This document shows positions 1-64,000 of a stretch of 64,000 bases of DNA, in pieces. Both the position numbers and the translations under genes were made by a program. Origin of the DNA: Pontederia crassipes (Eukaryota; Streptophyta; Magnoliopsida; Commelinales; Pontederiaceae); NCBI GenBank assembly GCA_030549335.1, contig CM060198.1:49565353-49629352 (forward strand). The letters run 5' to 3'. The notes below the pieces were generated by a model. The model was not told the DNA's origin, ran no database searches, and was given only the letters and a program-made list of their open reading frames with translations. Position 1 is the first letter of the stretch. Each line of letters opens with the position of its first letter.

Positions 1-494
1 CATCTAAAATAGTAGAGCCCGTGATTTATTTTTCTCTAAACGATTTTAGAATTGCATTTTTAAATCAAAGAGCATCGAATAAGTAGCCCTATACAAGAGA
101 AAAAAAAAGTGTCCAATAAAACCCTAGTTCATAATGTGGCCAAAATATTTCTATATGTTTCACATGCCACTCACTCTTAATCTATTTTACTTGACGCTGT
201 ATTATGTCATAAATGGACTACGTTTAATATATATATATATATATATATCAAATTTAATTTATAAGAAAATTGCTCTAAAATAATACAAAAAGAGCGGGAC
301 GTGTGAGTGTAGTACAACCCTAACAAAGTCAAATTTGTACTACACAGCTTGCTACCAAATGCAGAGCGATGCATCTCATCATTTGTGATATGCATGTTTA
401 CTTCTTCTTCTTCCCCGGCGTGTTCCCAAGATAAGGGCGAAAGAGCTCCCAAGAGAAGCTGCCTTCCAAGCTGCTCTCCAGCTCGAGCTCGTCC
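1..494. other. 5' flank of the ZIP gene
   Basis: AT-rich sequence with an (AT)n run near 229-249, becoming GC-rich from about 415 into the coding start. The last ~80 bases are probably 5' leader. I saw no clear zinc-deficiency element (RTGTCGACAY) and no other gene. Confidence 0.5.
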
Positions 495-2348
495 ATGGCG
501 AGGCGAAAAACCCTAAATAGGGTTCTCTGGGTCGTGCTGCTGCTCCTCCCCTTGCTCTTCCTCCAGTCCCATGCTCACAGCGGACATGGCACCGACACCG
601 GCAGCACAGACAGCGCGACGGACGCGGCGACGTCGACGGCCGACCTGCGGTCCAGGGGCCTCATCGCAGTTAAAGTCTGGTGCCTCGTCATCCTCCTGGT
701 GGGCACCTTCGCGGCCGGCGTTTCCCCCTACTTCTTCCGGTGGAACGAGAGCTTCCTCCTGATGGGGACGCAGTTCGCCGGCGGGGTCTTCCTGGGGACC
801 TCGCTCATGCACTTCCTGGCCGACTCCAACAGCACCTTTGCCGACCTGACGTCAAAGACGTACCCGTTCGCCTTCATGCTCGCCTCCGTCGGGTACCTGC
901 TCACCATGCTCGGCGACTGCGTCATTGTCACGCTGACGCAGGGCGCGAAGAAGCCGGGCAGAGTGGACGCCGAGAGGGCCACGGCCGAGGCGGCGCCGGG
1001 GCCCGATCTCCATCCGGCCTTCGTGCGGACGACCTCCTTCGGGGACACTTTGCTGCTCATCCTCGCCCTGTGCTTCCACTCCGTGTTCGAAGGCATTGCT
1101 GTCGGAGTTGCAGGTGTGAATATATTGCTTGTACAAGAACTAATTTCTACTCTTGGAATTTGCTCTTGCTTGATTTCTTGAGATAGAATTAATGCATGTC
1201 TCACATCTCGAGTTAGCTAAAATTTTCTGGCATTAGATTTTACTTGTTATCTTTCACTCCTTTGTCGATACATACATCATTTTAATCACAAGAATCGTAA
1301 GGGGGAAAAAATCTATTTTTTTGCCCTTTCTACGTAGCCTTTTTTTCAACCAGCTTAATTCTATAATTAAACTAGATGAGCTAATTAATGATCAAGTTTT
1401 TAAAGCGTTGGTATTATGTTTTAAACAGGTCATCTGTTATTAACAGCTTAGGTATTGGGTTTAGATGATTATTCCATCTAATTTAACAATTTAATTTCAT
1501 TTATTTCCTATGTTGAGTGTCAGTGCATGACATCCCATATTCTTAAGTAGATACACAAGGGCTTTTGTCTCTAAAGTCGGAGCGCGCTAGGGAATAAGCT
1601 CCGGCTTTCGTCTTAGCACTGAGAACTTGACACATAATGAGAAGAAGATCCAGTTGAAAGCTAAGTTAGCTAGCTGGAATTAGTCATCATACTTTTGGTT
1701 CTTATTGAACAGTTGAGGAAGTCTAATTAGTAATTACAGCTTCCAAAATATATAATTGTGATCTTATGCTATATCACATGCATGCATTTATATTCATTTG
1801 GTACGTTAATTAATTCAATTCATTTTATAATTAATGATTGGAAAGTTAGAATCTTTTTTGGAACATAAAAACCTTAATTACGTCAAGAAGCATGTAAATC
1901 AAATACAGTACCTGAATCCTAGCATTTAAATCATGTTGCCCCTCTCTTTTGATCAGACACCAAGGCCAATGCATGGAGGAACTTATGGACAATATATCTG
2001 CACAAAGTTTTCGCGGCCATCGCCATGGGCATCGCCCTGCTAAGGATGCTGCCCAAGAGGCCATTGCAGACCACGGTGGCCTACTCGTTGGCCTTCGCTG
2101 TGTCAAGTCCAGTCGGCGTCGGGATCGGGATCGCCATCGACGCCACGACTCAAGGAGCGGTGGCCGACTGGATCTACGTCATCTCCATGGGCATCGCCAC
2201 CGGGGTCTTCATCTACGTGGCCATCAACCATCTCATCGCCAAGGGCTTCAAACCTCACGAGCCGAGCTACTTCGACACGCCCTTCTTCAAGTTCCTTGCT
2301 GTGTTGGCCGGCGTTGGAGTCATTGCCATCGTGATGATATGGGATTAA
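495..2348 (+). CDS. ZIP family metal (zinc/iron/manganese) transporter, ZIP2-like
   Basis: Two exons, 495-1113 and 1957-2348, give a 336-residue protein. The intron has GT at 1114 and AG ending at 1956, and the split codon reads Asp, giving the family-typical join [14 protein letters not shown]. Seen: an N-terminal hydrophobic signal-like stretch (residues ~10-24) ending in a His-containing segment (HAHSGHG), then about eight membrane segments. Segment 4 carries HSVFEG (His195, Glu199) and segment 5 carries LHKVFAA (His222, Lys223), the metal-path motifs of the family. The loop between segments 3 and 4 (~150-178) is short and poor in histidine. Known of the family: ZIP proteins import divalent metals across plasma or internal membranes, and the segment 5 wording with [10 protein letters not shown] matches the plant ZIP2 branch. 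The ATG at 495 is the first in frame and precedes the signal-like segment. No break is visible, so it is probably functional. Substrate is inferred only. Confidence 0.93.
1114..1956 (+). other. intron of the ZIP gene
   Basis: An 843-base AT-rich intron bounded by GT (after GTTGCAG) and a TTTTGATCAG acceptor. Splicing restores the conserved ZIP sequence across the join. Nothing else was recognised in it. Confidence 0.9.
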
Positions 2349-2747
2349 ACTGAAGTGCGTGCAATTTCCAGTTTTAATTTGCTGTTTGTGAAGAACCGAT
2401 GTTTGCCATCGTGATGATATGTGATTTGCCTCAAGAAGACTTGATTTGCTTGCGTATATATACAGCTAAAGTGTGTACATTATTCGACGCTGTGCTTGAT
2501 TTTGTTTGTGTTGTATTTAATTGTAGAGCTTGTATATAAATGAGCACTGTTCTTCTGAGAATTGTATTATATGTTTTCACCTCTGTGTGAAGTTTGCGAG
2601 TGATGTTGATGATAAATAAAGATCTTATGAGTTTCATCGTTGCCGCGTGATTCTTGTAACTCATGAATGATTTATATGCTTGTTCATATTGTAAATCCTG
2701 CAGTGCTAACCATAAGATTATGAACCATTAATCATAAATCACTACGA

Positions 2748-2749
<2 letters not shown>
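2349..2749 (+). other. 3' untranslated/flanking region of the ZIP gene
   Basis: Follows the TAA stop. A possible polyadenylation signal AATAAA lies at 2615-2620, about 270 bases after the stop. A short phrase from the 3' coding end (GCCATCGTGATGATAT) recurs at 2405-2420, a small local duplication of the end of the coding region. Confidence 0.5.

Positions 2750-2802
<53 letters not shown>
2750..2802. repeat. (ATT)n microsatellite
   Basis: About 17 uninterrupted ATT units. Confidence 0.95.
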
Positions 2803-3043
2803 GTTATTGTTGTTATTGTGACGAAACTTTTTGTCACAAAAGAGTGAAAATTTGTCACGATAATGATATGTGACAGATTTATAATAAAATCGATTGGTCA
2901 CAATTGATTAAGCTAAAAAAATTTTTGTGACAAAATTGTGTCCTATCACATATTTTGTGACCATATTTTCATCATAAAGTTGACAATAAAATTTTAGAAA
3001 AAAAATTAAAAGATTGACTCCTCATAATTTTATGACATCTTTA

Positions 3044-3279
3044 TTTTTTTCGACATCTTTCTTTATTAATAGTTTAAAGGGTCTTTGGGGATAATAAATA
3101 TATTATTTAAATTATTAATAATAAATTTTTTCATTATTTTTTAATTATGATGAACTTCTGCACATTATTATCGTCATAATGGATATAATCATTTTATATA
3201 ACTTCTAATCTTATAAAATTATTTTTTGTTATCATGAATGATCTTTTAAGCTATTAGTAAAGAAAGATATCGAAAAAAA
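3044..3279. repeat. foldback (MITE-like) inverted repeat
   Basis: Arms of about 40 bases at 3044-3083 and 3240-3279 are inverted copies with a few mismatches, sharing the phrase TTTTTTTCGA(C/T)ATCTTTCTTTA. The AT-rich centre also pairs weakly. No clear target duplication was found, so the family is unknown. The sequence just upstream (2815-2990) carries further short complementary phrases around TTGTGAC/GTCACAA and may belong to the same or another relic. Confidence 0.45.
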
Positions 3280-3324
3280 TGAAAAAAAAGTCTAATTCAC
3301 ACGCTCATTTTTACACACACACAT

Positions 3325-3359
<35 letters not shown>

Positions 3360-3369
<10 letters not shown>

Positions 3370-4369
3370 TGATTACTTCCTTTGGTATTTCACATATATA
3401 TAATTGAAAATATGTCCTTGCGAGTTGAATAAAAACACTTAATTCGTATGCCAAAAGGAACATAGTTCTTCAAACTATCTTTATAATCTAAATGACTTGA
3501 GTATATACAAAATCTTATTAGGTAGAAGGAAAATCCTAAGCACAAATCCACAAGATTAACAATTCCATGGGCTATATATTATATATTTGATTATACATTC
3601 CAATATCAAGGCAATTCAATTTGGATCTTATGTATATGCCTAGATATATACGAAATAAGCTATAGTTAAGAAACAAATTGCTAATTAATTTTCTTTAAAT
3701 TAATTTGCTTATGAACAAATTGGTACGATATTTAAGAGTTCAACGGTTGTGCCACCCTTTTGAAGGGTAGCACTTTATTTATTATCATTGAATTCGTGAT
3801 AGATGATAGATTATTAAAAAAAATAGGCATTTCCCTGTGGGTTCAACTTTGGTAACAAAAATTCGTCACACCAATATTACAAGTGATGCGAGTAAATATT
3901 TGTTTGAAGGTGTGCATGATGATATTTTATAGATCAAGTTTCAATTTGTTGATGTTTAGGACTACTTTTAAAATGTTATTTGCTGTAGAATAAATTAACT
4001 TATCAAGATTTAATGTGCACTAATTTGAAATTGCCATTTTTTAATCTATTATTTGAACATTTAGGCCTTTGCTACATTATTATCCCGTTCTTTCTATATT
4101 TGAAGCGCGTGATAATATATATATATAGAGAGAGAGAGATAGAGGGGTCAATGGATATACAGTGCATGTTTAAGGCTGTAAAAAAAACATGTCAGACAAA
4201 TTAACCACCGTCGAGGACGCACGAAGCAAACTCTGCCCTATCAAATTCATCCATTGATTTAAATCTAATGACTCAAATAGAAGAGTTGTAATTTACAGCT
4301 TTTTTATCAAAATGATAACTACTCATTCATTAATGGATCATGCAAAATGTTTATGGAGGATCTCCAAAG
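3360..4369. other. AT-rich intergenic sequence
   Basis: Contains an (AC)n/(AT)n stretch just before (3312-3360) and a TATATA/GAGAGA run near 4117-4140. No coding, RNA or transposon ends recognised. Confidence 0.5.
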
Positions 4370-4684
4370 GGCGTTCGTTCGTTGCTCGACGTGCAAAAGT
4401 TGTTAGCTGATGTGCCACCAAGTTTGAACTTCTCTAGCAGTGTCTAATATTAAAGTTCACAAAGAATGAAAGCAAAGATTTGATGTCCATAATCAAGTTT
4501 TGTGCCCTTCAAGGAATGCCCGATTGACAATTGCACAAGAGTAGGGCCAGGGACTTAGAATCTCAGATACCCAACTTGATTTCCAACTTCATTCTTTTCA
4601 GAATTCTCCAAGCCTCCAATTCCAACACCGTATAGCCTTGACGTCAAACAACTCCTACACCAATGAATTCAGAGTTGTGAGATT
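4370..4684 (-). mobile_element. LINE remnant: C-terminal part of an RNase H domain
   Basis: Read on the minus strand, degraded frames give the tail of the RNase H-like domain found at the end of plant L1-type LINE polyproteins, including the phrase SSNLVAHQLTTFARRATNE, which resembles the usual 'R.AN.VAH.LA..A' ending. The N-terminal side of the same domain lies at 7652-7890, beyond the CACTA element, in the order expected for a minus-strand LINE cut by that element. Several stops and shifts; dead. Confidence 0.6.
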
Positions 4685-7651
4685 CACTACAAGAAAATTG
4701 TCGAATAGCGACACAAATTAGCGTCTAATAGCATTCAATAGCGTCGTTATTGAGTCGACAAGTAGAGACGCTAAGTGCCTCTCTATAGCATCCATTTAGC
4801 ATCGTATTAGCATCACAAATTATCGACGCCAAAGCGACGCTATTTTGGTGTTATTATCACGCGCAAAATTAATAAATGTGCGACAGATGGTAGCGTTGTA
4901 TTGGTGTCGCAAGCATGCGACGCTAAATTAGCGTCACTGTGAACGTGACGCTAAGTCAACACTAATATAATACGCGGTATCAGTGCCGACCTCTTGCGTT
5001 GTAGTGGCGTCGACCGTGACGACGCTAACTTAGCGTCACATGGTTGGCGACGCTAAGTAGACGCTAGTTTGCGCTCTTTTTAGTATAGTATATATAATAC
5101 TAACTACACTATAGAATACTATATTGTATTATATTATATAATATAATATTATACAATACTATATAGTACTAACTACACTATACAATATAATACAATGCTA
5201 TACTATACTATTCTATTATATAATACACAAAAAGTAATATACATACTATACATACATTATACTTCAATTTCCAAATTTCAAAATCCGAGGAATAGTGCTT
5301 TTTCATTTTCTATGAAATTCAAATGTTGATTTTCGGAGATCCGACCGTCGGATCATCATGAAATTTGTACCCCCCCTAGATAACTTCAACAAAGATTTTT
5401 CAGTCTTTTTTTTGCGATTTTAGGTGGCCGAACAATAGAGTTAAGAACCTAGAAAAAAAGACTTCCGATGGTGCCCGACATGAGTCCGATAGGAGTCGGT
5501 CGAAATGAAAATTATGAACTCGTAGAGATCGACGCGAGCTGTCCACTCGCACAAGAGTCGCGGCGATCGGAGGTCGAAAGAAATTCAATAAAATAGGTAA
5601 AGTTTCGAAATAAAAGCAATCAGTTCTCCACAGTCCTAACTGGGATTGCAACGAAAAAATAGGCATTTCGAAGGTCTTGGGAAGGTAAGGCGTCGCAAAC
5701 TTTTGACGTTTCACGTCTTTTCCATTTTCTCCGATTCTCAAAATACCCATTTTTTGTAATTTTAAAAATTCATCAAAACTTCCGCCTCTCCTAAGAAATC
5801 TAAAAATGTGCATTCTTGGAAATTGGACTTTTCGGGAGTGCTCGAGACAATCTCGATTAGTCGACATAGAGTTTTCAAATTTTTTTCAAGAAATGTTGAT
5901 TTTGTTAGAATTTTTTTGTATCCAAACTTAATAAGAGTGGTCTATTTTGTTTCGTGCACCTTATAAAATATTAAAAAATCTAAAAAATCGGACCACTCAA
6001 AACTTCATAGAATGGTCTCGTTTGGTCGACATACAATTCTTGAATTTTTCTGACGACGTCGATATTGTTCTCTTATATATGTTATTTGTACTCAATATAT
6101 AACATATACACATATTACATATACATATACATATATACATATACATTCACATATACATTACATATATGTTGATATACATATACATTCACATATGCATTCA
6201 ATCGATTATTTTGGTGCCTCCGCAACATCGCAATAGCAACATACTCATCCTAGCGTCACAATTGCGTCACAATCACGTCGCCTATTTGCGACACCACTCT
6301 TTATAGCGTCATAATAACGTCGTCTACTTGGGATGCTAATTCAGCGTCTAAACATTGTGATGCTAATGTGATGCGACGTTCTACTTTAGCGTTGCGACAT
6401 TGGAGGCGCTAAAGTGCGGCGCTATGCGACGTACTTTATGAATGATTATCAATAAGAATTGAATTAAAATATGTTGTCGTAGTGTTACAATAAGGTGTTT
6501 CGCTAATTGGCGATCCGTGTGCCCAGCAAAGAACGAATCCTAACCGTCCATTTTCTTTTATCTGATGCTCCTCGCGCGTTCGCCATCTTCTGTGCCCACT
6601 TGGTTGCAATAAAGCTCGGGCGGCGCCTCCTCTTCCTCCTCCACCTCCAGTTGCTACCGTCTCGACACCGATTCCAGCTCCTTATCCTATTGCTGCTGCT
6701 CCGACACCAGCTCCGGCTCCTCCTCCTCCTCCTCTTGCTGCCATGACACCGGCGGCACCTCCTCCTCTCTGTTGATGTCGTCCTGATGCCGCCCGGACAC
6801 ATCCTCCTCTTCCTCATGCTGCTGCCTGACGCCGCCCGAATGCCACCGCCTCCTCCTCCTCCTCCTCCTGTTGATGCTGCCCCGATGCTGCTCGAACGCC
6901 GCCTCCTCTTCCTCCTCATGCTGCAGCCTAGACGCCACCCGGATACCTCCGCTCGGATGTCAGCGCTGCCTCCTCCTCGTCATGTTGCTGCTGCCCCAAT
7001 ACCACCTCCTCCTCCTCCTATTGTTGCTGGCTGACGCCGCTCGGATGTCGTCGCCTCCTCCTTGCTGCTACCTCGACGCCGCCTGGATGCCGCCTCTTTC
7101 TTCTCCTCCTGTTGTTGCTGCCCTGATGTAATTTGATGTAATGGAAGTTATAATTGAATGTAAATGATGTAATGGAAGTTGTAATTGAATGAATTTGATG
7201 TAATTTGATCCAATATTTCATTCCATTCGTTGAATGGTATCAACAATATGAATGTAAATGAAAGAGTTAATGACAGTTGTTGGCGCAATGCCATTTCATT
7301 AATTAGTGTATCTTTCACGTCGCAATGGCGTCTCAGCTCTTAGCGCTACATTAGCGTCGCAATGGCGTTGCAACGTCGTAGCGCCACAGTAGCGACGCAA
7401 TGGAACTGAGATATAGCGCCATATTAGTGTTGCACTGTAGCGTTGTATCGTCATTGAGGTAGCATCGACATATTTAATGTCGCTTTAGCATCAACATAAC
7501 GACGCATATTAGCATTTCACGATGTCAATTTTCTCGTCATTACAATGTTGTGGTAGCGCGGCGGTTCGACAGTAATAGCGTCGACAAACTCATGGGTGCG
7601 AAGTCGATGCATTAGAGGCTATACTCGCTAATCGAACTTTCTCTTGTAGTG
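4685..7651. mobile_element. non-autonomous CACTA (En/Spm) DNA transposon, ~2.97 kb
   Basis: Starts CACTACAAGAAAA and ends with its inverse, CTCTTGTAGTG. Flanking triplets are ATT on the left and ATC on the right, a near-match to the 3-bp target duplication of the family. Both ends (about 4700-5060 and 6220-6440, 7310-7620) are filled with short repeats in both orientations built on AGCGTC/GACGCT, the sort of subterminal sites bound by CACTA-encoded proteins. No transposase is visible. The interior holds an AT-rich tract (5085-5260), unrecognised sequence around 5280-6060 and a GC-rich low-complexity block (about 6500-7125). It interrupts the LINE RNase H remnant on either side. Confidence 0.88.
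6500..7125. repeat. GC-rich CTC/GCC low-complexity block inside the CACTA element
   Basis: Imperfect trinucleotide-like repeats (CTCCTC, GCTGCT, GCCGCC), open in several frames on both strands as poly-Leu, poly-Pro or poly-Arg. The left edge (about 6500-6640) is less repetitive. It may be a scrap of captured host sequence, but I recognise no protein. Open frames here are best explained by composition. Confidence 0.6.
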
Positions 7652-7888
7652 ATCGTATAATAAAAAGCACCCCCAATTTTATTTGACCCGATGAAAGATC
7701 CATCTGAGATGAGTTTCATCCCCCCGGTGGGGCTCCCACTGGGCCATGGCATGACCTTGGAGGTAAGTTGTCTCAGGTTCTTGACTCACAAACATATTCA
7801 TTAAAGTTTGCCCAGACTCTCACAGCGGTTGCCCTCTAGAGGGAAAGAACACCTCATTTCTGACCATCCAAATGGCCCAAAGGGTGAA

Positions 7889-7890
<2 letters not shown>
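7652..7890 (-). mobile_element. LINE remnant: start of RNase H domain
   Basis: On the minus strand this gives WAIWMVRNEV and, further on, PTGGMKLISDGSFIGS, matching the linker and first strand (W.PP..GW.K.N.DGSF) of the RNase H domain in plant LINE polyproteins. It ends at the CACTA insertion point; the rest of the domain is at 4370-4684. Confidence 0.6.

Positions 7891-7930
<40 letters not shown>
7891..7930. repeat. (AT)n microsatellite
   Basis: About 20 AT units next to the LINE remnant. Confidence 0.9.
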
Positions 7931-7932
<2 letters not shown>

Positions 7933-9146
7933 CTTCCCTACATGATTTTTTTCTTGGATTGACCATAGTTATATTCTTTATCGTTCACTCTCTTGTATTA
8001 AGAACTATTATCATTTAATTAATTTTCTAAAATCGAGTAAAGAGTATAACGCAAATCCGAAGCTACTAACCTTCGTCTTCTCGTAATTTCGAGAACCAGC
8101 TCGGGTGACCTTACTTATATTTGACTTAATATTAGAATTATTTTTTATATAATAATTATATATATATATATTGCATGCATTAAGTATTTTAGACTTGACC
8201 ACATAGGCGCATTTTTATATTTTAATATAATAAGAGAAATATTTTTTAAAAATAAAATGAATTTTTAAAAATTTCAAACAACATATCAGTATATATTATT
8301 AAAAAAAATAAAACTGTGTGGGAGTTCGGATCCCAAGATTATAGGTGGGTTCGCCCATGCTCACCTAGGCTTCCATCATGACTTAATCGGTAATCTATTA
8401 ACATATATAACTAAGATTTTCAGCTAAAGGAGGGCATGGTGTGTTCATTATCTTATTCTATTCAACTTAATTCTCTTGTGAAGACTTCATTAATTAAAAC
8501 GGATGGATTAATTAATTGTTCATTAACGGAACAATTTGAAGCCCCTTATATAAGACATTACATTTGGGACTAGGCCACGTTGTGGGTGGGCCTTGTGCAT
8601 AAGGTTATATTGACAAAAACAATTAAATGGCATAAGTTTACGCCACATTTTCATTTTTCAAAATTAGAGGTACATGTTTGTGCCATATTTTTATGAAATA
8701 TGAATTAATTGTTATAATTTTTCATTAGAGAAAATGAAATTAATGTAGGGGAGCTAAGTCATATTTCAAGATCGTGATCTCGATCTAAAACCATAAATAA
8801 TTTTCTAAAAAAAGAGTTTCATATTTTAGTCTGTAATTCTTGAAAGTATAAAATTCAATTTTAATTGTACATTTGTTTATTAATTCAATGCCTTATATAC
8901 GTTTTATTGTCGGAAAGTTTCCAAAGTGATAATGTATACATAATAAAGAGCCCATTATTTTTTATATGATGTTGATTAAATTTTAAGAAAATTATTATGT
9001 TTAAAGAAGAAAATACCATGCAAGAAAAGCATATAAAATGTTGTTAATGTATGAAGAAAGTAGAAACAACGAATCGGAGCTTTGGTTTTTACACAAAGTA
9101 AAAGAAAAAAGTATAAGAAAATTCACAAATGTTGACCTAACAACTT
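7931..9146. other. AT-rich intergenic sequence
   Basis: No gene or transposon end recognised before the tRNA gene. The open frame crossing 9038-9316 overlaps the tRNA and is not considered real. Confidence 0.5.
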
Positions 9147-9227
9147 GTCAAGATGGCCGAGTTGGTCTAAGGCGCCAGTTTCAGGTACTGGTCCGAAAGG
9201 GCATGGGTTCGAATCCCATTCTTGACA
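9147..9227 (+). tRNA. tRNA-Leu (anticodon CAG)
   Basis: 81 bases fold as a class II tRNA. The acceptor stem GTCAAG pairs with CTTGAC, followed by discriminator A at 9227. The D arm has the box A-like TGGCCGAGTTGGTCTAAGG, the anticodon stem is CCAGT/ACTGG with loop TTCAGGT (CAG at 9182-9184), there is a short variable arm, and the T arm holds GGTTCGAATCC. A T-run follows at once, serving as a polymerase III stop. It decodes CUG leucine codons. No intron is visible. The 3' end is repeated downstream (see the repeat entries). Confidence 0.92.
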
Positions 9228-10495
9228 CTTTTTTTCCCAAGCGGCTAAAAAATACTCTTCCTATTTTTTTCCATTTTCTTTTTCCATTCTTGACACATTT
9301 TTTCCCAAGCGGCTAAAAAATACTCTTCCTATTTTTTTCCATTTTCTTTTTCTCATATTCTAACCTTTTCACATTTTACACATAAAAAAAACTTATAATA
9401 TTTTCTTAGTTCCCTCTCGTCCATTTCTAGATCATAATTTTTTCTTTATCATGCAACAACAAAAAAAAAGTTTGATGATGTTCAAAGTTTTGAACATATT
9501 GTGAGCCAGCGAAGCTTTCATTGGGACTACACAGATTGTTAGCCACTATCATAAGGGTTGTTTGATGCATTATCAATTTAATTAAGTAGTAATTTAAGTC
9601 ACCACTTATCACCATTTAAATTATTAATAATATTGGTAATATACATAATGGTTAAGATATTTAGAGAGCAAATAATCAAAATGTTCTTAAATAGTATTTT
9701 ACATGTTCATCATATAGTATCATAAATAAGCCAAAAATGGAAAAGTAAATATAGACAAATTAATATGAGCCAAACTTAAGAAAATGTAGTTAAAGATATT
9801 TATATACTAATAAAATATTAAAATTAAAAAAATTATAAAATGAATATTTTTATCAAAATGTATGTCAACTAATTAATAATCTGAAAAGTCAATCACTTGT
9901 CTGCTATTTGAATTTTCAGTGAGAAACAGCGGCGGAGTCGGACTCAATTTCAACTGGGTTCACAAATGACTCTAATAATTTTTAAATTATTATTACATAA
10001 AATGATATTTTTTTATATTTTTTCAATTATAATGCATAAAAGCATTAATTTTAGTTATCAAAATCATTTCGATTTTATATTTAAATATGAAAAAATTATG
10101 TATAAACTCAAGATTAAATGCATAATTATCAAATTATTAGGATATAAATGATATAAATAAAATATATTTATCATGTAATTGTATAACTTAAGTTAATTGG
10201 GACTAAATATAATTATTGAAGATATTATTCTGTTTTCTTATGCAATATAATAATATTATATCAAAAATCTAATAAGGACAAATGGATAATTGAAAAAAGA
10301 AATATATTTTTCATGATAATTAGTATAACATGTTCCATATATTTACGATGATAATCAAAATAAATTATATTTATTATCAATTGAAAAGTAAGAAAAATGA
10401 TGTGTTAGCATATTCAATTAATAAGATCATGAAATATATTCTCCTAATGATATATTAAATACTTTTTATATATGAAATTATATAATTTAAGCTAA
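9210..10495. repeat. tandem duplication, copy 1 (1286 bp)
   Basis: Nearly identical to 10496-11782. By eye I find about three substitutions and a one-base A-run difference. The left edge lies in the T loop of the tRNA-Leu gene; the right edge is a plain junction (GCTAA then CGAATCCC). AT-rich and apparently non-coding; short open frames occur in both copies at matching places but have no recognisable features. Confidence 0.95.
9216..9351. repeat. 68-bp tandem repeat starting in the tRNA 3' end
   Basis: Two units, 9216-9283 and 9284-9351, each opening with CCATTCTTGACAC (the tRNA 3' end) followed by a T-run and the phrase CCCAAGCGGC. The pair is repeated again inside copy 2 of the larger duplication (10502-10637), so this small duplication came first. 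Confidence 0.93.
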
Positions 10496-11782
10496 CGAAT
10501 CCCATTCTTGACACTTTTTTTCCCAAGCGGCTAAAAAATACTCTTCCTATTTTTTTCCATTTTCTTTTTCCATTCTTGACACATTTTTTCCCAAGCGGCT
10601 AAAAAATACTCTTCCTATTTTTTTCCATTTTCTTTTTCTCATATTCTAACCTTTTCACATTTTACACATAAAAAAAACTTATAATATTTTCTTAGTTCCC
10701 TCTCGTCCATTTCTAGATCATAATTTTTTCTTTATCATGCAACAACAAAAAAAAGGTTTGATGATGTTCAAAGTTTTGAACATATTGTGAGCCAGCGAAG
10801 CTTTCATTGGGACTACACAGATTGTTAGCCACTATCATAAGGGTTGTTTGATGCATTATCAATTTAATTAAGTAGTAATTTAAGTCACCACTTATCACCA
10901 TTTAAATTATTAATAATATTGGTAATATACATAATGGTTAAGATATTTAGAGAGCAAATAATCAAAATATTCTTAAATAGTATTTTACATGTTCATCATA
11001 TAGTATCATAAATAAGCCACAAATGGAAAAGTAAATATAGACAAATTAATATGAGCCAAACTTAAGAAAATGTAGTTAAAGATATTTATATACTAATAAA
11101 ATATTAAAATTAAAAAAAATTATAAAATGAATATTTTTATCAAAATGTATGTCAACTAATTAATAATCTGAAAAGTCAATCACTTGTCTGCTATTTGAAT
11201 TTTCAGTGAGAAACAGCGGCGGAGTCGGACTCAATTTCAACTGGGTTCACAAATGACTCTAATAATTTTTAAATTATTATTACATAAAATGATATTTTTT
11301 TATATTTTTTCAATTATAATGCATAAAAGCATTAATTTTAGTTATCAAAATCATTTCGATTTTATATTTAAATATGAAAAAATTATGTATAAACTCAAGA
11401 TTAAATGCATAATTATCAAATTATTAGGATATAAATGATATAAATAAAATATATTTATCATGTAATTGTATAACTTAAGTTAATTGGGACTAAATATAAT
11501 TATTGAAGATATTATTCTGTTTTCTTATGCAATATAATAATATTATATCAAAAATCTAATAAGGACAAATGGATAATTGAAAAAAGAAATATATTTTTCA
11601 TGATAATTAGTATAACATGTTCCATATATTTACGATGATAATCAAAATAAATTATATTTATTATCAATTGAAAAGTAAGAAAAATGATGTGTTAGCATAT
11701 TCAATTAATAAGATCATGAAATATATTCTCCTAATGATATATTAAATACTTTTTATATATGAAATTATATAATTTAAGCTAA
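10496..11782. repeat. tandem duplication, copy 2 (1287 bp)
   Basis: Second copy of 9210-10495. It begins with the last ~18 bases of the tRNA-Leu gene (CGAATCCCATTCTTGACA), so it carries the tRNA 3' end but no complete tRNA. The very small divergence implies a recent event. Confidence 0.95.
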
Positions 11783-11993
11783 TTGTGATAAAAAATAATT
11801 AAGAAATATATTATTTTATTTAATTATGCAATACTATAGTGCTATAGAAAAAATATAATAAGGCAAAATATATAATTTAAGAGAGAAATAAAATTTCACT
11901 TAGTAATTAATCTAATATGCTTTATATTATAATAAAATATACTCTATTTATTGTAAAACACCTAATGCAAGACAAAAAATAAAATATCTAAAA

Positions 11994-12063
11994 CGTCGTT
12001 GAGGGGAATCGAACCAACGACCATATAGGCCATCATGTATGCATTGAACCACTGAGGTAAAAA
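11994..12063 (-). pseudogene. tRNA-like sequence (decayed tRNA or tRNA-derived SINE head)
   Basis: On the minus strand it reads a box A-like ACCTCAGTGGTTCAATG and, about 30 bases later, a box B-like GGTTCGATTCC at the expected spacing. The 3' half forms the perfect inverted pair GTCGTTG/CAACGAC, but the acceptor stem and a normal anticodon arm cannot be made. No clear isotype. It could be an old nuclear or organelle-derived tRNA copy. Confidence 0.35.
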
Positions 12064-12259
12064 CTAATATTTTATTTATCTAGTGGGTGCACAGTGCCAC
12101 TCACTGACATCCATATGATTTTGCCATTGGTGAGAAGATAATTAAAATTATCGAACCAGTCACAATCAAAATATGATGTACTCTAAAAATTTAAAATAAA
12201 ATACCGATAATCTCTATCTAGATTATCTCGCACAAAGAGATCCTAAATTATCGTCAGAA
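12064..12259. other. intergenic sequence, nothing recognised
   Basis: Non-coding in appearance; separates the tRNA-like sequence from the degraded coding-like stretch. Confidence 0.4.
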
Positions 12260-12800
12260 TGTTTGCATGATCATCTACCTCAAATTTTCTTCGAAGAAAA
12301 CTCAGAAGAAGAAAAAGCATCCAGCTGATTTAAGGTTCGAATGGGAGATAACTTCGACCAGGTTCTTGATCACGAAGCATCATGTCATCCGGCCAATTAA
12401 GACCCAAAATGGGAAAAATAAAGCATCTAGAGTCAGTGGTTGAATGAACACCACGCACTTCATTTCGGGAGAACATCTGAGACCAGCAGCATCTGTGCTG
12501 TTCAGAATCTTCTGACCGCGAATGATTCCTTCATGACAAAAGGTGATATGATTCCATGAAAAGCACTCCTCAGAGCATAAAGGCGTTCAAAGATGCCGCG
12601 AGGGCTGATTTCTCTTCCAGCTTTACTCACCGTATACAACATCTTTCAGCATGCGAAAGACATAGCATGTTTCACCTGTTCTGCGGTCAGCAAAGGGTTA
12701 GAAAAAGGGAAATTGGAATGGAACACTGCGGATGAATTTGTCCCTACTAAATTGCGCTTCATGCATTGATCGACAAGTTTATCAAGCTTCTTCTCTCTGT
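12260..12800 (-). pseudogene. degraded coding-like stretch, unknown product
   Basis: On the minus strand from 12800 downward a long frame with normal amino-acid composition runs for about 85 codons with a single in-frame stop, including KLDKLVDQCMKRNLVG and ISPRGIFERLYALRS. A neighbouring frame then stays open towards 12300 (for example GIIRGQKILNSTDAAGL). Base composition is higher in GC than the flanks. I do not recognise the protein. It could be exons of a host gene, a processed pseudogene or part of an old element. Confidence 0.3.
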
Positions 12801-13460
12801 CTAAAAAACATTAAGTATTGCTTCTGTTTAAACTACATGTGTTGCAGCGCATGCATAATGCATGGTTCTTCGAACGGCTGACGATTCTAAAGAAAACCTT
12901 CTTAGAAGAATGGGGATTGAAGGGAATGTGCCAATCAACACTTCAACAGTAGGTAGGATGGCCAACTACCGCCCACTGTCCTGTTTCTATACAGTTTTCA
13001 ACTAGCATCATTTGGATCAGAGGAGCCATAATAAATAGTACTTTCAGACCGCTACTCCTTACCAAAAGGAGCATACAAAAATCTTAGAATGACATGAAAG
13101 TTTTGAATAGTGGTAGACGGTCAACAACCGAGGAAATGGAACTGACGAGTTTACACCTGCATGAAGATTCTTTGGGCATTCTACTGAATTAAATAACAGG
13201 AACAACTTTTCCAGATACCAGAAATCAATGATTAGATGCTTATGGATAAATGTTATATTGTTTGAGAGAATGAGAATGCATCATAGCAATAACATCTTTG
13301 ATAAGCTGTTGACGCTCAGTCTGATATGCACATGAACATTATCATGACATTAAGTTCTGAGAAATTTGGGATGATGTAACAGGGGAAAACCTTAACTTTA
13401 ACTTTCATCTCTGTTCATTGGTAAGGTCTCAAGATGAACTCATCGTTATATACTAAGGAA
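12801..13460. other. intergenic sequence, nothing recognised
   Basis: Mixed composition; no convincing coding frame, repeat or RNA gene. Confidence 0.4.
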
Positions 13461-14092
13461 CCTACCGATCACTAAAGTTTGGGCTTGGAGTACACAGGAA
13501 TGATAAAAAAATGAAATAGATATGATAAGTATTGCAAATTTCTAAGAATGAGTAGCAACCATACAGGTATTGGCGCCATCTATCTTGTTCAGCAGAAGAC
13601 CTAAAAACACAGATGAAGAAAGCCACAAAGTTAGAAAAGATGACCACAATGGAACTTAAAACAATAAAAAACCTTGAGCAAGAACCACAAGGAGCAACTA
13701 CAATGCTTCACCAATTTCTCAGAAGAATTAAGTACAAAATAAGAAGCTTTATTCATCATTGTATATGAATACAATGAATTGTTCACAACAAGTGTAGTAA
13801 CAAAGGCACTAGGACCTAAACAAAATTTAAAACTTCTTGTTTTCTGCAAGGAAAAGAAAGAAGCTGAACATATATGGGCACACAAAGAAATAATAAGTTT
13901 GACACTTCTTTTTCTTTTCTTCCTGAGATACGAATCTATTTACAGTAGAATGATCTCAGGAGTACCAATCACCAAATTCTGGGCAATGCTCTTCCCTTCT
14001 CCTTTACTAGACAAGTACAATTAGGTAGAATTTGGTTGAACAAGGCTGAAAGCCTGAACTTAGCAATGATTGCCTTTTCCTTCATCAATCAA
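13461..14092 (-). other. 3' untranslated/flanking region of the RING gene
   Basis: Downstream of the stop codon on the minus strand. A minus-strand AATAAA (TTTATT at 13748-13753) about 340 bases after the stop is a possible polyadenylation signal. Short open frames here look incidental. Confidence 0.45.
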
Positions 14093-15268
14093 TCACCACC
14101 TAGAAATAGTGTTTTCCGTTCCATCTTGCAAGGACCAACTGGCGCTACGCCTTCTCGAATTCCTACCGAAGATAAAACTTCTTTGTCGGGCGACAGGAGC
14201 TGGGCTCGACTCCAAGCTGTGACTAGGACTGGAGGAAGGAGACCTAAGGCGTCCAAAGAATGAGAAGATATTGCGCAGAGCACGACCAATTCCACCACTT
14301 TCCCTGGACCTGCGACTCCCTCTGGATGTCCATGAGATCCTCCTCGTGGCAGAATTTTCGTTGAATCCACCCTCCATCTCAGTATAAACAGCCGGAAGTT
14401 CCCCTGCTCTCCTGCCTCCTGAAAACCTCCCAACTGCAAATCCACCACCAGGCAGCCTCCATATCGTCAGTCCCACGGTCTCCTCCTCATTCCCTGTGGC
14501 AGCAGTCTGCTCAATACTGTCAGCACCTGTTGTTGCGCTGGGCATTTCATGGCGGCAAACAGGGCAAGAGTTCCTGAGCGAAAGCCAGGGCAAAATGCAA
14601 TCATGGTGGTAGATGTGCTTACATGGCATCTCCCTGGCCTCTGTCCCGAGCTCGAAGGGATCCTTGCACACGGCGCAGTGAGAATCCATCCCAATATGAT
14701 CGTCAACTATCTCGACTGTGGGCATCGATTCGATAGAGGACTTAGATGCCGGTGGTTGCTCGTTCGCCCGCCCGATCCCACTGATCTCAATCTGCGCGAG
14801 GTGGTCCAGAAGGCGCTCGAAGCCGGAGCCCATCAGGAAATCGGACATGCTCTCCGGCAAAGGGCGGAGACCGGATCCAGCGCCATCATCATAATACATC
14901 TCGAAGCTGCTGGCCGCAGTGCGCTCGGCATCGCCGCCGCCAACATCCGACGGGCCGCGGAGAACGATGACGGGATTGAAGGGAGACCGATCTCGAGAAG
15001 ACGCCCGACGATTGCGCCCGAACCTCAGCCCTGGGGGACGGGGACGGGAAGCGCCTTCGCTGTCGTTGTTGTCCGCGTGCGGAGCGGCCGTGGTGAACCG
15101 ACGGCGGCGAGGCTCTGCCGCACCTCTGGGCAGGGCCAGGCGCGGGGGCGGCGTGTCCACCTCCTCCAGGAAGCCACCGTCGCATTCCGAGCAGACGATG
15201 GCGTCTTGCGGCCGAATCCGAACGAAGCGACTGCATCTGTAGCACCAGTAGGATGTAGCCGTCTCCAT
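14093..15268 (-). CDS. RING-H2 E3 ubiquitin-protein ligase with zinc ribbon and DUF1117 (RDUF/RHC-like)
   Basis: Intronless, 391 residues. Seen: an N-terminal zinc ribbon (Cys9, Cys12, Cys26, Cys29); an Arg/Pro/Ser-rich linker; a RING-H2 finger at ~198-238 with the ligands Cys198, Cys201, Cys216, His218, His221, Cys224, Cys235, Cys238 at canonical spacing and the proline/tryptophan core (ILPWL); then a Gly-rich DUF1117 region (~266-340, with LTIWRLPGGGFAVGRF) and a basic Ser/Arg-rich tail. Known of the family: plant proteins with this architecture (Arabidopsis RDUF1/RDUF2) are cytosolic or nuclear E3 ligases tied to abscisic acid and drought responses. The ATG at 15268 is chosen because METATSYWCYRC is the conserved start; an in-frame ATG 11 codons upstream (15301) is less likely. 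All ligands are present; probably functional. The target is unknown. Confidence 0.93.
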   Translation of the reverse strand: METATSYWCYRCSRFVRIRPQDAIVCSECDGGFLEEVDTPPPRLALPRGAAEPRRRRFTTAAPHADNNDSEGASRPRPPGLRFGRNRRASSRDRSPFNPVIVLRGPSDVGGGDAERTAASSFEMYYDDGAGSGLRPLPESMSDFLMGSGFERLLDHLAQIEISGIGRANEQPPASKSSIESMPTVEIVDDHIGMDSHCAVCKDPFELGTEAREMPCKHIYHHDCILPWLSLRNSCPVCRHEMPSATTGADSIEQTAATGNEEETVGLTIWRLPGGGFAVGRFSGGRRAGELPAVYTEMEGGFNENSATRRISWTSRGSRRSRESGGIGRALRNIFSFFGRLRSPSSSPSHSLESSPAPVARQRSFIFGRNSRRRSASWSLQDGTENTISRW

Positions 15269-15850
15269 GGATCGAATCGACAAGGCCAAGTCGAACAACA
15301 ACCAAAGCGAAATCGAAAAAGCACCAGATCTGGAAGGAAACCCCTAAAAATACGATATTTCCGAAGCAATCTCGCAGGGACACCCCAAAATCACCTCAAG
15401 CAGACAAATTCAACCTAAAATTTGTAAGAAAAAAACGGGAAATTCTGACAGAGAAGTCTCAAAGAAGGGAATTGTCCGAATCCCCGAGCACCGAATCCGA
15501 CCCCCAAAACCGGAGGCCGATCAGCAACAGCAGCAGCTTCCGACGGATCGGGGGAGGAGACGACCACGGACGGAGTGGGATGCGGAGGAGGAGGAAAAGA
15601 GGAGATGGAGAGCTTTGTGAAGGAAGAAGACGAGGGCGGCTTTTAAGCGGTCGACGAGGCGTCCATGGCGGAAACGCGTGCGACGTCGATGGCGTCACTT
15701 GGACGCCTCCGCCTGGGCTTTAACAACTCGATCCACGTGGCCAAAATCGATTGGCGGCTCCCCGTGACGACGCTTCGGCGGCCGACGTGGGTCGTCGGAT
15801 GTTTAACACGGTCGCCTTAAAAAACGAGTCGTAAAGGATCGTCTCGCTCC
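15269..15850 (-). promoter_or_regulatory. 5' leader and promoter region of the RING gene
   Basis: GC-rich, forming a CpG-dense island with the start of the gene. Open frames on both strands (for example 15472-15723) come from base composition. It contains the G-box noted separately and a second ACGTGG core near 15785. The transition to AT-rich sequence is at about 15850. Confidence 0.5.
15733..15740. promoter_or_regulatory. G-box (CCACGTGG)
   Basis: Perfect palindrome about 465 bases upstream of the RING gene start. G-box/ABRE sites bind bZIP and bHLH factors; with the second ACGTGG core nearby this would fit abscisic-acid response, an inference from the gene family. Confidence 0.45.
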
Positions 15851-18800
15851 TCTTGAGGGCATTTTACTTAAATACCCATGCCCATGCAAGTTGACTACTC
15901 CATAATAGTCAGCATACGAATTTTTTATTTTTATATTCAAAGATAAATAAATTTTCGCATTTTAATAAAAAACAAAAAAATGATATTACGTAATAAAGGA
16001 ATTCCAATTTCTCAAACCCATAATTCTAAATATTTAATAGTAAAATACTCGACATTATTATGTAACTCTAAAATATATTATTTTCAGGAGAGAGAAAAAT
16101 GTTCAACACTTTCAATATTCACATTTTAATTTTTTTAGTTATATAAATATAGATATAGTATTAAATTTGGATGGTACTAGAAAAAATGTTGACGATCACA
16201 AATTATTGTACATTTGTGTCTTGTTAGTTGAGGCTGTTGCAATTTGCAAAAAAGCTTCTGGATGGTAATAAGTGCATGGCCAATTAATTAATCCAAGATC
16301 ATTAATCGCGTTTTATAACTTGATGAGCTCGTAAGCGTCTACTTAATTATGCCTTTCATAATTGTCGGTAGCGCCAAACCCCTCTTAATTAGTTCCATAA
16401 TAAAAGAATATTAATAGGAAAACACTTTTTTTTGTCTAATTAGTTTGCATTTTCAATTTTTTTGGTGATAAATCTATGCATCGAGACATTGTCAAACCCT
16501 TACAAATATATGTATAAATGATAACGCACATATACATTAAATAAAAAGTTCTAAACTTGCCCTTAAAACTTCTCCTTCTATTAACATAATAAGCCATCCT
16601 AAAAAATTGATCAAATCATATCTTATATATATATATATATATCTTATGGAGCATTATATAAAATCTTTGTTTTCTATCAAGAGCCAAGTCATGTCATTTT
16701 CATTCTTTTTTTCAACACATTGATGTGGTACAAGAAATTTATAAAAAAAGAACTGTCTCACTCGAAATTCTCAAACTTCTATAAAAAAGAAGTCTCAATC
16801 GACTCACTGATGTATTGTTTTTGTTTTTTTTTTGTAATTTGATTAGACCCCACGGCTTGTACATGTAGGAAAATTAATTTATTAATTATATAATATCTCT
16901 GCTAATAACTTTCGTGCTGTGTTGGACTAAACTAAAAGTTCACACATAAAAAAAAAAGATTGTTAAAATTATAAAATAAATTCATTGTTTTCTAGAACAA
17001 GAATTAGTTAGGCTTTCTAATTCGATAATTTGTAATAATATTTTTTTAAAAACCAAATTATTGCAATGATTAGTTAAAAGATTTTGCCTGTTCTTGCACG
17101 AGGGTAATCAAGGTTTGTTGGGTAGTGGTGTACGTGGTGGTGGTCGTCTACGGATGAAGGGCTCCACTTGTAGAATTGTGGCATGTGTGTCTTAGAGTAT
17201 GATGGGTGTGCAAAGAGAACAAGGAGGCGGTCAAAGGCATGTGAAAAAGAGAGGGGTTTCGTGGAGAGAGAGAGGGGGGTTCGTGGAAGGCTCTTGAGTC
17301 TTCAATCTTTACAAAAACACGAGTCGTCGTATGTAGGCCTTAATGTCTTTATTTTTATCTTTTTTAATTTTTTTTAATTTTCAGTTTATATTATGTATAA
17401 AAATAAAAAAATATTTAAATAAAATAGTTTAAATGTGTTAAATAATGTTTAAATATTGAATAATGCTTTCTAAATAAATTTTATATAATATTTGTATATT
17501 AAATAATAGATAAAGTAAGAAAAAATGGTGATCGATAATCCAATCATCCGATCCGATCAAACTCGATTAAATCGAATTGAATCGAATTCAACCTTTAAAA
17601 GTGGGATGACCAGATCGGATCCGATCAAAATTTCGGAGTTAGATCGACTCGTGAACACATCTACCTTTATCAATTGCATTTATCTTTTTTAACGTTGCCT
17701 ACTCGGTGCAGCGTTATTAGGAGATTGTTCCGTACCGTATATTTAATAATATTTTTTTTGGTCTTCATAGCAAACTCGAAACATTGATTAAGTAAAAACA
17801 AATCGTTTATCACTCAATCTAGACACTTTTTTATTGCATTCTATTATTAATTACATTATCAGATAAGCTTACTAATATATATAGTTCCGAATGAATGTTA
17901 GAAAGAAAAAAAAATGAAGTGGAATCAAGTTAGAAAAAAAGAGGATTTTTTTTATCATTCGGTTGCATTATTTTTGTTTTCTTTCTTTTTATGTTATTAA
18001 TAATTGATAAGTTGAAGTGTCTATAAATATTTTATTAATAGGAACTTATTTTTTTAAAAAAAGTAGTTATACATTTGGATAAAAATTACTTATATTAATA
18101 ATAATTAGTTAATTATGCTATTATAAGTAAATTTAATATATTCTTATCAATCACATTATAATGTCACCACACATTGATATTTTTTCAAACTGACTTGTAA
18201 ACTTAGCCAAATGGATCTGAACATTTATTCTAAACGTAGATATCTTTTTTTAACTTCCATTAAGAATCTTTATTCAATAAATATTGTATGTTTTATTTTT
18301 TCATATTTATAACCAATATTAATTGGCTTTTATATTTGCTTTAAAATTGGTTGGCAAATGTCCAGTACTGTCATGTGAACAATCTGACGCTCACGCATGC
18401 ATTTGGGGTCCAATTTAGTTGGAAAAAAAAATCCATAAATTTTAATTGTTGATAAACAATTTCTTGACTGAAAATTTTAACATTTTTTCCCTGTTGTTAG
18501 TGAGATCCCTCGAATGCCACTCCCACTAAGCCGAGTGTGAGAACATTTTTACGAGTAATTTGAATATTTCATAACTTCCAAATTCTTTTGTCATTCCTAA
18601 ACTTTTTCATATGAAGAAAAAAAAAATCAAGATATAATTAGTTTCAAAGGAAGTTTTAAAATCTTGAATATATTACTATTAAAAAAACCTAATTTCCTAG
18701 AAATTTCCGACGACCAGTCATCTAATTAAACAAATAAGTTATTGGCAAAAGGATATTTACTTAGAAACAGATTTTTCAGAAAAAGAAAATATTGCAAAGA

Positions 18801-19396
18801 ATTTTCGTAATAAGATATTGCATACGGACAAAATGGGTGCTATTATTTGGTTTGTAAGAAAAAATCCGACTAATTCAAAAAATTTATCTAAACTGAAAAA
18901 ATCGAATTGAAAAGATAAAAAAAAATTAGAAAATTGAATAAGTTGTAGAGCAATTTCTTAATTTATAGTCCCATCCGAAAAAATTGTAAGAGCTTATGGA
19001 GTCTGTTTCTATTTATATGTAATCAATTTATAAGTAATTATTTTTTTATTATTGGTATTATAATTTTTAATATAGTCTAATATGTTCATATGAAACTTTA
19101 ATTTAATAGTTATAATACTATTTCCTATATTTAATTATAAAAACTAAATATATTAATATTATTAATTTATTAAAAATATTACTTTAATAAAATAAAGTTA
19201 TAAAATCATTAAAAATATCGACTTGTTGGAAAGTGGTTTTTTCTTTCTTCTAAATAATTTTAAAATAAATTTTTATAATTATAAAAAAAAATCGACGATT
19301 TTTCTGAACCAAAAATCGGCTCGACCCAATCATTTCACCCTTGCGGCGTCGTTTATTTTCTTTCGGGTCATGCAAATGAATCATTTCACCTCGGAG

Positions 19397-19397
<1 letters not shown>
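15851..19397. other. AT-rich intergenic sequence with scattered relics
   Basis: No coding gene seen. It holds a (TA)n run near 16625-16645, a hAT-like relic at about 17516-17670 (separate entry), and long A/T tracts. The frame at 17183-17377 has no support. Confidence 0.5.
17516..17670. mobile_element. hAT-type MITE relic
   Basis: Short self-complementary segment rich in GATCGGAT/ATCCGATC-like phrases. Its right edge CTCGTGAACACATCTACC resembles the inverted GTTCAC-type end of the hAT MITE at 28368-28782. No clear target duplication, so assignment is tentative. Confidence 0.35.

Positions 19398-19491
<94 letters not shown>
19398..19491. repeat. (AAT)n microsatellite
   Basis: About 31 perfect ATA/AAT units. 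The poly-Asn, poly-Ile, poly-Tyr and poly-Leu open frames crossing it are artefacts of the repeat. Confidence 0.97.
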
Positions 19492-19492
<1 letters not shown>

Positions 19493-19499
19493 GATACGC

Positions 19500-20085
19500 A
19501 AAAGCCATTGGTCGTGACTTCCAAACCCTCGATTCCACTGTCCTCCTCCTCCTCAGTCGTCGGCGGCATTTCCATAAACCCTCGTTGCCGGTGGCCACCT
19601 TTTACGCTCCGCTCTGTTCATCTAATGAGGACCTATTTACTATAAGGTCGTCCGCCGGCGGTATCCGGCGGGACGGTCCCCCGCTCTCGCATATGGCCGG
19701 GAGTCGCCTTGTCCTCTCCGATACGAGACGTCGTTGTTTATGGTAGCGTGGATTGGTTCTTAGTTCGCCGTTGGGAATTAGCTGTTTGGTGGTAATGATT
19801 ACCCGAATACATGATGGAAATAGTGCTGGCCTTGTTTTTTACGTAGAAATCGGCAGCATCCGCAAGTGGTTTCTGACCTTTTGTAATGTCCAGTGCCGCA
19901 AAGCTGTTCACTGTGTTTATCCTATGCAACAGTTGTATTGTCTGACATATGTGAATCTGACTATTCCTTTTTTAGGCTTCGTCGTTTGAATTTAGTCGTA
20001 GGCACACAATTGACTCTGTCCTCTTTTGCTTTCATGCAGAAGCTTGCAACACCTGAAGTTTGACGAAGCTGACCCGGAAATGCAT
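19500..20085 (+). pseudogene. 5' part of an unrecognised host gene (candidate first exon and exon 2)
   Basis: A GC-rich stretch (19500-19740) with CCTCCTCCTCAGTCGTCG and AAACCCTCG phrases looks like plant 5' leader/first-exon sequence. A short candidate exon follows at 20040-20085 (acceptor ATGCAG, donor GTATGT), one frame of which reads LQHLKFDEADPEMH. The second copy of this exon (from about 47506) differs by a 4-base gap, so at least one copy is broken. From 19990 on the sequence is shared with 47456 onward. Product unknown. Confidence 0.35.
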
Positions 20086-20444
20086 GTATGTTCAAGTGAT
20101 CACATATGTTTCTGAGACTGTTTCCTGACTTTATTTTAATCTGCCAGTCACTGCTAGACTGTGAAATTTAGTGTACTTTGTGTTAAGAAGGAATTAGTAT
20201 AGACTTTCTATTCCTTCTGATATTTTCGGCCCAACAGCATAAGTTTACAATATATTTTAACATGACATTTATAGTTTGTATCTTTCGATATAAAGAAATC
20301 GTTGGTGATTGTGAAGTAAGCTGTAACCTCGGAATCTTGTACTCTGGATCTATTTTTTGCTGTAACTCAGATAATAAATTTTGTTTCTCTGGTGAAAGTG
20401 TTATGAGCATCCTCCAACATATGCGTTCAGCCTATTCTGCATAA

Positions 20445-20940
20445 GGGTCTAATTGGGAAACAACTAATGGAGGGATGTGATGAGGTGATGTGGTGAGTGA
20501 TAGGGTGGGATGGCGTGGTGTGTCATTAGAAAGTTCATGTTTGGATAATAAATTATATAAGATGTGAGGTAGGATAATGAAGATTTTATTTGTATAAAAG
20601 TCATTTATATCCTTCATTATATATTTAAAGTATTTATAATTATTAATTAGGGATGAGCATGAATCGGGACGACTGGTCGCCTTCGTCCGCACCGGTTCGA
20701 ATTTTTCAAATTTTTTTCCGATCCGATGGATAATTGAGTCAGGACCGAGTCTCATTTCTTTGACACTCGACCATGTCGGGTCGGGACCGACGTCTTGACC
20801 CGATTGAATATATTATATTAATATTAAATTATTTTTAAATAGTATATTTATGTTTATTTTGAAAAAATTTTTATATTTACTAAAAAGTTTTATTTAATAA
20901 AAATTATAGATAAATATGTATTCATATTAGAAAAAAAGAT

Positions 20941-20972
<32 letters not shown>

Positions 20973-21234
20973 GGGGGGGATGGTTTAATTTGGTAATAAG
21001 AGAAATAATTTAATTTGGTAATAAAAAAGGAAAAGAGGTTAATTTGGTCTAAAATAATCTATCCCTCCTCGTTCCACCAATTTGGTGGAATGAAAAATGT
21101 GATGGTTGAAGGGCTTAGCTATTCCACCCCACCCCTCTTAACATAAATAAAAAATGTAACCAAATATAGTGTAACTAATTTCATTCCCTCATATTTCACC
21201 CCACCCCTTCATAACTCTCAATCCAAACAGACCC
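20445..21234. mobile_element. PIF/Harbinger (Tourist-like) element, 790 bp
   Basis: Left end GGGTCTAATTGGGAAAC; the right end is the inverse of GGGTCTGTTTGGATTG. It is flanked by TAA on both sides (20442-20444, 21235-21237), the family's target duplication. The other copy of the duplication has the uninterrupted GCATAAAATAAAAG at 47912-47925. Internally it carries a hAT-like stretch near 20647-20815 (GGGATGAGCATGAATCGG), a (TA)n run (20941-20963) and ATTCCACCCCACCCC phrases near the right end that mirror the left. No transposase. Confidence 0.85.
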
Positions 21235-22562
21235 TAAAATAAAAGTTTGGTGATGACTTTTTTAAAGAGACGTTTTAAATTATAGGCATTATTGCTACTA
21301 TTGGTTTACTTAATTTTGATTAAATTTAGGTTCATCGAAGAGGTAAGAATTCTTGATTAAAACTGGATTCGGATAAGCATTTAAGTTTCCAAGGTTTATT
21401 CATTGAATAATTTTGAGTTAAAAGGATGACTAGTAAGGTGGTAGCTCACTACAAGAAAAATGTCTGTTTCCCATGATTGTAATCGTGGGAAAATATAGGA
21501 AAATCGTTTAACATCTCTGACAATTTTCCCGACGGAAGGCAATCAAAACTGCTCTTTGCAAATTTTTTTGACGGTTCCAGTAGCCGTTGGAAGTTCCCGC
21601 GGCGAGAATCGTGGAAAAATATTCTCATGGTTGAAGCTGTGAAAAGGTTCCCACGGCTTCGGCCGGGGGCAAAGGTTCCTACGGTTGAAGCCGTGGCAAA
21701 TATTTCCCACGATTCTAGCCGTAAGAAAGTCTTTCTACGGCTTCAGCCGCGGGAAGGTTCCGACGGTTTGGACCGCACGAAGTCCTTTTCTTCCCACAAC
21801 TTTAACCGTCGCAAAGTTTATTTTTTTTAAAAAAATCCACCTGCGGTCATCATCCCCCGCAGCGAAAGATCCGACCAACCGATGCTGGATTGGCCGCCCG
21901 ATCCACATCTGCCCACTCGACGCCCGGTCGGCCGAACGCTGCCGGATCGGGCGCGAGCGGCCAGATCTAGCCCCCGCAACCGAATCGAGAGTAATGGCCA
22001 GACCGCGCCGCCCGCAACTGGATCGATCGTAGGGCTGCGAGATCCAGCTGCGGAAGGACAGATGTCGCCGTCGGACTAGACGCACCGATCGATGCACTGG
22101 TCGTGATGGCCGACGCGCTATCGATGATGAGAGGGAAAGGGAGAGGGTGAGTGGGAGAGGGAGCCCGCCGGAGAAGGCGCTGCCGCCGGACCACTTCGTC
22201 GAAGATCGAAGAGGAATGGAGATCAAAACGGCGTGGATGGAGATCAAAGAGGAACGACAGACTTAATTTAATGAATCGACGCGCATCCATCCGCCCGGTG
22301 GGAAACCCGGGCGGGAAATGAAAATAAAATTTCCCACGGCTAGAGCCATTGGAAAAGTTCCTTCGGCTCCAGTCGTGGGAATGCTTCTTGCGGCTTTGGC
22401 CACCGAAACTTCCCACTGCTCGCGCATTGGGAAACTTTCTATTTCATTAAAAAAAGATATGAACATGAAAATAGATATCAGATGAAAAAAAAGAAATCAT
22501 CGCAGCGTGCATTAGTTTTCAATCCCACTAAAAGAAGGTACAAATTAGAATATCATTCAAAT

Positions 22563-24022
22563 CATACTTAAAGTCAACAACTAATTGTCTTCTTCATCTT
22601 CATCGTCATCGTCATCGTCATCGTCTTGATGTCGGCCACGCATCACCTCATGAATCAATCTCTTCATCTCTTTTCGTTATCGCGCTTCAAAAACTTTTCA
22701 AATCCTTGAAGGACTTCTTCGTGAACCTTTTGTTGGACTTCCATTAATCGTTGATCCCACATCTCATTAAATAGTCATCGCGCTTCTTCACCGGGAACAC
22801 CGGATATTGATTTTCGTCCATATCCAATATCCGTACTACTAACAGACGACCCGAGACTGTAATCCGGCCGGCCCCTATTCACTCCAACATGGTCCGTTTA
22901 TAATTGTTGACAAGTCATTGGTGTTGCGACTCCTGTGTGACCTGTGAAAGATGCTCGACTTCTTTTGCTTCGAAGGACTCCGGTCTCCTGTAAGGTGATA
23001 GAGTGACATTATGATATTTAGAAATAACAAAAGTTACATTACGAAATTGACTAACTTACATATGTCTCCCGAGCACGCGATAAAACCATTTCGAGTTCTT
23101 CTTTTTTTATGAGTTTTTAAAAAAATCTCATCTTCGGTGGATGTTTTACCCATCTCCTTCTCCTACATTTGAAATCAAAGTTAGTACATGCCAAATTTTA
23201 ATTCTAAAAGTTAGCACAAAGAAAATTAAGTACCAGTGACGTCAAAACACAACCACCCACATGTAGGCATGCTCCCTGGTCCGACTTGCATTTCGTTTTC
23301 GCTTTTTTACACTTAGATTTATATGCCTCAGTGGACCAGTTAGCTATTAACTCGCTCCAAATTGCCTCGCCAAATCCAATTGGGCCGCTCTCCTACCACT
23401 CGTGCGTCCGACAACATCGAAGACAAACGCCTCGAGCACCAAGATTTGAACGCCTTCCACATCTGCTCCATGTTCTCGCATACATCAGCCTACAAATAAA
23501 AAGGATTCTTAAAGAAAAATGCAGCTGGTAGAAAATTGTTGAAAAAATCAGGCCACAAGGGTTCACTCGAGGCTGCTAGTAACTTGAAAATATCAGTGGC
23601 TTCGGAATGTGGTGAATCGCCCTCCCAATCTTGTTGAAATCTGATGTCGCCATAATTGATTGTGATAGCATCATAAATCAAATTTTGATATATAGAAATA
23701 TAATCATCTTCGATATTAGTGAAAACCTCTTGTGCAATATCCGAGTTCGATGACGGATCTATCTCACCAAGATCAGTCCAAACCAAAAATTGAGTTTCAA
23801 ACATTTTCTATATAAATGAACTTTGACAGTCTCCAAAGTTTGCAGCTTTGTGCTTTGACATTTTAAACAAGGACATCTTATAGTTCCTTCTCGTTGAAAC
23901 TATCTAGTTTGACAAGCTATTGTCGTGTATGATTCAATGCCATCTATGAATTCTTGTGTCAACCTTATACGGCCAGCATTTGTTCTATTGTACATCCATT
24001 GACGATGTTTCAGATGAGGCAT
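22563..24022 (-). pseudogene. CACTA transposase remnants (transposase-associated domain, tnp2 start, TNP1-like tail)
   Basis: Reading leftward: an ATG at 24022 opens MPHLKHRQWMYNR and, after about 45 codons, GTIRCPCLKC, the transposase-associated domain of plant CACTA tnp2 proteins, with one in-frame stop. A second open part (23804-23490) has the tnp2-type phrase HSEATDIFKLLAASSEPLWP. After a gap, sequence near 22980-22800 (SGRLLVV, LDMDENQYPVFP) and an acidic tail (DDDDDDDDEDEEDN ending at about 22583) resemble the second CACTA protein. The catalytic core of tnp2 is missing, so the element cannot encode its own transposase. Confidence 0.7.
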
Positions 24023-24035
24023 TTTGTAGTAGTTC

Positions 24036-24614
24036 TGTCACGACTCCGAATTAAACGGTGATTTAAATCAGAGTTCGCGACTAATTACAGACGATCAAAT
24101 ATTATATATTTTTTTTTTGAAAAAAAATTGTGCATAACTCCTCTAAATAATACAAGAAAATGATAACACATATAAGCAAACTACACAATTTATATTGATC
24201 ATTCAGAGCATGTAACAACCTTAGGATTTACACCACCACATAGTCATAAAAGATTCACATTTTATAAAATACAAAATTACTTTTCATATATAGCACATAT
24301 CAAACTCTCTCCATATCCCAACAAAGGAATATGAGAGCTGCAAGTTTTCTATCTAACACGCGTGGTGGGGCACATGACTTCTCAATACCTTAGCAGCAAA
24401 AAGGATCCACACCCTGCTAAGGCTGTCTCTCGCGCTCCCAAAAGTTCTACTGATCTGAAAAATTGTACAATAATACTGTGAGCAAATAATAGCTCAGTAA
24501 GCTAATAACTCATAAACTATATGTTACCATCTAATAAATTCGAGGAGACATAAACATACATGCATTAATCATAATATCAAAGTCAATATCTTCATACATT
24601 TACTAAATATATAT

Positions 24615-24649
<35 letters not shown>

Positions 24650-27086
24650 ACATCCCAATCAAAAGCATTGCACTCAATTTACATTCATTGTCACTTAAAC
24701 ATATCAAACATGTGTATGCAATGCAACACTCTCATATGTATACACGGATCACCAACTGGTCAGTGGTCGATAGGTGAATTCTAGAGGTGGCTCCCATCAT
24801 GATCGGCGATGTAGCACTTAGCTCTATTCTACCTCATCCCCTTTGGTGAACAAATCATAAAACGATAGGTGGATTCTAGAGGTGGCCCCTACGGATTCTA
24901 GAGGTGGCCCCCATCGCGACTACTTACGATGTGACACTTAGCTCTGTATGACACTTAGCTCTAGCCTATCTCATCTCATTACTGGGGAACAAAATGATGG
25001 ATTGGACTCTAGAGGTGGCTCCCATCGTGATCAGCGACGTAGCACTTAGCTCCAACCATCATATATGCAAATGCAAATAGATGTCGATGCATGATTCATT
25101 ACATAACAAATATCTCCTGACTATCAGAAGATGAATCATATCCAACACCATTTCAAAATGAACAAGATTGCACTCATCGCAATCCATTCAGATCATATCA
25201 CATGTACTTTCCATAATTATATTTCTCGAAATCAATTCATAGCATTATAAAACATATTCAATATATATAATAATCGATGTCACACCGAATTCAAAAGAGG
25301 TGAAAACATAGAGTAGGAGAAATCAACTTACCTATAAGGGCTAGCAAAATATTTTTTTTTCCTTGTTCACTACTTTATTCTTCTACTCCTATAACAATAA
25401 TAGTAAGAAACACATTACTATTATGATCTGAACATAATCCTATCACACATGAAACATAATTAATTGCTTAGGTATATGAACCTTAAGTATTTACTCTTAT
25501 AACTTAAGTAACTAATAAACATAAGGATTGACCTAATAATATAATAGATTGCACACATAGTGAAGAAAAATCCATATCTTCTTATATACATACCAAAATG
25601 ACATCATTCTAATTTTCTTTACTCTCATATTACAAAGACATTATTCTGTAAAAGTTTCATTTCCTACTTCATTATGGTTTGTTCTCATGAGAATCAACAT
25701 TCACCCTAACTTTTATGTTGCTTCTATGTCCTGACAGACTGAGTAACCTTACTTTTATGATTTATATAAAATAATAAACCTTTCCTGTTCTGATTCTTTC
25801 AATTTTCTCAAATAGTAGACATCCTAAGGTGAAACACATAAGATTACTTGAATTTATATCTATTTTTACTGAACACAATAAATTTAACCAATACTAGCAT
25901 AATCTGCCCTAAATTCCCTCCTGACAGACTGAGTAAGGCTCGGTAAATTATTTATAACTTTCGCTACACATATCATTTTCTAGTGATTCCAGTTGTCAAT
26001 GAACCCTAACATCAATGTATATGACACCCTAAAATATCAAATAATTCCACGACATATGCATTTTAATACATAATTTACAAATTCGGGTAGCAATTTAGGC
26101 AGACAGAGTGATAGTACCTTAAAGATACGAGCATAACTTTGTCTACAGAAATCATATTAACTTGATTCCAAAGCTCAATGAAAGTAGACTCATAGGGGAT
26201 CAATCAGAATACATTTCATAATTTTTGGATCATTTGAAGGTATGAAATTATATAGCTAACGATTCGTGAATCAATTGAACATGGCTAGGGTTAATCTTAC
26301 CCATGAACAATATGAGTTTTGCCCCATGTTCAAGTAAAATCCGAAAATGAATAGGTGAGACAGGTTCAGAGAAACCCTAATTAGGAACCATGTAGTTAAA
26401 ATCCAAAAGAAATTAATAGAAACTTATCAAAATCTAAAACCCTAGTTGCCCCTTCTCTTCCTCCAATTCCTTCAATCATGTAGTATAATTTGTTCTACCT
26501 TTGCAATTCGGCCAAGGGTAGTGAATAGGGCAGATGAAGGTAGTAAAATGTAAAAAGATAAGTATTAAAAGTGAAGGAGATACCGACTTTAGCTTGTACA
26601 TATAGTTCTTCCCAAAATGACCTTGAAGTAAATGGCTTTTGCATTTCTCCATTTATTTATTCATTTACTTAAGACATTATATGTAAATAAGAAACTACCC
26701 CCATTTGGATTCAAATAAAATATTTAGAAAAATAAATAACTAAGGAATCGAAATTTAAATTTTTGTCTAAAGAAAAAAATCGCGATTTCACAGATTTTTC
26801 GATTTTGTGTCTACGTTTTACCTAGCTCATACACCTCCTAAAAATTCTTAAAAATCACTTTTAAAATACTTTCATATATAGGAACAATTATCGGGATTTT
26901 AATTTTCTAAATTTTCACTTTTCCGAAAATCACATTTTCATGTCTTAAGTAAATTTCCATCACTTTCGCACATTAGTTGATATTAAAGTGTAAGTCTTAA
27001 CATCACATTCATAGAGATTATCAATAAGATAATATAACATCACATTCATACAACTAATCATGCATGATTAACTTAGGGATATTACA
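24036..27086. mobile_element. probable solo LTR (LTR retrotransposon fossil), ~3.05 kb
   Basis: Bounded by TGTCACGACTCC on the left and GGGATATTACA on the right, an imperfect inverted TG..CA pair. The 5-base flanks are AGTTC and AGTTT, a near-match. No retroviral-type coding is recognised inside. It holds a minisatellite (about 24760-25060) built on TTCTAGAGGTGGC(C/T)CC and CACTTAGCTC phrases. It lies 13 bases from the start codon of the CACTA transposase remnant. The end mismatches suggest an old insertion. Confidence 0.6.
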
Positions 27087-28124
27087 AGTTTTATGTGAAA
27101 TAAAAATTATTAAATTAAGATGACTAAAAATGATCAATTAAAATAAGATGAAATCATCATTATGAGCAACAATATGAGCTCGGATGATCTTAAGATGACC
27201 TGTCGGTTCTCCCGGCCGGTTCCGAGATGTCAATGGTCGGATCTAGTCATGCCGATGAAAAAGGCTCGGAACCAGACGTCAACGGCCAGAATCCGACCGT
27301 TCACGTCTAGAGCCGGGCGGGAACAGCCCAGATCTGGATGACAACGGCCCGAATCCGGCTGTGCATGGGGGACGTCGGACAGAGAGAAGGCCGCCGGAGG
27401 CCTGCGATCACGGTTCGAAATGGGATCACTGGACTGGGCAGTGGTGGCGGCAATGGCAAGGTGTCCTTCTTCGCAGCGTGAGCGCCGGCGTGCAGGGAGA
27501 TGGCCGGAGAGTGTGGGAAGATGGCCGAGCGTGCGCCGGAGAGGAGGTGAGCACCGGAGAGGAAGTCATATGAGTCGGAAGAGGGCAGAAGTGGCGAAGA
27601 AGTCATCGGGGAAGAAGGGCCGGCTTATATATGAGGGTGGAGGTGCGACGGACATTCTGACGGCTTCATCCATCGGAATATTTTAATTTTTTTGTCCGTT
27701 AACATTAAATATATTTTCCTTTTCCCACGGCTATGGCTCCATCCATGGGAAATCCCGAATTACATCTTTATAATCTCCCTTAAAAATTTTTTAATCGAAT
27801 CCGTCTATAAAAAAACTATTATTTTTTAGTTTCCCACGGTTGCAATTGTGGGAAACGGTGTAATTATTTTCCCATGGTTCTAGCCGCGGGAAGTTCCCAC
27901 GGCTGCAGCTGTGGGAAAAGTATGTGCCTGAACTTGTAGCAGATTTGCGACCGTCGCAAATTCCTGTCTGAAAAATAGAATTTTCTTGTAGTGGCTTTAG
28001 GCTTTTGGGGACATGTTACATCTGGAAAAGAATTATGTGAGCAAAATTATATCTCATTTGCCTTATATTGTAGGATTTTACAACACCATTTTCAATGTTC
28101 GTTGCATTATTTTTGCATTAATAG

Positions 28125-28203
28125 GTCTCACAATGCTACATCAGAAAGATTTGAGAAAAAGGTTTTGCGTATGTCCAACATGATACTTGCAATCGGGAGC
28201 ATG
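28125..28203 (+). pseudogene. candidate internal exon of the unrecognised host gene (copy 1)
   Basis: After an AATAG acceptor the frame reads SHNATSERFEKKVLRMSN, continuing to a Met-Ile-Leu-Ala-Ile-Gly-Ser-Met stretch. The matching copy 2 sequence (48255 onward) has one A less in an A-run, shifting the frame, and is split by a solo LTR. Product unknown; exon limits are guesses from splice-like signals. Confidence 0.3.
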
Positions 28204-28245
28204 ATTTTTCACGAAACATTGCAACATGTGTAAGTTCATTTATAC

Positions 28246-29640
28246 CGAGCGATATCGGGAGTTGGTATAGCCACGGCGGGGAGTCCGACAGGACTACCCT
28301 TGGCCTAATATTGTTTGTTCTAGTCGTTGATGCCCCCCAGATGTACTCAGGCCTCTTGCGAGGCAGGTAGGCCGTTCACCGAGTCCGGTCGACCCGACCA
28401 TGACCCGATCTGACCCAACTCGATAGGCCCATTTTTTTCTTTTTTTAAAAAATTAAATAATTTTTTAAAGTTAATTAAACCATTTTATATCATTTAAAAT
28501 TTTAAAAAAGATAAAATAAACTATCTTAAATGTAGAAAAATATATAGATATTTAAAATAATATTTTTTATTTAAAAATACTTTATTTTGTATAAAAAATG
28601 TAATAATAAATGCTTTTTTATATTAAAAATAAAATAAAATTAAAAAAAGAAATGGTGGTCTAGTAACCCGACCTGACCCAGCCCGAGTCGAGTTGGGTCG
28701 AGTCAGCGAAAAATTAAAGTTTGATCGGGTCGGGTCGAATTTGTTCACGGATCGGGTCAAACCCGCCCTGTGAACACCCCTGGAGGCAGGCTTCTTTAGT
28801 GGTTTTGTCATGAGTCTTGTCCTACTCCTTCAGTATGCAAACGATACAATGTTCTTCATTGAAGGTTCAAAGCAGGAGGCTCGTTGAGTTGCGATTCTTT
28901 TGGACCATTTTAGTGCGATGACCAAACTCCAGATTAACTATGCCAAATCCTCCTTCATCTTTTTTGGCATGGCTTCGGAGAAGGTAGGTCGTTGTGCATC
29001 CCAGCTCCATACCCCGACCAGCACCCTTCCGACCACCGTCCTAGGGCTCCCACTAACAGATCTCCACATTACCTCTAGAGGATGGACCCTAGTCATCAAG
29101 CATATGAAGCACACATTTCATGGCTAGAGTTCACGACTTTTGACATGCGAGGGCTGACTCATTCTACTATGGTCGGTGCCCTCGGCACTCCCGACATGCT
29201 ATATATCAGTCCTGCCACTATCGGATCAGGTACTCATACGGTTAGACTCACTCAGGAATAGCTTCTTTTGACAGGGCCGTAGCCCCGAGCATAGGGGAGT
29301 ACATTTGGTCGATTGGACCAGCATATGCCGACCTACCTCTCAGGGAGGCTTGAGGGTATGAGATCTTTGGCATGCCAACTGGGCTCTCCTAGCCCAGTGG
29401 TTTAGGTGGATCATGGGTTTGGAGCACAGTGTTTGACACCTGCTACGGTCGAGATCTGTTGTGAGACTCTAGGACCATTTTTACCCCGCGGGGCCTCATT
29501 CTTTTGGTGGGGAGTAGCAGCTGTGGCTCCACGAGTCTGCACCCTTATGATTTTGTCCCTCGGCTCAAGGGAGGACTTCTTTTTTTGACAGCACCCTTGG
29601 TCCGTTGGAGGCTCATTAGTGGAGACATTCCTCTGCCTTT
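28246..29640 (+). mobile_element. L1-type LINE remnant (reverse transcriptase C-terminal half)
   Basis: Degraded frames give LILFVLVVDAPQ (equivalent to the 'PLSPLLFVLVMD' part of LINE reverse transcriptase) and, at 28900-29127, a frame with LQINYAKSSFIFFGM and TVLGLPLTDL, both standard LINE reverse transcriptase phrases. Several stops. It is interrupted by a hAT MITE at 28368-28782. The 5' part is absent. Confidence 0.7.
28368..28782. mobile_element. hAT-type MITE, 415 bp
   Basis: Exact 8-bp target duplication GAGGCAGG at 28360-28367 and 28783-28790. Ends TAGGCCGTTCAC and the inverse of CAGGGGTGTTCAC, a typical hAT terminal sequence. The interior is AT-rich between GGGTCGGGTCG-like inverted arms. 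It splits the LINE reverse transcriptase reading. Confidence 0.88.
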
Positions 29641-30506
29641 GTGACACAGGAGCTTTTATTTTAATTAAAACTAGTGTTTTAGTTTATTAGTCATCATGTG
29701 AAAGGCATGTGACTTTTTAATTAGTTTATAAGGGTCATGATTGATTATAACAATCTTGATTAAAAGTAGGTTAATCAAAGGTGAAGATTGATTAGTAGTT
29801 TATAATCTCTTGTAATCCTACTATTTAAGGCTGTCAATAGAGTTATCAGCCGCATTATCTCTCTTTTATCAAAATTACATATTTTTGTGATTTTCTCTTA
29901 AATCCTAATTGTTCCTCTATCAATATTTCTCATCTTCTAGCAAAAGGGTTCTGGTGCTGTTTGAAATACAAAAAATAGCACATCAAGGAACCAATCAAGG
30001 TACTCATGCAAATAAAAGTGATGATAAAGAAAAAGCTGCAATGGTTTATGGTGAGCAAAATAATTCTGCACCCATGACTTTTGAAGGAAACAACAATGCA
30101 CAAACTCATTGTTCACATATGGTGAAAAAGGTCATGGTTCTTATGCTTGTTCATAATGAAAAGTCAACCTAGTGGAGCCGCAAGATGAAGAATATGAAGA
30201 GTCAGAGCAATTTATGATCAATATGTGGATGAAAGTGAAAAAATAGATGTCCTTCCTGTTCAAGGAGAATCACTAGTGGGATGAAGAAGATTAGAGAAGG
30301 CATAGTATCTTCAGAACGCGTGTTCTTTGTGGTGGGAAGGTGTGTGATCTAGTTATAAAAGATGGTAGTATAGAAAATGTCATTTGTAAAGATGTAGCAG
30401 AGAAGGTAGGATTAGTTATTGAAAAAACATCCACATCCTTACAAAATTCGTTGGCTTAAGAAAGGCAATAAAATTCCTGTCACTACTTGATGTTTAGTGC
30501 GATTTA
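29641..30506 (+). mobile_element. Ty3/gypsy fossil fragment (LTR-like and gag/protease region)
   Basis: 29690-29940 resembles LTR sequence (TACTATTTAAGGCTG promoter-like phrase). 29940-30500 carries fragments of a gypsy gag-to-protease region, ending in a phrase close to the usual protease-downstream stretch of plant gypsy elements. Broken at several points; old. Another LTR element starts at 30507 within it. Confidence 0.55.
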
Positions 30507-33500
30507 TGATACATGCAAAATATAAAACATATTTAGCCATGTATTTAATCTTATTTTGAATCATTTTCTAATAAACATCATTTTATGAGCTTATTTGTAT
30601 TAATTTTATAAAAATGAAAATTTACTAAAATATTATATTTTATTTCTAGGAAGCAAGAAAATTGAATTATGAAGTCAGCGAATAAAACCGCACTAAAATC
30701 GGAGTTAAAATGGTGCCAAAAAGTGAAAAACAGTGAAGCAATGCTGAAATAGAATATTAACGTGCTGTGAAAAGATTTTAACGGGCCATGAAAAGGGTTG
30801 TCAAACTCATTACAGGTCATAAAAGTTATCTATTTTAGCACTGTAAGGACTGTGAAAACTCTATAACAGGTCGTGAAAATTCATTTCTAACATGATTCGA
30901 ACTCTGTTTAGGCCGTTAAATCGCCGTAACATGCCGTGATGAAGCTTAGTTTCGAGATGTGAAGATATTTTTGGAAGAATTTGAAGTGCACAAGGTTTCC
31001 TACTCATATTATATGATCCTAGGAAGATTTGGAAATATATTATGACCCAAAATTCGAATTTTGACAAGGCCAAAATTCTAGAAACAAATCAGATTCGAAA
31101 TTTCTTTATTTCACATAGAAAAAGTTTCTATTTCTTCTTTGATCATATGAAAACTTAAAACCCTATAAATAGAGGGCTTCTACAGCTAGAAGAGATCATG
31201 CGAGGGCCTGTAACCGAATCCTTCAAGCCAGGAATGAAGGAGCACTTCTGAAGAATGAAGGAGAAGACTTATGTGCAGTAGACTCGTGCGAGGATTGTGC
31301 AGTGGCTTGACATCGTTTCTGCAGAGTATTTCTTATTTCACATTATGTTGGGATGATATTTTAAATTATTATGTTTTATCTAGTTCATGTAGTTTATAGA
31401 TTATTAGTTATAGTTTCACTTTTCTGTTTTAATTACAAGAATCTTATTGTATGAATAACTTTTGATTTTTTATTAATCAAATAATTAGTTTAGTTTTTAT
31501 GAACACGACTGTTGTGCGTAATGCTTTTCTTCATAAGTTAATGATTTTTATGGTGGTTATTAACTGTGTAGTGTGATCAATCCTTAATTCATTATCTTTT
31601 GTCGAATCGATTATCAACTCTCTGTTGAAGCAATTCGTGTCGTAATCTAGTAGAAACCATGCGGCATATTAGATTATGCGGTTTGCATGATTGACTCGTG
31701 CGAGTGGTTCTGTAGTTTAGGGATTATAACGCATTACATCTTAAGTTCAATATAACTGAAGGCATATCCGTGCAGAATACTTTCAAATTATTATTGTCTT
31801 AAGATAGTTGATTTACCTGTGCGGGAGATCATATTATTTAGTGTCCTTAATTCGTCTGAAAACTAAACCTGAACTTCATACTTATGTTTGATTTTACAGA
31901 AATACATATTGTTCTAATCATTATAGGTTATCCTAAGGACCTACGCATCATTAGTGTTAGATTTTATTTTTTTGTTATTTTATTTTCTTCATACGTTTAC
32001 CCAAACTTTATGTCGTCTTATATTAGCCTTTGAAATTAGTTTAGTTAAGTAAGTTAATTCCTCGTGGGTTCGACACTCTACTCTTACATTTTATTACTTG
32101 AGCCACTAGTGCACTTGCTAGCATTTAATTGTTATCAATTCTCGCATAAGGTTTTTGGCCCCATTGCCGGAGAATTATTCTTTACTTAGTATGCTTATTT
32201 TATGCTACTTTGAGACTTTATTTTTCTTTTACTTTCGCTTGTTCTTTTAGTAGTGTTAAGTTTTCAGGTTTACATTTTTCGTACACGATTCAAATATTAT
32301 GCTCATATTTTTACATCCTCAATGGGAAAGAAGAAAACGTCCACTAGCCAACACATTGAGGAAAAAAAAGTTGCTGCCCAACATGATAAAGGTCACAACA
32401 AAGCTTCATCAAGCAACAACAACGCAAAGATGCCTCAACCATCTCCTTGTGAAGACTTCTCCATGGATCCAGAAAGCATTATCTCAAACAAATTGAGTCC
32501 TTTATTGAAGCAACTATCCACCCAAAGCTATCAAATCGATAATATGGAAAGACAACTTTCAAATTTATGGCATCGAAGTGAGAAGACGCAGGAGTATGTT
32601 ACAACTCTTCGCAAATCGAAATCTTCTGATGAGCCAAAAGTTGACCTCGTAGGGATGATGGGTCAACTTATTACAACAATTGAAATGAAGCTCCAAATGC
32701 AAGATCAACACATTCAAAATTTGGCGGCTCAATTGGCACAAATTCAGAAGCAAATCGAAGGAGATGAGATGATTCGACTTTTCGACACAGAGCTCAAATT
32801 TGATGCTTTGGAAGCAAAGCTACATATGTTAGAGAGTCAGGTTGCGCAATTGACTTCTCTAAAATCTGAATCTCCAAAGCACATCGACGAGAGCCCGACT
32901 ATCATCATATCCCCACTATTCAAACTTCATCTCCATCACAAACATCAGCATTATCAACGTTTGCTAACACACCTTTCCAAATTCAAAAATCACCAAGGAG
33001 AGAAGGAACTTTATCATCATTAATAGATATCTCTTCGACTAATGCATAGCACTGGGAAATTAAAGAGAAAAGAAGTACATCACCAATCTCAAACGCACCA
33101 ACCACATCCTCTGCACCAACCACATCAAAACAATGAAGGTCAAAGAATAAATCATGTACCCATGATAATCAGTAGCTTAAAACACAACTTCAACTTAAGA
33201 AAGTTGCTGTACTTGAAGAACCTCCACCACCGGACAATGATATAAGGGTCGAAACATTGGGCATCCTCCACCATTACATTTGGTGAGCATCATCCATCAT
33301 CGTCTGAAGCATTCACGTTCACATCCAATAACCTCGGTGAGATTGTTCCTTAATTACATATTTATTTACATTATCTTAATCAACCATTGTATATTAGCCT
33401 CAGTATATGCATATGATAGTCAAGCTAACGACTCTAAATTAGAACTATTCTTTCATCCTGAACTCGTAGTTTAAATATGTTCATTTGAATAGACTAGTCA

Positions 33501-36500
33501 TTTTCTTTACTTAATTTAGTCTCAACTTCTTTATTAGTTGTCTCTATTTTCATGTTGAAATAATCATCCTTTGTAGGCACACTATAATTAAAGTTAGAAA
33601 AAAATTGGTTTTTCACAGGTCTCCAACTGGACGATCCTATTTGACCCCATAAGCGGAACTGCCACCCAAATTGAAAATCAGATTTTTGAGATTGAAAATG
33701 CTAGTTCTTTTGAGAATGAACTAGAAAGTTTGCATACATGTGTCACGGACCTCTCAGGGGGCATTATTATTCCTTAACGAATCCGTAAATTATCACGGGC
33801 TATCATACGTGCCTCGTGAGTCTCACAGAATGTTACATACAATGCTCACTGTTCCTCACGGGGCGTGATCTTCATCTCATGGGTCTCACAGAATGTCTGA
33901 TTCCATATCCCAGATTTACACATCTCGTTAGGATTATTTCACCTATCTGGACACATGGGTCACGGGTCGTTAGACCAATTTCACGGGTCCCACAGAGTCT
34001 AGCTCGTTACACTCGCAGTTCTTCATGGGTCATTAGACCAATTTCACAGTTCTCATAGAGTCTAGCTCGTTACACGTATAATTTTTCACGGGTCGTTAGA
34101 ATTGATTCACAGCTCATAAGTGACCAGGTCAGCCCCGCGGCTTCTTTTTTTTTTACGAGTCGCTACTAGTTCTCGTGGGGCGTGAAATGCTCTTCACGAC
34201 CCATACCCTCTGTTTTCTTCTTTTGTATGCAGGTCCATGACGTCGCTCCTTCACGCCCCACCATCCAAATGGCACCGGTGCTCCGACTGTCTTCTACGAC
34301 CACCAGATTGACCTGCAGCGACTAAGGAATTGGCGACCTTCGTGCGATCATAGATTCGACACCGTCGACTGTACTTTGATCATTATACTCTCCTTCTTGG
34401 CCGCCGATGGTTCCTTCATAGAGGCGTTGTTCCCGATCTTCGGCCCTCGATCAGCGACTCCAACTCTAGTCGGACTACACCACTTCCGATCGGCGACTGG
34501 AACTCCGGCGAGCTTCAGCGGACTCCGTGACTTCAACGATTCGATGCCGGCGACTGTACTTCAATTGCTCTGATCTCCTTCCTCGCTGCTGGAGGGTCCA
34601 TCATAGAGGCATCGTCCCCCGACGTTCGGCACTGCAGGATCCGCCTTTGCCCCAGCTCGCCATCCACTGCCACGATCTCGACTTGCATCTCCGACCAAAG
34701 CCCCATCGTTGGCCGCTCTGCCGACAGCCAATTGCATGGAAACAAAGAGGGCAACCATGCAAGAGCCGTGAAATTTTATTCACGGGCCGTGACCTATTTC
34801 CATCTTCATGTCGATCTTTTTGTGAGGGTCGTTACAACTGAATCACGACCCATGAAAGTCTCTTGACAAGCCGTTACCTATTTTTCACGATCGTGAGTTA
34901 CAACATTGCATCATATCACCTTGCATTATGACCCTCGTTCATCATCGACGTACTGAAGAGTCATAAGCTATTGAAGAAGGAGACCAACAAACTGTTACTT
35001 CATTATCATGACGCGTGAAATCAGAAGAAGCAGAAGCATGATCATCATTCGTTACCATCAATTCAAGAGCCATTATACAACCTTCATGATCGCATCACAT
35101 CTTTGAGCAACGCATAGGCTATTCGACATCGACAATGTCACTAGATTTGACATCCGAACTATCCATTAGCTTCTCTCTATAGCTTTCACATCCATTACAT
35201 TGGGATACATCAGGTTGTCTCTTTTCAATTCCTCCCTCTATGATTTCTTTATTTTTTTTATACTCCCTTTTCCGGATTTGATTTTCAACACTGAGGACAG
35301 TATTGAGTTCAAGCTTGGGGGAGTTTGCATTCTCATGCATCATGACTATCTTTTTATATTGCAATACATGCATACGTTCTTATCATGTTTTATCTATTAT
35401 TTGCATCATATCGAAAATCTATAGAAATTGAAAAACTTTATATCATTCTTTCTCATGTCTTAATATTTTCTTGTTTTCAAACATTATTCAAGGACATCTT
35501 GCTAATTAACAAAATTCGAAGCATTATTATTTTATCTTTTATCGCCTTAATATTGGGTATTTGGAATGTGAATGTTGCTACGTAGAACTATGAATATTTT
35601 GATGAATTCTTGTTCTTGTTCATGCTCATTTCTTTTATTTTTCTTTAGTCTTGATAATAATTACCTCTTTGTTGAACATTTAAGTGTTAATTGAGTTTAT
35701 AGTAAAAAGAAAGAAATAAAGTACGAAAAAATAGGATTAGTTGAATCCCCAACAAAATAAAATAAAATAAAATAAGTACAAAAGTGTTATCTGGAACCTT
35801 GGTGTGTCCGGGTGATTAGATCCGTAAGGGATTCTTGGCTGGCGATTTAAGGGCAACTGCTCTGGGATCCATCGATCGAAAGTCCATTACATGAATCACC
35901 TTGTGCAATATGGAGAAGCACATAAGTACCAAATCAACAAAAGAGGAAAAAGTGAATAAAAATATCAAAAGTTTTAAAGTGAAGAAGTTTTAAAGAGAAA
36001 ATACATAAGTTCAGTATGCACTTATGTTTTCAACATTAGACTCTTATTTGATAGGCTGAATATTTTTTTACATGAGCTGAACTTGGATGAGTTTAAATAT
36101 GTCTAATATTCAAAAATTCTACAAGGCTGGGTCATTGGAATGATAGAAAGATACTTTGACGATCGATGTATAAAAATAAAGTGCTAAGAAAAATAGTTGA
36201 CTGACAGGGTGGAAGCGATGATTGACCTTCTTGGTTGGAGCTTTATCTTGAACATTGTTTGAGGACAAGCAAATATCTAAGCTTGGGAGAGTTTGATGCA
36301 TGCAAAATCTAACATATATTTAGCCATGCATTTAATCTTATTTTGAATCATTTTCTAATAGCATGCATCATTTTATGAGCTTATTTGTATTAATTTTACA
36401 AAAATGAAAATCTATCCAAATATTATATTATATTATCTAGGAAGAAAGAAAACTGAATTACGAAGCTAGCGGAGAAAACCACACTCAAATCAGAGTTAAA

Positions 36501-36903
36501 ACGGAGTCAAAAAGTAGAATACAGTGAAGCAATGCTGAAATGGAATATTAACGGACCGTGAAAGGATTTTAACGGGCCGTGAAAAGGGCATCAAACTTAT
36601 TACAGACCGTTAAAAGTTATCCCGAGTCACGGCCATGACCAGGTCTTCACGGGCTGTGAAATCCATTATTTTAGCACCGTAAGAGCCGTGAAAAACCTCT
36701 CACGGGTCGTGTAAACTCTATAACAGGCCGTGAAAACTCATTTTTAATCCGATTCGGACTCTATTTAAGCTGTTAAATCGTTGTAATAGGCCGTGATGAA
36801 GCCTAGTTTTGAGATGTGAAGATATTTTTGGAAGAATTTGAAATGCTCAAGGATTCCTACTCATATTATATGATATTAGGATTATTTGGAAACATATTAT
36901 AAC
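30507..36903 (+). mobile_element. non-autonomous Tat/Athila-like LTR retrotransposon fossil
   Basis: Left LTR 30507-32146 (TGATACATGC... to about TCTCGCA). Primer-binding region just after it (TTTTTGGCCCCATTGCCGG, a variant of the GGCGCCGTTGCCGG seen in Athila/Tat elements). Internal region to 36293, with a polypurine tract AAGCTTGGGAGAGTT, then a partial right LTR from 36294. A second tract-like phrase (AAGCTTGGGGGAGTTTG) lies near 35313. I find no protease, reverse transcriptase or integrase; only one long open frame (32253-33023). The LTRs and interior hold many CACGG(G/C)CGTGA-type palindromes. The LTRs differ at many places by eye, so it is not recent. It is broken. Confidence 0.72.
32253..33023 (+). 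other. open frame in the non-autonomous LTR element, coiled-coil-like
   Basis: Up to 256 residues, with a more likely start about 24 codons in (MGKKKTSTSQHIEEKK). A Lys/Ser/Asn-rich head is followed by a heptad-like, Gln/Leu-rich segment (about 75-200) that should form coiled coil. It sits where gag would be, but I see no gag capsid or zinc-knuckle motif. It may be a gag-like protein of a non-autonomous family. Function not assigned. Confidence 0.45.
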
Positions 36904-38578
36904 TTTTTTCTTTATGCCAAAAAGGAAAAATAATGTGGTATGAATTCAATTTATTTTTTCAATTGAATAAATATTTTATGTACCTTTTTAACTTCATAAG
37001 TTATTTTTTATTGAAAAAAATATTTATTAAATACTTTGAAACATTTTTCTTTGATGCACCACAAGAAAAAGCTACTACATTAATGACAGAACGAATTGCA
37101 AACTCTCAAGAAACTGAACATGCCAATATAGAAGATGAAGTATATAATGAAGTGATTAGGCCTGATCAATATGGTCGAGTAGTAGGTTATGGACTTGGTG
37201 TTAATGCTAGGCAAATACAAGGATCTCAAAGATGTGCAAGAATGATTACCAAAAGTGTTAATATAAAGCAACTGGTGCAAGCTCGTGCAGAGGAAATTGT
37301 GCGACGTGAACGTGATGAAATGGAATTTCAATTTCAAAATAAAATGCAGGAAATGGAAAATAATCATCGACAACAAATATCAAATATGCAAGCTCAAATT
37401 GATACCATAACATCACTAGTAGGATATTTTAACCGAGGAAATGAAGATGAATTATCACATTCATAAGTAAACACTCTTCCTTCTTTTTCCAATTTGTATA
37501 ATGTAAAAGTATACTATTGACTATAATTGTATATTTTGACACTTATAAATTTATTATTTTGCTTTTTACAGGACATGGCCAAAGAACTTGAAGATTGCGG
37601 AGAATGATAAAGCTTCAAATGTCTTTTCTTAGAGATTTTTAGATCTATCATATTTTTTCCTTTTTTTCACTAGAGATGTGTGTGATTAAAAAATAATGTG
37701 TCACAAATTCTTCAGAATTTTTAATTTGATATCTAGATTGACTTCTTCCTTATATTCGATTTATCTGGTCTGCAAAACCATCATATATATATATATATAT
37801 ATACCATATACATGTTAAATCATATAATGAATTAATATTTATAAAATAATAATATAATTTAAGACACTAATTATGCATCTTTAAATAATAACTAAGGACA
37901 TTTTTTAACATGTTCCAATTTTCAAATGTGACATTTTAAAATAAATATATAAAAAAGAATTGAAGACACAAAATAAAAGTGTCCTTAAATTTACAACATT
38001 AATTTATGACGCTTGTTATAGCGTTCTTAATTGGCAACACTTGACAATGACGCATATAGCAACGTCCTGACATTAGAGACGTTAGTGATACAATATCAAA
38101 TAGCGTCTCCAATTTAGCAACACAAATTAACAACGTAAACGATAATGTTTTCACATTTGTGTCGCATGATAATGATGCAAATATTAGCATTTTAAAATTT
38201 TTGACACAAAAAATAAGGACACTTTGAAAAGTGCAGGTGAATTTGTTAACGACGCAAGCTAGCAACATAAGCTAAAATGACTTTAACTTGACAAACGTCA
38301 TCCGACGACACATTTAATTGTGTCGTTAAAATAGAGTCACAAGTGGATGCCACCAAAAATAGCGTTTGCGATTTAACAACATTGATTAGACACAGAGCAA
38401 TAAGTGTCTTAATATTTGAAACGTACGTTAGCAATACAAAATGTTAATGTCCCTAATATTATTTTTGACACCAAGAATAAGGTCGCTTTTAAAAGTGCAA
38501 GTGACCTATTTAAAGACGCAAAAAATGTGTCCATAAGAATATAAATTTGCGTCCTTTGATGTGATTTCTCTTGTAGTG
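36904..38578 (+). mobile_element. CACTA element, 3' portion only
   Basis: Ends TTTCTCTTGTAGTG at 38578, the inverted CACTA end, followed by duplicated host sequence. Subterminal repeats around 38030-38540 use short phrases such as GCGTC, GACGCT-like and AACGTC. A protein-coding remnant of the second CACTA gene lies at 36933-37466. The left terminus was not found; the LTR fossil borders it on that side. Confidence 0.7.
36933..37466 (+). pseudogene. CACTA (En/Spm) TNP1-like protein, C-terminal exon(s)
   Basis: An open frame of up to 177 residues; the first ~40 (Phe/Tyr/Leu-rich) are probably intron. From about residue 42 it reads DAPQEKATTLMTERI, then the En/Spm hallmark DQYGRVVGYGLGVNAR at about 77-92 (compare 'D.RGRVRGYG.GP'), and ends in a long charged coiled coil (about 115-165). 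Stop at 37466. A further spliced exon may begin near 37572 (after a TTTTTACAG acceptor). The rest of the element is missing. Confidence 0.7.
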
Positions 38579-38770
38579 AATTTCTTTGAAAAATGGCTTA
38601 TTGATCACATCCGTTGGTTTAAACTAGGGGAAGTTTCTTAAGTTTGATCTATACTTTTTTCTGAATGAATTGTGGTAGTCTTATTTCCTGCTCAATAAGA
38701 CATTTTGATGGTATTAATCGTACTTTGGCCCTGAACTTTTAGATTCTTTTAGTATACAACAGAGTGATGA

Positions 38771-40705
38771 TGTAACACCTCAAAATTTTATCCCTAAATG
38801 CCTAGGTCATTTCAACAGTGCTAGCCCGTTCGTCATACATTATCATAATAAAATGACGAAGATAACTATTGCGGAAGTAACACTAATCATCAAAATAAAA
38901 CTTATCTTTTCAGTGGAAGTCTTAAATAAAAACCATTGCAATTAATGTCGTAGGAAAAACTAATGGTTCATTAATTAGGAAAACATCTCTAAAATAGTAG
39001 TCTAACAGACTCGTGACATTATTCCTAGACTAGACCATGTGCAACATCATCGTCATGAGTTGAGCCATCCATCCATCCAAGCATCTCAGTTACCTGCACG
39101 GATCTAGGGTGCAAGGTTTCCAATTAGAGTTTGTAAAGGCCATGCAATGATATGCATCCTAAGCAGGATACTACATGACATATATAAATAATTCATATGC
39201 ATGAAATAAACATGCATGAATGCCATGCCATAATTATATGATGCACATGTCAATACCTCATATCATATCATCAGTGTAAATCAGTAACAGTAGTATGATT
39301 AGACATGTAATCATGTAACAATAGGCATACAAAGTGAGTAGCACTTGTCCTTACCTTGCCTCAATAATATTCTCAGGGTTGTTTCATAACCCGTTGGACT
39401 CCAATTTTCATGATCTCATTTCAGTCAGTCAGTTTTGTAACAGTCTTTGATCTCATCAGTAATTGAATAATCAAGTTGTTGCCCTTCAGTAGACTAATGC
39501 CTTGGAGCCGAGGCTCCGTCACTCGAAGGTTGATGAGAATATACATACCGTTACCGGTAAGATACAGTTATTCTCCCAGGAAATGCTAACTCTAAGGTGC
39601 AGGGCACAATAATTTTCCGAAGAAAATTTTAACACAATAGAGCAGGGCACAGTATTTTCTGTCATCAGTTGAGGGGCGACAAGTAATAGTATTCTTCAAT
39701 TGGGTTCATTATTATCACAATCATCAAACAGTTTACCTCGCTCAGTCTTCATATTTTAACCTAATTACGACTGTCCATGCAATTCATGTATCTAGGTTCA
39801 TATACAATCATCAATCAGTACTACATAATAGTAAATACCTTAAAGATAACTTAATTATAACTTAAATAGGTTTTCGATCTGTCACAGCCGTGATATAGTT
39901 CATCGCGACCGTGACGAAAACCCAACCGTTACGACCCTATGTCACGGCCGTAACAGATATGGTCATGGCCGTGATTGCTGTTATCACGGGTGTGACAATG
40001 CTAGTTCGTCCCATCCTTCTGTCACAGACGTAACATGGAGCGTCACAGCCGTGATAGAACCTGATACTTCTCTGTTTGCACACCGCTTCGTCACGGGCAT
40101 GGCGTGATCCGTCACGGCCTTGATAGAGCTCGCCCCCGCCCCTTTCTAGCCCAATTTTCATCCGATTTTTTGCCCAGATTTGATTCAAAATTTTGGGGAA
40201 AATCATCTTTCACATTATGAACGATTTATACACGTTTCACAGACCATAAAACATCATAAATTAGATCAAAACATATAAAATCATGCATTTATCAAGATTT
40301 AGGGTTCTTCTCTCAAAGCATATAAAATCTCTAATCATGGATTCTAGCATATAGATCTAACCATGAAATATAAGAACAATATCAGATCTGTAAAAATCCT
40401 CATCAAATCCCTCAATAGGAGCAAGGTTCCCTATTGCTCTCAATCAAATCAATAAAACATTGAGAGGGAAGAGAGAGGTTGATCCCCTTTATATACCTTT
40501 CAATCCTAGTTTTTCCTTCTCTTCTCTCTTCCTCTTCCTCTTCTTTTTTCTCCTTAATCTTCTCTTTCTCCTTCCTCAAGTCCTAGCCGCCAAGATGTGT
40601 AGAGAAGAGGTGAAATATAAGAATAGGCGTCTTTATATATGGGAGATCATGAGGGTTTGGACAAAAAGTCCAAATTGCCTTTTAATAAAAATTTGGGGTT
40701 TTACA
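38771..40705. mobile_element. solo LTR (LTR retrotransposon fossil), 1.9 kb
   Basis: Bounded by TGTAACACCTC and GGGGTTTTACA. Flanks GATGA and AATGA (one difference). Copy 2 keeps the uninterrupted GAGTGATGAAACACC at about 51237-51251. It contains a cluster of GTCACGGCCGTGA-like palindromes at 39880-40125 and a pyrimidine-rich block (40495-40580). No coding part. Confidence 0.8.
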
Positions 40706-40814
40706 AATGAAACACCAATGGTTTGAGGAGATGCTGCTTTACCTATACGTTCTTTAATAAAAATATGTTTCTCCCTCCTCAGCCACATGGCCATGTCTGG
40801 AAAAAGAGAAAGGA

Positions 40815-41771
40815 CATTACAAGAAATTAGGTCATTAGCGAAGAGATATGTAGTAATTAAAAGTTGTCATCTTGACGTTAATACTCATCAATGATAAGAA
40901 AAAATTGGTCACGGCTCTTCGCTATAGGTTTCGCCGCTAAAAAGTTTTAACGTCTAGTGTGAATAACTGGCCATTGATTCTTTTTAAGGATCACTATAAT
41001 CCTCTTTTCTAAAAATTCAATAGCGACTAGTATGTTGATCCCCTATATAACTTATAAGGACCACTCACCTAGTCGCTAAAGACATTATTTATGTATTGAA
41101 ATAAAGTTTTTAAGGACCACTTTCTTTTCGCTATTACTATTATTATTATTTCAGAACAAATATATGATTGTCAATTAATATTGTCAGGTCCGGACCGGCC
41201 AGGACCGGTCCGACCGTCGACCGGCCCTCACGACGGTCTATTACAAGCCCCAAAATTGGGCTTGTAGTTAGTCCAGGTTGAACCGGTTTAGACCGATCAA
41301 AATTGGCCAAAACTGGATTGAACCACATTTTGGATGAACCGACCAAATTTTAAAAGTTTTTTTGTGAACAAATAATTTGACAAAAAATATTATTTTAAAC
41401 TTGAAAAAGATCCAAAGATGGACTTTCTCCATAAAATTCTACATTAGTCCATTAGTCTCCTCCTCTATTAATACTTATCTCTTTGCTCTCATCATACTAT
41501 TATAATGAATGTAGGACTATGTTTCTATATCTACTTATTTTTTTCCTCTTTCATATTTTTAACAAGATAATGGTCGTTAATTTGAATATTAAGGACCATA
41601 TTTTTTTTTGGTCCTTATCGTTGACTTTTAACGGTCAATCATAAGAATAAAATTTTTTTGGTCCTTATTATTGACGACCAAAATTTTTTTGATCGTTATT
41701 AACGATATTTAACGATCATATTTGAATCTCTTCGTTAATTATGATCACTAAAAGTTATTTTTCTTGTAGTG
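40815..41771. mobile_element. small non-autonomous CACTA element, 957 bp
   Basis: Right end TTTTTCTTGTAGTG; left end CATTACAAGAAAT, one change from CACTACAAGAAA. Flanking triplets GGA and AGA. Both ends carry repeated phrases such as GGTCCTTAT and AACGATCA. The middle (about 41185-41340) is GC-rich with GGACCGG/CCGGTCC phrases and may be a second nested MITE. No coding capacity. It separates blocks of the duplicated host gene. Confidence 0.7.
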
Positions 41772-41872
41772 AGAGTAGGTAGTATGCTATTGAAATAAGG
41801 ACTAGAGCTGGAGGCCACATTGGCAAGTAAAGAATAGCGTTAATGGTCTCATTTTCACAACCACATAGGATA

Positions 41873-42109
41873 CAAAGGGGGATAATAGAATTATCAAAAG
41901 AGTTTAACATATGCAAAAAGCTAACATATTGGTATATCTACCCTCAAGTTGATGCTTGGCGGCACGAACTTATGGGGTTCAATTCATATTATACAAATGC
42001 ATTCCTAATGTTTTGCCATGATCTAAAACGTGGATTGGAGCCCAGTGTTGCTCACATTATGAGGTTCTTCTCATATGTGAAGAATCATAAGCACAAGAAA
42101 GAGGAGTAG
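41873..42109 (+). pseudogene. last exon of the unrecognised host gene (copy 1, interrupted)
   Basis: The frame ends ...FFSYVKNHKHKKEE with a TAG at 42107-42109 and includes AWRHELMGFNSYYTNAFL. The upstream part of the exon (TP-WSEEMLLYLY in copy 2) lies at 40706-40755, before two insertions. I do not recognise the protein; it has no transposon hallmark. The join between upstream and downstream frames needs one more G in a G-run in both copies, so the gene was probably dead before it was duplicated. Confidence 0.45.
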
Positions 42110-42442
42110 GGCCGACAAAGAAACATGCTTTCTTTTGCTATGCCAATGGATATTCAGATTAGTGGATGGACCTTGGACCTTTGACTAGTCAAGTGTTATT
42201 AATTGAGGCCTTGTCATGTACCATATTGTAACATTTTGTTTTGTGATGACTAGTTAGATTTTGATCCTATTGATTGTGAAGCTTCTTCCATTAGAATTCT
42301 ATTAGTTTGTTACTTGACTCGAAGATTGGATTATTTTGTTATTGTTTCTTCTATATTTCTCTTGTGATGTGGAGATGTTACTTTTGAATTCGCAAAACGT
42401 GTTGTGATGTTTCTGCTTTAATATGTGGAGTTATATGATACG

Positions 42443-42464
42443 CTCTCTCTCTCTCTCTCTCTCT
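42443..42464. repeat. (CT)n microsatellite
   Basis: Eleven CT units; the equivalent place in copy 2 (51933-51990) has a longer CT/TC/TA run. Confidence 0.9.
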
Positions 42465-42479
42465 GCTTTAATATGTGGG

Positions 42480-44060
42480 GTTATTTGAAGGAGGCCCAAA
42501 AGGGGGACTCACTCTCAAAATGTATTGCCAACTATTGAGCGACCTCTATCCACTCAACCACATGATTTACTTATCAATAACAGTGCTTTACATTCCATTG
42601 TTCAAAGAAAAGATAGGTTTTGAACTCTCCATAGTCTTTTTGAGGATAAGATCTGGCAAGACAGCTGAACTGGTTTCTACAAGAACATGGGTGAAGCCTA
42701 AATCTTTGCCACTTTTTAAGCCACCGAATAATCCAAGGTCCAAGGTGGATCCTCCATCACGTCTCAAAGCACTACAATCACAAATTGTGCATTACATGAT
42801 CTAATGATAAGCTTGATCCCCTACCTCCATGGCCCCTGTGAATGAGTCATATGAATTAACTTTTATCCGATTTGGAGAAAGGGGCTCCCACTTGACCAAT
42901 AAGTGTTCATGGGGGGAGAATGCCTCAAGATTATTTTGATTAGCATATTCCTCGTACCCTGTAAGAGCTTTTTGCAAAATTGTCCAGACAGTTGTCCTTT
43001 TGGCATTAAAATGAGCATCGTTTCTTGTAGTCCAAATCCTTAAAAAATAGAAGGCTAAAATAGACTATAACTTTAACTCTAAGATAGTGTCCAAGTGTTG
43101 GCCCTCATGAGACCAAGTACTAGAAGGCCAGGAGAACATAAACACAAAATAAAACTTAAGTTTAAACTGGGCGAGGTTCCAAAGATGAGAGGCGATTTGG
43201 GAGGTGACGAATAAATGACTGCAATAATCCACATAGAGGGCACATAGCATTATTAATAGGATGGAAATAAGCCACCACATCAAGGGTAGGAACTCAGTTA
43301 TGTAATAACTTCCATAGGGAAAAGAGGCTTTTTTGGGGGCAGGAATATGTCTGAGAGGGCTGTCCCGGTCTAGGCAAAGGAAAGGACTTGAGGCTGACAA
43401 AGTTGGAGACGGATTAGGTAGAAGATTTGTCATGGGATTAATTTTCCCAAATCCAATAATCATCATAGGCATTTATAGGCAAATATAAATATCTGATGCA
43501 AGTATTAAGAGCATTTCCAAAATAGGTTTATAGCATATCAATGTTCCAGGTATTATAAAAAATTAGATAAGATACTAAAAGAGAAGGTAATAACCTTAGA
43601 TCATTGAACACATGAGTTGAGCTTCCACTGCCAATAAGTTTTCTCATTCCTAGTTTAATCTCTTTTCATGATTTAGTATTAACTTCCAGCTCCAAGCTTT
43701 TCACACTCTGTGAGGGAGACCAGGGGTTTAGTGAACCATACTTTTGTGTAACAAATTTGACCCAAGGATTATTATTTCGGTTTAGAACTTGCATGACATG
43801 CTTAGTTGACGGACTAATGAAGAATTTTTAGACCCCCTTGACATTTGGGGAGTTGTCATTCCCTAGTTTATCCGATTATTTTTTTTCCACCTCCTGCACT
43901 CCAGAAGAAAGAGCGGGAGAACTTTTCATTATTTTCAATGACTCCATTAGACAAGTAAACAGAGCTCGTAGAATATGTTGGAATAAAATTTAGAACCCAA
44001 TTGATGAGTTTGGGCTTTACCTGTTTGGTTTAAAAGGGACTCTTTCACCCCTGAATTCTG
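42480..44060 (-). mobile_element. L1-type LINE remnant (RT end, zf-RVT and RNase H), copy 1
   Basis: Minus-strand order is as in plant LINE polyproteins: a reverse transcriptase-end phrase near 43800-43650 (NPWVKFVTQKYGS), the zinc-finger-like zf-RVT region at 43472-43065 (with HLFVTSQIASHLWNLAQF), and the RNase H-like tail near 42830-42480 (FTHVLVETSSAVL). Frames are broken in several places. The same remnant occurs in copy 2, so it predates the segmental duplication. Confidence 0.7.
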
Positions 44061-44830
44061 CTTGACACCTTAGTGATTAAATCTTCTTGGATACTAAAAG
44101 GACATGGGAAAAAGGATGCTGTGGACCTTAAATGGATCCACAGCTGTGTTCCATTGTTGATCGACGATCCGACGGCTGGATGATGTTGCACGGTTCACGT
44201 ATGGGTTCAAGCGGTTCATTGTGCGGTTCATGTATGGGTTCGGTTCCCATTATCCCATTTTCCCTCCCTCGCGTGGTCGCGCTCCATTTTCAGCCGCAAC
44301 ATTTCTAGGGCATCGGCGGCATCCAGGCATCGGCGAAAATGGAGATCCTAGGCATCGACGTTCGCCTTCGACGACGACGCCCCGGACTCCCCTAACTCCG
44401 CGCGATGCAGGCCTCCCATTCCGTGTGAGATCTAGGGCATCGACGTCTGTGGGATCTAGGGCATCGACGTTCGCCTGACTACGCCACCTGAACCCCCTGA
44501 CTTCGCATGACACAGGCCTCCCCTTCCGTGCGATATCTAGGGCATCGACGTTCACCTTCGACGACGAAGCCCCGGACCTGGATCTAGGGCCTTCTGTTCA
44601 CTACCCGCCTTCAACGTCGCCTCACCCGCCACCGCCGCTGCCTTGGAACCCACCACGCTGCCTTGGACGCCACCGCCGCTGTCTTGTAACCTACCACGCT
44701 GCCTTGGACGCCACCGCCGCTGCCCTGGAACCTACCACGTTGCTTTGGACGCCGCCGCCCTGCAAGGTCCTTTTCGTATGAAATATATTTCATTTCTTTT
44801 ACTCCATGTTTCATTCAAAAGAAATTATAT

Positions 44831-45010
44831 GTCGAAATGGATAGTTGTATTTCCAATATGTTAGGATTTGTTGCTTTTCTTCTACATAGACATGATTTGC
44901 TGCTTATGTATTTCCAACTTGTCGAAATGGATAGTTGTATTTCCAAGATGTTAGGATTTGTTGCTTTTCTTCTACATAGACATGATCTGCTGCTCATGTA
45001 TAGTAGTTTC
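44831..45010. repeat. 90-bp tandem repeat inside the MULE
   Basis: Two units (44831-44920 and 44921-45010) starting GTCGAAATGGATAGTTG; a few differences. Confidence 0.9.
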
Positions 45011-45421
45011 ATATAATTTCAACACAATGTATCAAAATGGCAGTTTCAGTTTCATGATATGTACATGTTTATGCTGTCACATTTCTTCATGTTATGTAAA
45101 TGTTTTCCTAGTTCATCAGCAAGTTGATAAATTGTTAGTTGATAAATTGTTGTGTAACAAGTTTTTTTTATTATTTGTCGAAGATGTCCTCTTTAGGCTA
45201 TAGTTCATATGATGATGCTCCATTTTGTGCTTGAGGGGAGAAAGCAAAATTAAGTACTTCATGGACAAAGAAAAATCTAGGAAGACGATTTTGGGGTTGT
45301 CCAAATTATCGGATATGTAAAGTTCATTTTTTTATTTCTAATTAAATAAATAATAGTTCCTAATGTGTGCTTTGGTAATACTTTTTTCAGACCAAATTTC
45401 CATCAAGTGATTGCGGGTTTT

Positions 45422-46975
45422 TCAATCAAGTGATTGTGACATTGAAATCTCAATGCTAGATTTAATTCTATTTGCTTTTTTGGGCCTTCCTTTCGATTTC
45501 ACACGAGGAGGATCATGTATAACAATATTTACTCCTTGTGAACTAATTGCTTTGGCTAATGGTGTGTCTATGGAATTATTAGGAGCTGCGTTAATAAATG
45601 ATAGTTTTTTTGACAAACTCTTCAACAAGTACAGAAGCAACATCAAAATGCTCAGCTGACCGCAAGCCCATTTCAGTAGCCATCCTCATATTATATTTAT
45701 AATCTAATTTCTGAATTGGAGTAATAATGCGTTGTCCATTGCATATTTCATAGGACTTGTAGTTAATTGCCCGCGCCTTTAAGTATCTAGCATCCAATGT
45801 CCAACGTTTAAGGATGTACTATTCTGAAATCCTTACAACCTTATCATTGTTCATAACTCAAGATGTGAGAACAAAATATTCCATCCCGCTCGTACATTTT
45901 GCAAGAGCAACTGACTGATACACTCGGATCATCATTGTACACAATAATGTTCTTCTTTTTGTCTTCTGTCCCTCCCAAATACACCGAATAGACAGTTAAG
46001 GGTGACATATCCTCAATTTTAGTAGAATGAAAATCAAACATGTGCTATAATTGTTTTTGGAACAAGGAAAAGTTTTTTTGAGTGTAGATTGAACCCGCAT
46101 GTATTTTTAATTGATTTCTTGTAATTACAATAGCCTGACTATTCATACACTTGAAGTCTTCTCGCTCTTCCGCCTCACGATGAGAACAAACTGCCTTATC
46201 GTATTGGTGTACAAAATCAGTTAAGGATGTATTAGAATTTACATACCCATAAAAAAAAGCGTTAATGCTTTCGGATCTCTGAGTTGTGCGCATGCCTGCT
46301 GCAAATACATCCTTCAAGTAAGTTGAAGCCCAATGACGACGCTTTTCATACATAATAGCAAGCCAAAGACCATTCTGAATGTCGTATTTTTCCTTCAAAC
46401 ATAACCCCTTTTCATCGAATTCTTCAGTACTCGAAGAACCATGAATCCAATTCTTCAGTAATCTGATTTGAAGCCATCCTTAGCATATAAATCATGAAGA
46501 TTGATCATGACATTTTTTTGAATATGTCATATACAATACATGTGGCGTGTGTTTGGAAAGACTTTTTGAATTGCGTTGCCCATAGCAATATCTTGGTCTA
46601 TGATAATACATATAGAATGTTTTCCAAACATGCAATTTAACCATGTTTTAAATAGCCAAACAAATGTGTCTTCAGTTTCATTAGCTAATAAGGCACAACC
46701 AAACAAAATCGATTGTCTATGGTGATTTACACCTGTAAAAGGGGTGAACGGCATACACAATTTGTTCGTTCTATAAGTTGTATCAAAACTTACAACATTT
46801 CCAAAAGTGCAATAAACCTTGAATCTGTCCAGAAGACACTTCTTGCCATGCTGTTTTCGCCCACTTTCCACTCAAAAATAAATCCTTCATCATCGGTCAT
46901 TTTACTTTGAAAATATCTAATGACCCCCAAATATTCTTCACCGACATTATTCTTCCTTATTTTCTTCAACGACAT
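45422..46975 (-). pseudogene. MULE transposase, FHY3/FAR1-related (broken)
   Basis: Read leftward. 46975-46790 gives the lead-in to the catalytic domain (DDEGFIFEWKVGENSMARSV). 46871-46527 has VVSFDTTYRTNK and IIIDQDIAMGNAIQKVFPNT, the first two acidic positions of the DDE transposase fold. 46398-46045 has TTQRSESINAFF, with the likely Glu. 46041-45844 has a SWIM zinc finger (CSCKMYERDGIFCSHIL). 45797-45422 is the FRS-type tail (DPPRVKSKGRPKKANR). The parts are in different frames with stops between them, and the N-terminal FAR1 DNA-binding domain is absent. Known of the family: FAR1/FHY3 transcription factors derive from such transposases, but the terminal repeats and target duplication mark this one as a transposon. 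Confidence 0.88.
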
Positions 46976-47455
46976 TATTCTTCCTTATTTTCTTCAAATG
47001 ACCCCAAACATTTTACTTTGGAGGACAGCGGCGGCCAGAGTCAACAACCTGCCGGCCATCGATGCCCTAGATATGGTGTTCGTGAAAATGGAGCGATGCC
47101 TGGATGCCGCCGATGCCCTAGAAATGCTGCGGCCGAAAATGGTGCGTGACCACGCGAGGGAGGAAAAATGGGATAATGGGAACCGAACCCATACGTGAAC
47201 CGCACAATGAACCGCTTGAACCCATACGTGAACCACGCAACATCATCCAGCCGTCGGATCGTCGATCAACAATGGAACACAGTTGTGGACCCATTTAAGG
47301 TCCACAACATCCTTTTTCCCGAAAGGACATATTTGAAGGATATAAGGGCGCCCAGGTAGGGGAATGGAAAAGAGTCCAAATTGATACCAAACATAGTTTT
47401 TATAACATTTTTCCTACCGCGATTGAAGTTTTGGGGGAAATATAAAATAAATTAT

Positions 47456-48310
47456 ATTTAGTCGTAGGCACACAATTGACTCTTTCCTCTTCTGCTTTCT
47501 TGCAGAAGCAACACCTGAAGTTTGGCGAAGCTGACCTAGAAATGCGTGTATGTTCAAGTGATCACATATGTTTTTGAGACTGTTTCTAGACTTTACTTTA
47601 ATCTGCCAGTCACTTCTAGACTGTGAAATTTAGTGTACTTTGTGTTAAGAAGGAATTTGTATAGACTTTCTATACCTTCTGATGTTTTCGGCCCACAACA
47701 GCATAAGTTTACAATCTATTTTAACATGACATTTACAGTTTGTATCTTTCGATATAAAGAAAATAAAGAAATCGTTGGTGATTGTGAAGTAAGCTGTAAC
47801 TTCGGAATCTTGTACTCTGGATCTATTTTTTGCTGTAACTCAGATAATAAATTTTGTTTCTCTGGTGAAACTGTTATGAGTATCCTCCAACATATGCATT
47901 CAGCCTATTCTGCATAAAATAAAAGTTTGTTGATGACTTTTTTGCAGAGACGTTTTAAATTATATGCATTATTGCTACTGTTGGTTTACTTAATTTTGAT
48001 TAAATTTAGGTTCATCGAAGAGGTAATAATTCTTGATTAAAACTGGATTCGGATAAGCATTTAAGTTTCCAAGGTTTATTCATTGAATAATTTTCAGAGT
48101 TAAAAGGATGACTAGTAAGGTGGTAGCTTTAGGCTTTTGGAGAGACTTGTTACATCTGGAAAAGAATTATGTGATCAAAATTATATCTCATTCGCCTTAG
48201 ATTGCAGGTTTTTACAACACCATTTTCGATGTCCCTTGCATTATTAATAGGTCTCACAATGCTACATCAGAAAGATTTGAGAAAAGGTTTTGCGTGTGTC
48301 CAACATGTTA
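47456..48310 (+). pseudogene. unrecognised host gene, copy 2: exon-2/intron region up to the solo LTR
   Basis: Matches copy 1 at 19990-20444, 21235-21446 and 27994-28180 without the copy 1 insertions, so it shows the older arrangement. The conserved open frame at 47633-47917 (also in copy 1 near 20262-20444) is probably intron. The candidate exon at about 47506 carries a 4-base gap relative to copy 1. Confidence 0.4.
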
Positions 48311-50395
48311 TGTAACGACCCAGATTTTTAGGTTTAATAAATATATATTTTATTATTTTATCTTGAAATATTGTTATTACTATATTTAATAATTCCGAAA
48401 ATAAAAATAAAATAATTGAGAGGAGTTTGATTTGGGATGGGATTATTCAATTAATTTCGTAATTTATCTAATTAAATATTAGAATAAATAAGGAGTGGTT
48501 AAAGGGATAAATTAGAGGATTTAATTTGATTGAGATTAGATAATATGGTTAGAGAATAATTAAAAATCTATAAACACTATAAATAAGAGTAGGGGGGGTA
48601 CGAATGACTCCGTCTGCGTGATTTTCGGCTTCGTCTTCGGCGACCTCAGAGGACAAGGCTCGCAGGTACGTAGGGGAGATTTTATTGTTTAGCGTTGCGT
48701 TAATATTCACTGCACGATTGTTGTGGGTTCTACTCGTTTCTGGACACGATGTCGTCTAGATTCCTGTCAACGTTGGGGTGTGGCTCCAACGGAAATTGAC
48801 GAGTAGCGACATGGTTAGGAAAAAAAAAGGAAGATTTACGCCAATTTTTCTGGAGATGCATATCCTTCGTGTCTAACGAATTGTTCACGTGAGGACTTAG
48901 AGTGGGGAAAAGGAATTAATGTAGAAAAAAAAAGAGAGAGAATTGTCGAGAGCAAAATAAGATGGAGAGAGAGAAGTAGAGAGAGCAAGATAATAAAAAA
49001 AAAAAAAGAATCGAGTTATGGCCGCCAAAGCAAGTACTATTCCTATCATGCTTTGGAGAGAGAGAAAATTAGGAAAAAGGTGGGAAAGTAAATTAATTTG
49101 TTAACCTTCATGCAGAGAGAAAATAAAATTCAGGAGAGAAAATTTCTTTCTCCAACCTCTCGGCCAAAATATATATATATATATATATATAGAAAAATAG
49201 TACAGAGAGTATACCATCTAGAGTTATTATTTATTTTTAAGTAAATTTTAATTACTGATTATTATTGTTGTTATTAATTAATTTGATGTATTAATGATAT
49301 TGTTGGTGATTGATTTGTTCATACTATGATTTTGATTGTATTGCTGACCTACTTAGTTTGGAGTTCAGAATTTATCTCATTGATAATTTATTTAAAGATA
49401 GACATTTTAGGTAAACAAGATAAAAGCCGAAAGCTACTGGGCCCATGTTCACTGATTGCCACTAAGCCGGGACCAATTGAATTGAATTGAATTGAATGGG
49501 GCAGATAGTGTAAAAACTATGGCTGTCCTGTGTATGGTCACTCGTCCCCCACCATACACGAACCCATTGAATCGTATTGGGCTTGCCGTGGCACTGATCC
49601 CCCACTGGCCTGCATGAAAGTGGCATGGTGTCCCTTAATTGACTGAGCGCTCCTCATTGAATTGGATAACTCCGAACATTGAAAATCGAATCGAATTGAA
49701 TTGAATTGAAATTGGAATTGCAGTAAATAGAATTAAATCATGGTCATTTGGATATATTGCATGGAGTTGGCAATTACTATTGCCCTATTGAATTGAATCG
49801 TTATTGGCCAATGACCATTGATTATTGAATTGGAAATTGTTAATTGAATATTGATTTATTAATCAGGTAATTGATAATTATTAATTGGAACAATTGTTAT
49901 TGATTTACATTGGTTTGTTGACCAAAGCCTGATATATTGTTCATATTGATAAATTGTTATTTGATTATTGTATTGACTGCTCAATCGACTCATTATTGAT
50001 TTTACCTTATTTTCGATTGAGCATATTGATTGTCTTTTAGACCCTACGTACTGAGTATTTTTTTTTATACTCATGGATATTTCCCTGTACCTGGATCCGT
50101 GCAGGTGAGAGTACTTCGATAGAGGATGATCCTGCAGGTGGCTATGCTCAGTGATAGACGGATGTTGCACATGTTCTAGATTGAGTTGTCTAGTTTTTAT
50201 TATTTCCGCATTTATTAGAATTGTGAACTTATTAATATTTTAATTATTTTGAGTATAATATTATTAGTTGTTATTATTGAAAAAGTCTTCCGCAATTATT
50301 GTTTATATTCCGCAAAAATATTTTATAGAAAATTGAGTAGCGCCTCTGGGACGACTCTGAGCACGTGAAAGTCACGTGGGCCTCGGGGCGTTACA
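48311..50395 (+). mobile_element. solo LTR (LTR retrotransposon fossil), 2.1 kb
   Basis: Starts TGTAACGACCC and ends GGGGCGTTACA, a clean inverted pair. Exact 5-bp target duplication TGTTA (48306-48310, 50396-50400). Copy 1 keeps the uninterrupted site CCAACATGATACTTGC at about 28174-28189. A promoter-like CACTATAAATAAGAG near 48576 and a GC-rich stretch after it suggest plus orientation. No coding part. The exact flanks imply a fairly recent event. Confidence 0.88.
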
Positions 50396-50400
50396 TGTTA

Positions 50401-51235
50401 CTTGCAATTGGGAGCATGAGTGTAAGTTTTCATTTTTTTTTTTTGAAGAATTTATGGGCATTCTATTGAGTCTCAGATTTTATCAGAGAAAAACGATAAG
50501 AGAAAAAAAATGAGATTTTATCAACTGGTGGGTGGGGATTTGTTACGGCTTACTGTAGCGATAAGCTATGATTTTTTTTCCGTCAAAGATAAATTGTGAT
50601 TTGCAAGTAAATTCTTTTTGAGAGATTTGTACAGTTCCAAAGTAGTGTGTTGACACTGCAATCATGTCATAATTCACTCCATGTTATTTGTTCCAAGTTT
50701 TCTAAAGCAATCTATAAACAAGTAGTTATTTACTATAAATAATCATTTGTTGTAGCGAGATGATATTTTGGCTCCAGATATCATCAAATTTAGGTGTCCG
50801 TGTCACAAGTCATAATAGCCTCTTCGTCAAGGAACGGTGATGTTTGCTCCGGGTGGATTTTTTCTATTGTAATCAATGTCTAATTGAATTATTCGAAACG
50901 ACTTTGGAATGTGAATCTAAAATGTCTTATTTTCTCAGCACTATTTTATAGTGAATGCCAGCTAATCAGCTTGCATTTCTATGCCTGAAGGCAATGATCT
51001 AGTTATTCATTCCTTTATTATCCTGTCATCCAGTGTTACCCATCTTTTTATTTGGTGTAAGTTCTTTGCAAAATGGCTTATTGATCACATCCATTGGTTT
51101 TAACTAGGGTTCTTAAGATTGATCTCTACTTTTTTTCTGAATGAATTGTGGTAGTCTTGTTTCCTGCTCAATAAGACATTTTGATGGTATTAATCGTACT
51201 TGGGCCCTGAACTTTTATATTCTTTTAGTCTACAG
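50401..51235 (+). other. intron-like sequence of the host gene (copy 2 only)
   Basis: About 640 bases (50430-51060) have no counterpart in copy 1, where the nested LINE/LTR/CACTA block stands instead. 51060-51235 matches copy 1 at 38579-38757. No coding or RNA feature recognised. Confidence 0.45.
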
Positions 51236-51522
51236 CGGAGTGATGAAACACCCATATGGTCTGAGGAGATGCTGCTTTACCTATACAAAGGGGGCTAATA
51301 GAATTATCAAAAGAGTTTAACATATGCAAGAAGCTAACATATTGGTATATCGACCCTCAAGTTCATGTTTGGCGGCACAAGCTTATGGGGTTCAATTCAT
51401 ATTGTGGAAATGCATTCCTAATGTTTTGCCATGATCTGCAATGTGGATGGGAGCCCAGTGTTGCTCACATTATGAGGTTCTTCTCATATGTGAAGAATCA
51501 TAAGCACAAGAAAGAGGAGTAG
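51236..51522 (+). pseudogene. last exon of the unrecognised host gene (copy 2, uninterrupted)
   Basis: After a TAGTCTACAG acceptor the first frame reads PIWSEEMLLYLYKGG. The continuation, LIELSKEFNICKKLTYWY and on to FFSYVKNHKHKKEE with TAG at 51520-51522, is in another frame, the two differing by one base in a run of Gs. Copy 1 shows the same shift. Composition is that of an ordinary soluble host protein, with no hallmark I can name. Confidence 0.45.
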
Positions 51523-51932
51523 GGCAGATAAAGAAACATGTATGCCAGTGAATGAATGTGTTGTTTCAGAGGGAAGCAATTCGGATCATGTAAATGGATA
51601 TTCAGATTAGTGGATGGACCTTGGACCTTTGACTAGTCAAGTGTTATTAATTGAGGCCTTGTCATGTACCATATTGTAACATTTTGATATGTGATGACTA
51701 GTTAGATTTTGATCCTATTGATTGTGAAGCTTCTTCCATTAGAATTCTATTTATTTTGTTACTTGACTCGAAGATTGGATTATTTGGAGGGGATTCTTTT
51801 GTTATTGTTTCTTCTATATTTCTCTTGTGGATGTCGAGATGTTACTTTTGAATTCTCAAAGACATGTTGTGAAGTTGCTGCTACCTTCTTTTAATATGTA
51901 GAGCTGCATTGGCCACTGACATTATATGATGC

Positions 51933-51990
51933 TCTCTCTCTTTCCCCCCTCCCTTCCTCCCTCTCTCTCTCTCTATATATATATATATAC
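51933..51990. repeat. CT/TA-rich simple repeat
   Basis: Compound run of CT, CCCT and TA units, expanded relative to copy 1. Confidence 0.85.
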
Positions 51991-52169
51991 ACACTCTTGA
52001 TGGTGTTGTTTATTTCAATTTTCTGTTGTTACTATGACAAATTAATCTTTTATTGATGATTCTGAAAGCGAGAAACAAAGTAAGTAATTCAGTATTTCCA
52101 AAAGATGATAAGGGGCTCAAGATTTTTTTAGGAAAAGATATTATCTATTAAAGTAAGAACCACAAGGGT

Positions 52170-52567
52170 CTTGGTACAATATTTGAAGGATGCCCAAAAG
52201 GGGGACTCACTCTCAAAAGGTATCATTAACTATTGAGCGACCTTTAGCCACTTAGCAACATGATTTACTTGTCGATAATGGTGCCTTACATTCCATTGTT
52301 CAAAGAAAAGATAGTAGATGAGTAATATCTTTGATGTACTATTGAACTCTCCATAGTCTTTTTGAGGATGAGTTCTGCCAAGACAGTTGAATCGGTTTTT
52401 ACAAGCACAAGGGTGAATTCTAAATATTTGCAATTCTTTAAGCCACCAAGTAATCCAGTCTCCAAGGTGGATCCGGCATCACGTCTCAAAGCACATACAA
52501 TCATCAATTGATCTAATGATAAAGCTTGCACCCCTGCCTCCATGGCCGGCTCCCATTTGACCAATAG
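52170..52567 (-). mobile_element. LINE RNase H remnant, copy 2 (left part)
   Basis: Minus-strand frame 52564-52286 has VKWEPAMEAGVQALSLDQ and FTLVLVKTDSTVLAELIL, the RNase H-like tail of the LINE also seen at 42480-42830. It ends where the gypsy element begins; the rest of the LINE resumes at 63154. Confidence 0.65.
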
Positions 52568-53395
52568 GTATGCAGATAAGAAGTTTCTAATATCTCCTGA
52601 TTATGTCATGTGTTCTGTTCAACAAATTCCATAGCTTTTTGGACAGCAGTGTAGTGGTCCCCCCACCTTTCCAGCTTGTGCAGTCCTGTAGTACCTGTTA
52701 AAAGAGTCAAAACAGCAAGCATCAAAGTCCTTAAATAAAAATTAAACAAGTATGGATTAAGACAACATATATATCAACTATATTATTAAGTAGGGATGAT
52801 CTTATAGAGGAATGATAACCTTATGCCCCCAGAACGATAGCTTTGTGCAAATTAATGATAACTTGTGAAAATTTGATTATGATTATCCAAATGTGATCAA
52901 TTCAGAACAGCAAGGAGTTAGGACAATAATTAAACAATTGCCTAATAACCTTACACATCGAAATGATAATTTTGCCCCCAAAAATGATAACTTGACACCA
53001 AGAACGATAACTTCTGTATTTGAGTGATAACTTTGCACAAATCAAATCATGACCATGCAAATATGATTAATTCATAATAGTAATGGATTTAGGGCAAGAT
53101 AACAACTAGAAATCAGCTCAATTAGCAAATACACATTGGAATCATAACTTTACATCTTGAAATGATAACTTGCCCAAAAAATGATAACTTGGTACATAAA
53201 TGATAACCTTACAGATTTTAACCATTCAGAACCTCTGTGCACATGAAATTGAATAAAAATGAGGATGGTCAACTAGCAATCACAATTTATTGCATTCTAT
53301 GCATAATTGACCAAATGTAAGGCAAAACGAGGGCTCGATAGATGTGAAATGGATAGAAAATAGAGTAAAACTATAATATGATCAACTAGTGATCA

Positions 53396-55163
53396 AACTC
53401 CCCAAAGCTTAGCCTTTTGCTTGTCCTAACATTCAGATATTGATAATAAAACTTGAATAAAATAGTTCACAAGTGAAATTAAATCCAGTTGATTAAAGTC
53501 CAATGAGTTTCCCACTTTGCCAACACTCCATTCTTTCCAAAATTCAGTTTCTAGCTAAGGAATCACAAAAGCTAAAGCAAATTTAAGCCATAAAAAAAGT
53601 ACTAATAGTTATTGAATTGGATCTCAGGAATTGTCAACTTTACTAAAAATGTTGAATTATAAATCTCCTCATGAACATATTTTTGCACTACTTAAATAGG
53701 TTTGGAAACCTGACTTTTATTCATAGAAATGCAAGTAAACAGGTTGAGACTTGATTTTTATTCATGTTGGTCACAGGATAAAAATCCTAACTTTATTCAG
53801 GAGAGGTTCCTTTTCGAAATTTCACTCTCTTTATTGATGCATGCATGCAATGTAGAAATGCAACTTTGTTCTTTTTCTTTTTCTGTTCTATTTATGAAGT
53901 GAGCAATAGTTCAAACTCAAGTAAAGTTTAGATCCCTTAGAGCAAATACTCAAGTTTTCCTATTTAACATGGCAGCAAGAGCCTTGACTCCCTTCTAGAC
54001 ATTTTCTACTTTCAAATCAATTTATGAGTGCTAGCTAGTGTTACCCACAAAAAGGAAAATTTTCAACTGAAATTCAAATTCAAATGCATCTCAAAGGGTA
54101 ATCTGATTGAAGCAAAAAGACTAGTAGCCAACTTGACTACTTGGTATTGGAGTGTACTAACTATTATATTAAAGGATTTCACCCATTTTGTACTTAAAAT
54201 GAAGGCAATAACTCCGTTGAGCAATATCAGTGATAACTTGTGATAACTTGTTGAAATTACTGATAATTGGGTGAAAACAGTGATAACTTGCTGATAACAA
54301 TGATAACCTGGTAATAATTAATGATATTAGCTTTGAAATGAATTAGAAACATGGTGTAAAGTTAAAAAATGCACCAGGTTCCTCCGCCAAGCTTATTTCC
54401 AGCATTGCCCTCAGTGGTGAAAAATATAGCCAAGGGAGAGGGTATTAAATTTTTGAAATTGTGCATTGGGTATTGCTTCATGTGATTCCTTCATGTGAAC
54501 TAGAGGCTTGTGTGCAATCAATTCTACAAAGAATTGGAGAATAATCAGCAAAGTATTGAGTGTCATATCAGAAAACAACAATGATAAGTTATGCAATGCA
54601 CAATGTAACAATGCACTGAATTGCACTGAAATTTAGCAATGGTAGATGTGGATGACTGATATGAGTGATAATTCAGATATCATTATGATAATTATAGCAT
54701 GCACTAGAAGATAATATCAGTTATCAGTGACATTTCAGTGAGAAAAGTCAAGTTTGAGTCTAAGAGTACTCCCTAGGTGAAAATTCATGGGTGGATCTGA
54801 TTCCTCTATGATTTATTCCTGCAAAACAGAAAAAAATATGTATGAAATTGCTTGGGTTGCCTCCCAAGAAGCGTCATACTTTAGTGTCTTAGGCTAGACA
54901 TTACTTCACTAGAGTTCAACTAGGCAATTGTGGTGGATCTTGCAATATCAACACTTCCTTAGTTGAATCCATTGCTGTGGGGTTGTATAACTTCAATCTT
55001 TGTCCATTAATCTTGATATATCAGCATTATCATTGACAAGGTCCACAGCTCCAAAAGGGTATACTTTGTGGACTTTGAAGGGTCCATTCCATCTGGATTT
55101 CAGTTTTCCAAGAAATAATTTGAGCCTTGAGTTGTAAAGCAATACAAGGTCTCCAACTTGGAA
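53396..55163 (-). mobile_element. 3' non-coding internal region of the gypsy fossil
   Basis: Lies between the integrase region and the partial LTR. It has a further cluster of TGATAACTTG motifs near 54230-54310. The short open frames here have no recognisable domains. Confidence 0.6.
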
Positions 55164-56080
55164 TTACTTCTTCAAGATCCTACTATCATGCCACCTCTTT
55201 ATCCTTTCCTTGTAGAATTCAAAATAATGGTAGGCATTAAGTCTAATCTCATCCAATTGCAGAAGTCTTTTCTGTCCACAAGCATTTAGGTCATAATTCA
55301 AAACTTTGACTACCCAATATGCCTTGTGTTTCAACTCAATTGGCAAGTGACAATTTTTGCCATAGACTAACTTGTAAGGAGAGACACTAATTGGAGATTT
55401 ATAGGCTGTTCTATAGGTCCAAAGTGCATCATTTAACTTCATGCTCAAATCTTTTCTTGTCAATTAAACAGTCTTCTCTAAAATGACCTTTATTTCCCTG
55501 TTTGAAATCTCAGCTTGGTCATTTGTCTATGGGTGGTAGGCTGTTGAAACTTTGTGCTTTACCTCATATTTGCGCAAAAGATTTTCAAAACTTCTTTCTA
55601 AGAAGTGACTGCCTCCATCACTGATAACTACCCTTGGAACTCCAAATCTTGAGAAAATTATATCCTTGAACATTCTAATAACAGCCTTGGAGTCAGCAAC
55701 TATCGTGGGGATTGCCTCTATCCATTTGGACACATAATCAACAGCCAACAATATGAATTTATATTCAAATAAAGTAGGAAAGGGGCCCATGTAGTCAATG
55801 CCCCAAACATAAAAAATCTCAACTTCTAAAATTACATTCTGTGGCATTTCATTCCTTTTAGAAATTGACCCTACTCTTTGGCACACATCACAATCTTGAC
55901 ATACATATGAGCATCCTTGAATAGACTAGGCCAATAGAAACTTGATTGGAGGACTTTAGATGCTATTTTCTGAGTAGCCCCATGCCCTCCATAAGGTGAA
56001 GAATGGCATTCATGCAAAATATCCTGAAATTCAGTCTCAGGCACACACCTTCTAATGCCATCAGGAGATTTCTTGAACAA
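55164..56080 (-). pseudogene. gypsy fossil: integrase region
   Basis: Contains the zinc-binding head and the core of a retroviral-type integrase, with phrases typical of plant gypsy elements ([28 protein letters not shown]) and the downstream YRTAYKSPI and SPYKLVYGK phrases. Broken. Confidence 0.85.
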
Positions 56081-56307
56081 GAATGGATCATCCCAATAAT
56101 AGTCTTTTATGTCATGGAAGAATTTCTTTTTCTAATGGTAGGAATAATCAGATGAAATGATTCCACAGGCTAGGAAATTCACAATGTCAGCATACCATAG
56201 AGTTGGGGCAGCTGATATGGCCATTAAGAAGTCATCATGGAATGAATTATTGATAAGAATTGTTGGGAATTCCTAAATTCCTTCCATCCTGGACAAATGG
56301 CCAGCCG

Positions 56308-58397
56308 CTAGTTTTCAATGCCTCTTTTATCCTTAAACTCCACATCAAATTTTTGTAACAATAGAATCCACCTGATAAGCCTTGGCTTTGACTCCTTCTT
56401 GCTGATTAGATGCCTAACAGCTTGATGGTCAGTATATACAATCACTTTGGCTCCAACTAGATAAGGCCTGAACTTGTCAAATGCAAATACCACAGCCAAA
56501 AATTCTTTTCCAGTGGTGACATAATTGATTTGGGCTTCATCTAGAGTTTTGCTACCATAACAGATAACATAATGTTTCTTATCCTTGGTTTGTCCTAGCA
56601 CTGCCCCTATTGCCTAGTCAGATGCATCACACACAATTTCAAAGGGCAATGACCAATCTGGTAGTTGCACAACTGGAGTTGTATGAGGGCATCCTTCAAC
56701 TGATTAAAGGCCTTCAGACAATCCTCATCAAAATTGAACTTAGCATCCTTTGTCAATAGCTTTATGAGGGGCCTAATTATCATTGAGAATTTTTTGATAA
56801 ATCTCCTATAAAATCTAGCATGGCCTAGAAAACTCCTCACTACCTTCACATTCTTTGGAGGTGACAGCTTCTCAATGGCCTCAATCTTCGCTTTGTCCAT
56901 CTCAATCCCTCTACTGAATACAATGTGGCCTAGTACAACTTCTTAAAGCATGAAGTGGCATTTTTCCCAATTCAGAAGTAAGTTGGATTCCCTGCACCTT
57001 TGCAACACTTTTGTTAAATTCTCCAAGCATGCTTCAAAAGAATCCCCATAAACTAAAAAATCATCCATAAATATTTACATAATGTTTTCAATTAAATCTG
57101 ATAAGATAGACATCACACACCTCTGAAATGTGGCAGGAGCATTGCACAATCCAAATGACATCCTTCTATATGCAAATGTCCCATATAGACAAGTAAAGGT
57201 GATCTTGTCCTAGTCTTGGGGATGCAAAAAGCTTGAATAATCATCCAAATAGCAAAAGTGAGAATGTTTGGCCAACCTCTCAAGCATTTGATCAATGAAA
57301 GGAAGTGGAAAGTGATCCTTTCTGGTTGCCTTATTCAATTTCCTGAAATCTGTGCACATCCTCCAACCAGTGATTGTTCTAGTAGAAATCAACTCATCTG
57401 AATCTGATTTAACCACTGTAATTCCTCCTTTCTTAGGCACCACTTGAATAGGACTGACCCACTCACTATCTGAAATGGAATATATAATTTCAGTATTCAG
57501 GAGTTTGAGCACCTCCTTCTTTACAACCTCCTTCATAACAGGATTCAATCTCCTTTGGCATTCAAAAGGTTTGTAATTGTCCTCCATGGGAATCTTGTGC
57601 ATGCAAATTGAAGGATTAATACCCTTGATATCTTCAATTGAGTAGCCAATCACTTTCCTATACAATTTCAATCTCTTCAAAAGCTCCTGAACTTGCTCTT
57701 TAGGCAAATTGGCATTGATGATTACGGGGAATATGGAATTCTCTCCTAAGAATTCATACTTCAGATTGCTAGGGAGAGGTTTCAACTCCAATTTAGAAGA
57801 GTTATCTTGAGTTGAATTAGTTTGGAGTTCAGTAGTGAAAACTTCCTGCACCACATTCTGAATTTCAGATTGATCCACTGATTTGAATGAATTCATCATG
57901 AATTGACATGCCTTAGCCTCTGAATCTTCTAGTTCCTTCAAATGATCAAACATAAGGCATCTTTGCAAGGAGTCTTCAATGGGAATTATTGCAGAAACTT
58001 GCTCCACAATCTGATTTAATTGTCCATCTTCAAAATCTTCATGTTGGAAGTTTGGGCTACTGATTACTTGAGCCAGATTAAATTCTATATTGTCCTCTCC
58101 AATTTAAAATATCAATCTACCTTCCTTAATATCTATAACAGCATCTACAATGGCTAGAAAAAGCCTTCCTAGCAGAATTGGAGTGTTTAGGTCCTCATCC
58201 ATGTCAAGCACCACAAAATCCACAGGAATGTAGAATATTTCAACTTTCAGGGGTATGTCTTCAAGAATTCCATGTGGATACTTGATGGATCTATTAGCTA
58301 GCTGCAAGGACATGTTTGTGGACTTCATATCTTCAACTTCTAGCTTCCTGCATAGTGACAAAAGGATTACACTCACAGATGCACCCAAGTCACACAT
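56308..58397 (-). pseudogene. gypsy fossil: protease, reverse transcriptase and RNase H region
   Basis: In order on the minus strand: an aspartic protease-like segment (58397-58104), reverse transcriptase (about 58007-56607, with ACTDFRKLNKATRKDHFPLP-like and YLDD phrases) and RNase H (56601-56308, with [13 protein letters not shown]). This order, with integrase last, defines Ty3/gypsy. Broken. Confidence 0.88.
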
Positions 58398-58636
58398 TGC
58401 CCTCTGAATTTTTCTATTTCCAATTTCTCAAAGAATTGAAAAGCTCCCTGCATCCTTTAATTTGGGAGGCAACGTTTTTTGAATTATGGCAGAGGCCTCC
58501 TCAGTCAGGGCTATGATTTCATGCTACATGATTCTTCTCTTCTTGGTTAAAATCTCCTTAAGGAACTTTGCATATGAGGGAATTTCCTGAGTTGCCTCCA
58601 TAAATGATACATTGATATATAACTTCTTCATAATTT

Positions 58637-60190
58637 TCAAAAATCTCTCATATTATTGATCTTGCCTAGCCTTGACCAACCTTTGTGGGAATGACACTTT
58701 ATAAAAAATTCTAGCTTGGTTTTATTTTGAAGGTTCTGATTTCTGTTTTCCACCACAATTTCTTTAGCTGATTCTTCTACAGGCCTTGAATCTGTTTTAG
58801 TTGAATTGTCATCAACTTTCTTCATTGGTTCTTCAACAATCCTTCCACTCCTGAGCTGGACAGCTTGGACTTGTTCCTTGGGATTGACTTCTGGTTGTCC
58901 TGGGAAAAACATTGATGGCCTAGCTGAGGTGCTGACTTATTGGGCAATTTGGCTCTCAAGTGTCTTTTGATGAGCACTCAAAGTCTCATATCCAGAAGTC
59001 AATTTCTGCATTGCCTCTTCCTGCTTTTCTTGCTTCTTCAAAATTGTTTGCAGCAACTCCTCCATTTTTGACAATTGAGAGGCTTGAACTTGTGGTGGCT
59101 GATATGGAGGTCTTTGCATTTGAACATTTGGAGGTGGTTGATTCCTTGGCAAATTTTTTTGCTGCCAATTAGAATTCTGCATAGGTGGGGTTTGGTAATG
59201 ATTGGCTTTGTATGACAAATAAGGATGATTCCTATTTTCAGGTGTGTAGTATTCAGCAGGGGGCTTCATTTCATAATTGACCACAGCATTCACTTGGTCA
59301 ATGTATTGTTCATATTGTTGCATAATCATATTACAACTCTCAGTAACATGACCTTAATTTCCACACACATCACATCTGATTTCTGAATTGGAAACCTTGT
59401 TGACATTGGTTGACAAATTCAACTTTTCTAAGGCTTTTTGCAAGACTTCTTCAATCTAGACAGAAAGATTATTCACTAAATTCTCTACTGGTGGTCTCCT
59501 TGTACTGTCATGAGTAAAGAAGTGGTGGTTCTTGGCAATGTTCTCAATCAATTGATATGCTTCATCAATGTTTTTAGAAGCAAAAATTCCTCCTGCAGCA
59601 GTGTCTAATGCAACCTTGCTAGGGTAGTTCAGTCCCTTATGAAAATAGCTGACCAATTGCCATTTTTCAAATCCATGGTGTGGACATGCCCTCAATAGAC
59701 TTTGGAGTCTTTGTCATGCATCACAAATATTTTCCTGATCCAATTGATAAAATTTGACAATTTGGTCAATATAGTTATCAGTTTTACTAGGTGGAAAGAA
59801 TTCAGATAAGAACAACTGCACTATGGACTCCCAAGTTGCCACTTCTTCTGGTGTGAGAGCCTTGTACCAAATTTTAGCCCTATCCTTGAGTGAAAATAAA
59901 AACAACCTCATGTAGACAGCATTCATGGGGGTATTGTTGAAGTGGACTGTGCTATAGATTTTCTTGAAATTGTCAACCTCAGTCCCCAATCTAGCAAATT
60001 GGTATTGCCTTATCATTGTGACTAATGCTGGATTCACTTCAAAATTAGCAGCAGGTGCTATGGCTCTATCCACAGATTGTCCTCTGACATTGTTGGGTGA
60101 ATAACAATCATTAAGTGTCCTGGGAGCAGCCATGTTTTGATTGATAACCTCTTCTTCAAAAATTCTTCTTATTGCTTCTTCCCTTTGCAC
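58637..60190 (-). pseudogene. gypsy fossil: gag region
   Basis: Retrotransposon gag-type sequence (60190-59456, with FSLKDRAKIWYKAL and LFLSEFFPPSKT phrases), then a Gln/Pro-rich linker with a heptad-like stretch (59329-58937) and a Lys/Glu-rich part leading to protease. Broken. Confidence 0.85.
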
Positions 60191-60456
60191 TCTCCTCCTT
60201 CTGTTAAATATCCTTTCAAGTTCTGGTTCATATAGTTATAAATCCTCTTGTTTATCCAAACCCTGTCTAAATTGAATTCAGAAGTATCAAATTTAGGAAA
60301 GAAAGAAAACTAGATAGAATTGAGAAATTTCAGACTGATAACGTGCAAAAACTGAAAATTGGGCTAATAAATGAAATGATAACTAGTCTAAAACTAATCT
60401 AAACTATCTAATTTAATCTAATTAGCCTCAAATTCCTGACAACGGCGCCAAAAACT

Positions 60457-62746
60457 TGATGTAGATTAAGTGAAGTAATGATAACTTGCTGAATTTATAG
60501 GTCAGAATTGAGATTTTTCAAAATTTGATCAAACTCCTTAACTCACTCTACTGCAAGTGCACAGGTCAATTGTAATAAACTTAAGTGTCATATCCACAGT
60601 GATCTGAAGGCCAATGACTCGCTAAAATAATCTAGACTAACCCTAGAGTAAGTGACAAAAATAGTGAAATTAAAGAAAGTGAAAATAGATTTAAAATATG
60701 ACTAAAAAGGGTAACTATTTTTTGTGTTTTAATAATTGATATGGACTGAAATCTAGATGCTAAGCTAAGGACTAAAAGGGATTATCAATTAATGAAATAT
60801 TCTCCAAAGAATGGGATTCATCTAATTCAAGTATGGATGGAAGGGAACAATTCAACAATTTAGAGTCAAATCTGATTCAACTAATAAAGGGCTGCTCTCA
60901 CAGCATGACTAAACCAAGACTAATCATCATATTCTCATATAGAAGATTAGTTAAGTTGAATGAGAAAAGAATTTCCACTGATATGAGGTTGTCATTAAGC
61001 ATATGGATGAGTACCTCATTGATTTTTCCTAAATCTTTTCAGATTTTGACAATTTCAGTGGGTCTGAAATTAACACCGCAACTAGATTTACATTCATAAT
61101 AATGACACAGTGGATTAAACTATCTAGTCAGAGATATAATTGGTCCAATTCTGATGTCAATGCTTCTTGATTTATCTCTAAACATCAAGAGGATTTTAAA
61201 TCAGTCTCTTGATTGCATAATTAAATTGAAATCCACATTAACATCAATCAATTGGATGCAATAAGCATATAATCATAGGTTGGAATTCAATAATTGTCAT
61301 TGCTTCTTGGTCCATCTCTGAACATCAAGAGAACCACAAAATCAACCTCTCAGTTGTTAATGAAATCAGGGTTACAATGACAAAACAAATTTCTATAGAA
61401 ATCAGAAAATAGATATCAGAAACATATCAAAATCAGGAGAGAAAATCAGTAACAATCATAGATTGAAATCATAAAAGTATCATAGCATCTTGATTCATTT
61501 CTGAACAAGATTGGAACCATAAATCAACCTCTCGGTTGCTTATATAATTAGAGTTTCACAATGACAAACAGATTCCAATAAAAATCAGAATTTAGGAAAT
61601 CAGAACAATTCTAATATCAGAGAAGGAAGTTAGTGGTGTTCATACTCCATCCATAACCAAACTAGATTACTACCCTATCCTAGGAGAGCTGGAAATTAGC
61701 TCCTCATAATTACCTAGATTGTTACAAAATAGATAAGAAAACTGATACAAACATCCTGGAATCAGATTGGAAGAAGACTGTCGACATGATCAGATTGCAG
61801 CAGCTCTCCTCAGCTCTTTTCCTTTCCTTCTTGGTTAATCCCTACAATGGAGGCCTCCCCTCTCATATGGATTCCTCTCAGCTTTTATATGGTCCTTCTT
61901 CATCCTAGGATGCAGATAAGAAGCTTCTTCATCCTGTCCAATAAATTCCAGCTGATGCAACAGCCTTTTGGACAACAATGTAGTGGTCCCCCCCCACCTT
62001 TTCCAGCTTGTGCAGCCCTGTAGTACCTGCTAAAAGAGCCAAAACAGTAAGCATCAAAGTCCTTAAATAAAAATTAAATAAGTATGGATTAAGACAACAT
62101 ATATATCAACTATATTATTAAGTAGGGATGATCTTATAAAGGAGTGATAACCTTATGTCCCCAGAATGATAACTTTGTGCAAATTAATGATAACTTGTGA
62201 AAATTTGATTATGATTATCCAAATGTGATCAATTCAGAGCAGCAAGGAGTTAGGACAGCAATTAAACAATTGCCTAATGTTGTTATGCAAAAATGATAAC
62301 CTTACACATCGAAATGACAATTTTGCCTCAAAAAATGATAACTTGACACCAAAAATGATAACTTGTGTATTGGAGTGATAACTTTGCACAAATCAAATCA
62401 TGACCATGCAAATATGATTAATTCATAATAGCAAGGGATTTATGGCAAGATAACAGTTAGAAATCAGCTCAATTAGCAAATATACATTGGAATGATAACT
62501 TTGCATCTTGAAATGATAACTTGTCCAAAAAATGATAACTTGGCACAAAAATGATAACCTTACAGATTTTAACCATTCGGAACCTCTGTGCACATGGAAT
62601 TGAATAAAAATGAGGATGGTCAGCTAGCAATCACAATTTATTGCATTCTATGCATAATTGACCAAATGTAGAGCAAAATGAGAGCTCGATAGATGTGAAA
62701 TGGATAGAAAATGAAGTAAATATATAATATGATCAACTAGTGATCA
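60457..62746 (-). repeat. LTR of the gypsy fossil, 2.29 kb
   Basis: Bounded by TGAT..ATCA ends, with the primer-binding region on one side and a polypurine tract (AAGCTTGGGAGAGTT) on the other. It contains about a dozen ATGATAACTT-type motifs at 62140-62560, matched in the partial LTR (52820-53210). The open frame at 60833-61099 is not considered real. Confidence 0.8.
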
Positions 62747-63153
62747 AACTCTCCCAAGCTTAGTCTTTTGCTTGTACTCAAGCAAAACATTCAAATATTA
62801 AGAATAAAACTTGAATAAAATAGTTCACAAGTGAAATTAAATATAGCTGATTAAAATCTAATGAGTTTCCCACTTTGCCAACACCATTCTTTTCAAAACC
62901 CAATTCTAGCTAAGGAATCACAAATGCTAAAACAAATTTAAGCTATGAAAGAAGTACTAACAGTAACTGAATTGAATTTCAGGAATTGTCAACTTTACTA
63001 AAAAGGTTGAACTATAAATCTCTTCATGAACAGATTTTTGCACTACTTAAACAGGTTTAAAAACCTAACTTTTATTCATGAAAATGCAAGTAAACAAGTT
63101 GAGACCTGATTTTTATTCATTCACGGGATAAAAATCCTGACTTTATTCAGGAG

Positions 63154-64000
63154 AACAAGTACTAGAAGGCCAGGAGAACATAATCTTAAAATGAAACTTA
63201 AGTTTAAACCGAGCAAGGTTCCAAAGATGAGAGGCAATTTGACAGGTGAAGAATAAATGTCGATTTCAGCATATGGGTCACATAGCATTATTAATAGGAT
63301 GAAAATAAGGCATTGGAGCAAGGCCTTGTTCCCAACTCTTTTGCCAAAATCATATTTTTGCAACGATGGGCCCCACAACAATTATGATGAGGTTAAAGAT
63401 TTTGTGAGTTCGTGGTGTCATCGAGGAATTAAATGATATGTTGACTTGCCAAATAGGCCATAAGAGTACCAGCTTAGTTATGTAATAATTTCCATAGGAA
63501 AAGAGGATATTTTGGGGGGTAGGAATATGTCACATATAGGCTAAGAAGGCCATCCAGGTCCATGCAAAGGAAGGTCGTAGACAGACTTGGCAGAAGGTTT
63601 GCCGTGGGAATAATTTTCCAAATCCAATAATCATCATAGGCATTTATAGGCGAATATAAAGATTTGATACAAGTAATAATAGCATCTCAAAAACAGGTTG
63701 ATAGCATATCAATGTTTCAGGTATTATAAAAAATTAGGTCAAATACCAGAAGAGAAGGTAAAGGTGTAGAAATATTGATAAAGGTAGGTATCCATGCAAG
63801 AGGCACATTGAATAACCATGGATCATTGAACACATGAGTTGAGCTTCCATTGCCAATAAGTTCTCATTCCTAGCTTAGTCTCTTGCATGATTTAGAATTA
63901 ACTTCTAGCTCCAAACATTTCTGTTCAGGGAGACTTGTAACAATTTTCACCCAAGGATTATGATTTTAGTTTAGAACTTACATGACCCCACCTTGACATT
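63154..64000 (-). mobile_element. LINE remnant, copy 2 (zf-RVT/RT-end part), runs off the window
   Basis: Matches copy 1 at about 43113-44050, including the zf-RVT region (63381-63121 overlaps it on the minus strand). Relative to copy 1 it has an extra ~100 bases around 63280-63470 that restore part of the LINE reading, so copy 1 carries a deletion there. Confidence 0.65.

Follow-up and report, generated by a model that had tools for sequence, protein, structure and literature searches.

A tandem duplication carrying a dead ceramidase gene and an old LINE-like element in Pontederia crassipes, with a single-copy homeologous locus

Introduction

When two copies of a segment abut on one chromosome of a polyploid and the partner chromosome carries only one, which state is the older, and can the copies themselves date the events? 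Tandem segmental duplication with differential loss between homeologs (fractionation) is a known class of event in polyploid plants, and ordering transposon insertions against a duplication by empty sites and target duplications is a known method. Here we analysed a 64,000-nucleotide stretch of Pontederia crassipes chromosome C16 (the window), in which an initial annotation had described a tandem duplication with copy-specific transposons that would provide a relative clock. A search of the literature by titles and abstract openings returned no description of such a locus.

Results

Self-alignment of the window yielded a collinear chain of nine blocks in the same order and on the same strand (Table 1). 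Because their E values run from 1e-174 and 1e-159 for the best blocks to 2e-7 for the weakest, this collinearity is not due to chance. The two direct copies abut, as had been claimed: recognisable copy-1 sequence stops at 47446 and copy 2 opens at 47456 after nine A/T bases. ATTT is also found beside the unit end at this junction, and blastn of 600-bp stretches detected no homology between the two unit ends. The tandem duplication is almost certainly real. An assembly artefact, by which two haplotypes or a homeolog were misplaced in tandem, is very improbable, since the copies differ about as much as, or more than, the two homeologous chromosomes do (10.2% overall, 303/2972, compared to 7.4% between copy 2 and the C15 locus described below); moreover, the insertions that they carry vary widely in age and the window contains no N.

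Table 1. Features of the duplicated locus, in window coordinates.
Feature	Position	Strand	Remarks
Copy 1	19990..47455	+	27.5 kb at present; unit ~5.5 kb once later insertions are removed
Copy 2	47456..64000	+	Runs past window end to ~64436 (L012 ~436)
Junction	47438..47464	+	Unit end ..GGGGGAAATATAAA to 47446; nine A/T bases 47447-47455; unit start ATTTAGTCG.. from 47456
Aligned pair	19990-20444 / 47456-47917		92% including gaps
Aligned pair	21235-21446 / 47915-48128		96%
Aligned pair	27988-28185 / 48120-48310		88%
Aligned pair	38565-38779 / 51045-51252		88%
Aligned pair	40707-40748 / 51243-51286		93%
Aligned pair	41870-42430 / 51283-51903		86%
Aligned pair	42482-42834 / 52180-52547		78%
Aligned pair	43105-43285 / 63147-63323		82%
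Aligned pair	43282-43797 / 63462-63986		70%
Alkaline-ceramidase pseudogene, first coding exon	27994..28244	+	Copy 1; copy 2 about 48121-48310 plus 50396-50425
Ceramidase pseudogene, last exon (approximate)	41895..42110	+	Copy 1; copy 2 about 51310-51520
Old LINE-like element, copy 1	42482..44105	-	Antisense; continues 47321-47446
LINE-like element, copy 2	63147..64000, also 52180-52547	-	Extends into right flank
790-bp element	20445..21234		Copy 1 only; GGGTCT/AGACCC ends, TSD TAA; absent in copy 2 and C15
6.5-kb CACTA-type element	21447..27993		Copy 1 only; ends CACTACAAGAAAA..TTTTCTTGTAGTG, TSD GCT; absent in copy 2 and C15
Compound insert, 10.3 kb	~28245..38578		Copy 1 only; CACTA-type terminus TCTTGTAGTG at 38569-38578
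LTR-like direct repeat pair	30507-31046 / 36294-36903 (30507..36903)		Inside compound insert; K2P 0.139
Solo LTR	38771..40705		Copy 1 only; TSD GATGA/AATGA, 4/5 bases match
~1-kb stretch	40757..41774		Copy 1 only; C15: 0.6 kb non-aligning; copy 2: deletion
MULE DNA transposon	44106..47320	-	Copy 1 only; 227-bp terminal inverted repeats 95%, target duplication 9/10 bp
Solo LTR	48311..50395		Copy 2 only; TSD TGTTA both sides; TGATA in empty copy
Gypsy-type element	~52565..63154	-	Copy 2 only; LTR-like repeats 52565-53804 and 61906-63154, K2P 0.079

On chromosome C15 the segment is present once, with a length of about 5.68 kb (C15:~9452864-9458544), and no trace of a second copy was found there in the searches made. 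Since C15:9440001-9470000 is collinear with C16 on either side of the unit, this locus is the homeolog and not a third insertion; further left, the C15/C16 homology goes on at a ZIP gene. Because the match on C15 and the unit begin at an identical base, a mobile unit with fixed ends was considered, but the collinear flanks on both sides rule it out. C15 thus presents an undivided single unit in the same flanks, and as it lacks all four insertions named in the initial annotation, the ancestral unit was about 5.5 kb. The abutment of the copies stands, but a 27-kb duplicated unit does not, and copy 2 ends outside the window; insertions specific to each copy have enlarged them to 27.5 kb (copy 1) and 17 kb (copy 2).

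The unit is nonfunctional. Copy 1, copy 2 and C15 all carry the LINE-like element and four identical frame-breaking changes in the ceramidase pseudogene, in agreement with the proposal that the LINE and the death of the gene are older than the duplication. The matches of the LINE-like element are a reverse transcriptase (PF00078, 8.1e-4; 19.6 bits, below the curated cut-off of 29.6) and an RNase H-like domain (PF13456, 2.7e-4; 21.3 bits, below 21.6), and by eye the element has a poly-T start in antisense.

All four named insertions have a target duplication (one with a single base of five changed) and an empty site both in the other copy and in C15; they are younger than the duplication, as had been stated. 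All had been called transposons; the insertions are real, but two are solo LTRs. The 790-bp element, with inverted ends and a TAA/TTA target duplication, is presumably PIF/Harbinger-like. The 21447-27993 element has the CACTA inverted ends and 3-bp target duplication of its class, and the one ORF scanned (105 aa) gave no Pfam match. The insertions at 38771-40705 and 48311-50395 are solo LTRs with TG..CA ends, 5-bp target duplications and LTR pairs elsewhere: the former recurs end to end (~1.93 kb) at two C15 sites, in each case as a pair on one strand with a spacing of ~6.4 kb; the latter is 98–99% identical to a full-length LTR pair on C12, which makes it a recent insertion.

Four more copy-specific stretches were absent from the initial list. 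The MULE combines long inverted ends and a 9-10-bp target duplication with a MULE transposase fragment (PF10551, 6.4e-30) at 46530-46871. The compound insert, which has no CACTA terminus at its start, replaces ~0.9 kb still present in C15. The third is the ~1-kb stretch in copy 1. The last is the gypsy-type element of copy 2, which has an LTR pair and pieces of gag, RNase H and integrase; among the six ORF pieces scanned, three scored above the curated cut-off, one was a weak match below it and two gave none, and no reverse transcriptase was matched. It was assigned to gypsy rather than copia by its domain order, read from coordinates, with the integrase beyond the RNase H. No clean 5-bp target duplication was found around it, and ~0.26 kb of target is absent beside it.

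We then asked what the divergence of the copies tells. Between copies 1 and 2 it rises from 4.1% on the left (blocks A–B) to 14.9% on the right (blocks G–J). In A–B (n = 660) they differ at 27 positions, compared to 36 and 37 for the other pairs; block F is star-like (44, 46 and 45 of 570). In G–J (1327 ungapped columns), copies 1 and 2 differ at 198 positions (14.9%), copy 1 and C15 at 171 (12.9%), and copy 2 and C15 at 105 (7.9%), the last value being close to that of the C15/C16 right flank (8.5%, 9.3%; flanks overall 4.5–10%). How private changes are apportioned among the three copies depends on the part of the unit considered (chi-square, p about 2e-6). Tandem copies whose divergence changes by a factor of more than three within 5.5 kb cannot serve as a clock, and the single clean relative clock of the initial annotation does not hold in that form. 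LTR dating was likewise rejected as a strict clock, the LTR differences being transition-rich (72/90, 49/67).

The right part raises the question of which copy groups with C15. The maximum-likelihood tree of G–J joins copy 2 with C15 (UFBoot 92; lnL better by 6.8 than for copies 1 and 2 together), as does block I alone (UFBoot 88); the AU test does not reject the joining of copies 1 and 2 (p = 0.089 for G–J, 0.133 for block I alone), and this tree test is only suggestive. Blocks C–F, with ceramidase outgroups, join copies 1 and 2 (UFBoot 85), the AU values of the other groupings being non-significant (0.119 and 0.181). The left part (A–B) and the middle (C–F) lean weakly to this second grouping.

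Derived states in the right part were polarised with four LINE outgroups. For (copy 2, C15), (copy 1, copy 2) and (copy 1, C15), the counts, each set against one-copy differences, were 24/96, 7/24 and 6/43 with C15 as alignment reference (1286 sites) and 23/98, 4/25 and 14/47 with copy 2 (1307 sites), shares that are not distinct; the classes part only with copy 1 (41/86, 4/24 and 6/42; 1259 sites), a reference leaning towards copy 1. As the shares are not distinct, outgroup homoplasy can account for much of the 24, and since they vary with the reference, we rejected site counts alone as proof of the grouping.

Copy 2 and C15 both lack, with identical end points, a 25-bp stretch that is present in copy 1 and in outgroup LINEs on C12 and C6 (in one of two alignments, 5 bp of it are missing from C6). 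An 18-bp stretch of copy 1, C11 and C6 (short of 4 bp) is also absent from copy 2 and C15, less cleanly, as the deletion adjoins an extra 6-bp gap that only C15 has, and the two are fused in one alignment. Inspection by eye of blocks G–I revealed no outgroup-polarisable indel that unites copy 1 with either of the other two. The indel evidence for joining copy 2 to C15 comes mainly from one clean 25-bp case.

These results bear on a rival history in which the duplication would have arisen on C16 after, and near, the C15/C16 split. C15 would then retain the ancestral single-copy state, and copy 1 would have evolved about twice as fast in its right part. It needs the fewest events and no loss from C15, the left and middle parts weakly group copies 1 and 2, and by the AU test (p = 0.089) the right part does not reject it. 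However, copy 2 and C15 lack the 25-bp and probably the 18-bp stretch kept by copy 1 and the outgroups, and with even rates C15 should have the most private changes in G–J, whereas it has the fewest (34, compared to 127 in copy 1 and 61 in copy 2). Rates are uneven (copy 2 61 versus C15 34, p = 0.007). The 127 private changes of copy 1 comprise 41 C>T/G>A, 43 T>C/A>G and 43 transversions, so its right end did not undergo plain methylation-driven C-to-T decay. We consider this history unlikely.

Alternatively, the copies might have been unlike at the outset: two diverged chromosomes, present through ancestral polymorphism or in a hybrid, would have undergone an unequal exchange that joined a copy-1 unit without the deletions to a copy-2 unit with them, C15 deriving from the latter type. 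This would explain, without any loss, why copy 2 and C15 share deletions and why C15 has a single copy. However, the right-part sources would have to differ by 14.9%, more than the homeologs' about 8%, while copy 1 and its neighbouring flank are normal on the left (block A 5.8%, flank 4.5% from C15), and such an origin seems quite improbable.

Discussion

It is rather likely that the duplication predates the C15/C16 split. An ancestral ~5.5-kb segment, comprising the coding part of the dead alkaline-ceramidase gene and part of an old antisense LINE-like element, was duplicated in tandem; as its ends share no homology, the join would have been illegitimate (microhomology-type). C15 would later have lost one copy, most simply because the two tandem copies recombined with each other. 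On C16, conversion may have homogenised the pair in its left part, unless that part is too little diverged to tell. Insertions specific to each copy enlarged both. The best change-point of private changes lies at the start of block I (copy 1:copy 2, 88:81 on the left and 88:32 on the right; 17 of 2000 shuffles were equally good). A visible collapse breakpoint in C15, copy-1-like on the left and copy-2-like on the right, was rejected: left of the change-point the changes are balanced, not copy-1-like, so the collapse is only inferred. The complete reading, in which a nonfunctional pair predates the divergence of the subgenomes, the single-copy homeolog is a collapse recombinant and the surviving pair is partly homogenised, is put forward as a tentative possibility.

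If true, a duplication, conversion, collapse and a series of transposon insertions are all recorded at one locus against the split of the subgenomes. The locus also cautions that a single-copy partner chromosome does not have to represent the ancestral state. Copy 1, copy 2 and C15 are three aligned copies of DNA probably under no constraint, which allows many insertions, deletions and substitutions to be dated relative to both the duplication and the chromosome split. The event class itself is ordinary in plant genomes.

The solo LTRs resemble those of other plants in every respect compared: LTR-length sequence, 5-bp target duplication, no internal part and pairs elsewhere. As in the empty-site method, each insertion is ordered by an empty partner and a target duplication; here, the homeologous locus adds a third copy without insertions at the four named sites, which is of help in polarising the events. 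The locus shares with fractionated tandem duplications its abutting direct copies, a junction without long homology, later divergence and one single-copy homeolog. However, it differs from them in that the unit, a dead gene and a LINE, is nonfunctional, and in that its two halves give different distances.

Tandem copies and their junction

Self-alignment of the window, the check proposed in the initial annotation, gave a same-strand collinear chain of 9 pieces that places 19990-43797 (copy 1) against 47456-63986 (copy 2); without later insertions the unit measures ~5.5 kb. Copy 2 follows copy 1 directly, as had been claimed: copy-1 sequence is recognisable to 47446, nine A/T bases follow, and copy 2 runs from 47456 to a right end near 64436, outside the window. 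These nine bases form the junction, linking the unit end (..GGGGGAAATATAAA) to the unit start (ATTTAGTCG..). Since ATTT adjoins both unit ends and blastn detected no homology between them in 600-bp stretches around both, the junction looks like the product of an illegitimate join and not of recombination between repeats.

A dead ceramidase gene and a LINE-like element

The exons of the unit match the alkaline ceramidase family, relatives of which lie on six other contigs of the genome (C5, C6, C7, C8, C13 and C14); in the relative on C8, two open frames match PF05875. The right part of the unit is an antisense LINE-like element, whose matches to RVT_1 and RVT_3 are weak and fall short of the curated cut-offs, and the right unit end falls inside it. 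In an alignment with the C8, C13 and C6 relatives, a count by eye gave four frame-breaking changes common to copy 1, copy 2 and the single copy on the homeologous contig C15. Three are in the first exon, a gain of one base and losses of one and of seven bases; the fourth, a one-base gain relative to C8 and C13, is in the middle exon. Because these lesions and the LINE-like element are common to all three copies, gene death and LINE insertion are older than the duplication, as proposed initially.

Insertions into the two copies

All four insertions named initially are present, and for each of them the other copy runs on uninterrupted at the corresponding site; further insertions were found as well. 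Two of the four are solo LTRs, since they recur elsewhere at full length in same-strand pairs: ~6.4 kb apart in two places for the copy-1 element (40 scored of 4554 candidates), and 6.9 kb apart in one place for that of copy 2 (40 scored of 4317). A full-length pair on C12 matches the solo LTR of copy 2 at 98-99% identity; the copy-1 solo LTR shows at most 82% identity to full-length relatives among those scored, and partial matches reach 87%. Part of the compound insert (28779-29641) belongs to a very common repeat (query 28260-30500; 3539 first-look candidates, 40 scored).

Features of the window
Feature	Position	Strand	Copy	Details
ZIP zinc transporter piece, open	435-1178	+		Pfam; ZIP gene homeolog on C15
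RING/DUF1117 zinc-ribbon protein, open	14096-15343	-		Pfam
Element	20445-21234		1	Named initially; ends GGGTCT..AGACCC, target duplication TAA
CACTA-ended element	21447-27993		1	Named initially; target duplication GCT
Compound insert, 10.3 kb	~28245-38578		1	CACTA-type terminus at end; LTR-like pair inside
Solo LTR	38771-40705		1	Named initially; target duplication GATGA/AATGA
Unclassified stretch	40757-41774		1	
MULE	44106-47320		1	Transposase domain, 227-bp inverted ends, target duplication 9/10 bp
Solo LTR	48311-50395		2	Named initially; target duplication TGTTA
Gypsy-type element	~52565-63154	-	2	~0.26 kb target absent beside element

K2P values were 0.051 for the MULE ends, 0.079 for the gypsy LTR pair and 0.139 for the LTR-like pair, to be read as ranks rather than dates because the LTR differences are transition-rich; the last pair may have come in as part of the compound insert, for which it gives no date. 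With the solo-LTR identities, these divergences suggest that the insertions range from about the age of the chromosome split to recent.

About 8 kb left of copy 1, window 9210-11782 holds a second, much younger tandem duplication (~1287 bp head to tail, 3 substitutions and one gap), which overlaps sequence also present on C15.

A single-copy homeolog

A search of the 1.13-Gb genome identified C15:9440001-9470000 (reversed) as collinear with C16, the contig on which the window spans 49565353-49629352. The collinear stretch starts 8.6 kb into the window and reaches 21.7 kb beyond its end, and there is further homology at the ZIP transporter gene. C15 carries one copy of the segment (~5.68 kb, C15:~9452864-9458544), which is free of the four initially named insertions, the MULE and the gypsy element. 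The flanks diverge by 4.5-10% by block (ten blocks). Locus pairs on three more pairs of consecutive contigs (C7/C8, C13/C14, C5/C6) show 3.9-4.3% divergence in 7.6-9.6 kb of alignment, so that C15 and C16 appear to belong to a series of homeologous pairs.

Inside the LINE, C15 alone has a ~0.2-kb insertion (~2900-3110 of locus L009), absent from both C16 copies. Similar pieces occur at 88065-88253 of the window plus flank and, as short matches, near ceramidase relatives, which suggests a small, SINE-like repeat family.

Age of the duplication

In 2972 ungapped columns there are 303 differences between copies 1 and 2, 282 between copy 1 and C15, and 219 between copy 2 and C15. In the same order, the aligned blocks, lettered A to J from left to right, gave 27, 36 and 37 (A-B, n=660), 34, 29 and 32 (C-E, n=415), 44, 46 and 45 (F, n=570) and 198, 171 and 105 (G-J, n=1327). 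In G-J the copy 2-C15 distance is about that of the neighbouring flank, and copy 1 is the outlier. The pattern of private changes is not the same across the four groups of blocks (chi-square 36.6, p 2e-6). The relative clock proposed initially keeps its order, with gene death and LINE before the duplication and the named insertions after it; a single uniform clock is not supported, as the divergence of the copies is uneven.

Four LINE relatives (C5, C6, C11 and C12; pieces 63-73% identical) served as outgroup. Among 1286 sites, derived states were shared by copy 2 and C15 at 24, by copies 1 and 2 at 7 and by copy 1 and C15 at 6; the counts were 41, 4 and 6 with copy 1 as alignment reference (n=1259) and 23, 4 and 14 with copy 2 (n=1307). 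The copy 2-C15 class is largest under each of the three references; expressed as shares of the differences that set one copy apart, the classes separate only when copy 1 is the reference and are not distinct under C15 or under copy 2, so these sites alone are not decisive. The G-J maximum-likelihood tree placed copy 2 beside C15 with a UFBoot value of 92 (88 for block I by itself), but in the AU test copies 1 and 2 together still kept a value of 0.089 and copy 1 with C15 one of 0.069 (block I: 0.133 and 0.031). With ceramidase outgroups, blocks C-F weakly preferred copies 1 and 2 together (UFBoot 85), the other trees not being rejected; blocks A-B had almost no outgroup (47 sites, 0 informative).

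Copy 2 and C15 both lack, between identical ends, a 25-bp stretch that is present in copy 1 and in the C12 and C6 outgroups. Both also lack 18 bp present in copy 1, C11 and C6 (4 bp short), although in C15 another 6 bases are absent close by and one alignment fuses the two gaps. Two smaller indels, one of 2 bp within a run of T and one of 1 bp, point in the same direction; among the outgroup-polarisable indels of blocks G-I, judged by eye, some indels not being polarisable, none unites copy 1 with copy 2 or C15. Absences common to copy 2 and C15 are expected if the duplication predates the C15/C16 split, a reading for which these comparisons provide evidence, short of proof. The single copy on C15 would then probably be derived, C15 having later been reduced to one copy; hypothetical conversion of one tandem copy by the other, limited to the left part of the unit, would reconcile its left and right halves.

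Beyond the initial annotation, this analysis contributes a homeolog with one copy, the actual size of the unit, the identities of gene and elements, and evidence on the age of the duplication. The tandem duplication is right as annotated, and is an event of a common kind.
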